Assembly: GCA_014871385.1 (NCBI GenBank)
Contig: CM026426.1
Coordinates: 78,659,566 to 78,723,565, forward strand
Reading direction: 5' to 3'
DNA from: Ceratodon purpureus
Taxonomy: Eukaryota; Streptophyta; Bryopsida; Pseudoditrichales; Ditrichaceae
Length of the DNA: 64,000 nt
The notes beneath the pieces are model-generated. The model was not told the DNA's origin. It searched no databases and worked only from the letters and a program-made list of their open reading frames with translations. The position numbers and the translations under genes are program-made. Shown here piece by piece: positions 1 through 64,000 of this stretch; within the stretch, counting starts at the first letter, position 1, and each line of letters starts with the position of its first letter.

Positions 1-818
1 CGTTCCGTCATGCAATCGACCATATCCGAATTTCCTATCTGCGAGGGAAACATATATTTAAAAACTTAGGAACGAAAGACTACCTTAACTCACTGGATGC
101 CCTCGCTATGAACGAAAACATTTTGCACAGTATGGTTACTTGCGAATGCAACATCCAACTGATGGCACTTGAAATAATATCGAGAGCCCGGCATTTATAC
201 AAACTTACTAACAATGACGGGTGCATGGTCTGCAGCCTCAACGTCAGAATTCATGGCACTATGTGAATAAATGGAGAGCAAAACCTACACGATTAGTCGT
301 TTTCAGTGCCAAGCACTCTACAATTCAGTGTCTAACAAGGAGAGAATGGAAAAAATTACACAAGAATATAACTCACAAATCTGCTACAAAACGGACACTT
401 TGAACGCATATACTAAACAACAAAAACGGAATTAAATAATAATCATGGGGCCGACGCATAGCTTGACAGGCTAGGACAGAACTGAAAACGTAGAAGCGAA
501 ATCTGAATACCATGGATAACGATTAGCATGTACATAAATATAATGGGATCAAGAGACGTCTAAGTCTTCATTTCTCTGCCGAACCTGTCGATCACGAGTA
601 TGTGGGTGAAAGAAGCAATCGCGGAATAGTGGACTAACCAGGGATTTCCATCTAAATCTGAATCAACGGCATACTCTTTGGAAATCTTGCCATTTTTTGC
701 AAACCACTACGCACGGATTTCTAAATCAACTCCCACTGGCCTAACGTGAAGGGTATTAAAAAACAAACAAACGTGGAATGATACCGATTGCATAATAAGG
801 TTTGACGAGGGCACATAC
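1..818. other. No recognisable gene; left flank of the CACTA transposase
   Basis: Only short, unsupported ORFs occur here. The Tnp2 gene to the right ends at a plausible splice donor at about 818, so later exons might be expected here on the minus strand. I could not recognise the usual C-terminal transposase motifs, so the element appears truncated or too diverged. Confidence 0.5.
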
Positions 819-2778
819 CTTCCAGTAAGGTAAGCTGAAAAGGGCACATACCCTCTTGATTCCGGACTGCCGGGCTGGATCAGACGCCGCTGGAGTCGCA
901 CCGAGTTCCACCCAAGACTCTCTGAGTCGTCCCCAGTGCAATATCTGATCAGCGGTCATTTTCCCAGGAGGTCCTCTGTTTTCCGGCACACCTTCAAACT
1001 CAGCCCTCCGGCTCCTCCATGATTGGCAGGTAGGAATCGGCGATGGTGGTTATCATAGACATTTTTTTTCAAGGACAAAGATCGCCTGGACACTGTATTT
1101 AATCCACAAACTGGACAACCCTTATAGCCTTTTGTGACACAGCCTGCCACTACCCCGTACGCGGGGAAGTCATGGATGGTCCACATAAGGATGGCCTTCA
1201 TGTTAAACATTCTACTTCCCTGATACATTGAAGCATCAGCTGTCGGTACACCGGTATTCCACAGAATTTGCAGCTCCTCAAGTAACGGCTGCAAGTACAC
1301 ATCAAAATTATCGCCGGTCACTGACCTCTTCCCCGGGATGATTAGACTTAGCATTATAAAATGCTTTTTTGTGGTCATCCAGGGCGGGAGGTTATAATTC
1401 ATAATTAGAACAGGCCAAGTACTCCATGTACTACGTTTGATCGAGAAAGGATTAACGCCATCAGTTGCCAAACCTAATCTCAAATTTCTAGGCTCAAATG
1501 CAAACTCTTGCTGATACTTCCAATCTATAAACTTCCATTGGTAAGAATCCACTGCTCCCCTCATCACCCCATCATCACTAACGTGTCTTGAATGCCATGT
1601 CATGAAACTAGCTTGAAGTGGTGTGCTATACATCCTTTGCAAGCGAGGTATGAGTGGAAAATGTCGTAGCACCTTTATCGGAACTCTTGATTTCCCAACC
1701 TGCTTGTATCTATCAGCTCCACACTTTGGGCATCTAACAAGGTCTTTAAACTCTTCCCCCCTGAATAGAACACACGTTGATGGACTAGGGCAGCAGTGTA
1801 TAGTGTCGTATGCAAGTCCAAGCTGTTTAAGAACTTTAGATGCCTGGTATTCGTTCTGTGGCAAAGAGTTTATAGTAGGCAACATACTCTTCGATAATAT
1901 AGAAAAGATTTCATTGACCAAGGTATTGGATGCACCGTGGGTACGCAGGCAGTTGAGTAAGAGTAGAGTACCTCCCAATTGAGTTAGCCCTGAACCCGCA
2001 AACAAGGGGGTACGTGCTGATTCCTCTAACAACTCCTGCGCTGTGGGTCGAACAGACTCCATTGCCGGAAGATCGTCATCTGCCATCGCCTCTTCTTCGG
2101 CTACGACATCTGGTTCATCATGCAATTCCCGGTCCATGGCAGCCTCATCACCCCGCCTATCCTGATTATCAGATGCACCGCCCCCCACTCCCATGTTTTC
2201 ACCATCTGCGTCGTCCTGCACGTCTATCCCATCTCTGACATCGAAGGCATTACCGACCAAGTCATCATATAAATTGAAGGTATGTTGTACGAGCCCTTCC
2301 ATATCGGCACCGTCGTCCAAGCTCCGAGCAGCATCCCTACCATACCCTCCTCCTCTTGCTCCGAATTCCTGGACAATATCGGCATCCCACTCTCCATCGG
2401 ACTCATCTTGTTCGAAACCCTAACGGACAGAGAAGAGAGCAAACTAGGATCAAAATTATTGCGAGGCCCTCGATTGCACTTACACCCAGCAAATAATTTG
2501 AGTACATAAAACGACTAATGGAGCAGAGATTGGAAATCGGGGTCACTCACCTCTGTGCTTCCTCTCCGCCATGGGTGTCTCCCGTACAGCTTGAGATGCT
2601 CCCTCACGACGGCTCTGAACCTAATGGAAAAATTCTCGCCCATGCAGATATTGCAGGGGCATACCCTCTTCGTTACTCCCTGCCTTTGAGCGACGATCTC
2701 TTCTCGCATGCTGAGTTTTAAGTCTCTCGCTTCCCTGCGTCTGCTTTCGCGAAGAGGCAACCTTGGCACGGACGCCAT
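819..2778 (-). pseudogene. CACTA (En/Spm) Tnp2-type transposase, frameshifted and truncated
   Basis: A DDE transposase of the CACTA superfamily, which would cut and join element ends in the nucleus. Exon 1 (2778-2551) has the transposase-associated cysteine pattern CPCNIC and ends at a GTGAGT donor. It splices in phase to exon 2 at 2419 after a TTAG acceptor. Exon 2 starts with an acidic linker, then shows CPKCGADRY, HFPLIPRLQRMY, the Tnp2 core around LATDGVNPF (whose D is a catalytic candidate), NLPPWMTTKK, IHDFPAYG, CPVCG and HRRFLPANH. Near 1020 the frame shifts by one base; the next frame carries the expected EFEGVPENRGPP, MTADQIL and LPYWK, then a GTATGT donor at 818. Downstream exons were not found. 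Family assignment is firm; function is lost in this copy. Confidence 0.88.
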
Positions 2779-2809
2779 GGCTCATAAACCTTCACCTATG
2801 CTTGTGCAC

Positions 2810-3088
2810 TCACGCTTCACTCAACCAGGAGAACGCATTCATATCAAGAATGGGTTCGTTAATGTTCTCAGGATAGTAACAGAATTTGCCAATGTACAAT
2901 ATTTCATCCACACGTGTCAACGACGGAAAGTCAGTTATGGAGTCCGCAAGTAGACCGGAATGCAACACTTCTTTGTTTTTATTTCTCTTGGAATTCCAGT
3001 AGACGATGTCCACAATAACAAACAACCCCCTAGTGATTCCGGTCGACGGAACTGCGAAGTGGTACATCGTACTTGTTCGTAACGTCAC
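2810..3088 (-). CDS. Unassigned ORF upstream of Tnp2, possible transposon exon
   Basis: An open frame of about 92 codons ending 32 bases before the Tnp2 start, on the same strand. Its composition looks coding (for example VDIVYWNSKRNKNKE and CYYPENINEPILDMN) and no clear ATG opens it, so it is probably an internal or terminal exon. I do not recognise the family. It may belong to the neighbouring 3158-4273 ORF or to an N-terminal extension of the transposase. Confidence 0.3.
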   Translation of the reverse strand: MTLRTSTMYHFAVPSTGITRGLFVIVDIVYWNSKRNKNKEVLHSGLLADSITDFPSLTRVDEILYIGKFCYYPENINEPILDMNAFSWLSEA

Positions 3089-3157
3089 TTAGGATCACGC
3101 TAGCACTATCACATTGAAAACTGCCCAGAACCTAAGACCCTAGTCTGGCTCATTTTG

Positions 3158-4273
3158 CTACCCCACTTTCTCTCCTGATGCAATGGATCGACAATCACCG
3201 AGAACCGATGCGCCATATATCATGAGAATCGTCTCTATCAGCTCTGTGCAGACGCAATCAGGTAAGTTCGCTCTGGAACACATTGCATGGACAAGCAACA
3301 AAGTGACCGCTACTTCCATGCAAGTCGCCCATTGACGCGAGAAGTCTTCGTCGACGTCTATTGGATGTTTGAGTGGCTGGATGTGGACGCATGCTGGGTA
3401 CTTTACATTCTCACTTCTCCTCGGTGAATACGTTTCTGCTCGTTCGAGTTCAGGCAAACCGACTAACTCCTGCCTCCACACAACTGGCTCCTCTAGAGGC
3501 GGTATACCTTCCATCTCCAACCAATCACGATCCCAGCTCCATCTCAGAGAATTGCTCGATACAACTCCGCCGTCGACACTCGCGCATGCTGAATGCGTTA
3601 GAATATGTGAGATCACATCTTGTACGGAATCAGGAAGGGGCTCCAAGTTATTCGGCATCATCTGGTCGATCCAACCCGTCGTAGGCACTTCAACTACTCT
3701 TAAATCCTCGTCAGAATCTACGTCGCAGAATTGCAAATTCAGGGACTGTCTTGGAAGCGATGTCATGAAATCTGCTACGTCGATGGGTGTGCGAAATAGA
3801 TCTCTCAAACGAGAGCTGAAGGGGACGTGTCGAAGAACCCTTTCTGGAGTAGTCTGAGTAGAACCTCCCCCCTCTGAGTTTTGGAGATTTTCCGGACCCA
3901 CTAACTCGTCGACCAACCCATCTGATCCCTCCTGTGACGGCATATCCTCGAGCGGCTGTACTTCAACGTCTCTGGAAGTAGAACGATTATCCCCATCAGT
4001 CGACGGATCCGCAACAACTCTTAACCCCTCTGCTACATCCAGGATTCCAGCATTCGAATTCTGCATGACATCAGATGACTCAATATCATTCAGAACCCTC
4101 CCCCACTCACCGAAATTCCAGATACTCACAATATTACCCTCATCATCCAACGTGCATAGACCAACACGGAGCATCGTCTGCGGACTCATTGGCTCCATCG
4201 AAAAACCGTGCACCAACCTACACGCTACGACTACTCCAAAGCAAGACGACGAATTGCGATGTCGGAGCTCCAT
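3158..4273 (-). CDS. Unassigned ~371-aa acidic ORF in the CACTA region
   Basis: The first ATG of this long minus-strand frame is at 4273 and would give about 371 residues; the frame is open for 13 more codons upstream, so an earlier exon is possible. The middle is rich in Asp, Glu, Ser and Pro and looks disordered. The C-terminal third (around SRQWATCMEVAVTLLLVHAM) looks folded and helical. It lies between Tnp2 and the plus-strand transposon ORF and is probably an element-encoded accessory protein. I do not recognise it and assign no function. The plus-strand ORFs opposite it are shadows. Confidence 0.4.
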   Translation of the reverse strand: MELRHRNSSSCFGVVVACRLVHGFSMEPMSPQTMLRVGLCTLDDEGNIVSIWNFGEWGRVLNDIESSDVMQNSNAGILDVAEGLRVVADPSTDGDNRSTSRDVEVQPLEDMPSQEGSDGLVDELVGPENLQNSEGGGSTQTTPERVLRHVPFSSRLRDLFRTPIDVADFMTSLPRQSLNLQFCDVDSDEDLRVVEVPTTGWIDQMMPNNLEPLPDSVQDVISHILTHSACASVDGGVVSSNSLRWSWDRDWLEMEGIPPLEEPVVWRQELVGLPELERAETYSPRRSENVKYPACVHIQPLKHPIDVDEDFSRQWATCMEVAVTLLLVHAMCSRANLPDCVCTELIETILMIYGASVLGDCRSIASGEKVG

Positions 4274-5218
4274 GAAGTAGGCTGCGTAGCGCCGTTCCCT
4301 AAGTTCCCACAACCAGCGCCGTCAGACTGTGGAAGGAGATCCTTTGTCGCTCCAACACGACTAGATCATGTCCTTGTTAATTCAGGCGATTTAGGATACT
4401 TTGCCAAAGTTTTCGACACTTGACTCAGCGGTGGTTCTTACAAATAGACCGGATCGCCCACAGCCAAAGTCAGGTCGACAGACATTTCATTCCAGTTTAG
4501 TAGACTAACCACTTTCCAGAGTGCGTCCATTGCCCACACTTTGTAGCAATCTATTTTCACACCCCTACTAACATATTGGTTATGGAGGTCGCGGCCGCTG
4601 CTGAAACCCTAATGGGCACCGCAACTCTGAGATCAAGGGGACAGTCAGACGACCTAGATCCATGGCCTTCGTCTTCGTCCTCGACTGGTAGCTGCTCTTC
4701 CCCGGATTCAAGAGGTACGTCTCCTCCTTCCTATAGCGAAACGCTGAAGTTCTACAGTCTGATGGCGTTTCCCGCAAGAATGTCGAATTGCCCCGTCGTT
4801 GAGGGCCAGCGTCTGTCTGAATCAACCCGGAACGAGGTACTTCGCTACTTATCTTCCCTCCATAAATTATTTCTCCATAAATAATAGACGATGATGGAAC
4901 AATATTTTTATGCACGCAGCGTCTTCACTTACGCAGTGATATGTAGCCAGAGCTCTAGTAAAACACTTCAACATACGACCTACTCGTACATGAACTCTGC
5001 ATTACTATGGAACACTGTCGTGCACTTCTGTTTGCCGTACTCTCTTCTTTTCGGTGTCCACGGTAATCACATTGCGTCACCCTAGCTCAAATTCAATTGT
5101 ATCAGCTAACTAGATTATCTCCCGTCCTGACAGCGGACACCGTTTTCATTTGACCAGACTCCAGGAGCTGCAGGTCCACCAACTCAGCCACTGCATTCGA
5201 CAATATTCTACGGAGGGA
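4274..5218. other. Divergent intergenic region of the CACTA element
   Basis: This stretch separates minus-strand ORFs on the left from a plus-strand gene on the right, so it should hold promoters or 5' exons for both. Overlapping ORFs on both strands at 4576-4915 look like chance frames. No motif was recognised with confidence. Confidence 0.4.
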
Positions 5219-7640
5219 ATGCCAAACAGGTTGGATGCAGCGCGACCGATGTACCCTGCCATGTTCGGTACGATACCAGCTCAAGGGCCATGGCTTGATG
5301 GGAGTCGTCTTCAATCGTCCTCGTTAAACATGGACCATGTCCGAGATGGAAGAGCAGCGACTTTGAGCTAGCACACAACAAACTTTGTATCTGACGATGG
5401 ACCACAACCTAGTACATCTCAGGACATCTTCACCACACAGGTAACAGCGGTACCTGACTTGCCGCAAGAGGAGAACAGACGGAGAACCTTGTTGCGGGAG
5501 GTTCAACGCCCCTATCTCAAAGAAATGGCAGCCGCGCATGCAGAAAACAGAGATCCACATATACAGATCCCAGTTTGTTCATCAGGTACTGTACTCGGAC
5601 TCAAGAGCCCATGGCATAGGGCTGCACGTTTGTGTGCTAGACAAACATTAAATTTCAAAGTTAGAAGCTATAAGTCTAAACGAGAATATTGGAATTCACA
5701 AGTAGATTTGATTGCTCAAAAACTAGCTCAAATGTTTACGTACACTTGGCCCCTTGACATAGCATATCTTAGCAAATTTTTAAAAAATAGTTTAAAAAAC
5801 GATAGGAAGCTGTGGAAAAAACATTTTATCAAAACAAAGGGCTTGAGACACCCCCGATGTCCGGTAGAGGCTTTCATGGAGTGGAAGAAATATTGGTTGA
5901 GTGCAGCAGGGAGGGAGGAATCACTTCTGATGTCAGAAATGAGAAAAGGAAAAAGAAAAGCAATGTACCTGGATGCAGACCACGGCAGCCCATCAGCTCC
6001 ACCGATGCCACCATCTGCAAACAGAGTAAGCCATTGTCGATTTTCACCTGAAATGACGGTGACGATTATACCTCTTGTCCCGAGTAACAGTTTAATTTCT
6101 ACATATAGCATTATCCAGCTCTGAATTCACGAACTCTGCAGATTCTCCATCCACGGGTCATGTTGTATTCAGTTTGGAAATCCTCTCAATGTAGTTGCTG
6201 ATCATGTTGTCTGATGCAGGTACGAAGCTTCAGCTCTGGTCGTGACCACATTGAAAACATACAGACCCCTTCAACTTTTTTCTCAGAATCAAATAATAGT
6301 CTGTCTACCGAATTCCAGAACAGCAACCCAACGACGGGCGCGAACAATGTCGGAACCCAAGCCTCTGCCCAAGGGCCACGTGGTGAAGAGCAGACTCCGA
6401 GCTTTCCCCGGGTAATTAGTGAGCTCCTTCCTTCTAAGTTCAGTCATGTTTCTTGAAAGAACATGCTCATGTAGGTTTTAATTGAGCACGTATGTAGGGA
6501 GTTAGTGTTTAAAGCAAGAGACCAGTAGCGCTAACCGCGATCCTGGTGATATGTTTCTTTTTGCAGCGCCCTACAACACCTCCTTACGTGATTCGGGAAG
6601 CTACAAGAATAAACGCACTCGAGTGCACGGTGCAGAGGATTGCAACAGACCTACGCAGCAGCAAGGACCAGCTAACAGAAGTGAAAGAACTGTTGTTACG
6701 TTTAATAAATCCGCAGCAGTCCAATCCACCGTCGACGTCAACTGCAGCGCCCACCTCAATCCGTGTATGTGCCGGAGATGACCACGGCACTTTGTTACCT
6801 CCTAGTGGAAGCCCAGAAGTGGTGATATCTCCGGAGGTGGCAGTCGTTTCGTTGTGTCCACTTCCACCGAGAGAGTTATGCAGTTCTGAGAAGGATGGTG
6901 CAGGAGCGCGCGGTCCTCCAATTCCAGTGAACGTGACACTTGGGGGCGGCGCTGAGTCGCCATCTCCATCATGGGCCTCTAGTGAAACCATACCTGTCAC
7001 TCCGAATTCATTTCTGCAAAAGTTTACTAACAGCATGCCTATTGGTGCTGCAGTGTCGACAGAAGTGTCAGCGTCGATCCGCACATCTGCTGGAGAGCAC
7101 TCTCCCCACACCAGCATTGACAACCGAGGTCAGCAGAAGGTTGCCGATCGAAGTGCACCGGCAAAGAGCTCTGTGGATATCATTCCACGACCACGTTCTC
7201 CTACTCATAGTCATGATGGAGTGAATACCCGGCAAATGACCACCGCCCTTGAATCTGAAGCACCGGTGAGAGTACCCCGCCCTCGCTTTGATTACGGACT
7301 TCTGCCCAGAATAACTGATGGTGCACTGGCTGCAAATTGCTTATGCTTCGTATTACATCCCGACACCGGCACTACGATTGTCGCAGAAGGACGAACAGGT
7401 GGTAGCTGGAAGAGTCCTTCTCAGAGATATGGAAATCTGTGCGGAGAAGGAAAGCAAATGGTACAATTACATAAGATCAACGTGCCAAACCTGCGACTTG
7501 TTTTCATAGAGGATCGGCAGCCATTCACTGTTATGGAACATGCCCTAGTGAAATCGTCGGGGAGCAGTGTCTACGTGAAGTGGCAATCGCGTATGCTTAT
7601 CAAAAAGCCGAAAGCTGTGACCACGAAGAAGGCGGTTTGA
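5219..7640 (+). CDS. Second CACTA-associated ORF (Transposase_24/TnpA-like), three exons
   Basis: A predicted transposon DNA-binding or accessory protein. Exons read as about 5219-6025, 6220-6411 and 6567-7640; both introns have GT...CAG borders and join in phase. The first exon holds a basic, aromatic block (SPWHRAARLCARQTLNFKV, MFTYTWPLDIAYLSKFLKN, then MEWKKYWLSAAGREESLLM) resembling the conserved core of plant Ptta/En/Spm transposase proteins. Exon 3 has a probable coiled coil near its start and a long Ser/Pro/Thr-rich linker, and ends in a compact domain with KINVPNLRLVF and a basic tail. An in-frame TAG lies at 5369-5371: either a nonsense mutation, or a splice acceptor with the first coding exon further upstream. 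Assignment is by pattern only. Confidence 0.6.
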
Positions 7641-9338
7641 TTGCGCATACAAGCCAAGTGATGACTTAAAGATCATATTGTAGATTAGAGCAGCCCTCTT
7701 CAGGAAGGGCATTACTTATCTTCGTATGAATACTTCGATGTTTACTCATCTATGCAATAAAAGTGCAGATTCTGCATTTGGAATTAGTGATTTATTCCCT
7801 GTGTAGACCGCTTGTTATTATGGTCGAAGAGCCATGCTGCATGCGTTTTAGTCTGGTCTACAACATCCTGCGGGGAGCATATATAGAAATGAATAATCTA
7901 AACCGACAATGCGGCTATGCTGCAGAAAATCAGAATCGTACTACCGACAGTAACGCACCCAGTCCCGTTTCCACGTCATATATACCCGGATGGATTGGTT
8001 ATTGATATCCAGCTCTACAAAGTCACGCAAATATCAGTCCTGGGATGGATAAGGGTATAGATATCTAATAAACCGGATAACAGGTTTGGGCCGGATACTA
8101 CTCAATGACGTCGGATACCAATTACGGGCCTCAATGGTAGAGAAAGGGTATCTGGCGGCGGGTATATAACTAATCCGGTTCGGTTACGATGTCAGAGGTC
8201 CTCAACGTCGCCGCACCGGGTATTTGAATTCCCCCCAGGTGAAACCGATTCACCAGATGCACGTAAATTGATGAACGTACAGAGGCGACCTTCATCCTCT
8301 GGATCTGTCATCCGTGGATTTACTACGATGAGCAGTCCTTCCAAATTACCCTCGCAAAAAGGCAGCGTGACTCTCGTGAGCATTGCCAGGAATACCCAAA
8401 ACTTCGTGGGGACCACTTTCGTGAACTTCATTTCCGATGACCTGATTTTGGCAAGTGTCAGTGCCGGTTTACACCGAACAGTGTTTCATGAACACCAAAA
8501 GGAAATTCCAGATTTGGCTCAAATTTCGGTGACCATTCAGGTGTTCTTGGCATGCATTCCCACTAGTGATGAAGTAATGCAAATATTCTTTGGTAAAAAC
8601 ATTTATTCAAAAGTATATATTATTAATATTCTTTAATTCCTATAGCTCCTTGTGGACCAAAAGGATCAGCAATAGTAAAATATTAATTATTCATATTATA
8701 TTCATTTATTTATTTTCTCAAAATTTATTTTTCGTCAAATATAAAATTATAAGGGGAATTTTTCTTTCATCAATGTGAACGTAATTAAATTGGAACCCCT
8801 TGCCATCGAGACATGGGCAAGGGATATTTCTTTGGGAAATAGAATAACAACATATCAATTACATACACTTGAGATACAAAGAGTGTTTATCATTATAATA
8901 ACTAAGAATAAAGAAAGCTTATCTAGCTAGACTTAATTTCTCATGAGTATAGATATGATTTTTAAAAGCAATGTATATAATATAAAAATCCTTTTGGAAA
9001 CTTCAGCTAAAATTCTCAATATTTGAGCCATGTTATAATCCAAACTATTTGACAACTTAACCTACACAATTAAATATAGAATATTTTCATATATACTATT
9101 ATATTTTAAATCAAGGAATATCAAAGTTAACATTGAAGTTTCTTTCGCTACAACCTCCTTACAAATGAATCGAGTAAAGGGATATATCACACGTCATGAC
9201 CTTAACGTAGATTGAACTTACGACTACCATTGCCCTCTTTCATCAACAATACAAGTCTACTCTAAGCCTTACTATCACATTATGTTGATGTTGGTCTAAT
9301 CAGGTTAAGGCTAGATTGCTCTAAAATTTGGTTAAAAA
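7641..9338. other. No recognisable gene; includes an AT-rich stretch
   Basis: It begins with the probable 3' end of the 5219-7640 gene (AATAAAAG near 7757). A frame at 8268-8636 and an overlapping one on the other strand match nothing I know. From about 8590 to 9130 the DNA is strongly AT-rich with no coding signal. Confidence 0.45.
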
Positions 9339-10890
9339 TGGCGCCAACGCCATGTGACCTGTTGCATCTGAATTGTCCATTTGTGAGTATTCCATAATGC
9401 AATTTGAACGTTGGCTAAAAATTATAGATAATTTAGATAGGATATTCAATTGCAATTCTTGTTTGCTTGATCTGCCACCATGAATGCACAGTTGATGAGT
9501 GAATCATGATTGATGTCATCTACAAATTTTCAGGATAGCAGCGTCTAGATAATACTCAAAGTATACTCAACTCTCAGTTCAACATCAAAAATCCCTTTCC
9601 AGAAGGTGATATGATGGACTTGGGGCAAGTGCATCTACTGAGACTAGACATCTGAAGAAAACTGTGATTCTAAACATATACTTTATTAAATAGTTTAGCA
9701 TGTACCCTACAAATTTCTCAAGTATTTTCCACGAATTTGAGAATTTATTTACTCTAAGATCTTGAGTTGCTACACTAGATGTACCTCCATTTGTGTGTAC
9801 AGGTCTCCAAAACTTGACAATATTGTCTACTTCATTTCTGCTTAACGTTGCCTGGTGTGATCGCTCATTGTTGAGTGGCAACCCAAGCACCCTATTGTAT
9901 ACATGATACATATGCTTGCAACTTATAAAGAAATGACCTGGCTTGCTGTCTCAAACGCTGTTGACGAATAACTCACAAGTGCATTCTGGATACCCACTGA
10001 TGGTTATCACATAGTTTACAATTTTAGGGTAGGTTGTAGAAATAGTGCAAAATAGAAACCTATAAATTGAGTTGTTTATTTCATGATCTAGAATTTGTAC
10101 TTGTGCTGCCATACGTAATTTGATCTACCGCCTTATTAACCCAACTTTGGTGAAGGATCTTCTATTGATACGGTTCCCAACACGGCGGGGGGCCTTCCCA
10201 CTCAATCTACTGGGTATTAGTATGGTGGATACTTGATATGATCACGAGGCAATTAGCAATCGATCATAAATACATCAATAAAGCGAAAACCTACATTGCC
10301 TAGTCCAGAAACTTCCACTACACTCAGGTTTGTTCCAATTTCAACCGGCCATACCTTTGGGAGTTTTGGCGGCTTTCCGCCTCACATGTGGCGAACATGG
10401 TTGGAGGCTACACAACTCTGGGTTGAGGTTGGACAAAATTAGTAGACTTGAAAACATTTTTCGAATTGAATCTCTGAGATTCCATAAAAAGAAAGGGCTG
10501 TAGTACTCTGCTTTGGAGTCAATTTAACATTGCGTCCATATGTTTGTCATCTGCCATTCCCATCAATGTATGTTGAGCACTTTGGGTTCTCCCTAGGTAA
10601 GCTTCTGCGGATGGCCCATTCTTTATGGTCCGTCTCAACTTCCACCACAGGCCCAATAAAAAATTGTGAACCTGGTGTTAATTGAGTTTCGCACAATCAA
10701 ATCTGCGGATCACCTTGCTCAAATCCAACCTGCGCAAATCCGTTTCTAGTGCCCATGTGCCCTCCGCTAAAGGAAAATTGGGATTCATTCAACACACCCG
10801 AATTCATCGCTGTAATGTTCATTCAATTGATAGGTATGCCGCTGCCAGGATATGACAAGGATGTCTCCCTATGAGATGGCGCTAGCGCCA
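9339..10890. repeat. Family-A palindromes, left pair
   Basis: Two palindromes of one family. The site at 9339-9352 reads TGGCG-CCAA-CGCCA; the site at 10877-10890 is a perfect TGGCGCTAGCGCCA. Further copies lie at 15.2-16.3 kb around the divergent genes. Between these two sites there is no recognisable gene, only an unassigned minus-strand frame at 9585-9911. Confidence 0.6.
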
Positions 10891-11108
10891 TTCGATGTAT
10901 TGATGTGAGGCTGTGGCATACATTGTGCCCGAAGCCATGGCTAGTGTTGTTATTAAGTCAGCTACAAATAGAGGCTGTTGGTGTCCATACTCTTGGTCTA
11001 CAAATTGAGCTATATTCTTTCTACTGCGAGGATATGTCGCAGGATGGCCATTCTTTGGTTGATCCTTTAGCGGCTTCCGAATTATTTGGCTATCCTTGTC
11101 TAGTCCAT

Positions 11109-11848
11109 GGGGGGAAGCACAATAAAGTGGACCAAAAAAGTGCTTATCTTTTCACCAATTTCAGCCCCTTCCGTAAACACTAGAGAAAGTGGGATCTACG
11201 TTATGTCGATGCATGATTAAGTTTGGGATACGAATAGTAGACTTGATGGACTTCAACTTCCCAAAGTTGCGGGAGAAGACATTGAGTTTACCATGGAAAA
11301 TGGAGACGTCTAACTCGGACAAAGTGAACTGACTCATTTGGAAAAGTGAACATAACTGTTTAGGGTTTTATCCAAAATCACTTTTAATTTCGCGGGGCCC
11401 TCCGTATGTTTAAGAGGTATTCTAAAATAGTCAATTCATATACTCATTGATTGATTTAGGGTTCCAAAAGTATCGCAAGGATGCTTTTTAAGAGGGTCTT
11501 TTCCGCGATACTTTCTGTCACTTTTTTTTCACCGAACATTGTTTTTTAAATTTGAAAAAACATCATCTAAAGACAATAGAGGGCCCCAAATGAAGAAATC
11601 AAGACTTTGGAAAAGTTAATTTTCATGATTTTGAACTAGTGGTCAAATTTAGTTTCAATTGAGGATGTTCTGTTTATAAAGATGTGCGTAAGATACCTTC
11701 TGACACCTTAGAAAGTGACTAAAATGCTCAAAAACTACACCAAAATGCTCAAAATCGGCTTTGAGCCTTTAAAAACAGCACACTTCATATTCACTTGTTA
11801 GCGGTCACATTTTGCACTTTGTGGTCCACTTTATTGTGCTCTCCCCCC
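11109..11848 (+). mobile_element. MITE-like element, copy 1 (~740 bp)
   Basis: A non-coding element with inverted ends. The left end reads GGGGGG, AGCACAATAAAGTGGACCA, then AAAAAAGTGC; the right end is its inverted counterpart, GCACTTTGTGGTCCACTTTA then TTGTGCTCTCCCCCC. It is flanked by CAT on both sides (11106-11108 and 11849-11851), a likely 3-bp target duplication. The interior matches the inverted copy at 21855-22571 over much of its length. Such duplications fit PIF/Harbinger or CACTA relatives, but the ends match neither canonically. It sits at the 3' edge of the MULE gene. Confidence 0.75.
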
Positions 11849-11915
11849 CATGAGATCTTGCCGATTGCCGCCTACCATATTTGGCTCCAATTCGTACATT
11901 CTGTGTCTTATCATA

Positions 11916-14502
11916 CTATCCTTCAAGCCCTGCCCCTCTAGAGTGAAACTTTGTTCCTTGCACGGCTCTTATTGCCCTTGCCACTTGCTCTGGATAGTGG
12001 GACCTTGCTGCAGCCCTTATCAAAAGGTCAGCCTTTGTAGGTCTTGAGCTTTTTATTTGTGCTCTTGATGCTGCCAAGCAGAATTGTTGTTGCAATAGGG
12101 ACCATATCATGTCCTTGGCGCACACGGTATATAGATCCATTTTAGCTTTTAACCCATTTGCTGAAGTGGCCCACATAGAATTATGAACATTTATGCAGAG
12201 GTAAGTTTGAGGTATAAGTCCTTCTGATTTAAGATTGAGATCCAACTCATTCCCATCGTGATATGCAAACAAAGTTCTTCTGGCCATCCACCATGTCTTC
12301 CACACAAACATGAATCGTAAATTGCAATCTAAAAGTGCGCCAAAAGTGAGCCACCAATCTTCTAACTCGTTCGCTATGATTTGGAACTCCTCATTGGTTG
12401 ATTACGCTGCCCATCTTTTGCACATCTGGACATGATGGGCTCGGTATTTGTCCAATATCCACTTGTTTGTGTGATCGCAAATGCTCGGTTCAAAATGAAA
12501 GTAGCAAGTCCTTAGAATGGAATTCTCCGGATTTCTTACATCTTCATCTTCTTTGTCCGGGTTTCCATCAAAGCCTTCAACTAACCAGTAAGTTGTCCTC
12601 ACCGCAATGTAGTTGGCTGGTGCAAAATCAGCCATGAATCCATTTTGGCTTCGACAATCCCCTTTACTGAACTACATAGTTGAGAAGCTTCTAGAACTTT
12701 ATCTGTTTCTTCATGTTCTCAAGCTTCATTTCACAGACTGCTATTGCAAGCAATTGTTGGAAATTATGATCATAAACATGTGCGGCTATCGTCGTCCAAT
12801 GATGGACGCGCTTCATGCAATCAAACATAATAAATGCATCCTTTAGCTCACCCACAATCATGCGCCTTACTAAATGGACGCCACTACCAATACCTACCGT
12901 TGACATTTTGAATAAGAACTTGATGCCTTCATTGGATTGGCCAGGAAAGAGGCTCTGCACAATGAAAGCGTACCTTGAGTATTGTTTTGAGGCAAAAATG
13001 TACCTTTCCTGGTTGGCTCTATATGCTATCACCACTTGCTTTACTCTACCCTTGTTGTAGTGCGGTGGAGTCGTCTCAAGTAACCGCACAAGGTCATCCT
13101 CGATCAACATCTCTCCTTCCTCAACAGAAGTGCTTTGTATAACAAAATCAAAGAAGTTCTTGTGGGCACACCGGAAATTGACCCAACCAGGGGCCGCCAT
13201 TACCAAAGCCTAGTCATTAAGGAACTGGTGAATGGTCTCAGTCATATTGACATAGACCACTCTACTTTGTCATGGAGGCGGCGAATGATTATGAGTTCCC
13301 AAATTCACAATAGCCCTTGTTAAATCATTTGACTCGCGGTTGACTGCCCACAAAACATCACTGCATGGCTGAACGCACATTGGAGTCCAACGACAAAAGA
13401 AGCATCTCTTGTCACCATCCACGGGCTTGGTTCGCGATACCGGCTTAGTGTGACATCATCCCTCCCAAAATTGTGTATTTGGTCCATCGTTTAGATCTAC
13501 AAAAAGGCAATCTTTGTTTTGGCACACAAGCGAGTCAACGTAGTACGACTTCCGCACACAAAGCCCGGCGTCTGTATGGAAATTAAACTTGTAGCTATTC
13601 GATTTTCCCTTAGGGTGGCGATCAAAGGATATATGCGTAGATACGGTATCATCCTTTGATACTGGTGGTATTTCAAATATATGGTTTCCATTGTACTCGC
13701 GTGGTAAATACTTGCACTTTGTCTACGAAAACTTCGCCAATGGAAATGATGCAAATTTGATAGTATAGCCCTTGCTAGGCACATCCATGCGGGTAGAGTT
13801 GATGGAGAAGATACTTGGGAATGGAGAGTCCTTGTCTTCAGCGACTATAGCTTGTGGCCAGGATGGAGTGATAGGTGATGATGTTGACTATGTTGATCCA
13901 TCAAACTTAGACATCTCCTGTACTATGCCAAGAGTATCTGCTCCTTTAATGATCGCATCGACGCAATGCAGAGTTGATGCAGCCTCAAGGTCCTATCCCT
14001 CGCAAGGAACACTAAACTGACTATCAAAGGATGAGTCATCTAGTTCTATCACGTTCCTTTCTTGATCAATGTGATATGGCTCTAACAGTATCTGGGAATG
14101 AATTGGGGAACTAGATTTGATTGGATCTCCATACAGAATCAATGTACCTTCTTCAGTAGTGGGCAATGTAAAAATTGCTTTGCCGACGATCTCCTTAGGC
14201 CAATAGTGTCTAGATAGTGCTACACGAGTATTAAACCTTTTAATGTAAATAATTCCCTTTGCTAAAATGAAGGACATGACAATTTCCGTCTCACGGATAA
14301 CGACACGGTCACTTTAACAAGGATAAACGTAGTGCGATTCTTTACCGGCTACTACTACCTTCAATACCCTAGGCGCGTAGTTTAAGAAATCCGATACAAT
14401 GTTTTCAGGATAGAGGCGATGAGGAAAGTCCATAAGATAATTTGGAGTTGGAGCATTATGAGTTTCAAAACATGTAATGCATATTTTGATGTGTATTCTC
14501 AA
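11916..14502 (-). pseudogene. Mutator-like (MULE) transposase with zinc-finger-type N-terminal domain
   Basis: A long minus-strand frame interrupted by about nine stops and at least one frameshift; in the parts compared, one frame is kept to about 12,690. Order: an N-terminal region; a FLYWCH/WRKY-GCM1-like block with KSYYVDSLVCQNKDC, CFFCRW and LGTHNH; then the MULE core with CMKRVHHWTTIAAHVYD, LLAIAVCEMKLEN, GFMADFAPANYIAVR (shifted frame; its D is a catalytic candidate) and CYFHFEPS; then a C-terminal part with HNSMWATSANG and PEQVARAIRAV. Stops include TAA at 14314 and TAG near 13993, most standing where Trp or Gln codons are expected. It is divergent from the plus-strand ParB-methyltransferase gene and abuts MITE copy 1. 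The superfamily call is strong; this copy cannot make a full protein. Confidence 0.82.
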
Positions 14503-14885
14503 CGGATTCCAGGCATTACTTTTAGGTTGTTAGAATCAAAGGTAATGATTAAATGGTCATCAATTAATACAATCTGGAGGTGCCTTCAGCTTACGGTCTC
14601 TCGAGGATTAGAATAAGGTATTAGTGACTGTCACGGTATTAGTGACTGTTGCATTTGTATGCAACAATGGTTCTTACTAGCAATTGGACTGGATGAGAAG
14701 TTTGGTGGCAAACGGAAGTATGAGTCTAGCTAGCACTGCTCGGACTTTTCAAGAGCATGTATAAATAGGAAACACGAGGTTTATGCGTATCCACCAAATC
14801 CGTTATGCCCATCAGTCCTACGCTCGTAACAATGAATTAGGTTTTGGGCTCATTTGAGATCTACTTCTCCTTCAAGGCATTCACA

Positions 14886-17800
14886 ATGCCAAGTAGCACA
14901 AGCTTGAAAAGGTCGCATAAGCACAGTGGGGGGCCTTTGTTCGATGACATTTTCACTCATTCTGAATCGCAAGAGCCGGGAAAGATGGGACGAGGGAGAG
15001 GGAGGCAGTGCATCGACTCGGATGACGGTGGTCGCAAGAAGAAGAGGGCCAAGCGAGACGCTTTGACACGAGGTAGGGAATCTCTTAATCTTGTGCTTGC
15101 GTTGTAGATCAAAGAAAACATAATGTATGTTTTGTTGTTTTGGGTTTGCAAAGATTGTAATGTTGAGGTTTATGTGAAATGGCCATGGCTCTGCATATAC
15201 CAATTGGGATTTGGCGCTGGCGCCACACGTATTTGTGCAGACAAAAAAGCTTGTGATCTGTCATTCTTTTGAGTGGATTTGGATTAGATGTGATAAAAAG
15301 CAAGGATTCTTACAAAAGTGAGTATTCAGAATGGCAATTACTTGTTGCGTGCGTTTTTATCAAAAAGGTCGTGGATGCTAATCATACTTGGACCTCTGCT
15401 CTAGATTACCGGTCTAAGTTTTATTCGAATTTGTATTATGGACCGGTCTTTTGTGTCTTGTGCTCGGGTCCATTGACTTTATCGCGTTGGATGTGAGGTC
15501 TGGTATGGTCTGGCTAATATTAAGAAGGAAGTGATGATTACAATTAGTTTGATACACTTAACTCTCCGTACTGAATCAATGAAAGATATGGTGTAGACTC
15601 CATAAGTTCTTTGTAGGTCGCATCATTGGTTGTCATTTCAAGTTAGCAACTTAGAGACTTATGATTTGATATCAGTAGTTTCATTACCACTGTCATCTGT
15701 TCTTTCGTTCGTGGCTCATCCTATGCAGCCTTTTTCTTCTCAGTGACCTTAACTTGTGTTTAAGGGCATTGGCGCCACCAGTTAAATGATTGAGTTACAT
15801 TGTAATGATTCCTCAATTCAGAATGCCTTCAGTGTAGATTTTATTAACCAATTTCATAGGAAGCCTAGGTACACCTAGAAAAGGTGTTTAGAGAAGATGC
15901 GGTTGCCGTGGTCATAATTTTGATTGCGAGGTTTATTTAAAACTTATCAGTGACTATTTTTGATTCAAAATGTTGACTCGTTTTGATTTCCAAATGTAAG
16001 CGCTTGTAGTTGGTGCAATTTTGGAGTTTAAGGTAAGTTAACCTTCTTTCCCAAGCTCAAGAGTCCCTAGATTGACTCAGTGTTTTGAGAAGAGTAGATG
16101 ATGCTGTGGTTGATAGATGTTCATAGTTTATTTGGAAGTCATTTGTGACAATATTCGATCTTGAATTTTGCACCTTTTGGCTTCTGAAGATGGTGCTAAT
16201 ACGAAACTACCCTAATTTTAATTGTATGGCGCTGACGCCACTTGTCTTGATTTCTATAATGGATGTCCTCTCGTTGTTTCTTTGCAATTTTACACATATC
16301 ATGAGCTGGTGATGGATTATACATCCCACCTCGCGCCGGCGCCAACACTTGAAGGTATACACTCCAGCTGGTGACTTTCTGGACTTTGATTAGAACGATG
16401 GATTATACACATCATTATCGATTCTATTTTTTACGACACTCCATGGCAAATGTGATGTCAAAGATGTTACTGATTATTTGGTTTGAAGCTAATGTTATAT
16501 TGGCTTCATGACTTATAGCGGCTCGCATTTTCAACCGATGTCGATTCGGATTAGAGTGAGATCAAACCATCCAATGATGACAACCCATTAGAGGAAGCCA
16601 TTGAGCGAGGTGTTGTTCCTAACTCCAATGTGAGCTCATTTGAACAATTTCAGGAGCAGCTCTTTGGCCACCTCAATATCAACAATCACTTGCAGCGACG
16701 AAAGCTAATGCTATTGTGTCTCAAAATCCTACTATGTAGACTGAGGCCAACATTGTGCGTTTGTCAAGCATACGAAGGCAATATCCAAACACTTTACGAT
16801 GGCTTCCATGTTGGAAACTATGGTACTAACTTTTGGGTGACGTGTTGTGGCAATCTTGGGGAGTTATCTTTGGAGGGATGCGATGATGCTGAAAATTGGT
16901 CATCTATTTCAACGGAGTTTGATGTTGAGCTTAGAAAGCTCTGTGAAAAGGATACTGAGAATAAAGAGTTATATGAGCATATGATTTGGCAATACGTCAA
17001 CGCTTGGGATGCCAACCACATGGCAATAGCATGGATGCGGTACATGCTATCAAGGTAAAATAATGGTGACAATATAAAAGATAAAAATGGTGACCCTATC
17101 AAGGTAAACTGCTTCATTCTGAATGATTGCGACGAAGACCGAGGGTGGATCTCGAATTTTATGCAAGATATGAATGAGTACAACTCTTTCCTTTCTTGCA
17201 TTGTATATTGGTTTTATATGTTGATATTGTTAAGTCTATTTCCTTTACATGGTTCGAATCGGATCACATCTTGTTAATTAAAATGCTAGCCTACGTTGTT
17301 CCTGCCGTTTATGTCATCTCAGTATTTTGACTAGGTCTTGTATATTTAGAAGCACATCAGTCCAGCGCTCGTTGAGTCCAAATATTCGTATAGCTGCTTA
17401 GTGCATTATATTGATATGGGCTTCTTAATTAACTCTAGTTCATTCTACTTGACTGAATCTAGAAATACATATTTCTCTCTATAATAACAGAAAGTCTTCT
17501 GAAATTTTTGTGGTATTAGGGTTTTAAAAGCTACTTGTATTCACAATCCAATATGCGGTGCCTCACCTCTCACAAGTTCTTCACGTTCGAAATACGACTG
17601 GATTAATAAATTGTGAAAACTTTGATAAACGGTACTAATGACAATCGACAAGCGCTTGAATGTCGCATTAAGCTAATTTTTGAATTGTTTGTCAATTACT
17701 TACTTTTATTCGGCGAGTTTCTATATTTGCAGTGGTTTAGCAAACATAGTAGTGAAGAAGGAGTTGGCCCATACCCTATTTAAAGTCATGCAAATTGCAA

Positions 17801-20362
17801 AACAAGACCCAAGCAAGTACATGGTTTGTTTTACCGAAAGCAAATTTATGCGGATCCACGACGTTTGCAAGGGGCGCTCCTACAACATGACTTGCAATGT
17901 CATTAGTGAAGTGTACCTCAAGGTATTGTGCATGATCACATAAACACTTTGTATAATAAATAGATGGTAGTCTTCACTTCTTGACTTTACATGAACATTT
18001 TGAACTAATTGTGTCAATTGACATAGCGTGAGATCAGCATGGCTAAACGTGAGGCTGTCCAAAGGTCAAAAGATGAAAAGAGGGTCCTCTATGCTTTGGC
18101 CATTGAGGAGGCATAACAGTTGGGAGCCGTGAAGATATGGAAAGAGAAAATCAACTATATGAAGAAAATCTTCCGATTGTGCAATCCGAAGTATCATCCT
18201 CACTTAGCAAATGAACTTGACATGCACACGCGTTTGTCTGAAGAGAACTTCTAGAAGAGCCTCATGACTATTGAAAATCTTGGTATACTAGTTGGAGTGC
18301 GCGGAATCGACATCCATAGAGTTCTGAAGTTGTGGAATACAAGTAGCGTCGAGAAGTCAAAGTATAGATTTCATGACGGAGATTTCACTCCGGCGTCTTA
18401 CCAAAAATAGCAGAAGTACAGAGCTCTGTGGCAACAAGTACATTATTATATTATTTCACCCCAAATCTAAGGCAACTGATATACATGGAATGGCTAGGCC
18501 ATCTAAATAGATAAGGTTGTCAAAGATTCAGGATGCATATGAGAAATTAAATTACATGTATTCCCTTAATTGTGAACACTTCGGCAATTAATTTCTGATG
18601 CTCGTAGTGAATTCTTTGTGCCTTGCAGATGATTCAAGGGCCTCGGATATATTCAATAATATAGTAGGCAAGTCGAAGTTGAAGAAGGGAATAGGTTTTT
18701 TGAAGAATCCTGATGGTCGTGACTTGCTAGAGGGGTATTTTGACAACATCATGATTCACGGGTTTGACAATTTCTTTACGAGATTTTCATACTAGATGGG
18801 GGCCCCTTACGACATAAGAGATTGGACGGAGCAGCTCACATATGATTTGAGAGAGAAAGTTGTGCGCAGATGCGTAATGAGATATGTACGATGGCTCTCT
18901 GAGAAAGGGGAAGTATAGGAGGAGTCTGGAAATTTAGAAGTCTTCCCCATTTTCGTGGACTGGCTTCAACAAACTGAGGACGACGCTTTCCTTCAAGATC
19001 ACATAGATAGGTTTGACCCTCCATACCTAAAGGGACAAGGATGGTATATCAAAAATATACCGGGGGAAACTCAATTCATAGACTTTGCTAACTAGAATCT
19101 CCATGTACAAGCCATAGGCGAATACTAACGCGTCAGAGATGCGACCCTTGCTCAGAAGGCTGTTGTACTCCAAAAGACAATGGCAAACCTCATGACCAGA
19201 GAGTCTGATCCAAATGGCGTTGCAAACATGGTAGAGCAAATCTCTCCCATTCCTTTGTCTACCCTCACTATAATGCAGATATTATAATGTGTGCAAATTA
19301 ATGGTAAGAAGCTATGACAACATAAGAGGGTGGCTAGTTGAAATTGTGTCAACTTGATCATCTATGGCACTCCAGACAACAACATCGTCTCTGACTTAAG
19401 ATAGGGAGGGGTGGAGGGGTTGGTATCCAGTTGGAAGATGGTGAAGAAGTCAACATCCGCGGCAATTTTTCATATTGCGAATGCTCTCTTGTCAAACTAC
19501 GGATTTCTCCTGCTATTTGTCTTGGCTGAAGAGCAGCCTGATCTATTGGCCTGCCCAAAGGCTGTGGAATGGGATTGTACGAGGAATTTTTACCTTGTCA
19601 ATTATAGGCCTTTCCATCACACTTGGTTAAAATGTTTGTGCATTGCATTAGTGCCTTACGTATTTAATTTGTGAATTAATTAGCCGCTAATGGTTTGATT
19701 TGATCGTGGTCTTTCAGACACAAATGTTTAAGGCAAAGTTCTTAAGACGCAAATCTACGAGTTAGTCGTATTTTTTTTCAACAAAATAGGAAGCAAGGTC
19801 ATGAATTGGCATTCTGAACAATCGAATGTTCTAGAGAACGTTGGTACAATCGCAAATCTACTAAGGTGTGAAGAGAGTATGTCATATGGAGGGTCAAAGA
19901 AGAAGTCCCTAGCGTTTATGAAATTCATGATCAAAATTTGTATTGGAAAGATAAGAGATGTTCTAGACTTGACTACAGATGTAGGTACGTCATGATTATC
20001 TCACCTGAATCATAATAAATGATGAAGCTTGGGTCGATTGAGGCAAGCGGCCAATCTGAGCATAAATGTCAGATGTTTCCTTGGAAATTGTCTATGATTC
20101 TAATCTACACTCTATGCGATGCAGGATCCTCTGTCCAAGCCTGCAAACTCAATGGACAAAATATCCTAGTGTTAGAGAGGACAAAGTAGTATTTCAAACT
20201 CACATCAAAGATGACGCTGTGGTGCCAAAAGTGGATATTGCACATGAAGACAACCGGTTTTTGAGCCTCCAAGAACACCTGGATCTGCTTCAGAATCCTA
20301 ATTCGCAAGCCAGAGCTGCTGCTAGTGGAAAGCCCTACGCCAACCCATTACCTAGGACGTGA
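14886..20362 (+). pseudogene. ParB-like plus DNA-methyltransferase-like gene of element A
   Basis: A multi-exon gene read through in-frame stops. First exon about 14886-15071 opens with ATG and carries a nuclear-signal-like GGRKKKRAKR, ending at a GTAGGG donor. The next coding block (~16530-17175) shows a ParB-like core, NAWDANHMAIAWMRYM, then VNCFILNDCDEDRGW. Further exons are 17733-17922, ~18027-18450 and ~18629-19670. The last holds the segment NLIIYGTPDN where motif IV would lie, then LLSNYGFLLLFVLAEEQ. An exon near 19776-19983 ends in VLDLTTDVG, matching methyltransferase motif I, and splices to GSSVQACKLNGQNILVLE (from ~20128), followed after one frameshift by DKVVFQ. The motif order (IV before I) is that of beta-class bacterial N4/N6 methyltransferases, which are often fused to ParB domains. 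There are about 12 stops, mostly TAG. Family inference is by motif. Confidence 0.6.
15212..16344. repeat. Family-A palindromes inside introns of the ParB-methyltransferase gene
   Basis: Sites are TGGCGCTGGCGCCA at 15212-15225, a half-type TGGCGCCACCA at 15770-15780, TGGCGCTGACGCCA at 16227-16240, and CGCGCCGGCGCCA at 16332-16344. All lie between the first exon (ending ~15071) and the ParB-encoding exon (from ~16530). They are the same family as the sites at 9339 and 10877. No copy was noticed in the other elements. Confidence 0.65.
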
Positions 20363-21854
20363 TCCATGTGCGTAATTCTAGATCTATAAACAATGCCCCC
20401 GTACATGCTGGATAGGGGCCTTCTCATGTCGAAGATAATTGAATGTTTCGAGAACTTGTGATTCTAATGACTTACAATATTATAGATGTGAGGGAATTCT
20501 ACTACTAGTTTCCTTGCATACTTGTTTCCTTGCACTTTACTCCACCCACCATGTTCTCTTACAGTTCACTACACCTACCATAGAGGTTTGCTTGTTGACT
20601 CTCTGAACTCAAGAACATCCCTACTCTACCATGTTGCCATCGCTCAATACATATGCTCAAACCTTGCTTATTTCATTCAGGACTTGCGAGACTTTGGCAC
20701 TATCCAAGGATCCAAATTCATGTTCCCAAATACGCGATATCGATAGGTCAGACCTTTCCAATGGTGTGACTAGTAACGGACTCATGTCGGCCGCACTGTC
20801 AAGGCCACTTAGTTCTAAAGCGAAGTCAAATGACTTGTTGGACTTTGAATGGCATAGGCAGCCATAGTTTGCAATTTTATCAGGAGCACAGACGTCAAAA
20901 AATTGCAAGTTAAGGATGACACGACTACATTTGAAAAAAATGCTATCAATAGCGAGCATTACGCTCAAAGATTCAACTAGATGCCATGAATGATCCAATC
21001 AATACAAACATACAATTGAGCCATCATGCACAAGCTTGGCAAAAAACTATTTCAATCATGAAGAAGATGGTCAGTGGGAGCGTAAGTCATACCAGCACAT
21101 CCTTGATTGAACTCTGCTTCAACACCTCTCCACTGTCCAGCACCTTTATGACATTGAGTGCAAGGCCACCTCCTCGATGCCTTGCTTTGCCTGCACCGAG
21201 TGGCTTCCATCGAAGACTAGTAAGGAGAGTAATACGCTCTGATGAGGGAAGTCCTCAAAGTACAATGGAAATGAACTAAGGTAAAAGTATTGGATTGTTT
21301 ATTTATATTAGCGCCTTCATTCCTTCATGTATTGTACCGCTGTTCTTTGCGCGGAAAACCTGACTTGCCTCTTTATTTTGCATGGGAGCGGCGGAAGCGC
21401 CATTTTCAAATGCATGTTTTATTTCAGTTAAGATTGGTGTCAATACTCAATAATGAGGCAGGTAGCCAGTCTGGCTGCTGTTAGTCACTCTGAAATTATT
21501 GCAACAAGTATTGCATCAAAAATGGAATATAATATCAGATCATGACCTCGGAGTTGTTCATTTCTTGTTTAATTTGAATATGTCACATATGTTGAGCCCA
21601 TTAATAATGCGCACAGTCGAGGTTCATAGTAGCAATCGTCATACTGTCCTTCTTCATTTTTTGCTGCAGATCAGTGTTTCGTTGGGCTAGCATCCTTTGA
21701 TCTAGTTCTGTGTTGAACTCTTAGTTGCAACTTTGTCTCCTTAGTGTCACTAAAATGGTTTTTTGCTTGGTTCTAAGGACTTGATTGGTCTCAAATTTGT
21801 GATATTTCTTGTGCTTTCCAAATGCTAAAGACGTCTAGTTCTTGTGTATTCCTA
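20363..21854. other. No confident gene; 3' flank of the element A methyltransferase gene
   Basis: Short frames occur (for example 20986-21279, plus strand), which could include a last exon of the upstream gene, but no motif supports that. Nothing else is recognised before the second MITE copy. Confidence 0.4.
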
Positions 21855-22571
21855 GGAGGAGAGCACAATAAAGTGAACCACAAAGTGCAACAAGTGATCT
21901 CTAGGAAGTGAATATGAAGTGTGCTAGTTTTTAAAGCTCAAATCTGATTTTGAGCACTTAGGTGTAGTTTTTGAGCTTTTGGTATCTTACACACATCTAC
22001 ATAAGAAAAACATCTTCAATTGAAACTTAATTTGACCACTAGTTCTAAAGAATGAAAATGAACTTATTCAAAATCTTAATTTCTTCATTTGGTGCTCTCT
22101 ATTGTCTTTAGAGGATGTTTTTTTCAATTTAAAAATTAATGTTTGGTGAAAAAGAACTCACAAAAAGTACCGCTGAAGTGACCCTCTTCAAAAATATCCT
22201 TGCGGTACTTTTGGAACCCTAAACCAATTAATATGTATGTGAATTGACTATTTTAAAATACCTTTTATACATACAGAGGGCACCACTTCATCAAAAGTGA
22301 TTTTTTGATAGTTTTTGATTCTTTTCTAGCCACTTTTTCAAATGAAGGCATTTACTTTGCTTGAATTTAAAGCTTTCATACAATAACTTTAAAGTGTCTA
22401 ATTTGCATGAAACTTTTCCAAGTTGTAGAAAGACAAGTTGAGAATATACACTAGCAAGAAAAATGGACTTCAATAACATCTTTTCATCACTTTTGTGCAT
22501 TTTTTGCAAAAGGGCTGAAACTAACAAATAGCTAAGCACTTTTTTGGTCCACTTTCTTGTGCTTCTCCCCC
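21855..22571 (-). mobile_element. MITE-like element, copy 2 (~717 bp), inverted relative to copy 1
   Basis: The left end reads GGAGGAGAGCACAATAAAGT and the right end, inverted, GGGGGGAGAAGCACAAGAAA. CTA flanks both sides (21852-21854 and 22572-22574), a likely 3-bp target duplication. Internal sequence matches copy 1 in reverse orientation, for example the block around GGTGTAGTTTTTGAGC against GCTCAAAAACTACACC. The differing target duplications argue for two separate insertions rather than long terminal repeats of one element. Confidence 0.75.
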
Positions 22572-23920
22572 CTACTCAATGATGATTCTAGTTCCCACCA
22601 CCAAGAAGCCGAGAAGTAGATGCCTTGTTTGTTGGTAAAGCGTTGCAATGGACGGAGCTTGGTGGTGTAGCACAAATCCAATCAGACCACTGTGACAGTG
22701 GCAACTCGGACTTTGAAACTAATGCACACTCGATTTTTGCTTAGTCCGTCACAATTGTCCAGTGGTTTCAAGCTCTTTCCATAGGTCGATTATTCATCTG
22801 CTCTTGCTAATTTTTCCACATTCGAATTCATGTTCCGAGTATTACTTTCCATGGTCATCAATCATTGACGAGATCAATGTCGAGTCTTTTTTTTATCATT
22901 CCAATTTTATTCTTATCAAGGGTGCATGTGTTGGTCCTATTCAGGACCGTGTTAGACTTTTATCGCGCCACAGGCTGGACACTTTTCTTCTAAGGCAAGT
23001 TCTAAGAAAAGGTCGTATGTGAGCTGAGAGCGGAGAGCAGAGACCGGAATCAAAGAGCGGAAAATGGGAATTTTCAGGGGTAGTCTAGGGTGATTGACCA
23101 TCTAACACCATGGAATCAACGGTCATTTTTTTAAACATGTAGGTGAAGATATCATCCTAAATATAGGTATTATTGGGATATTTAAATTACTAAAGTGTCT
23201 CACGTGTGCAGATATCCTCCCCTTCTTGTACAGAATTTAGGGCTGACGTCATCTTGTCATCATGGTAAATTGATTCTATGCACATCTGCTCTGAAATTAG
23301 AATATTATAGTTTTGCAATAGTCTAGTAACAATGTGAGACCAAACAAGAAAAACAAATAAAGTTGTACACGTCCATTAATCGATAAATAAAACTTGTACA
23401 TAATCTAGAGCCCACAATTGGAGCACAATAAAGACAAAGCAATTCTCTCATATCAAGCTACACCAAAGCTAAGCCAAGCAGATTCTAGAAGATCCTTGAA
23501 TAGGAGTTAGCTTGATGAAGGGCGGCTTCCAAGTGTACTTGCAAAATTTGGTGACCAGTCGAAAAAACGCCACGCCCGATTTATAGTTCCAGATTGTGGT
23601 GGAGTCCTTGGAGTACACTTTTTTCTCATTCAAAACCTAACAATATCCTTCCACCTTGGTCTCAATCTCCAAAATGCATTCGATGAACCGCATGTCCTCA
23701 AAAAAGCTCTTCATCTCCACCTCCGTCTCTAGCCGGGCCATCTCCACCAACTACATAACTAAAACTGTAAGAGAAGGAGAAGAGAGAGGAGTGAGCAAGA
23801 GGAGATAGAAGAGAGGAGAGAAGAGAGAAGAGGAGAGAAGGGGAGGGATAGGAGTGTGAGGAGAGGGGAAGAAGGGATGCCTTTATAAAGGGTACCCCTC
23901 TCGCCCAAGGTTAAAGAAGA
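22572..23920. other. No recognisable gene
   Basis: Short ORFs only, with no motifs. From about 23770 the plus strand becomes purine-rich (GAGAGGAGA-type runs), marking the start of a low-complexity zone. Confidence 0.45.
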
Positions 23921-24131
23921 AATGGGGGCGTCGCAAAGGCGTCCCCATTTGGAAAAGGGCCGGGTGGCCCCCAAGCTTTAAGGAGTCGCCCATTGTGCCC
24001 TTTCATAAGGATTCTCAATACCAAAAGCCCCTCTAGAAGGGGCTCTTGGTATCGAGGGTCCCTTGCATGCATAGGGCCCTCGGTACAGAGAGCCCAAGTT
24101 TATGGGGTTCTCGGTGCCGAGAGCCCTTAGG
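23921..24131. repeat. Family-C palindromes, distal cluster
   Basis: Inverted-repeat DNA. A hairpin occurs at about 23921-23950 (AATGGGGGCGTC, spacer, GGCGTCCCCATT). Four related palindromes follow near 24009, 24038, 24072 and 24103, all variants of GGTTCTCGGTACCGAGAACC with extra G and C at the ends; the best is GGTTCTCGGTGCCGAGAGCC. The same core recurs near 46004, inside an intron of the ParB-like half of element C. Overlapping ORFs here on both strands are a by-product of GC-rich palindromic DNA. Confidence 0.6.
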
Positions 24132-24359
24132 AAGTGGCCGCCGCCTTGCGATGCTGCAGTCTATTAAGAGGACGGCCAACCCTAAGGAAGGCGACTGCCC
24201 CCTCTCCTCCTTTGACGGTTGGAAATGCGGCACTCTCCCAACCCGGGGGAGGCCTCCTTAGGGTTGGGAGGGCGCCGCGTCCTAGCCCTAGGAGAAGGAG
24301 GCGGCCTCGAAGGCTTGGTGGGGCCCATAATAGGGGTCCCACTCCTCCTCTCAAATCAT

Positions 24360-24540
24360 AGTCCTCTCCCTGTTTCTTCTCTCCTCTCCTTTTCGCCCCC
24401 TCTCTGTTCTCCTCTTCTCCTTCCCTCCTCTCTCCTCTCCTTTTTGCCCCCTCGCTGTTCTCCTCCTCTCCTTCCCTCCTCTCCTTCTTCTCTCTTATCT
24501 TCTTCTCTCCTTCTATCTTCTCCCTCCTCCTCTCTTGAGG
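24360..24540. repeat. Pyrimidine-rich low-complexity tract
   Basis: The plus strand is almost entirely C and T (CTCCTCTCCTTCC-type runs). The apparent ORFs encode Ser/Leu/Pro-only peptides and are rejected. Confidence 0.8.
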
Positions 24541-24786
24541 AAGATGGTTTGCAAGATGGCAAAGGTGGCTACCAAGGGGCAGAGGTCGAAGACTATTGGG
24601 AGGAAGAGGGGAAGTAGAGGAAGCACTTCTATAGCGCCCAAGGTGGAGGTGCCAAAGATGGAGGAGCCGAAGGGGGAGGTGCCGAAGGTAGAGGTGCCTA
24701 AGGTAAAGGTGCCCATGGTGAAGGTGCCCAAGGAGGACAACATGGTGGAGGTGCCTAAGAAAGAGGGCATTTTTTTTGGTGGATAA
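24541..24786 (+). CDS. ORF with imperfect VPKVE/VPKVK pentapeptide repeats, uncertain
   Basis: A frame of about 82 codons from the ATG at 24544 with a basic start followed by at least eight imperfect repeats of the type EVPKV, KVPMV and EVPKM. It reflects a short tandem DNA repeat (GAGGTGCCGAAGGT-like). It may be a remnant of a lysine-rich disordered protein or only a translated satellite. No splice or promoter context was found. Confidence 0.25.
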   Translation, partial: KMVCKMAKVATKGQRSKTIGRKRGSRGSTSIAPKVEVPKMEEPKGEVPKVEVPKVKVPMVKVPKEDNMVEVPKKEGIFFGG

Positions 24787-25259
24787 TGGGTGCCATTAGG
24801 ATGAAGGGGAGATACCTTCACTCTCACCATTGTTGAGTATGAAGGGGAGATTGTTCACATGTAGATGGAAGATGCTGAAGACCATGATGCCGATTCTCAC
24901 CTCCATTAGTACGGCTTCGAAGATCAGGCGGCGCAGGCTTATTGAAAGAGCTTCGAGGGAGACGCCACGCTTATGGAAGAGAGGATTGCCCCGGGAAACA
25001 GCACCAACGATGATGATGAAGTGTAGCCTAGAAATTGGCTAGACAATGTCCAACTTTTGGAATACCATGTTGCTCTATAGAGTGGCACCTCTAAGCATGA
25101 TCACCACCCTTATATAGAGGTTTTTGTAAACAATGCACCATTTTGTAAGTATCTTAAATGCAAGATATAATGATATCCTTTATTTTGAATAAATTCTTTC
25201 CTTAATTAATACATCTATATTATTTAATAATGCTTAAAGGCCCTTAATCACTTTTGGCT

Positions 25260-25850
25260 GCGTCTCCCTCTCTATCTTCCTCGATACTGTCACTCTACCT
25301 CTCCAATGTCCCTCTCCTTCTCCCTTGCCGCAACTCCCTTGTCGCAACTCCCTCTCCCACGTAGCGATTCCCTTTCAGTCGCTGCGACTCCCTCTCCTTC
25401 TCCCTCGCCGCGACTCCCTCGCTCCCCGCCCTCCCTCTCCCTCACATCCTCTCCCTCTCCCGCCGCAACTCTCTCACTTCCTGACTCGTTACCTATAAAG
25501 TACTCTCTGCCAAATTTGGAAGCCACCCCCACTTGGGTCTAAGAGACTTCCGAGACACATTCTTTTTTGGAAACCATCCACCCTCCGGTCCCTCCCTCTC
25601 TACCCCTCCTCTCTCCCCCGTTGCGACTCCCTCTCCCTCTCCTTCTCCCTCTCCCTCTCCCTCTCCCTCTCCACTGTCCCTCTTCCTCGCCGCTGTCCAT
25701 CTCCCTCGCCTCGAATCCCTCTCCCTTGCCGCGACTCCCTCTCCCTCTTCCGCGCCTTGACTCCTTTGCCATGTCCCTATTCCTCTCTCTCTCTCTCTCT
25801 CTCTCCCTCTCTTTAATTTTTTGGCCCAATAGGGAGGGATAGAATTCAAA
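25260..25850. repeat. CTCCCT/CTCTCC microsatellite block
   Basis: The plus strand is dominated by CTCCCTCTCC repeats with interspersed GCCGCGACTCCCTCTCC units, ending in a (CT)n run near 25784-25805. The complementary strand is a GGGAGA purine tract. The many ORFs on both strands are low-complexity frames and are not annotated. Confidence 0.85.
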
Positions 25851-26104
25851 AGTTGGAAGATAGGATGTATAAGAAGAATTGAAGGTTAAAATTTAGAAGT
25901 GTGGGATCCAATGGAGATGGGTTGATGGGCTCTGTATGCAAGAAGAAATGTTACAACTTATGACAATAATGAAGTTTAATTTATGAAATAAAGGAGCCAG
26001 TAATATGTTTTGGTCCTAATATTGAGAGGATTGATCGTAATACTCTGAGTCTTGTCATCTACATAGAATGTATTATCAACTTCAGCCTCCAATTGTATGT
26101 AGCC

Positions 26105-27367
26105 CTAAACTACCTGGTTATACCTCCGCTTTGTCCTTTGCTTCTTAGGGGACAGCAGTGCAGCATGAGCTCTTGCTACCTGTTCAGCGTATATAGGCAT
26201 GCGGTTGAACGTAAATGAAGGCGACAAGGATACTGGGGCCACTATGCACATGAAGGCTGTAACTGAGAAGGACGCATCTATGTATGACCATAACAAACGC
26301 AAAATGTTCAAGATATATGTATGCACTTGTCCATTGTTCTTTCAATCAAATATAAAACCTGAAGACTACACTCATTGCCTGGACCTCGTTGGAATTGACG
26401 GAGGAATGTATGCAAGATCCTCATCCTCAAACACAAACCGAGCAACATCTTCTTCTTCGTCATGGTGAGCATCATCGTCATGGCTACTGTTATAACCCTC
26501 ATCAGGAACATCAGTGATCGAGTCTGATTTCATGGGAGCAAGTAGCTCCTTAAAGATGTCCTTGTGTTGCTCGATGGCGACGTCGTGACGGCCATGCTTG
26601 CGACTGACTTGAATGTAGGCACCTATAGAAAATGACAAAGGACGACTTAGTGTGGAGACAAACTCAAATCTAAAGATCTGAATAATTCTGAGCCATATGA
26701 ATGTAAGCTCGTACCTGTCCCCGCGGTGAAGTTAATGACAATGCTTCTAGGAGATGTGCAAGAAATAACGTTGCAGCCCCAAAAATACTCGTCGAGCTCC
26801 TTAGGACCACACCATGCTCAATTCCCCATTCATTTTTACAATTCTTGCAAGGACGGGGTTCATAAGGACGTTTCCAATTACAACATCGATATCCTTGCTA
26901 CTTGTCAGCTTCAGTGCAAAGGCGGAGTTATGAGTGCAAGGGGCTCCAGATTTAGGTTTGGGATCCTGAGTGCACTTGATATAAAGACCCATCCTAAAAA
27001 GATTGGTGGTCTCAGTATTAGAGGGGACTTGAAGCGGCAATATGTTTAAGCCAATCCACTTCTTCATCAGCTTAAAACCAAGGCTTGAGCAACTGGCTTT
27101 GATGATCTTCCTTGTAGCGTTCTCGTTCGTGTAGACAATGACAAGGGCAGCATCATCGTGCAGGAAAGTATGGGCCAACAAAAATGTGTTCTTGAACCAG
27201 TCATCATAAACGATGTTCCACCTAAACCGAGTCAGTCTCCCCAAACCTTGGTACAAGGCAGTTGTCTGGTACTTGAGCAACTATGAGATACACCATCTCT
27301 CCCTTGAGTTGGGTCTTCACAGAAACCTGACAAATTTGGCAGAATTGCACTCATATACAAACATGCA
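26105..27367 (-). pseudogene. Element C methyltransferase-like 3' half
   Basis: Three exons read on the minus strand. The first, from next to the element B end down to 26715, has YLIVAQVPDN (position of motif IV), a frame change, then WNIVYDDWFKNT, DDAALVIVYTNEN, GFKLMKKWIGLN, and ends in INFTAGTG, a clear motif I. It splices in phase (donor 26714, acceptor before 26622) to GAYIQVSRKHGRHDVAIEQ, as expected after motif I. The last exon, 26262-26105, ends with a nuclear-signal-like PKKQRTKRRYNQVV and TAG. The order matches beta-class methyltransferases and the genes of elements A and B. The 5' half appears to lie beyond element B at 44.5-47.7 kb. Catalysis is doubtful because no canonical DPPY/DPPW is visible. 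Confidence 0.62.
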
Positions 27368-27392
27368 ACACCATATTCGTTATTTTGGGAGA
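27368..27392 (+). repeat. Left terminal inverted repeat of element B copy 1
   Basis: Starts ACACCATATTCGTTATTTTG and continues GGAGA. It is inverted relative to 44321-44345 and directly matches 59648-59672. Confidence 0.8.
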
Positions 27393-28475
27393 CATTCTTG
27401 AATTTGGCAAATCAGCGTCTAGAAAAATGGCCACATTAATGCCTTCCCATTTACTTAGACCTCACGTAAAATCATTATTGATTCATTAAAAACATGAAAA
27501 TGGAAGAATGATGCCTATGTCATTTAGGTCAAGTAGACCTAAATGCACGAACATACGGGAAAGAATTCAATAATGTACTATGATTCGTTAAGAACATGTT
27601 TAAGGAAGGATGATGAATATGTCATATGGGTCGACCACACCTAAACGCAATTAAAAACAAGAAAGAAGAGTAAACCACGTATTTATATTCATAGTTGTAA
27701 CTATACGTTACCATTCTAAACATGGTACATCTAAAACGCAATGTACAATCAGATAAAATACTTTTGGGATTTTATAGAACACAAAAACAGTGCATGACAG
27801 TGAGGCATAAATGGCAGACGAGAAAATTTGACAAACAGATCAATCGTTTTATTCGAAACATAATTACATTGAGAGAACATAGACGATTCTTATAATCGTC
27901 TCTTCACTGCCTGCGCCAATGCTATACTAAACATACTATCCACTATATAGTTATGGAGTCCCTCCGATGCCTCAATTCTTGACTTGACAAATTTCTGTTG
28001 ACGTTGACGTGTCCACGACATTCCCTCCACCTGCATCATTAGACAATCAAGAAGACGTTGCAACTTCTATCTACGTCTGTCACCAATGCTTGTCTCAGGA
28101 AGATAGTGGCCACGGGAACTAGATGGTTTAGGGTGGGAGTCGCCGGACTTCCTTGCCCCGGATCTTGTAATTGTTGATTGAGCCTCCGCATCTGCAAGGC
28201 AAGTACGAGGGGGATAAATTAGCATTGGGAAGAGATTTTGGTTTAGGTCGAATCGACCTAAACTGCTGAGTGCAACTGTTTAGGTCGAACAAACCTTGAA
28301 CGAAGAGGCCTACATAAGCTAGCACAAACCTAGTTGAAAGTAGAAAAACATCAATCATTTTACGTGGCTTGAGCTAAACTAAAGACATATAGGAGGCAAG
28401 AACAAATGCGAGCAACTACCATCACTTAACCCACTTACATGAACGAAACAAAAGATTGCATTGAAAAGCTAATAG
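27393..28475. other. Subterminal non-coding part of element B with scattered palindromes
   Basis: Family-B palindromes or half-sites lie near 27523 (TTTAGGTC...GACCTAAA), 27631, 28241 (GTTTAGGTCGAATCGACCTA) and 28280. No coding exon is recognised with confidence. Confidence 0.5.
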
Positions 28476-28810
28476 TCAATTATGAAAACTAATCTTTGCC
28501 GGTGGAGGTGACGGCATGTCCTCCACATTGTTATAAAGAGCACGCTTCGTAGGGGTAGAACTTTGTCGTTTCGGAGATAAAACCTGCAGTACGGTCCGTG
28601 GCCACATACGAGAAGGGGATTTTAGGGTCTTCAGAATGGACAGATTAACTGGGCTGTCCACAGCTCCTTCAACGACAACCATAGTTGAATAGTCCATTGT
28701 GGAGTGCGATGTTGCAACCGATTGCAACAAAAGCCCTCTGCTTCGCAAAAAAGGCCTACAGTCATAAGCATTATTCAAAGAATCCATTGAGGCTCGACAT
28801 GCATTCACCT
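28476..28810 (-). CDS. Possible 3' exon of an element B gene
   Basis: A CAG splice acceptor near 28810 opens a frame starting VNACRASMDSLNNAYDCRP and ending at 28476. The tail is Ser/Pro/Lys-rich (SPKRQSSTPTKRAL and MPSPPPAK), like a disordered nuclear protein C-terminus. It lies downstream of the FCP1-like pseudogene on the same strand and may be its last exon. I do not recognise it. Confidence 0.3.
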
Positions 28811-29043
28811 GCAATACATAAAGAAGAATCAAAACATATATCCTCAATAATACAAAAAAAATTTGATCATACCCGTCGACACAAGTGATGGAACGGATTA
28901 AAAAGAAAAATATACGTCGTATTACAAAAGCAATAGTCATGATACAATGATTTACTACTTATGTAAGATGTAGAGTATACTGATTGCTTCGTGCCAGTTC
29001 AAATATGTCCTATAGCAGACTAGAGAGCCCAAGACATGCCTAA

Positions 29044-29833
29044 TTAATCGCTATGGCTAATAGCCCCATTAATCTTAGCATAGTGTTCACAAATGGAACG
29101 GTCATCATAATACATTTTTCGCCCGATCGGACGTTCAGCTTGATATCTTGCAAGTGTCCCTACGAAGTTGTGGAGGTGTAAAAGATATGGCAAAAGTCTT
29201 GACAACAAAGAACGATCATCTGCGGCTTTGTGGTCTTGGTAGTTCCAAATGGAGAGTAAAAGGACATTCTGAGAATCATTCTGATAGTGCTTGATCGGAC
29301 TGTCGTCAATAAAAATGGTGTTGGCATTGGAATAGAGGCCATCAAATTTACGAAAGAGACGATCAGACATTGGCTAAAAGAAGATATCCTTTTCAGTCCT
29401 AGGTTTTTTCATAAATACTCGACGACCTCGTAAATCTACGCCCATAGGAACTCTCTAACAGTCTTCTTGACCTAGAATTCTTAGCGGATAGATAGGACAA
29501 ATCGGACCGAACAGATAATTGCAGATTGTTTTTTGTCGTTGAAGTCTTCATCGAACTCTAGACAGTTATGGTTGCGAACGACGACAACCGAAGAAGGAAT
29601 TCAGCACAATTGGGCCTGACACAAACAAGCTTGGGGCCGACGACCGCTAGCTTGGACGCTGAGTGGATATTAAGGTCATGGCTAACGTATGATTGTCCAG
29701 CCCATTTAGGAGTACTAGAGCAAAGTATTCCATTGAGGTCGAGGACAACGTTCAACCAACCGCTCTGAGGTCGAGTCGAGACAAGACTTAATTCTTCACT
29801 AGAACTAACGTCACATCTAGATGCCTCGCGCAC
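29044..29833 (-). pseudogene. FCP1/NIF-type HAD phosphatase-like pseudogene inside element B
   Basis: A CAG acceptor opens the frame at 29833. It then shows WLNVVLDLNGILC, the HAD motif I position, with DLNG in place of the usual DxDxT; VCVRPNCAEFLLRLSSFATI; and TV-TAG-SSM, where FCP1-domain proteins have WSS. After a frame change come ILGQEDC and KDIFF-TAG-PMSDRLF, then NTIFIDDSPIKHY (HAD motif IV), LLPYLLHL and PIGRKMYYDDRS. The order matches FCP1-homology/NLI-interacting-factor-like proteins. Three TAG stops and one shift disable it. It may be captured host sequence or transposon cargo; the DLNG motif casts doubt on phosphatase activity even in the ancestor. Confidence 0.68.
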
Positions 29834-29857
29834 CTGGAGAGGAAATACCGATGACAA

Positions 29858-30419
29858 ATGGAGATTACTATATTATACTAGGACGGAGTTATACGAATGA
29901 TACAAAGAGGACACTCGCAGGGCAAGTCGATATCCCAGAAAAAAGTACAACAACATATAATGATGGATGAAATACCTAGACATCATCGGCTTGTTCTTCT
30001 ACGACATCCCCTTCCTCCACAGGACCCATCGACCCTAACGAATGGTGGGGTTGACCGTCAGGAAAGACCTCTACGCACGGTGCAAGGGTAAGAGCACATT
30101 AGTCCTTGACATCTAAATCCGCATTTGTGCATACAGTTGCATCACCAATTTGTACCATGACAACATCATCCATGAGTGGAAGATCGTCCACTTTGTCATG
30201 TAATTTCTGACCTTGGCATTGCAAGAGAACTATAGAATCATCAGACAGTGATCAAGGAAGCTGACGAAGAAGGAATGGAAAAAAAGTTGAACAGTTTAGC
30301 TCGAGTTGAGCTAAAAAGCCTATTTGTATTAATTACAATCGTTTTGGTACAAAAATGCACATTTCAGTGAACTACTCCGGTATTAACACCTCATCCACAA
30401 AATTCCGAGTTCAAAAACT
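29858..30419. other. No recognisable gene; palindrome near 30293
   Basis: No coding signal is convincing. A family-B palindrome (TTTAGCTCGAGTTGAGCTAA) lies near 30295. Confidence 0.45.
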
Positions 30420-31468
30420 CTAAGTTTGGGAGGGACCTGAAGATGTCTCGGGACCATCACCCTGAGTTTGATTGTGGGAGGGAGAATGGGGTGGGCTCAG
30501 ACTAGGGTCACGCATGTCCTGGTCGTTAGAATGTTGACTTGGCTCAAGCACTGATGCAGGACTCGGTTCTGACTCTGGGAAATTTGCATTACCGCTAGGG
30601 GAGCCCAAAACTTGTAGAACTCGCGAAGTAGGCAAAGCACTCTCTATCGGCCAAACGTTGTGCAGAACTGGACCCGCATTCCGAAAGACATCGTCCTTCC
30701 CCATGTTTTGCTGAAAAGCCTGCACTGCCTTCTGCACTATCTTGTTGAGATCCAATTCCTTCATAGGGAGCATCTTCTTTAACGACTTCTCCCTTTCCTT
30801 GGATGCCTGCAGTTCTGCGAGAAGCTCAGAGGTATCCGGAATCTCGTTGGCTCTCCCCAATGGAAAGGTGCGCCATGGTGCTGGGTTGACCCTCCTTCTC
30901 TTGGCTGCTTGTTTTCCACTACCTTGCCCACCACCAGTTTTTCTCCCACTTCTTGATCCAAGCGTCGTTGTTGAACCCAGTCTTCCTTCGTCTGTACGCG
31001 TAATGACCACCTTAAGAAAATTGAGCCTTCGCCCCACGCCACCTGATTCAACATCAACTTGAGACGTTGTCTGACTCAGCGGATCTTATTGTGGATCATC
31101 GCCCTCAGAGCTGATGTTTGCTGTACTAGATGAAGGGGTGTGGTCTTGGGTAAGGGCATCCTCCTCGTCTTCTACATCCTCACTCTGCTCCTGAGCTCTG
31201 CCTTTTCCTTTTAGCACGGCTTTACCAAGAACTGGGAAACGATTCTTATCAACATAATACCCGTTGATATTAAAATCGTTTGGGTCCAGAGTCAAACCAA
31301 GGGACTCAGCTTCGCTCATATAACTTGAGTCACTATCATCTGCGTCGACGAAAATGTTCAACGAGAGCATTTGAGAAACCAATAGCAAGGCAAACAAGGT
31401 TTAGGTCGATTCGAGCTAAAGTATAGAAGTGTGTGCAAACACAGTCCAATGCAACTAAACTGTAGAAT

Positions 31469-31721
31469 GACCATATTCGTTATTTTGAGACAATTTCAGA
31501 ACTTTGAGACTTTTTGCCTACAATTTCAGCAATTGTTTTTAGACAATTTGAACTTTTTTTTGACTTTTTAATTATAGATTATCCTCGACTCAAGGATAAT
31601 CTTCCCATATATAGTCAAAAAGTTTTTGACAAATATAGATTCAATCAAGAAATCAATGAAAAAGCTATAGTCAAGCATTAAATTGAGACTATGAAAAGTT
31701 TCAATATAATGAATATGGTGT
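31469..31721. mobile_element. ~250 bp MITE-like derivative of element B in an intron
   Basis: The left end reads CCATATTCGTTATTTTGAGA from 31471. The right end, inverted, reads ACACCATATTCATTATATTG. Both resemble the element B termini, while the interior is AT-rich and non-coding. It lies between the motif I exon (ending 31747) and the tail exon (from 31397), so within an intron of the ParB-methyltransferase gene. Confidence 0.5.
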
Positions 31722-34700
31722 TTAGAACGTTTTAACTCGACTCAAGCTAAAGTGTAGCAAGACTTATCATGGAAGCCATTAGGGGCTTCGATCCAACATA
31801 GAGTTGAAACATCGCGTCTCCGTGATTGCAGAAAGTTTTGAGGACCTCGATGTAGAACTCCATCCTCAACTGAGATGGATAGGTTGAGTACTTTATTTCA
31901 TTATACTTCCTGTACGTGGTGTACAGTGGGTGATCTGGCGCGTTGTACTCGGTCTTCGGTTCGGGCAGCTCCACTTCGTCCTCACATAATATTGTATCGA
32001 TAGGAAATAGGAGTTGGACAGGTTCTGTGGCAAGTCTGCTCTTTGCACCATGTTCGCTGAGTCGCTCGTTAGGAGCAGGGAAGTACAAAGACTGGAATTT
32101 CTTGCGACCATTCAAGGTGCTACGCTCTACCCACGTGAGTACCTAGGCGAGGTCCTCTTCGTCCCCGCAAATCATAACCCAGTGCCGAACGTCGTTGAAC
32201 TTGGGTTGTCCAAAATCTTCGATCATATGGAAGAACTCCGTGAAGAAGGAGTTCTCCAAATTGTATGTATGCCTCAACTTGTAGGTTGGGATGAATCAGA
32301 AGTCAATGATTCCGAAGGAGAGAGCGTCGCCCCACAACCTCCATATATCGGAGGGCCAAGATTCGAAGGTCAGTCGAGGCTCCTTGATGAATGGGAGAAA
32401 CCACATCTGAGCTGTTGGACTCTGAAACCCATCTCGCACTTCAAGGAATGTCCTAAAGAACTCAACTGCATATGGGGAGGGATCTTTGGAGGACGTATTG
32501 TGATACTGTGTAGCTCTGGAGTTAGTCTCATATGAGTCCAGTATACTCCAATCAAGCAAAACGTGCTTGGACTCCTTGGTGACATGGTACGCTTTCTTGA
32601 ATTGCTTCCATGCCGATACATCAAGGAAGCCTCTCTTCATTAGTTTGAGGTCTGGCCAAATCTTGTTTAGTTCCGCCTGAGCTACAGCCTTACGTTTTCT
32701 GCGCTCTATCCACTCCTTGTGCGTGTATCAGTCTTCCAGTATATTGAAAGGCTACTTGATGACAACCTTCGGATACGTATACTTCCAACTTAACCGAGAC
32801 TTATTGAGGATGTGCTTACAGAGCTTCACGTGATCCGCCTCTGTCAAGTTCCTCTGCCACTGAAAGAAGTCCCTCGGATGCGTGCCATCCTTGTCTAGAA
32901 CGAACCTCTTACTTTGATGAAATTTCTTATGAGGGTATTTGGTGTCGGCGTCTACGAGTCCTCCACATGCCGCAGAGGCAATCACCTCCTTCCACAAGTC
33001 CCACGTCGTATCGCTGAATTTGATGATCTTCAGCTCGTTTGTAAGGGGAATAACGTTATCCTTCCCTCCCTTCTTCGACACGTGAGCTTGATGCTAGACA
33101 ACTTAGATCATTGCGAAGCGCTCCTTGATTGCTTCTACAAAGTGCTGCATACACACAAGACATACCTTAGATGATGCTTTCAAGCATATTACACCTTAGC
33201 TCAAGTCGAGCTAAAATGCGTTAGATATACCCTAGCAATGTAAACAAACAAAATTATATACATTTAGCTCGAGTTGAGTTAAACTGCACATGCTAAAGAG
33301 TCAGTGTACTTACGTCGTAAGTCTTTGAGGCTAGCCCTTTCCTAGACGTTGTGGACCTAGACTCAGTTGCACCAGCAGCGGGATGTCTTGGTTGCGGCCT
33401 ACCATACTTCAACCACACTGTTCTGGTGGCGAGGATGTTGGTCGCCCAAGTTGGCTTGAAGGGTGCCAGATGATTGACTCAATTATGAAACGCCGAGATC
33501 TTCCGGAGCTTATCATGATCCTTCGTCCAAACAATGTAAGTGTTCCACTTGCTGAAGTCTCTGACCAACTCGTCAATTGCGTTGTCTTGAATGAGTGTTT
33601 TGGACGCCGCAATGCTGTGTTGTGCGTTGATGATCCAGTAATTACAGCCCTTTAGATCATTTTCTTGTCGGGGTCTTTCATCCGTCTCAGGCATCACACA
33701 CAAGGTTTGTTTCTGTGACCTATCCGGCATGTTAATCAAGTAATTCTTCATCTCCTCCATGCCCCGTTTCTCATATGCACAAATAGTCCAATGGGCCGGT
33801 GCGTTCTTGCACTTCGTCACGTCCACAAGAATCTTCTTCAGGTGCCCTTCTGCTTTAAAGACAAACTCCTCCTGGCAATCAGCAAAAAAATTATTATAAA
33901 TACGGTTGGCATTGTCAAAGTCCAAGACCTCTCCAACCTTGTTCTCCTTTGGAAGTGCCTCGACAACAGAGGTAAGACTTGTTGCTAGGTCCTCCTCAGA
34001 TACGAGCTTGTTTATCCTAGGCTTTGGCGTGTCAGCCTTCTTCTCAAGCCCTTTCTTCTTTGCTGGTGAAAGGGGTGTAGGAGTTGCATAAGCGTCCCGG
34101 CTTTGCAGAGTAACTAATGCTTTGCCTCGACTTTGTCTCGTTTGTTGGCTTCCCATTTGGCTTCTGGTTGCTGTCACTCCAGACACGTCTATTGGAGTCT
34201 TGCCCTAGATTAGCCTGGCCTTTGCCTCTGATGCGGTAAACGAAAGGCTGTTGAGGACATTCCTCACTTTGAATGCTAGCAGCTTCGCCTTGAGAGTACC
34301 GCCTGTTCTTGTTGTCCATTTCTTATCTAGTACCTCCTCCCGTAATGTCTTTACTATCTCGTCGTACTAAGAAGGCAATAGACTTTCCATTAAGGATATT
34401 GTATCAAATAGATTCTCTGATACGTTCACTACTATGGTGAAGTAGTATGGTTTATTCCCCATAGATGAGCACATGATTTTTATGAGGTTTGTCCCCTTAT
34501 GATCAAACTCTGTGACCTTTGTCTCCATGTCAATGACCTAGGGTTCTTCGACTTCACCCTTGTAAATGGTAGCAAAGGTTAGATACTGGGTGTGCGGAAC
34601 CCATCGCAAAGTCCAAAGTTTCACCTTCGAGGGGTCTTTGAAAGTCCACGTCTCAAACGTCCTTGAATCATCTCCGTCATCGTCATCCGAGTCTGTATTC

Positions 34701-34794
34701 GGAACAGGCTTGAAGAAATGTTGTAACGCCTCAAGTACCCAGGTTTTCTCCTCACTGCAAGGAGCAAACGTTCAACATTAGTCAAATTCGAAGC

Positions 34795-35270
34795 CATTTA
34801 GCTTGATCTGAGCTAAATGGTGGTTCATTTAAGAAATATGAAACTAGACGTCCCAGCAATTTAGCTCAACTCGAGCTAAACTGCTATGGGATCCTGGTGG
34901 GTGATGTGCAGTTTAGCTCGAGTCAAGCTAAATTGCAGAGCTCGCAACAGGAGCCCCTAGCAGTTTAGCTTGAGTCGAGCTAAACTTTGGAGGCGTCCTG
35001 AAGGAAACACTTACAGTTTAGCTCGACTCGAGCTATACTGTAGGTGACACTCCCAGGGATGTGTGGAGAGTCGCAGCTACAGTTTAGGTCGAGTCGAGCT
35101 AAACTGCAGAGCTCCTAGACGAGCTCCAGAAGTTTAGCTCGAGTCGACCTAAACTGTAGGGTGGTATAACTGAATTTGGCCAAAGTTTATGAAAAGAAAT
35201 TGATATTTTTCTTCTGTTTTTGTACAATTATTCATATGAACGCTGCATTTAACTCGACTCGAGCTTAAAT
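34795..35270. repeat. Array of eight family-B palindromes in the 5' intron of the ParB-methyltransferase gene
   Basis: Sites begin at about 34795, 34857, 34908, 34961, 35013, 35080, 35131 and 35246. The consensus core is TTTAGCTCGAGTCGAGCTAA, often extended by CAG and CTG. The six central sites are spaced 51-67 bp apart. Sequence between the sites is not conserved, so the palindrome itself is the conserved unit. The whole array lies in the intron between 35319 and 34755. Confidence 0.85.
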
Positions 35271-35388
35271 ATTGTCGTTGTGTACAGAGACGTATATAAA
35301 GTGGCATTCGGTTTTATACCTCTCGACCATTTCCCGATGAAATTTCTGTGGATCCGTGTTTGTAAAGGTTGTCGAGCGTGTTCTACCT

Positions 35389-36650
35389 GCAAAATGTAAT
35401 GGTTTCAGAGAATGAGAAGATAGAATCAATACTTGCAATGTTCGACAGTAGTCCCGAATAATACAAGATATCCAAAGAATTGGTATTGGATTCCATATCT
35501 AGACCTCCTATTATAAGGTAACTCAAGCTGATTGGCCAAACAGTCCATCACGTTAATCTAATGAAATGAAATTAAGTATGCAATGTAGATTAAATATGGC
35601 ATCAAATATAACTATAATCTCAAAAGCATTTACGTCCCCGTTCTGTCATGTACTCCTCAAAACCAATCATACACTAAACGAACCATTGATACTATTACAC
35701 GAGTTCAAACACATACTCAGAAACACATGAATTGCTTACAGTCCGAACCTCATTTCAATGAAAACAAGAATATCAAAATATAATATACATAACAATTACA
35801 GTCAACCAGAGAAGATTCACCGGTTGAGGTCAGTTACGCAGACTCCACTTTACAGACATTTTACATAAAATAAATCTACACACAAGTCTGCATTCCACGA
35901 TACAAATGTATGACTAGAATTGAGCTCAACAAAACCTAATAAACCTAGCTTGCGAAAAAAAGATTCAATTCTGCATACTGAGTGAATTGACGGAGTAAGA
36001 ATAGGAAGAGCAAACAGATTGAATAGGGAGAAAAAAAACATGCACAAGAACTGATAAAAGAGGATGAAGACAAATACATACCTGGAAATCGTCTCAAAGA
36101 ACCCGTGCTTGGTACACCTCCGCAATCTCCATTGCACTCCGCGATTGTCGAAGCAGTTTGAACTCAAAACCAGTAAGTCTACGCAAATTGGCAAATATGT
36201 CATATCAAAAGAGTTCAAACCCTAATAGTCCTGCAAATCTTAGAATAGTCGGTCGCGAAACCCTCAGAGTGTAAACCTTCAACACTCTATGCACACAACA
36301 CCTGAAACAATTCCTGATTATACCTTACACACCCTTCGCGCACAAACACCTCAAAACCATGTACCAAAAACATAAACCCTATATACCGCAAACCAATTCC
36401 AAGAAACACATCTCACTGAAACAACTCATACCCTATGGACGAAACAACTCCAACACCTAAATTCCAGTGACCTCGCGTGCAACAATCCGCAAAACATTCA
36501 AGTCCATACAGCAAACCGAAACGACAATGAAACAAAACAAAGAAGCGCCACACACACACTCACAAAAAAGAAGAACTCAGAATATGCATGGACGAGGTCG
36601 GGGTCGGTCTCCCTCACGGGGACCAAAGACGGCGCCGTCTTCAAGTACAG
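35389..36650. other. Probable 5' exons and leader of the ParB-methyltransferase gene
   Basis: A donor-like TTTCCAG/GTATGTATTT near 36080 (minus strand) suggests a first exon ending there. The coding frame is not certain. Minus-strand AGGGTTT motifs near 36225 and 36380 resemble plant telo-box sites. Confidence 0.3.
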
Positions 36651-39540
36651 TCATGTGACCACGGGGTCCTAAGCCCGTCTCCGCGGGTTGAGTGTTTCAA
36701 TTTTAAATTAAAATGCTTGGAATTTGAACTACGGGAATTGTTGGTCTTTAGAGTAGTCAAAAAAAAATTATGTGTATCTAGAGCTATGAATTAAAATTCT
36801 ATTCCAAATAATTTCCACGCAATTTTAAAGATTTTGAAATAACACACAATTTTAAACTTCGAATTAGGAAAATTATTAACATAATTTAAAAAATGAAAAT
36901 GTTTATTTCTATTGTAGAGAAACAAGTAAAAAATATATTGTATGCCTCGTATGATTGGCATGTAATTTAACTTAATTTTAATCAATTCAATAACGTACTC
37001 AAGGTCCAATATTCGTACAAATTTATTACTTTCTTATAAGAAAGTAGATTATTTGGTTCATTCATATAATTACAATAAAAAAAGTTATAATTCATGGATT
37101 CAATAGAAACGTCTTAAATCGATGATCATCATTATTGTAGTATTAATATATGATACTAAGTAAGCCTCTAGACACTTGACAGTGCAAGCATACAATCTCA
37201 TTATTCAATTCTAAAATCCAATCTTGTTATTTTACCCAAATAAATAACATATGGTTCATTTGGCATGTGAAATATCTTAACCTTAAGCAATTCAATCAAT
37301 CTTGTACCCCAACTATTATTCATGTATTAATGAAAGGTTTAAGAAAATTATTCAAATTGAGGTCTAGTTAATTTATATATTTGAAATACTTAATCTTAAT
37401 TGAATATGGGAGCTCTACAAAATTTTATTTACATAATATTCCTTTCAAATATATGAAGATAAAATTTGTTTGAAGACGAATTTACTTTGACTACACAAGA
37501 TTAGAGTTTAAATAAAAATTTGAAATTATATGACTATAACATCAAATATGAATACACTATTAGCAATAAAACTATGGCATCAAATATGAATATACTATTA
37601 GCAATGAAATTGAATTTACTATATTCTAATTGGAATCATATTTACGTAAACGTTATCATTATATTCTTAAAGTACATGTTAGTATTATTATTTTTCTATA
37701 ATATAAAATTATATTATAGTAAACTAAGTTACTAATATATTTATTTACAATTATATATTCAAATAATAATAGTACGAGAACAATAAAGTACATTAAAGTA
37801 TTTACAAATTTTAAAAGAATATTTAAGTATATTCAAGTACATATACAAAGTACATGATTTAGAATTAATACTATTAAATTAAATAATTCTTCCATTTGAT
37901 GCTTTCATATTTGTATATTTTGTATTCAGATATTTCCATAATATAGTATAAATTTAGAAATGGAGAGGCTAGAAAATAATAAAAACATTTAAAAACATAC
38001 TTCTCTATTTGATTTATAGAAGTTCAAAAGTCAAGAACTAATGTAAATTTATAAATTTATATGAATCCAAATATTTTCTTATATGCTAACTACTGCAAAC
38101 ATATAAATACTTTAAATACTGAAAACAAAAATAAAACTACACCATTTGAAATTAATTAATACGAAGTCTTGAAAACAATACAAACATTTGATATCGTACT
38201 TCCGGAACTTAGATTTGTAGAAGTTCAAAAGTCTTAAAACTAATGTAAATTCATAAATTTATATCATTCCAAATATCTTCTCATATTTAAAAAATACAGA
38301 CAAAATGCAGACCAAAAAAAACACAAACAAACTGCAGACAAAAACAAATACAATCAAAATGCAATACCAACTTTACATAAAGCATGATTTGAAGTATTGA
38401 AAAAAACTTCCAATACTTTTCACTAGAATAAACAAAAAAAGAGTTCCCTATCCTGACTAGTTTTCATCAGAACTCACATTGGGTTGGCAACCACGCACCC
38501 TATTCACACTAGAGATTGAAGGACATGGTTCTACAATCCCATGTAAGTTATTGGATCCATCATGGTGAATTCTACTTAAGGTAAGAAAGAGCCAGTTTAC
38601 CAAACCATGTGGGATTAACAATGTAGAGACTGAATTGCACTATCTATCTTTAAAGTAACTTACTAAAAAAAGTGATTTTCACTTTCTCACTAACCGAATT
38701 TGGTTAAAACAAATTTAAAGAAAAAAAAAAAAGTGACAACAATAGAGTTGCAATTCTTATGAATATCAATATTGCAATTCAAAGATTCTGATATAACTAA
38801 AATTATTATTCCATAATGAAAACTAAATTTTAAAATTGCAGTATCTAAATACATGTATATACATGACAATTTTCTTAATTTTCATAATTATTTTCTTGGA
38901 TCAAAATTATTTTTCCGCACGTATCTACCTAGTCCACTTCCAAGAGGATGTCAAACACATAGAATAAAATAATATAAGGTAAAACAAGTGCCCAAAAAAT
39001 GTAAACAACGAATTTAAAAAACCGATTCATAATAGATATTACTTATCATAGCAAAATCTCACCGATTTCAAAACTTCAAGGGGTATTTGTCTTTGTATTT
39101 AATGTGCATCACATTGTGAGATTAGATATGTCTATATAAACATATAAATATTCTAAAAAGAAAAATAATAAATAAACCTACACCATTCATGGCGAAATGA
39201 ACACACTATGAAATACATAAAGAACTAAATAAACATATGTCATGAATATATATACATGATAATTATATCTAACTAAATATTTACATGAAGCTTTATTTGT
39301 AGATTTAAAAATATATCTACCTAGGTATATCAAGAACTATTCATTATCTCACATGTAATGATTTAAATTCCCACATTATATTTAATAATGAATTTGAGCA
39401 AAAATACATGCACTAGTACATTGAGATATGAACGATTGCAACAATGTGCATCTCTACATGAACCTTAATCCTGAAATTCAAATAGGTTCAAACAAGTTTC
39501 GAATTAATTTTATTCCCTGTACGATATATTTAATGTTCCT
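36651..39540. other. AT-rich centre of element B, no gene
   Basis: About 2.9 kb of strongly AT-rich DNA with only short chance ORFs. It separates the leftward ParB-methyltransferase gene from the rightward DUF7869 gene and so should hold their divergent promoters. A near-duplicate segment (GAAGTTCAAAAGTC with neighbouring TGTAAATT and ATAAATTTATA) occurs near 38030 and 38220. Confidence 0.5.
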
Positions 39541-39633
39541 AAAAAACCCTAAACCCTACACCCTAAACCCTAAAACCTGGACCTAAGACCCTAAACCCTT
39601 AACCATGAACCCTAAACCATGTTCCCTGGTAGA
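39541..39633 (+). repeat. Degenerate plant telomere-type (CCCTAAA)n tract
   Basis: Roughly ten imperfect repeats of CCCTAAA, with variants such as CCCTACA and CCTAAGA. It lies about 0.6 kb upstream of the first coding exon of the DUF7869 gene. It could be an interstitial telomere repeat or a cluster of telo-box promoter motifs. Confidence 0.8.
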
Positions 39634-40225
39634 AGAGGATAAGTTCGGGGCTAAAAGTCAACCTTCTGTCTGGCGCTATGACGTATCCAACCCTTCCCAT
39701 TTGATACAATTAATGCACCAAATATTTTGCATCTGCATGTAGGTAAAGGGCTGAGGAGTAGGGAAAGTTGTATTTCCCGCTCTCGCTCACACCACAAAAT
39801 GTGGAGGGACGAATGGTCCGGAATTATTCCCGCCTATTTTCAAAACTGAAGCGGCATGAAAACGGTCACACGTAAGAGAATGACCTCTGGAATCGTCCCC
39901 GCTCGAAGTCTTTTCTCTACTCACTTGCTTCTCTCGTGTGTAGGAGCTCGCAGCGCTCTCTTGGAGGTCGTTGTTTTCTGGGCAGAAGCTATATTGCGCC
40001 GTCTCTCTTGTACATCTTCTCTTCAGTTTGCTTTGAACATCAACACGTATAATTGATTCTGGGTTGTTCTATGTTTGCGATTGTTGCAATTCTCGGTGTA
40101 TCAAGAGTGTCTTTCTTAGCAACTTGGAAACATCATATTGAAGATGGTGTCTGCGTACTCTGAATCTGAGAGTCTGAATTCCAAACGTGTTCTCTGCTAT
40201 GAACGCGCCGCGTTTTGCGGGGTGT

Positions 40226-40435
40226 AGTTTAGCTCGAGTCGAGCTAAACTGTCTGCCCTTTGGACAGCGCAGTTTAGTTCGACTCAAGCTAAACTGTCTG
40301 TCAAAAGCCCAGACATAGCTTAGCTCAAGTCGAGCTAAATTGAACTGGTAAAAGCCCAGGCACAGTTTAGGTCGACTGGAGCTAAACTGAATTGCCCATA
40401 GGGTAGAGCAGTTTAGCTCGACTCGAGCTAAACTG
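40226..40435. repeat. Array of five family-B palindromes in the first intron of the DUF7869 gene
   Basis: Sites begin at about 40226, 40271, 40317, 40363 and 40410, spaced 45-47 bp. The best copies read AGTTTAGCTCGAGTCGAGCT followed by AAACT. An equivalent array of five lies at the same position in copy 2 (63563-63782). Confidence 0.88.
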
Positions 40436-40945
40436 TGCGTGGGCCTTGGTTTCTGACTAGTAGATGAAATTTCTTGTAGGACTATAATATGTTCTCATAG
40501 GTTTGTAATTGTTGCATTCCAGGTACAATAAATTATTCCTCAGATGACGAGGTACCGGTTGAAGCTTCCTTTAACCCAGAGCTTCTAGATTTTGTTTTTG
40601 TCCCTTCAAGATTATGGCAAAACAAGACTATTACAATTTACAATGACGACAATATCCCATTAGCAGAGAATTTAATCCAGAATCCTAGGTCGAGCTTGGT
40701 ATTTGACTCGGTTGGTCCCCTTGGTGATTCCGTTGTCCTTGTCCAAGTATTACGATCGTTAGTCGAAGAAGAGTCAGAGGATGATTGGAGGTACTCCTTC
40801 AAAACATGGTCAATCAGCCACGTCTATCTGGATGGAGTTAGTCTGCAGCACCATAGTGAACGTGATGTTTATAACCGTTGGGCTGCGGAGCGTAACCGAT
40901 CCTTGGGTGATCGTGTACGATCGTATGATAACTCCTCTAGAAATA

Positions 40946-40957
40946 CCCCCCCCCCCC
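40946..40957 (+). repeat. Homopolymeric C run at a reading-frame switch
   Basis: Twelve C residues here; copy 2 has six at the same place. The frame before the run ends shortly after it, and the coding frame after it (PSINSVAANTCC...) is offset by one base in both copies. Confidence 0.7.
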
Positions 40958-43353
40958 ACCTATATCACGTAACACTGAGGTCCTGATGACACAGCCGTCA
41001 ATTAACTCTGTAGCGGCAAACACGTGTTGCGCTCAGCTGTGCGTCCAACACTATCCCAGAGATAAAATCTCTACTCTTCGGTCGCGTATGTACGACAAGA
41101 CCAGCGAGCAATTCCAAAACCATATAAAACTCAACGTCCATAGGCAGATTCACAAGAATTCAGTGGAGAGGAGTGTGGTGACTTTGGAGGGCATTGATGT
41201 TTGCCCCTTCGCGTAGATGAAGATCATGGGAGTGAGCTCCTGTACATTTTATCGAAATGCTAAGTATGCTGCTCCTAGTTTTGAAGCTCAATTCCACAGC
41301 AACACTAGTCACGTAAGCCTAGAAATCACACAGTTGTAGCAACTGCCATCATAGAGGCCATCCTTGACAAGCATGCCGACCACATGCCCCACAAGAGTCG
41401 TGTTCTGCCTTCAGGGGAGACAGTTGTAGCTAAAGTTCTGCCTTCCAGTTTCAAATGGAAGGAAAAGATTGCGATCCTCGATGAGCATTTAACGGACTGT
41501 GGATTGCCTTCTATGTCCGCTTCTAACTTGAGCAAGATCAGGAGGCTTAGCTATCCAGAATATTACGCCAAACGGGCAGGAGACAACTTCGCTCGTTGCT
41601 CAAAATGTGATGAGTTCTAGTCCCTGAAGAAGTTGACCTCCACAGGCTCTCAGGCGTCTCTGTTATGGTCTAGGAAAATGAGGCTGCACAATGACTCTGC
41701 AATGGCGCACAGGGACTTGTATTACCTATATATTCAGGTCGAAGGCTACTCCTCATGAAGTTCTTACAATTATGCATGACAAGATGGACCACTCGAAGAC
41801 AGCGTCGCCGGCCTTATCCCCCAAGGTCAAACACTTAGACGGTCTCATGAAGCTTCTTCACGCTATCACGGGAATGCTTGCTCATGGGCATGTGAATCAG
41901 CGTTACGCCCATTATGGTCTTGACATTTACTCACATGATGCTAATTACACGGTTGGATCGTTTGCAAAGCTCCTTCGCGATCTGAATCCAAATTCATAGA
42001 ACTCTTTCAAGAAAATCCTTCACACCCATTGTATGCCGCGCTTTTGCATGGTTCGGAGATGTGTTTGGATCCTCTTGGCCCTCCTCGTGAGGTTCCTGTT
42101 GCTGCTAAACCCTTGCCTCCCATTCTTAACGTCCAAATCGATAACGCTGTCAGTGAAAACAAGAATAGATTTGTATTTTCATTCTGGTCCCTATTAGTCG
42201 CGAAGCGGGTGTTTCGCGAAGTGTACGTGAATTTCATGCTGGTCGGCCATACTCATGACGATATTGATGCCCTTTTCGGGCGATGGAGCATGGCTTTGCG
42301 GAGGGAGGACTTCCCCACAGTACCTCTTCTCATGAAGTCCTTCATGAAAAATGAAGTTGCATCAAGAATTTTGCATCTCTTTCAGGAGGTCTCAGATTTC
42401 AGGAAATTCATTGGGGAGTGGATGCTTGATAGGAACGACATGTTAATGGGTCACACTAAAGCTCATCAGTTCAAGTTCTATGTCGATTCTTCAAGTTGCC
42501 CGATCATGAAATATAAAATTTTCTGTCACGACGACGACTAGCTGCCAAAAGGAGATGGATGTGGCATTAAGTTGTGGAAGGAGGATTCAGAAGTCCGATC
42601 TTTATGGCCGCGTGGTGTCCGCAGTGCCGTGGCGCCTTGCGAGATGCGGCACCTTCCTGATGTGATTAAGGGGTTGTCAAGTTTTGTAGATCATTGAGAG
42701 AGGCTATCTTTCGATTCAATCGAGTCTAGAAGAATCTATGAGCCCCTCTCATACTACTGGAACGATGTTAAAGAGGCTCTTGCCATCCCTTTTGATGGAG
42801 TCCCCACCTTGCAGTATGGATTTTGGTCGTCCACTCGGCTCGCTCACTCCGTTGAAGACGAGTTTCAGGGGGATGGAACTTTGCGCGAGGAGTTCGCAGA
42901 GTATGATCACTTTGTTGGTCACAAACGGGATTGCCCAGGACCGTCATTCGTGTGGCGCGATACCTTTTTGCAGGGTGTTTCTTAGCATTACAACCCTGCG
43001 ATGAAGACGTTCGTCCTTTGTGCCTTGCGAGAGCCTTGACTGACATTAATTTGAATCTTGACGCGCCGAACACAATCTAAGTAGAGTTTAACCGTCTAAT
43101 TTCCCGAGAGGAAGATGTTTTGAAATTCTATACCCGCTGGGATGTGGATGGGAGACTTCGTTGGGCAGCAGAGAAGGATGTACTTGAGTCGTGGCAGAGT
43201 GTTGATGCAGTCCTAATAGCTTGGAAATCAAAAGTTTAAAAAAATGTGAACAAGCGGTGGCGCGGCCAGGATCCAACGCTGAAGATTCCACTCAAACAAC
43301 TGGACATTATAAAGGCCTCCTTGGAGAGATTTGTTTCTCCGGATTTTGGATAG

Positions 43354-44320
43354 ACATGTTGCTTTGAAGTTGGTAGTCTTGAAGTTTTGAATTTACGCAT
43401 ATCAGTTATATTTGTTCGGAGACGATTGTACTTAATATCGTTCATCCATTCATTCAACATTATGTTCACTAGACTAAAGGCAGATGTTTAGCTCGAGGCG
43501 ACCTAAACGACATTTAGCGTAGAAGTTGATAGTATTGATGTTTTGAATTCTAGCAGATTACATATATTTTGTTGGGGGGAATTCTACTTAAATCCTTATG
43601 TCTATTGCTTATATACCATCTATACCAGATTATAAACAGCAGTTTAGGTCGAGGCAACCTAAACTATATTTGGCGTTGAAGTTTGTACTTTATGAGTTTT
43701 GATTTCTAACAGGTCGCTTATAGTTGTTCGGAGAGATATTTACTTAGTTTCATTTGTCCGTTGATTCTATATCATATATAGTAGCATATAGAAGCCGTTT
43801 AGGTCGAAGCGACCTAAACGACATCTAGCGTTGAAGTTCCTAGTTTCTATTTGTGAATTAGAGTCGATATCATACATTTGTTCGCATGGATGGGACTATA
43901 TCTAAGTCCGTATGTTCATTGATTTCATATCATATGTACAAGACTGTAGGCAACTATGTTGGTCAAGGCAACTTAAAATTTTGTACATGACTAAAAGGGC
44001 CCATCATGGATTCAACATTTAAGGAGTGTCGACCTAAATTGTATTTTAACACATATATATAATATAAGTTTGCCCAAGTTATCCGTTGGTTTCATTTCCC
44101 GTTATTTAAGCATGATGTTCATTTAGGTTGGTTCGACGTACCTTGTATATTCTCATATATTATTTAGTAAATTATCCGGTTCTTTCATTTCCCGGTATTA
44201 ATGTATGATCATCTCCCAATTTAATGAAAAATCCTTATTAACTTTTTCTTGCCAAGTATGAGACCCTTGTGCTCATTTTAGCTCGACCATAGCTAATGCA
44301 TTATTTTAAGAGATGATAAA
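43354..44320. repeat. ~155 bp tandem units with palindromes at the right end of element B
   Basis: Palindromes of the type TTTAGGTCGAGGCGACCTAA lie at about 43485, 43641 and 43796, with a decayed one near 43955, spaced about 155 bp. Sequence between them is also similar (for example GAAGTT...TTTGAATTCTAGCAG). Degenerate sites follow near 44015, 44119 and 44278. The same layout recurs inverted in copy 2. Confidence 0.75.
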
Positions 44321-44345
44321 TTTCCCAAAATAACGAATATGGTGT
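44321..44345 (-). repeat. Right terminal inverted repeat of element B copy 1
   Basis: Ends in CAAAATAACGAATATGGTGT, the inverse of 27368-27387. Just inside, 44302-44330 forms an imperfect hairpin with arms ATTTTAAGAGAT and the ATTTCCCAAAAT region. Confidence 0.8.
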
Positions 44346-44479
44346 TGTGTACACTGGATCTTTTTTCGTTTTATTCATGAAAACGTTCATGATTAAATCC
44401 AAAGTATTGTACTGCGCTTCCTAAGGTTCATCTATGAGACAAAACTCACGCTAAGATAAAGTGATAGCTGGCCCAGGAA

Positions 44480-47400
44480 AAAGAGCTGATTGCCGAGGTC
44501 CGTCCAAACTGCGTCTTGACTTCAAAGATTTAGAAGACTTCCATCGTCTTTGGTTATCAGTCACAGCGTTAGACGGGGACACAGCAACGGACCCATCAAC
44601 ACCCTGCTATGACCCACCTATCTTTTGGGCTACCCTCCTTCCTTTTTGCGCCACCGTCTTCTTTCTCCTCTGACCTACTTTAAGCTCCTCTAGAAGTGTT
44701 TCATCAGGTTCTGGTACCTTCTCTAGAATGATGTTAAGGGCACCGCATCGTTTCTTCAAATCTTCTTCCTCAGCGGGGCATAATTCCTTGCACAGTCAAT
44801 GTATTACTTGCACTCCTTGAGATGGGACGACTGAAATGTGTTCTTCTAGTGCTCAGAGAAAATGAAGGACTCGTGCCCGAGCTCAATCTTAGTATCCATC
44901 CAAGACGGGTCCTGGAGGATTGCCTTCGTTGGTTTTAACTCCCTCTTGTAGAACCTACAAAATATACATTGTTGGATTAAATTTCCAATTTACACCAAGA
45001 CAAGGATAAAGAGGATGCTAAATGGACCAATGTCTTGATGCTTACCGATAGATAAATTTGTTGACAATGAGGTGGCCACGATTAACTTGGTCCCAAGTGT
45101 CGTTTGGATGGAATGGATTTTTCCCTGAGAAGACGACTGGGTAAGTCTTTTGCCATACCTTCGTCTTCTAGTAGTCTAGGTACTCAATCCAGCACTTTGC
45201 TCCTTTGCTCGAGTTGAGAATCGGCACGTCGTTGAGATAGTCGGGAATTTTCTCCCCAATTGCATCCCCTAGCAACGTTAAAAAAAGCATGCCTTGTGCA
45301 GCCAAGTGTGAATTTGAGTCTCATTGCATCACACCCTCGAAAAATTGTTTGGTGCCCGCGTAGCTTCAGAGCCATTCCAAATCTTCAGCCAACGCACTTT
45401 GTAGATTCTCTTCACGTTAGTGGATGCTATAAGCTGCAATTTGTCAAGCTCCATCTTGCATTTTTGATTAGGACAATTGTTGTAATGATGCAAAATTTGA
45501 AAAATAAACGCAAAAAATTAATAAAAGACATAAGAATTGAAGTCAAATCAAAGGAAATAATGTCGATTGGGGCTTTGCCCCATTGCAACTACATCACAAG
45601 CTTGAAGGCTTTGGAAGAGGTGAGTGACCACAATACTTGTGAGCTCCTCAACAGCTGCAATAACAAATGATTACCAGGAAATCCACAAATGATCACGTTA
45701 AGAAAACTGGGTGAATCCAATTTTGAGGTACCAAACTACAATGCATATCACATGATAAGTCCCTTGGTACCGATAGACAAATCATGGCAAATTTAACAAT
45801 TAGTACGACGAGACTCATCATATGATATGCAATGTAGTTGGTAGCTCAAAATTGAATTCACATAGTTGGCTTAACGTGATCATTTGTGGATTTCCTCGTC
45901 ACCATTTGAAATCAAATCATGTACAAATTGACAAATCGTGGACCGCCTCTCCGGCACACAAACCCCATTTGCATGCCTCTAAGGCCCCTTACGGGCCTTA
46001 GAGGGGGTTCTTGGCACCGAGAACCCCTTCGGGGCCTTAAGGCCGCGGTCCTTGAGCGCGCCCTTAGGGCCCGTAAGGGGCGTAATTTTTGTTTAAAATT
46101 GGCCCTTTTGAGCCCTAAAGGCGCGCTCATAGATTGCACGAGGGGCCGCATCTAGTTATTTTTGAACTGTTTTTTAGTTAAAAAGAGTTGAATCCTCTTT
46201 AATAATGTTTATAAATCTTACCTCCTCAATAAATTCCTTTCCACTCTTGGGATTTGCAATAGCCTGGAGCATGCTCAAGAGCATATTCAGTACATCTTTG
46301 TTCTTTAGAATGGCCGAGATTATTAGTACACATAGTCACGCACCGATCAGCTTATTCATTGGTATGGTCTACTTGTATACGTTGCAGGCGTCTCGTCGTG
46401 CCGCGGCAATTTCCTTCTGAAACATGTTCCTTCATTAGAGTTGTTTCACACAAGAAAAGTATTCATATTTGTATTAAATCAGCAAAAAAAGCTTTGAATG
46501 ACTTACCTAGAAGAGGTTGTTGACCATCGTCTCAGCACTCAGTGGATAACAAGTTGAGGCCGTCTTTTTCAACTCAGCGTGGTATTCCTCCTTATTGAAT
46601 AGATGCTCGAAGTATGTCACTAGAAGTTGCCCATACTTATTCACCATTTTGATCTGGTGCAAGGCGTTTGTCTTTACATGCGCCTCCTTGTTTGATTTGA
46701 CAGAGTACACGATTTTAGATGTCTTAAACTTGATCCAAATGTAAAAGAAATTGAATCATGAGACTGCTAATAGATGTGAAACAACATCTTGCCGAATGGG
46801 TCATGGTTCTTGCTTGTTAATTGAATGCATGGCTCCAAGTATCAATCCATATCGATTCTCAACAATGTCGAGGACCAAGCAATCCAGCATACCGCTTTGG
46901 CGGTACCACTCTAGGTTGTCCGGATAGGCTTCGTCAATGCAGCGCTTCCACGCCGTGCAGCGGTGATTGCCGTCGTAAACAAAAAACATTTTTTCCCCTA
47001 AGTTTCTTTAGATTAGGATCGAGCTCTAACTCCAACTCAAAATCTTTGTTTATCTGATTCCATGCTTCATTCTAGCCATCTCGGATATCTTCAGTCACTA
47101 TCTGCTTCTTTCCTTTTGGATTGGTTAGGGCCATGTAGAACAGGGCTGACCCTACTCTGTACCCGGACCAATACTCGCCCATCAAATGTAGAACCTCAAA
47201 CTCCAACACATGCCAAACTTCCGACATACTTACCATGCGGCCAAACTTCTCTTTTGTTTGCTTCGGATACTGGTTGGCTGCAACAAAGCTGTTATTCTCG
47301 AATTCTTTGATCATCTGAGCCTCAATCTCCAATGTAGTCACGCCATTGTTATCCTCAAAGGGTTCGTTGGCGGTTCCTCTCCCTTCTTAAGCCGCGGCCT

Positions 47401-47716
47401 CTTCTCCTTAGGTAGCGTTGTATCTCCAGTCTCTTCATCTTCGTCCTCCTTGAACTCTAAGGGATCCTTCTCTTGCTCCTCCACCTTGATAGGGGTCTCA
47501 GCAAGTGGCGGCGTCGCACTCTTTTGCAAAGGAGTACTCTTGATTGTCTTTGCTCCCGTCAATGTCAAATGCATCAGCCATACCCGTCTCTAGGTTGACC
47601 ACGCCCTCCTCGTCCTCTTGCACGGACTGCTCCGTCGCTTGTCCCTCCATGCTCTCGGCCTGCCCCTCCCGTTCCTCCGTATCCAACACAGCTTCTTCTT
47701 GCGCCGATGAGTTCAA
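44480..47716 (-). pseudogene. Element C ParB-like 5' half, split from its methyltransferase half by element B
   Basis: Read from 47716 leftward: an acidic N-terminus; a basic patch (KEKRPRLKKGEE); a frame change near 47380; TTLEIEAQMIKEFENNSF; a TAG near 47072; then the ParB-like core MFFVYDGNHRCTAWKRCIDE followed by LDCLVLDIVENRYGLILG. Later exons are 46710-46507, ~46420-46220 (MLLSMLQAIANPKSGKEFIEE), ~45300-45060 (IPDYLNDVPILNSSKGAKCW, YPVVFSGKNPFHPNDTW) and ~44955-44480, ending in a basic linker (RRKKTVAQKGRRVAQK). Exon order parallels the element A and B genes. The expected next part, methyltransferase motifs, is missing here but present at 27.3-26.1 kb on the same strand. Confidence 0.62.
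45979..46080. repeat. Family-C palindromes, intronic cluster
   Basis: Consecutive inverted repeats: CTAAGGCCCC/TTACGGGCCTTAG at 45979-46001; GGGTTCTTGGCACCGAGAAC with flanking G and C at 46004-46027; GGGGCCTTAAGGCC at about 46031-46044; and CCTTAGGGCCCGTAAGG near 46062. The second shares its core with the cluster at 24.0-24.13 kb. The location is an intron of the split ParB-like gene. ORFs covering this block on both strands are artefacts. Confidence 0.65.
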
Positions 47717-47853
47717 TGAACCACAGCCCCATTAGTCACTCTAAGTAGAACCCCAGCCAAAACCCTAAGTACTAATCGCAAAATAGAACACTACGCTGAT
47801 GCCTTAAAACCTAATCTCTGCCCTTTATTCACAAATTATAATCTTACTTCCCC

Positions 47854-48060
47854 TTAAAACACAGGCGGCGCCCCAATTCTAACCCTCTTTCCCTTCTTGG
47901 GCTTATCCGGACGACCTTCTCTAGACTGCCTTTTCTTACCCCTCATCTCAGTTTCTGACGACCTCTCATCTCCGGAGGCCTTCTTCCTACCCTTCTTCTC
48001 ATTGCGAGGTGCTTCTCATGCCCGGACGACCTGTCCTCTCCATGTACCTTCTTCGTTGTA
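47854..48060 (-). CDS. Possible basic N-terminal exon of the element C gene
   Basis: A minus-strand frame rich in Lys and Arg (EKKGRKKASGDERSS, KPKKGKRVRIGAPPVF) lies just upstream of the ParB-like half and ends at TAA 47856-47854. It resembles the basic first exon of the element A gene in composition and position, but no clean ATG or donor fixes it. Confidence 0.25.
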
Positions 48061-49313
48061 CTCTTCACCTATCCGCCGAAGATTGTGGACATAAGTATGC
48101 TAGACTCTATATTTTTCTTAGTTACACTGCCATTTTTGAAGACAAGTTCAGTTTGCACTTGATATTGCTTGAACTTAGAAGTTTATTTTTCCATATTTTT
48201 TTTAATTTGCTAGACATGTTACATGTAAAGATTGTGTGTGCGTTGTTGCTTTCTTAAAAAACCATGTTCACTGGGAGAAATTTGTACTTTTAGTATTGTT
48301 AGTAAAATGTAAGAGGGTGCTTGTTCATACAAAAGTACAAACATCTGTATTGTGGGAACTTGAAGTACTTTTTTTGGGGGGGCAATGAAGATAAGGAGGG
48401 GAAGTGGCTTGAAATCTACTCTCACTCTTATGTCTGCCAGTCATGATTGGCAGAAATCTTAGAAACAAGTTAGATTTGGTTTGCAATCAATATCTCGTGG
48501 AAAAATCCATTTTTTTTCAATTGGATTGAAGATTCTAGATGCCAGCAACTAGTTTTAGAATGGCTTCTGGTTGATTTTAGAAAATTAAAATTTACCGTTA
48601 CTTATGTTTAGGCACATCATTATGTCATTTTCGATGTCAGAGCTCATTCTCTTCAACTTAGACAAGGCTTTGATTCACCTCAACTCAAAACGAAGAGAAA
48701 TGACTTGTGTATGGCACTGAAAGATGCAACTCAGCTAGATAGCTTGTGTGCACGAAGAGAGTAGCAAGCATGCTACGCCTCTGCACTACAAAAATATGAG
48801 ATATAGTTAACAGAATGCATTAAAAAGGTGTGTATTATGATAAGCACCTCAACTACAACTATTCAAACGTTATTTAGATGTTGAATGATAAGATCATGTG
48901 CAGCTCATAGTTGCTGCAATGAATTTACACCTTATGCCTAAAGATTCTAGAGAATATGCTGGAGTAAGAAACTAGGAAAATCATGCAAACCATGCAACAT
49001 AAGTGTTAGTCAATAGTGACAAAAAGCAAGCCAATATGCCATTATAAATTCCTTACTCCAAATGCAAATGAGAAGGTCTAGATACAAAAGCCTTACCTTT
49101 TCCACATGGTGAAAGCCAAGCTCTAGTAGAAAACCTATGAGCTCACTATTTGTCCCTCGATCCTGTCACCACAAGAAAAGAAAAACCACTAGGGATTCAA
49201 TGACCGTAATGAATCCAGAGCCACCAATTAAAATCTATTTTTTCAAGTGCTCAACTATAACCCTTGCAACATGATTCAATCTAGGGTTGGTGACCTAAAG
49301 TTGGTGTTGAGGT

Positions 49314-49530
49314 TCGTCTCTTCATGGCAAGGATTGAGCGCGTAGCGCACAACGTTGCGATTCCAGAGATTCTGAACCTTTACATCAAATGTACGTCGTG
49401 CAATCTGTATAATCGACACAAATATGGACAACGATCATCATTCTGTGGAGGAGTCCATCTCTTCATGGCAAGGATTGAGAGCTATGCGCTCACAACGTTA
49501 CTATTCTAGAGATTCTGGACTTCTCCACAA
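49314..49530 (+). repeat. Diverged tandem duplication (~134 bp period)
   Basis: CTCTTCATGGCAAGGATTGA occurs at about 49317 and again at about 49459. Both are followed by similar sequence (GCGCACAACGTT against GCTCACAACGTT, then CAGAGATTCTG against TAGAGATTCTG). Confidence 0.7.
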
Positions 49531-50273
49531 AATGGATTCTTCAAGACCAATTTGATATTGGCCAACGACACTAACATATTATAGTATATTCAGTAATAAA
49601 ACCCTAACAATTCAAAATGAGAATAGCAAATGAAATGGAGAAATGTAATGGACACAAAACCTGCAAGACACAAAAAATAACAATGACTACAGAAGTTGTT
49701 GGCACATGCGCCTCACCACAAGAAGACACAATGACAAAGGCGGCAGATACAGTAATAAAATAAAATAAGGGCGACCAAAATGTTTACTTAGGATAAGTGC
49801 GACCAAGATCGCCATGAACAAAGCCGGGATCTACAATCGGAGTGAATTTCAGTCAAAACTTTTGTTCTCCATAGCCTTCATTGCGGCCTCAAAATGTTGG
49901 AGCTCTTCTATAATAGAAACAACCCTGCAAAAACGGGTGCCCTGGTAAGCAGAGGTGGAAATCAGCATTCAACCTCAAGACTACCAGAGACCCTAGTATT
50001 TTTCTGGCAGCCATGATTCTCATGTCAAATTGGTGCTAAAGAGGTTGGAGCCCGGGATGCTATAATCCAATCTCTTCCTGCCATTGCGTAACTACATTAT
50101 GCCGGTGGATACAACATTGACATGCGAAATTTCAGTACACAATTGACAAGGAAATAGCGAAACTGGGCACGAGATGATTCGGGGTGCCAAAAGCTTCAGT
50201 TTATGAATCTCCGAGACCTCTAAAATTACAAGGAAGTCAATTGATTGTCAGATATCAATTACATTATGGCATC

Positions 50274-50680
50274 CTCATCGTCCAAAGGCTCAGCTAACGA
50301 GGACGGTGTCCAGTACATAGAAGCTAAATTAACTCCAGAACTCAACAGTCGAGCACAGTGAATATCAAAAGTAACGATGACACGGGAAGCAGTAGCAAAC
50401 AGCATGTGCTGCTAAGAAACTTCGTTGTGCATCCGTATAAAGCACTTTCTCAAAACTTTCTCATCGAGTCATCGTCCAAAGGCTCAGCGAACGAGCACAA
50501 TGCAGATACAGCTAACGAGCACAATGCAGCTAACGAGGCTCAACAGTCGAGCACAATGCAGATACAACACTGCAATTAGTGAATATCAAAAGTAACGATG
50601 ATAAGGGAAGCAGTACCAAACCGCATGTGCTACCAAGAGACTGCGATGTGCATCGGTATAAACCTAATCCTAAACCTGCA
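50274..50680 (+). repeat. Tandem duplication with nested AACGAGCACAATGCAG repeats
   Basis: CATCGTCCAAAGGCTCAGC occurs twice (about 50277 and 50469). Each unit continues into AGTGAATATCAAAAGTAACG, a GGGAAGCAGTA block and a TGTGCATC-GTATAAA block. The second unit contains extra copies of AACGAGCACAATGCAG. Confidence 0.75.
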
Positions 50681-50697
50681 AGACCCAAGACCCTAAT

Positions 50698-50820
50698 TCT
50701 AGGTTTCAAGCCATTGGTAAGCCAAAACGCCATTGGTAATCCCATTGGTTTCAAGCCATTGGTAATTCCATTGGTTTCAAGCCATTGGTAATCCCATTAG
50801 TATGCCAAAACGCCAATGGG
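50698..50820 (+). repeat. CCATTGGT-type minisatellite
   Basis: At least six CCATTGGT or close variants occur in about 120 bp, with repeated TTTCAAGCCATTGGTAATC units of roughly 27-30 bp. Confidence 0.75.
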
Positions 50821-51000
50821 AAGCCGAAATGCCGATGGGCATTAATCCCCATGCAACCTTGGGAGTCCACTTCGACTTCTCATTTCTTTGGAGTTCCTAA
50901 ACCCCTAGCGTTCCAGAATCCCTGGCGATCCAGAAGCTTCTCAAATGACGACCTGGAAGTGAGTCACCAAGTTCTAAAATATGATCTCTCACATTTCTTT

Positions 51001-54000
51001 TCTGTTGATATATTAATAATTATATAAAAATGAACAAAAAAGCAGATGAAGACTGTAAAACATGAAAGACCTGGACTTTGGTTGGATTCTTACTATTGCT
51101 TCAATAAAAATTAATTGGATGGATAATGTGAAGTAGATGAGAGTTTCAAATAAACAACAAACAAATGATACCAATTAGTTGTAGCATTAAGGAATTGAGT
51201 ACAAACAAATTAAAATAAATTTTAGCATGGTAAACGTTAATGCAATAATGTAGTGTTGTAATTATTTAAAAAATATCATAGTCTCGTTTATTCACTACTG
51301 TATATGATGTGGTCTTTTTATACTATATTATGGTATATGTTAATGTATATATTAATTGTATTATGTATACTTTCAAGTTTCGTTTGTTTTTATTTGGATT
51401 TTGAAGTCATAGTGTTGAATGCATATTTTGTTGAAATTGTATGAGACCAGCAAAATCAATTAGACAGATAATTTTGTGAGGTCAGGCTTGGACTTCTTTA
51501 TACAAAATGGTGGAGTTACCCCACTACTTGCATCCATTAACTTGCACCCTACAAGAGTTAACTCCACTAACAGAAGTGGCTATGGCTGATTAATCTATGC
51601 TAAGTACAGTATTAACTGTAACTGCATCGTGGTCATGGTGCAAAGATCCTCTATTAATCAAGCTCTTAAACAGTTCACAACAATTTTTTGGTATGAAATC
51701 TTAACCCCTGACTTTTCTTGTGTTTTTGGAAGCTTGAAACCTCAAAATAGCGATTTTTTACCTCTATGCACTTCCAAGGGTATAAACAATTTTCTAAAAC
51801 TTTTAAAAGATTTTCAACCGTAAGATCTTGAATCTAAGCTTACTTGTAGTTCCAAATCCAAAAATCTGACCGTTGGATGATTATTGTTTTTAAGATCGTA
51901 ACATTCAAAATTTATGCAAAAGTTTTTTTGGGCATTGATCGAGAGGCATTGCTTCCACGGTGCGAAGGGAGACTTGAATATTCTTACCTCAAACATTTTG
52001 GTCATATTTTTTCCATGTAGATAACTAGGTTACGCATACTCATGCAAAATTTTAGGGACTCAAAACACTTTTTAGACCTTCATGCAAATTATAAAATTGA
52101 CAAAATAGTAAAACATGCATTACAAAAACAATTTGTGAGCCACGGAAAAATTGAACGTTGAGTAGGTACCTTGATAAATTTGTGATTTTCATAAAAAAAA
52201 CATTTTTTATGAGACCTTAAGGGAGCGCCTATGCTCACAATATTGGGAACGCATACGCTTCCAAAGATCCCGATGACAATGATTAGTTCTCATACATCAG
52301 TTCGATGGTTATCAAGATCCCATGCACATGATCAGTGACGTCGAGCATCAGAATTTGACTCTTCGGGTCGCGAGTTTGAATCCCTTCATGGGCGGTGTCT
52401 CTTGGAATTATAACTCAGACAGACTTAATGGACACTTATTTTCACTTTTCTTGCCCCGCCCAATTTATGCTGCTCCCCATCTGATATTGAGGTACTTCAT
52501 TAAAGTTCAAACTATTTTGACTCATGATCATTTATTTTTTCCTTTCTAAATGTTTGGAAGTCTCATTTTGGGCGTGTATTTTTGTTAGACTTTTGACCCT
52601 AAAAATTATATTTTTGTCACATTTGAATAAAGCATTATATTTTAGAATATTATTGTGTTTGGCTATAGATACGTCTCAATATTTTTTTGTGACTTATACA
52701 ATATGAAATATACAAGTCATTATTGACCTTAAATTTTCTTTTGGTAATAACTCACAAGAATTCGTTGTTAACACCTTGAAACTTATTAACAAAAAGACGA
52801 AGACATGAAGTGGGGAATAAGGAAGACACAACCAATTTTAATGTGTCATCAAATCGAGGTGAAGTCATTTGAGCTAATTTATTTATTTTAACCATAAAAT
52901 TACTCTCTTTGCGATTGAAGCTGAAGTAGTATAATGAGTTTAAGTGTACCCATTGTAATGAAGTTTGGGCTCATTACCATGGTTACTTCATTCTTTTAGA
53001 TATATGATGCCATAAAAAGTTGGTTCGCACTATGATGTTATCCATTACAACATACACATAGGTGAAAGTATTAGTTTTTTGGAGTCTATTATATGTTTGA
53101 GATGAATTTTCTTCACTTCATGTTTCCTTCAAACATTCATTGTGATTCCAAAGCCTAATATAAAAATATAAAATTTGTATTCCTTACCTAAGGCATGTAG
53201 TAGTAGATGTGAAAATTGACCTTAAATAATTTTCATTTAATTGAGTGTACCAATTTAGTTTACTAAGTGTAAAGTATTGAAGTTTTGATGATTATAGGCC
53301 CACAACTTTAGGGTCAATTGGTAGATTGTTATGAATTCCTACAACCAAAATAGTTTGCCTAAATTTACATGTCTTTTTAATGGATGGCATGCTTGATTGC
53401 ATGAAAATTATACACCAATTTTTTCAGGAGGTGTAGAAAAAAAATAATCAATCTTTTAAGGCAACCAACAATTCCAATAAGAAATTTGCCACTTGTTTGT
53501 CTACAATGACATATTACATAGAAGATATATTTTAATGCAAGGAAAACCGTTGGGCAACAAAAAATTTCAATAAGCCCAAAATTTTGTCACAACCTCTTGT
53601 CATTCAAAAATGCATATCTCTTATGGTATTTTTCTATTTAGTCTTAAATTTGTTAGGCATGTTCTTACTTACATATTTTCATATTCAAAAATAAAAGTAC
53701 ATTCCAACATTCATACTACAAGAAACTGTTACTTCTTATGTTGATAACTAAATTTTGAAATCTCTCACTTGATCAACATTATTAGATTTGTATCCATTGG
53801 TTTGGCATTTCTCAAATATTCTCGATTATTGTAAAATAAATATACAACATATTCATAAGGTTTTAATTCAATAATCAAAACACATTTGGAATATTTCATC
53901 ATGTTTTAGTATGGGTGTCTATTTTACCTTGAAAACCAAGAGTAGTTACTTAACCTTCCACTATGCCTTGAGCACTTGATAGTGAATTTCTAATTAGTAA

Positions 54001-56500
54001 AAACTTCCAGGTTAACCATAGAAGTTGCAATATTTGAACTTTTAAAAATTAATGCACATTCTAGAATTGTGGTTTATAAAATTCATATTAGAGATGTACT
54101 TGCAAAATCTAAGAGATCAATTGTTTATCAGATGGATTAAAAGCTTCCAAAGATCACCATTGTTTTCAATGGAAGAAATTCCACGTGTTTCCTTTAGTGA
54201 CGTAAATAGAGTAGAAAAATATGGCTTTTGGTAATCATTTTGCTACGGATGCGTGACGTATCACGTACAATTTTACCACTTATCTATTCTAAACGGGATT
54301 GAAGAAAAGTAAAAACTGTATAGATTAGATTCTTAAATTTGGCATCTATTTTAAGAATCCATATGGATCATACTAAATTTGTGATGGAAACATTAGCGGT
54401 CAACTTTGTCTTCAAATCTCTGGAGAACACCATTAAAACCAGGTGATTGAAGAGTCTAGTACATGTGCATTATGAGCATTTTAATGTTGTCAATACTCTT
54501 GTTGTCATAGTGTTTGTAAACGCAATGTCTTCACTTGCATGTCTGTGCAGTGATTAAGAAAAGTAAGGATTGTTGTCTATGGTTCAATTGCAGTGAAATT
54601 TACTAAGGTGATTATTCATATTCAATCAAAACAGATTTTTTCATATAGTTCAAACGAGTTGGGATTTATTACATGTACTGATCATTATAGGTGAATTAGA
54701 TGGCCTTTACAGATACACCTTTTCTTGGCATGGAGATAGTGTAGAGATTCTTGCAGGTCAATTGGACAGGATACTCTCCAAAAATTCACAACAAATTCAT
54801 ACTTTGTCTAAAAAAATAATTTTTCATTTCCACTCTCCATTTCTGACATTTGTCTATGTGGGATTCTAGAAAAAATTCAACTATAGCAACAAGGGACATT
54901 AATTATTCTGCCTATCATAGGTTGTTTTATCTTGCGCGGATATGTGATTTTGGGATAGCAGTATAGGAGTGTGGAGAGATCTTCCTGTTCAAAAGCTAAA
55001 ACTGCTGAGACACATCAAATCATTATTATTTTGGAAGACCCCGACGCAACTCTACTATGCAAGGTTGTAGAACAGTGTGATTGAAAATACCAAATATATT
55101 CAAAGATACGAAGTTAGTGTTCATTTAACATTTAGTCAAGTCATGCATCAGATGTACCACTAGAGATATTCAATTGAGTATACATCTAGTTATGTTGTTT
55201 TTCATTACAATACATAACTCTCAAGTTTATAAGAATAATTGTTTATTATAATAGTTGACGCAAATAATTAATAAAATATGTACAAGTTCTGAAAGAATAG
55301 TTAAGAAAAATGCTTGATAAAAAAATGTATAGTATCTGAATGATTTCGTTTGGAAAAGATGTTGATATTAGTCAAGGTTTCGATTTTGATTTAAAAATGG
55401 GAGTTAAAGCATCTTCACAAGATTAATATACAAGGTAGTCACAAATTGCAGTTCATATGATATGAAGTTCTACAACTATTTCATCTTTGATATCGTGAAT
55501 TTGATAACTACAACTGAAAGAAGTAAAAGTAGTGTGTCTTCAACTTTGAATCATCAATACAATACTAGAATAACTATCTTCATAAACTTATCAATAAAAT
55601 TATTTATTTGCAACAAAATTGTTAGAATGCATACTACTATAAATTCACAACTGAATAAATCATATTGGTAAGATATCACAATATACATTGAAACTTGTAT
55701 TTATATTGCAAAATTGTCCCAAAATTTTAAGACCATGAAACACCAGAAATGCAAAGCCTTAAGTTGTTGGCTTTATGCACTTCTTTATCTACTTGTATAT
55801 GCACATACTCCTACCTTGAACTCTACACTTTTAGTTATGACTTTCTCCGAGTTTTATATTTGTAGGTGAACCTTGAGGTCCCACACGTCTTGTTATTAAG
55901 TTAAATACAAAAGCGTGCTAATTCATATTTCTTTCCTAGAAATTCCATTATGTTATAAAGTTCCAATCCATATGGTCAAAGTAAAGATTGATGTCCATAC
56001 TTGAAATGAAAAAAGAAAAAACCTTAAAAAATAGAGTGGATAACTTGTATGAAGGAAAGAAGTATTTTTGGTACACTGCCCAAAACGGTGGGAAAACTTT
56101 GATATTTTGTGGAGTGAACATTTTGTACTGAGATACGTTTTTTTTTTCAGAAATATCAAAGATGGCAACTTTAAGTATTCATAGAGAAATTCTCATAGAC
56201 AACAGATATATTTAGTATGGCTGCCCAAATTGCTTGCTGAGTAGCTATTTCTATTGTAGGTACCATAACTATCTTTGAAATATCTAATTGAAAAAAAATA
56301 AAAATTCCCTCAAAGTCCTTATTACGGCCCACATTGTTGATAAGTTTCAAAAAATCACGACTTAAACTGAAGTCACAGGTACATGTCCAAAGTCTAAAAA
56401 AGCCCAGATGTGGATGATTATCCTTTAAGGGTTAAGGCTAGTCCATAGTTAGGGCTTCTTACTTTTGGTCCGCGTTTCTAGGGGTACCTAGTGGCGCTCG
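51001..56500. other. Long AT-rich non-coding stretch
   Basis: I find no ORF with plausible protein character, no transposase motif, and no tRNA or rRNA signature. It is probably intergenic DNA or deeply decayed repeats. Confidence 0.5.
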
Positions 56501-56824
56501 TTGGCTTTATAAGGCAAGACACTTCCAAAATTCATATATAATTGACACGTCATCAGAAAAAGATGAAACCACTTGGACTAAGATTGTTATACATTTTACT
56601 ATCACTGGAAATAAATATTGTTACTATGCATCCCCTCCAAATATACCAAATCGCAAATTTTAGCGCTGATAGGGTCTCCCACCTTACACTACAGAATTTC
56701 CTAGCTAGTAACTCGTCCCACGCACGCAATAGTGGATGCCACGTCAGTATCTTGGCTTGAAATCCATGAATGAAGGCGCCGCCAATTGGCAGACAAACAT
56801 CCCTTTCGTACCCACACAGACAGC

Positions 56825-57200
56825 TCCTAATTGTCCATTGTTCATTGCCTACTCCCCGCAATAGGCACTGAAATTGCTCATTGCCTACGCTTCTGCAATA
56901 AACTTAGATACTCCAATTGCTCATTGTGTATGCTCCTCGACAATGCACTCGAATTGATCATTACCTATTGTGTGGATACAAGGCGGCCGTCGCTTGCGCA
57001 GGACAGCACACACTTCATACAGCATTCTAGGCGGGACTTTGCTCGCATTCATGGATCATGTTGTTCGGCTTCGCACGCATGTTTCCCCTTCCGCGCATAC
57101 TGACTATTGCAATCCTGCGGCCCATATACTATTGCGATCCCTTTCCCCCCATACTATTGCGATCATCTCCGCCACCCCATACTATTGCAATCATCTGCGG
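56825..57200 (+). repeat. Two short tandem-repeat families around ATTGCTCATTGCCTA and TACTATTGCGATC
   Basis: About four imperfect units of AATTGCTCATTGCCTACTCC at 56825-56975 (roughly 45 bp apart), then about four units of CATACTATTGCGATC at 57097-57190. Frames through them are repetitive (HTIAI-type) and are not called genes. Confidence 0.7.
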
Positions 57201-58232
57201 CGCTGACGTACAATTGCGGATATATTCTATAGCATTTCAAAGACCCTAATGGTTTAATTCAAGTTGTTTCAGGACCCACTGCAGACTTGCAAGTGTTTTG
57301 AAGGTATGGAGTCGATCTCTGTCTTTCGTAGCTGTGTCTACCTGTAGATGTCTCTTGTTTGAAGTTCGGATGGCGCAGGTGCTTAAGATGGAAAGGGGTT
57401 GTATGCCTACTGGGGTTGATTTACTGCGAGAGTTCATGTCAATGCGCTTCTTTACTCGTAGCAATGTTTGAGGGTGTGTTAAGGTGGATTTTGATGGAAG
57501 AGGGAGGTACAAGGTTTAGGGTTTAGGGACTCCTCGCACGCCGGCTTCTCTCCACGTATGTGAACGCCATGATCTTATCCTGGTTTGGCTGTGAGTTTTG
57601 ATATTTTAGTTCCATTATTATTTTGGCGAATGGGGTGCATTAAGGTTCCCTGGAATTTGAGTTTCGTGCCATGAGAGATGGTGTTTTGGTTCTGATTGCG
57701 AGCAGAATTTGCTTCTAGAAGAGTATGTCATGCTTTTGGTCCCATGTTTGCTTTTGGTGGTGGTGTGAATTGTCGTAGTTGCAGCTGGGTTTAGAGGATT
57801 AGTTGCACGCTTCGGTCTTTTAATCTTGGTTGAGGACTTTTATGTGTTGGTTCCGAGCTTTGGAGTTGCGAGCTGGCTTTGGACATTCATAGCATTTAGA
57901 CATTCATGATGTGATGCATGTTTTTGGGGTTGCAAGAACCTTTGAGAATCGTGAATTGCCCGTGCTGGCATGGGTGTTCCGTAATTTTCTTGGGGTGGCC
58001 ATCTGCTAGGTCTAGCATGGTGATTCTATTACATCATTTTCACACCCTTAGAATGTATACTCAGTGTCAACAATCTGTTGGAGGTGTTTGTGGCTTTTGC
58101 TCGTTGTTGCAAATTTGCATGTAGAATTGTATTTAGGATTGTGATTTGGCACATTCATTGATGGATTGCGTCTTTGAACTGATACCAAATTGCTGTTTTT
58201 AATTGATTTATCGCTGTGCATTATATTGTCAG

Positions 58233-58944
58233 AGGGTAGGATGGCGTCGGTCAATTGCCTTTTTGGGGCCACGAACAAAAACCATTAGTTATGATGTGCT
58301 TGGATTGGTTGATGATTTGGTGGCTGATTTAGTTGCAGCTCCGCAAAGACCACAACCACGTCAAGCGAGGCTGACTTTCCTAGTGCAGCGCCTCCTAAGT
58401 TCTGCCCCTGTTCCACCTGGTGAGCAAATTATTTTAGATAGTTATTTTTTATTTTAGATGTCTGTCTTGAATGCTGTAGATGTCTAAAATCTGTAACTAT
58501 ACTCATGAAAAGTGCACTTTGTCCATCGTATCCCCGTTCAATCAATAATATTTTTTGTCTGAATATGAGTATTTATTCTGGTTTTGGTTTCTGATTGTCT
58601 TCAGTCCTTGTCAGGTGGTGTAAAACACATGCTCGATATATAATAGCTGTATCTGGTCTTTGTCGGATATTTAATCATGGTATTTCAGCATGTGCTTGAT
58701 ATATTACACCTAAGGTTTGTGAAGAAATTCTTTGGATAGCTACTTATATATCTTGATTTTGTTGGATTTAGGATTGGAGCTGGCTCAAGAGAGAGGACTA
58801 TGGTCTCCGGAGGAGATCGGAGTGAATCAAGTGTCTGTTCGATCCACCCCCAATCCAATGCCCACAGGACAAATTCTTCTGGCAGAGTTGCTCTTGAGGG
58901 GTTGGCTGTCGTCTGCACGTAGAGGGCGATTATCTGCCAAGTAA
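58233..58944 (+). CDS. Possible two-exon gene fragment, unassigned
   Basis: A CAG acceptor precedes 58233. The open frame ISYDVLGLVDDLVADLVAAP ... LTFLVQRLLSSAPVPP runs to a CCTG/GTGAGC donor at 58419. A TTTAG acceptor precedes 58772, and splicing restores the frame as GLELAQERGLWSPEEIG ... LLAELLLRGWLSSARRGRL, ending in TAA. In-phase joining across good splice sites is the only evidence. No start exon or family is recognised. It lies about 0.7 kb left of element B copy 2. Confidence that it is a real gene is low. Confidence 0.35.
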
Positions 58945-59647
58945 ACATGAGTAAGTTCCCCGAACAAAAATTATGGATTTTGAATCAAATGATGGACTCT
59001 ATTTAAGAGCAATCACAACTGATTACATGGAATTCCAAAGCTACTGTAAGCTGAAAACTGATGTGAATATTGATAATTGATTTTAAGTTTATGTATCTTC
59101 TGTTCCTAGTGTGCTTAAAATTTTATTGAATTCCGGAATTTTATCAAAAAATTTAGTGTGCCCATGGAGTTTATGCACCTCCTCGGCTCCTCCTAGGTCT
59201 TCCGGCACGGGATCACCAAACCATGAGTTCTCGCTGGAACTGAATTGAGTTATTTGAAATAAAACACAAGTGGTTGTTCCACGCATTCGTCACCAATTTA
59301 TATCTTGTGATAACAGGCTCTACTGTTCCTGCCTTTTGCAATTAGCAATACACTGCCTTTATAGATTTTTAATACACTGCAATTCTGGCATTTATGATTG
59401 TCAAAACAATAGCTTAGAAAACAACACTCTTGTTTAGAACACATGGAGCGGTTTCTGATCTGAATCAACACAACAATAACATCCATTTCTTTTGGATGTT
59501 TTAAGATTCATTGTTTAACAAGCTTGACTTGTGTATTGCTTTTGATGCACCACAAAACACCTTTCTTGAGGTACTCACCATATCTCGGACGAAATGAAGC
59601 TGGACAGCGGATTCAATATTCGTCGAAAGAAAAAGCATTTTCAATGA

Positions 59648-59689
59648 ACACCATATTCGTTATTTTGGGAGATTTATCATCTCCCAAAA
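59648..59689 (+). repeat. Terminal repeat and subterminal hairpin of element B copy 2
   Basis: The terminal repeat runs straight into an inverted repeat with arms ATTTTGGGAGAT and ATCTCCCAAAAT around a short TT-rich loop (about 59661-59689). Copy 1 has a decayed version at 44302-44330. Confidence 0.75.
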
Positions 59690-60620
59690 TAATGCATTAG
59701 GTCAGGTCGAGTTAAAATGGGCACAATGGTCCCATACTTGGCAAGGAAAAGCTTATAAGCAATTTCCATTAATTTGGGACATGATCACACAGTACTAATG
59801 GGAAATGAAAGAACGTAGTGGTTTACTAGAAATATTTGAAAAAATACAAGGTAGGTCGAACCACCCTAAATGAACATCATGCAAATTAGAAGAAATGGAC
59901 ACAATGCATATGCTGGGAAAACTTATATTATATATATATATGTGTGGAAATACAATTTAGGTCGACACTCCTTAAATGTTGAATCCGTGACAGGCTCTTT
60001 CAGACCTGTACAAACAATCAAGTTGTTCGACCAACATAGCTGCCTACAGTTTCCACAGTATGATATGCAATCAAAGAACATACGGACTTCAGTATAGTTC
60101 CATGCCAACAAATGTATGTTATCGGCTCTACTTCAGAAATCCAAACTAGGAACTTCAACGCTAGATGTCGTTTAGGTCGCCTCGACCTAAATGGCTGGTA
60201 TGTGGCAGTACATATGATATAAAATCAACGCTTTAGGGTACTATGTGAAGATCTACACGAAGAACTATAGGTGACCTGTTGGTATCCCGCACTCGTAAAG
60301 TACAAACTTCAACGCCAAATGCAGTTTAGGTCGCCTCGACCTAAACTGCGGCCTATAATGTGGTACACATGATAAATAAGGAATGGACTGAAACACTTAA
60401 GTAGTGTTCCCTCCAATTAAATATATGTAATTAGCTAGTATTCAAAACATAAATTCGCTAGAACTAATACGCTATAACTGATTAGGTCGACTCGAGCTAA
60501 ACATTTACCTTTGTCTAGAAAACATAATGTTGGATGAAGGGACGAACGAAATTCAGTTCAATCGTCTTCAAACGAATATAAGCGATCTGACTAAATTCAG
60601 AACTTCAAGACCACCAACTT
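59690..60620. repeat. Palindrome-bearing tandem units at the left end of copy 2
   Basis: Palindromes lie at about 60169, 60323 (GTTTAGGTCGCCTCGACCTA) and 60480, spaced 154-157 bp. Degenerate sites lie near 59699, 59849 and 59955. This mirrors 43354-44320. Confidence 0.75.
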
Positions 60621-60633
60621 GAAAGCTACATGT

Positions 60634-63475
60634 TTATTCAGAATCCGGAGACACAAATCTCTCCAAGGAGGCCTTTATAATGTCCAGTTGTTTCAGTGGG
60701 ATCTTCAGCGATGGATCCTTGCCAACGCCCCGCTCGTTGACATTTTTTTTAACTTTGGATTTCCAAGCTGTTATGATTGCATCAGTACTCTGCCACGACT
60801 CGGGTACATCCTTCTCAACTGTCCAACGAAGTCTCCCATCCACATCCCAGCCGGTATAGAATTTCAAAACATTTTCATCTCGGGAAATTGGGTGGTAGAA
60901 CTCTACTTGGATCGTGTTCGGGAGGTCAGGGTTCGAATTAGGGTCAGTCAAGGCCCTCGCAAGCCAGAAAGGACGATCGTCTTCATCGCAGGGTCGTAGC
61001 GCTAAGAAGTACCCTGCAAAAAGGTCTCGCGTCACACGGAATGACGGTCCTGGGCGATCTCGTTTGTGACCAACAAAGTGATCATCCTCTGCGAACTCCT
61101 CGCGCAAAGTTCCATCTTCCTGAAACGCGTCTTCGACGGAGTGAGCGAGCCGCGTGGATGGCCAAAAACCATGCTCCAAGGCGGGGACAGCATCAAAGGG
61201 GATGGAAAGAGCCTCTTTAACATCGTTCCAATAGTATGAGAGTGGCTCATAGATTCTTCTGGACTGGACTGACTCCGAAGATAGCCTCTCCCAATGATCT
61301 ACAAAACCCGACAAGCCCTTAATCACATCAGGCAGGTGCCGCATCTCGCGAGGCGCCACGGCACCAGGAACACCACGGGGCCATAAAGATCGACCTTCTG
61401 AATCCTCCTTCCACAACTTGATGCCACAACCATCTCCTTTTGGCAACCAGTCGTCGTCGTGATAGAAGATTTTATACTTCATGACTGGGCATCCTGAAGA
61501 ATCTACATAGAATTTGAACTGATGAGCTTTAGTGTGACCCATTAACGTATGGTCGCCATCAAGCATCCACTCCGCGATGAATTTCTTGAAATCTGGGACC
61601 TCCTGAATAAGATGCGGAATTGTTGGTACAGCTTCATTTTTCATGAAGGACTTCATGAGGAGAGGTACTGTGGGGAAGTCCTCCCTCCGCAAAGCCATGC
61701 TCCATCGCCCGAAAAGGGCATCAATATCGTCATGAGTATGGCCGACCAGCATGAAATTCACGTACACTTCGCGAAACACCCGCTTCGCGACTAATAGGGA
61801 CCAGAATGAAAATACAAATCTATTCTTGTTTTCACTGACAGCGTTATCCATTTGGACGTTAAGAATGGGAGGCAAGGGTTTAGCAGCAACAGGAACCTCA
61901 CGAGGAGGGCCAAGAGGATCCAAACACATCTCTGAACCATGCAAAAGCGCGGCATACAATGGGTGGGACGGATTCTCTTGAAAGAGTTCCCTAGAGGTGG
62001 ATTTAGGGGGTGACTCAAGGTCCCGAAGGAGCTTCGCAAACGATCCAACCGTGTAATTAGCGTCGTGTGAGTAAATGTCAAGGCCATAATGGGCGTAACG
62101 TTGGTCCACATGCCCATGAGCAAGCATTCCGGTGACAGCGAGAGGAAGCTTCATGAGACCGTCTAAGTGTTTGACCTTGTGGGATAAGGCCGGCGACGCC
62201 GTCTTCGAGTGGTCCATCTTGTCATGCATAATTGTAAGAACTTCATGCGGAGTAGCCTTCGACCTGAATCGATTTAGGTAGTACAAGTCCCTATGCGCCA
62301 TTGCAGAGTCATTGTGCAGCCTCATTTTCTTAGACCACAACAGGGACGCCTGAGATCCTGTTACAGTCAACTTCTTCTAGGACTGGAACTCATCACATTT
62401 TTAGCAACGAGCGAAGTTGTCTCCTGCCCGTTTGGCGTAATATTCTGGATAGCTAAGCCTCCTGATCTTGCTCAAGTTAGAAGCGGACATAGGAGGCAAT
62501 CCACAGTCCGTTAAATGCTCATCGAGGATCGCAATCTTTTCCTTCCATTTGAAACTGGAAGGCAGAACTTTAGCTACAACTGTCTCCCCTGAAGGCAGAA
62601 CACGACTCTTGTGGGGCATGTGGTCGGCATGCCTGTCAAGGATGGCCCCTAGGACGGCAGTTGCTACCACTGTGTGATTTCGAGGTTTACGTAAACTAGT
62701 ATTACCATGAAATTGAGCTTCGAAACCAGCAGCAGCATACTTGGCATTTCTATAAAATGTACTGGAGCTCACTCCCATAATCTTCATCCATGCGAAGGGG
62801 CAAACATCTATGCCCTCCAGAGTCACCACACTCCTCCCCGCAGAATTCTTGTGGATCTGTCTATGTACGTCGAGTTTTATGTGGTTACGGAACTGCACTG
62901 TGGTCTTGTCGTACATACGCGACCGTAGAGTAGAGATTTTATCTCTGGGATAGTGTTGGACGCATAGGTGAGCGCAGCACGTGTTTGCCGCTATAGAGTT
63001 GATAGATGGCTAAGTCATCAGAAACTCAGCGTGACGTGATATAGGTGGGGGGTATTCCTAGAGGAGTTATCATACGATTGGATACGATCTCCCAGGGATC
63101 GGTTACGCTCCGCAACCCAACGGTTATACACATCACGTTGACTATGGTGCTCTAGGCTAACTCCATCCAGAGAGACGTGGCTGATAGGCCACGTTTTGAA
63201 GGAGTACCTCCAATCATCCTCTGACTCTTCTTCGACTAACATACGTGATACCTGGACGACGACAACGGAATCACCAAGGGGACCAACCGTGTCAGATACC
63301 AAGCTGGACCGTGGGTTCCGGATCAAACCCTTTGCTAACGGGATATTGTCGTCACTGTATATTGTTACAGTCCTGTTCTGCCATTGTCCTGAGGGTACAA
63401 CCACAAAGTCTGGAAGGTCTGGGTTTATGGGCGCTTCAACCGGTACCTCGTCATCTGAGACATAATCCATTGTAC
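60634..63475 (-). pseudogene. DUF7869/RNase-H-like transposase gene, element B copy 2 (near-intact)
   Basis: The exon opens at 63475 after a CAG acceptor, with MDYVSDDEVPVEAP. Domains in order: an N-terminal acidic part; VVTLEGIDVCPFAWMKI; HKSRVLPSGETVVAKVLPSS; a CxxC-type patch (FARC, KCDEF); MRLHNDSAMAHRDLYYL; IMHDKMDHSKTASPA; NVQMDNAVSENKNRFVFS; YVNFMLVGHTHDDIDALFGR; then a C-terminal region ending LERFVSPDSE at 60634. VGHTHDDID is the signature I associate with DUF7869, and the D/N/E-rich motifs suggest an RNase-H-like nuclease. Defects visible: a frame switch at a C6 run near 63052, MT-TAG-PSINS near 63010, and TAA and TAG near 62400 and 62380. From 62370 to 60634 the frame is uninterrupted for 578 codons. 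Confidence 0.78.
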
Positions 63476-63562
63476 CTGGAATGCAACAGATCCAATTTTA
63501 TGAGAACATATTATACTCCTTGAAGAGAATTCATCTTTAAATTTGAGAACTTATCCCAGGCG

Positions 63563-63782
63563 CAGTTTAGCTTGAGTCGAGCCAAACTGTTCCTGGACTA
63601 TGGGAAGCATGAGTTAAGCTCGAGTCGAGCTAAACTTCTGCTGCCGTGTGGATGCAGCAGTTTAGCTCGACTCGAGCTAAACTCATGCTGCCCGTACGGC
63701 AGCAGAAGTTTAGCTCGACTCGAGCTAAACTCATGATGCCCTTTGGATGCAGCAGTTTAGCTCGACTCGAGCTAAACTGCTG
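63563..63782. repeat. Array of five family-B palindromes, copy 2
   Basis: Sites begin at about 63563, 63612, 63659, 63707 and 63752, spaced 45-49 bp. Three are perfect around TTTAGCTCGACTCGAGCTAA. The array lies in the intron upstream of the exon opening at 63475, as in copy 1. A first-exon-like segment (VSAYSKSETLNS) lies at about 63870-63820 before a GTAAGC donor. Confidence 0.88.
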
Positions 63783-64000
63783 TCCGCAAGAAGCGGCGCT
63801 TTAATAGGTGCTTACATCGTCGGAATTCAGAGTCTCAGACTTAGAGTACGCTTACGGTGTCCGCTCTCAAACGTTTCCAAGTAGTAAGTGAGACACTGCC
63901 AATACATTATGAATTGAAACAATCGCAAGCATACAACAACCAGAAATCAATGAGATGTACTGATGATCGGAGAAAACTAAAGAGAAGACGTACTAGAGAA

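Follow-up and report, generated by a model that had tools for sequence, protein, structure and literature searches.

Decayed copies of two putative transposon accessory gene families in an interval of the Ceratodon purpureus genome

The interval described here, part of a window of 64,000 nucleotides (the whole stretch of Ceratodon purpureus DNA that was analyzed), appears to contain decayed members of two moss gene families that each occur in multiple copies. For both, the most likely mechanism would be that of accessory proteins of transposons; we give this joint reading a probability of about 0.5. Family 1 comprises genes A and C and the moss protein P0017, family 2 comprises gene B, and decay has affected each of the three copies that the window contains (Table 1). 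An earlier note on this DNA had proposed one family of ParB-like/methyltransferase-like genes, each member on a different transposon of its own. The six peptides that it quoted are all present where it placed them, and tblastn with P0017 and P0001 identifies A and B as real multi-exon genes. Instead of one family across three transposons, however, the sequences point to two, and a carrier was found for B only.

Table 1. Features of the window (strand "." denotes features without orientation)
Feature	Position	Strand	Basis
First MITE-like repeat flanking A (~750 bp), inverted relative to second	11095..11848	.	own inverted ends
Gene A, decayed multi-exon relative of P0017	16549..20177	+	tblastn with P0017
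A ParB-like core WDANHMAIAW	17005..17034	+	P0017 equivalent WDGNHRALAW
A putative motif IV VNLIIYGTPDN	19348..19380	+	tblastn alignment; P0017 826-836 VDLILCDTPDN
A putative motif I VLDLTTDVG	19960..19986	+	P0017 equivalent VLDLTGGIG
Second MITE-like repeat flanking A, opposite orientation	21841..22572	.	own inverted ends
Gene C, methyltransferase half beyond the B insertion, three frames	26650..27366	-	collinear with P0017
C putative motif I INFTAGTG	26713-26736	-	peptide located; P0017 alignment
C motif V-like DAALVIVYTNEN	27119-27154	-	P0017 alignment
C putative motif IV VYLIVAQVPDNCLVP	27249-27293	-	P0017 alignment
Element B, ~17-kb transposon inserted in gene C	27366..44347	.	perfect 25-bp terminal inverted repeats
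Left terminal inverted repeat of element B	27366..27390	+	0 mismatches
Gene B, decayed copy	29056..34756	-	tblastn with P0001, 57-87% identity per block
FCP1/NIF-type HAD phosphatase domain of B	29056..29836	-	Pfam PF03031
B motif-I-like stretch GDAMFQLYVGSKP, methyltransferase identity unproven	31783..31821	-	peptide located in window
B DGQHR/ParB-like core INAQHSIAASK	33599..33631	-	P0001 equivalent IINGQHSVAASK
DUF7869 domain of element B, two frames	41832..42532	+	PF25273 E 2e-35; other piece 4.5e-4, below cutoff
Right terminal inverted repeat of element B	44323..44347	-	0 mismatches
Gene C, ParB-like half (outer limits approximate)	44348..47731	-	hhalign to P0017 E 4.3e-6; tblastn E 0.003
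C core YDGNHRCTAW	46948..46977	-	peptide located in window
Second copy of the DUF7869 side of element B, running past the window end	59646..64000	-	85.5% over 4380 nt

Genes A and C and the methyltransferase domain of family 1

P0017 is a C. purpureus protein of 1084 residues with a predicted C-terminal beta-class DNA methyltransferase domain. Sequence and profile comparisons show the homology of this domain to methyltransferases: P0017 matches the PHROG DNA methyltransferases (E 6.2e-6) and, by tblastn, phage methyltransferases (E 2e-4), hhalign comparison of the family with viral methyltransferase profiles gives E 1.7e-7 and 9.3e-7, and a motif HMM scores 33.2 bits, a value reached by 0 of 1000 shuffles. 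The BLASTP alignment spans motifs IV, X, I, and II. The match to Pfam N6_N4_Mtase (PF01555; E 4.1e-5) lies below the Pfam cutoff (24.1 bits; cutoff 26.7). Motif IV precedes motif I (residues 999–1009) in P0017, and likewise in A and C. In the predicted architecture, a ParB/Srx-like core (DGNHR, then an FxxxN-like motif) is followed by an extended middle region, a linker rich in Lys and Ser, and, at the C-terminus, a beta-class domain of N6/N4 type; the position of the core (DANHM in A) upstream of the methyltransferase is as in 19 viral ParB-methyltransferase ORFs, 18 of them distinct. The form (D/N/S)PP(Y/F/W) of motif IV is replaced by CDTPDN in P0017, YGTPDN in A, and AQVPDN in C. Methylation activity of the family is doubtful because all three sequences have PDN at the end of motif IV and lack the usual aromatic residue, and this form suggests weak or no catalysis. 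Searches of viral contigs with P0017, with the B alignment, and with a WDGNHR DNA pattern led nowhere. The best PDB sequence match, a phage portal protein (E 0.0084), was taken as chance.

Gene A is collinear with P0017 residues 12–1024, except for about 599–807, in six tblastn blocks (16549–17187, 17725–17922, 18027–18440, 18634–19191, 19294–19992, and 20124–20177) of 39–61% identity (best E 2e-72). A hand-joined chain gives 51.5% identity over 705 aligned residues, and a database search with A gave 47% identity over 64% of the query. The blocks contain 16 in-frame stops, some of which may be intronic, and the A core is without the G and R of the P0017 core (DANHM vs DGNHR).

Gene C had been described as one gene; both of its motifs are present, but they lie 20 kb apart with element B between them, so a contiguous 20-kb gene was rejected. 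When the flanks of element B are joined, ORF pieces on both sides fall in one frame. The ParB-like half carries stops and a frameshift. The methyltransferase half, joined by hand from three frames, has a Smith–Waterman score of 69 against P0017, with 0 of 2000 shuffles as high, a shuffle test that ignores the choice of frames. Its similarity to viral methyltransferases alone is weak (E 0.0058–0.068), and 1 of 1000 shuffles scores as high when P0017 is left out of the HMM. A homologue search with C gave no match among the 7999 candidates listed. By these alignments to P0017, A and C are members of one family, as judged from sequence, and the beta-class domain with motif IV before motif I that was claimed for all three genes is retained for these two.

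A search for the ends of a C element turned up nothing beyond short inverted matches (21 and 23 nt). For A, the earlier note had proposed a MULE; a single 11.5-kb element that carries the gene between long terminal inverted repeats was considered as well. Gene A is indeed enclosed by inverted arms that are 81% identical, but each arm has inverted ends of its own and short direct repeats at those ends: CAT or CATG is readable on both sides of the first (the exact end being uncertain by about 1 base in G/C runs), and CTA on both sides of the second, provided that one C is assigned to the flank. The sequences outside the pair show no match to each other, and neither the minus strand of 8.5–14.8 kb nor two ORFs there gave a Pfam match to a transposase. 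We therefore dropped the MULE assignment and regard the single long element as improbable; the arms look like two independent MITE-like insertions.

These observations also bear on whether family 1 belongs to transposons at all. It could instead be a normal moss gene family with dispersed members, or the remnant of a transfer from phage or bacteria, that bears a methyltransferase domain. A region full of transposons would explain its location, no transposase or element end linked to A or C was found, the repeats around A look like independent MITEs, and the P0017 cluster has only 8 members. Against this stands the presence, within about 31 kb, of two decayed and diverged copies broken by stops or by an insertion, a state in which transposable-element genes are often seen. 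On balance a host gene or transfer relic seems a lesser but substantial possibility, and we favor the transposon accessory-protein reading.

Gene B and its DUF7869 transposon

The perfect terminal inverted repeats, and the interruption of gene C between them, show by sequence that element B is a TIR DNA transposon in nested insertion. It contains the DUF7869 gene on the plus strand and the B gene on the minus strand, so the assignment of B to a DUF7869 element stands, and it is the only carrier demonstrated among the three genes. No convincing target-site duplication was found at 27366/44347. The second copy in the window (DUF7869 E 2.7e-43) ends at the same repeat with 1 mismatch (59646–59670), its other end lying beyond the window.

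Gene B is a decayed relative of moss proteins of 1291–1587 residues. Six tblastn blocks (34756–33314, 33147–31753, 31385–30375, 30212–29982, 29836–29531, and 29532–29056) cover residues 4–1584 of the 1587 of P0001 and contain 17 in-frame stops, some possibly intronic. In C. purpureus, the relatives comprise 169 sequences grouped in 16 protein clusters, 139 of them in a single cluster, and their records are named for U, V, and autosomes.

The best conserved part of B is the phosphatase region (81% identity to P0001 vs 61–72% elsewhere), and profile matches show a predicted FCP1/CTD-type phosphatase domain. PF03031 matches P0001 with E 4.4e-12, and three of the four proteins scanned (P0001, P0002, and P0013; 43–46 bits) exceed its cutoff of 21.8, with P0004 (20 bits) and the window fragment (18.7 bits, E 0.0015) below it. 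The NCBIfam dullard-like match (3.2e-5) is far below its cutoff. The phosphatase motif, usually DxD, reads DLNG.

The methyltransferase part claimed for B fared less well, and B as a proven methyltransferase was rejected: its motif-I-like stretch is in register with some methyltransferase profiles only, at E 0.011–0.4, short of significance, and shuffle tests failed, since the P0001 700–1000 region alone is equaled by 87–121 of 1000 shuffles with the motif-I HMM. That HMM finds nothing in any of the full-length B proteins searched with it (P0001, P0013, and P0016), and tblastn of P0001 against phage gave no match.

The view of the earlier note, that A, B, and C descend from one ParB-methyltransferase ancestor, with B having diverged and gained the phosphatase, draws on residues of about 898–944 in B, which are in register with motifs X–I in four of five region-limited comparisons (three viral sets and P0017) and as the second-best match to viral fusions and to P0017, as well as on a DGQHR-like core at a similar relative position. 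However, the stretch is out of register against the viral methyltransferase set and against the methyltransferase half of C, its E values and HMM results are those given above, and the similarity between A and B falls short of significance. Common descent is thus doubtful, and we keep B in a family of its own.

The ParB-like cores

The ParB likeness of the genes holds at the level of motifs: the cores read DGNHR in P0017 and C, DANHM in A, and NGQHS in the B relatives (GQHS in 15 of 16), each with a downstream FxxxN-like motif read by eye. The B core matches a viral DGQHR profile by hhalign with E 7e-5 to 2.4e-4 over 16–17 columns (a score equaled by none of 200 column shuffles), the viral set having been gathered with a pattern that contains the DGQHR motif itself. 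For A and C, the ParB comparison is not significant: cut regions give E 0.003–0.028 over 8–56 columns and whole P0017 gives 0.12, a joint profile gives 0.012, a value that 3 of 200 column shuffles equal or beat (one of them a tie at the printed precision), and the HMM score is reached by 38 of 2000 sequence shuffles for A and 136 of 2000 for C. No match to A or C was obtained with classical viral ParB profiles, and membership of these genes in the classical (AGHGR) ParB group was rejected; the viral fusion profile matches P0017 in the methyltransferase part alone. A phage tblastn with the ParB region returned only 4 records, with E 4 or more. Homology to ParB would thus rest on short motifs.

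The cores could be chance DGxH motifs, with a methyltransferase (family 1) or a phosphatase (family 2) beside unrelated moss-specific domains, as would fit the near-chance scores of A and C and the lack of any ParB family listed by Pfam, NCBIfam, or PHROGs. Yet three cores are each followed by a strand-like stretch and the FxxxN-like motif (by eye), they lie upstream of a methyltransferase or methyltransferase-like part as in viral fusions, and no column shuffle equals the B core. We consider coincidence rather unlikely and treat the cores as ParB-like.

Known systems and possible roles

Among known systems, the phage and bacterial ParB-N6/N4 methyltransferase fusions, of which Bce_0392 is described as a ParB-methylase with nicking activity (PMC5512222), resemble family 1 in the upstream ParB-like core, the beta-class domain, and motif IV before motif I. 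Unlike these, the moss gene has introns, 1084 residues, an extended middle region, DGNHR in place of AGHGR at the core, a motif IV ending in PDN, and no significant ParB profile match. DGQHR, DndB, and GmrS domains (PMC4619093, PMC10853773) share with family 1 and B a DG-Q/N-H core and a downstream FxxxN-like motif, but no counterpart of the QR pair that PMC4619093 names was identified in the moss sequences; in contrast, B is without the core Arg (GQHS), and the partner is a phosphatase or methyltransferase rather than Dnd or HNH. DIRS retroposons are described as carrying an inactive N6-adenine methylase (PMC3537659), likewise an adenine-methylase-type domain borne by a mobile element and probably inactive, although DIRS is a tyrosine-recombinase retroelement and here B lies in a TIR element and a carrier of A and C was not found. 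The cytosine DNMTs of retrotransposons in Symbiodinium and Klebsormidium (PMC5890265) offer a transposon-carried DNA methyltransferase, one case being in the wider plant line, but are unrelated C5 enzymes. DNA transposons with TET/JBP or SET genes (PMC12730594) likewise have a chromatin- or DNA-modification accessory gene adjoining the transposase, with other enzymes and in other hosts.

In the preferred accessory-protein reading, the ParB-like domain of family 1 would bind nucleotide and DNA and the methyltransferase domain SAM and target DNA, such that the protein may mark or read adenine or cytosine methylation on element DNA; either activity could promote the element's replication or transposition or let it escape silencing. 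The family 2 phosphatase may target a transcription or chromatin factor of the host, and the DUF7869 TIR transposon with its family 2 gene jumped into gene C. The nested insertion and the domain order are shown by sequence; what we infer is the fold of the ParB-like domain, its binding of nucleotide, the DNA targets, a part in anti-silencing, and the transposon-borne nature of family 1. A bolder proposal, which we consider unlikely, is that moss DNA transposons adopted phage-type ParB-methyltransferase fusions for self-marking and anti-silencing and spread them on sex chromosomes, and that the DUF7869 lineage added a captured CTD-type phosphatase directed against host transcription, a defense/counter-defense system new to plants.

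Few eukaryotic lineages are known to have mobile elements with DNA-modifying enzymes, which give clues to how elements fight silencing. A plant family joining a phage-type methyltransferase to a ParB-like motif would provide a testable case of transposon accessory functions, and its phosphatase-bearing relative or look-alike in a DNA transposon, maybe in more than 100 copies, a second. Both cases bear on how phage-type domains enter plant mobile DNA and, if motif IV is truly dead, on why transposons, DIRS elements among them, retain methylases that are inactive.

Homologues and decay of the three genes

The earlier note had described three transposon-borne genes, A, B and C, each joining a ParB-like core to a DNA methyltransferase-like (MTase-like) part, and its six peptides were all found at the positions given for them. 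Two of these genes, A and B, are placed firmly by homologue search: the gene B construct matched 16 protein clusters (58–70% identity, 1291–1587 aa), 16 of 16 being Ceratodon purpureus by name, and the gene A construct had one match, the C. purpureus protein P0017 (1084 aa; 47% identity, with 64% of the query covered). The gene C construct gave no homologue among the candidates listed. By these matches the window is moss-like. In tblastn, P0017 maps to gene A as collinear blocks, and residues 4–1584 of the 1587 of P0001, a gene B relative, map to gene B. The window copies of A, B and C are decayed, with 16 in-frame stops in six blocks of gene A, 17 (10 TAG, 4 TGA and 3 TAA) in six blocks of gene B, some of them perhaps intronic, and stops and one frameshift in gene C. 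The gene B stop spectrum (TAG, 10/17) might be compatible with C-to-T decay.

Methyltransferase and ParB-like core of family 1

Sequence comparisons identify the C-terminus of P0017 as a predicted DNA methyltransferase. Residues 977–1031 match PF01555 (E 4.1e-5; 24.1 bits, under the cutoff of 26.7), and PHROG DNA methyltransferases are matched at E down to 6.2e-6. With E values up to 10 allowed, tblastn matches 127 phage records, the strongest at E 2e-4, and the best 20 of the 127 all carry methyltransferase annotation; BLASTP pairs ILCDLPYN with ILCDTPDN of P0017 and VLDNCMGSGTT with its VLDLTGGIGSS. Comparison by hhalign gives E 1.7e-7 against 92 viral MTases and, in the MTase part only, 9.3e-7 against 18 viral ParB-MTase fusions. 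A motif X-I-II HMM built without P0017 scores this protein at 33.2 bits, which 0 of 1000 shuffles reach.

The MTase domain claimed for A and C, which make up family 1, is borne out through P0017. Aligned over 705 residues, the hand-joined chain of gene A shares 51.5% identity with P0017. The ParB-like half of gene C matches P0017 with hhalign E 4.3e-6 and tblastn E 0.003, and its MTase half, pieced together from three frames, is collinear with P0017 (blastp 6e-5; Smith-Waterman 69, 0/2000 shuffles, the choice of frames lying outside the shuffle model). For this half, hhalign gives 6.3e-4 against the MTase region of P0017, 0.0096 and 0.057 (two pieces) against the whole protein, and weak matches (E 0.0058–0.068) to viral MTases alone; the motif HMM gives 7.3 bits with P0017 included (0/1000 shuffles as high) and 5.1 bits without it (1/1000). 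Motif IV reads CDTPDN in P0017, YGTPDN in A and AQVPDN in C. Because PDN is common to all three and the aromatic of (D/N/S)PP(Y/F/W) is missing from each, methylation activity of family 1 is doubtful.

Profile support for the ParB-like cores is confined to gene B. Its IINGQHSVAASK core is matched over 16–17 columns (E 7e-5 to 2.4e-4) by a profile built from 74 viral DGQHR proteins, but the pattern used to fetch these proteins already contained that motif. Of 200 column shuffles 0 are as good, and the HMM score of the core is equalled or exceeded by 9 of 2000 shuffled sequences. For A and C, the match of the DGNHR core to DGQHR profiles is not significant: E is 0.003–0.028 for cut regions, 0.12 for whole P0017 and 0.012 for a joint profile (equalled or bettered by 3/200 column shuffles, one of them a tie at the printed precision), and sequence shuffles reach HMM scores that do not span the core in 38/2000 (A) and 136/2000 (C) cases. 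Two features count for ParB identity, namely the position of the A/C core upstream of the MTase, an order shared by 19 viral ORFs, and an FxxxN-like motif, read by eye, downstream of the core. The available text of PMC4619093 gives the pentapeptide, an FxxxN motif and a QR pair as DGQHR hallmarks and assigns the related domain DUF262 to the ParB-like superfamily; the QR pair was not assigned here.

Gene B and its phosphatase

The proposal of an MTase in gene B was reduced to a suspicion. Its motif-I-like stretch lies in register with MTase motifs in four of five region-limited comparisons, and as second-best match against viral fusions and P0017, but its register is lost in the comparisons with the viral MTase set and with the gene C MTase half. 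Since the in-register alignments have E 0.011–0.4, the registers conflict, the MTase motif HMM finds no match in P0001, P0013 or P0016 (all gene B relatives), and 87–121 of 1000 shuffles of P0001 700–1000 score at least as high as the real stretch, a gene B MTase can only be suspected.

Residues 1353–1546 of the full-length relative P0001 match an FCP1/NIF phosphatase (E 4.4e-12), a Pfam label found on 10 of the 16 gene B clusters. This is the best conserved region between the window and P0001 (81%; other regions 61–72%). The nucleophile motif at 1356–1362, LDLNGIL, is without the usual second Asp; LDLNG is present in 8 of 16 relatives, and a plant phosphatase subfamily has DLNG. The clusters hold 169 member sequences, 139 in one, counts that database duplicates may inflate; the records are named after the U and V chromosomes and autosomes.

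Carriers and proposed function

Features of the window
Feature	Position	Strand	Remark
CACTA-type tnp2 transposase	956–2419	−	Transposase_21, E 1.2e-65
Inverted arm 1	11095–11848		CAT or CATG repeats
Gene A	16549–20177	+	family 1
Inverted arm 2	21841–22572		CTA repeats
Element B	27366–44347		DUF7869 element copy
Its terminal inverted repeats (25 bp)	27366–27390, 44323–44347		perfect match
Gene B	29056–34756	−	family 2
Degenerate element B terminal repeat	31466–31490		4 mismatches; internal, in probable gene B intron
Stretches like TTTAGCTCGACTCGAGCTAAA-type repeats	~33.1–33.3 kb		presumed gene B intron
Palindromic TTTAGCTCGACTCGAGCTAAA-type repeats	34854–35157, 40226–40435, 63562–63751		around element B's genes
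Second DUF7869 element copy	59646–64000		opposite orientation to element B
Open frame in second copy	60634–62376		580 aa, kept

Element B carries gene B and a DUF7869 gene (E 2e-35), divergently oriented, and as a nested insertion stands between the two halves of gene C. Its joined flanks have same-frame open stretches on both sides, interrupted by stops, the frame of gene C motif IV differing from theirs; no clear target-site duplication was seen for the element. The DUF7869 side of the element recurs at 85.5% identity across 4380 nt; this second copy terminates in the same 25-bp repeat at 59646, with one mismatch, and its other side lies beyond the window.

The placement of gene A in a MULE was not supported. 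The two arms flanking it look like two MITE-like insertions more than like terminal repeats of one element enclosing A: each has its own ~35-bp inverted ends and readable short direct repeats (1-base ambiguity, G/C runs). A Pfam scan of the minus strand at 8.5–14.8 kb gave no transposase; ORFs near 12–13 kb may resemble MULE-like moss proteins.

Among the matches listed in a literature search, no title or abstract describes the family, and the name DUF7869 had no occurrence in the literature searched. Precedents in the available text of the sources are a ParB-methylase with nicking activity, Bce_0392 (PMC5512222), DIRS elements with an inactive adenine methylase (PMC3537659), retrotransposons bearing DNMT (PMC5890265), and DNA transposons carrying TET/JBP and SET genes (PMC12730594). 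Our best inference is that families 1 and 2 would be accessory proteins of transposons, in which the ParB-like core would bind DNA or nucleotide, the MTase domain would bind SAM or DNA, perhaps without catalysis, and the gene B phosphatase may target host factors.
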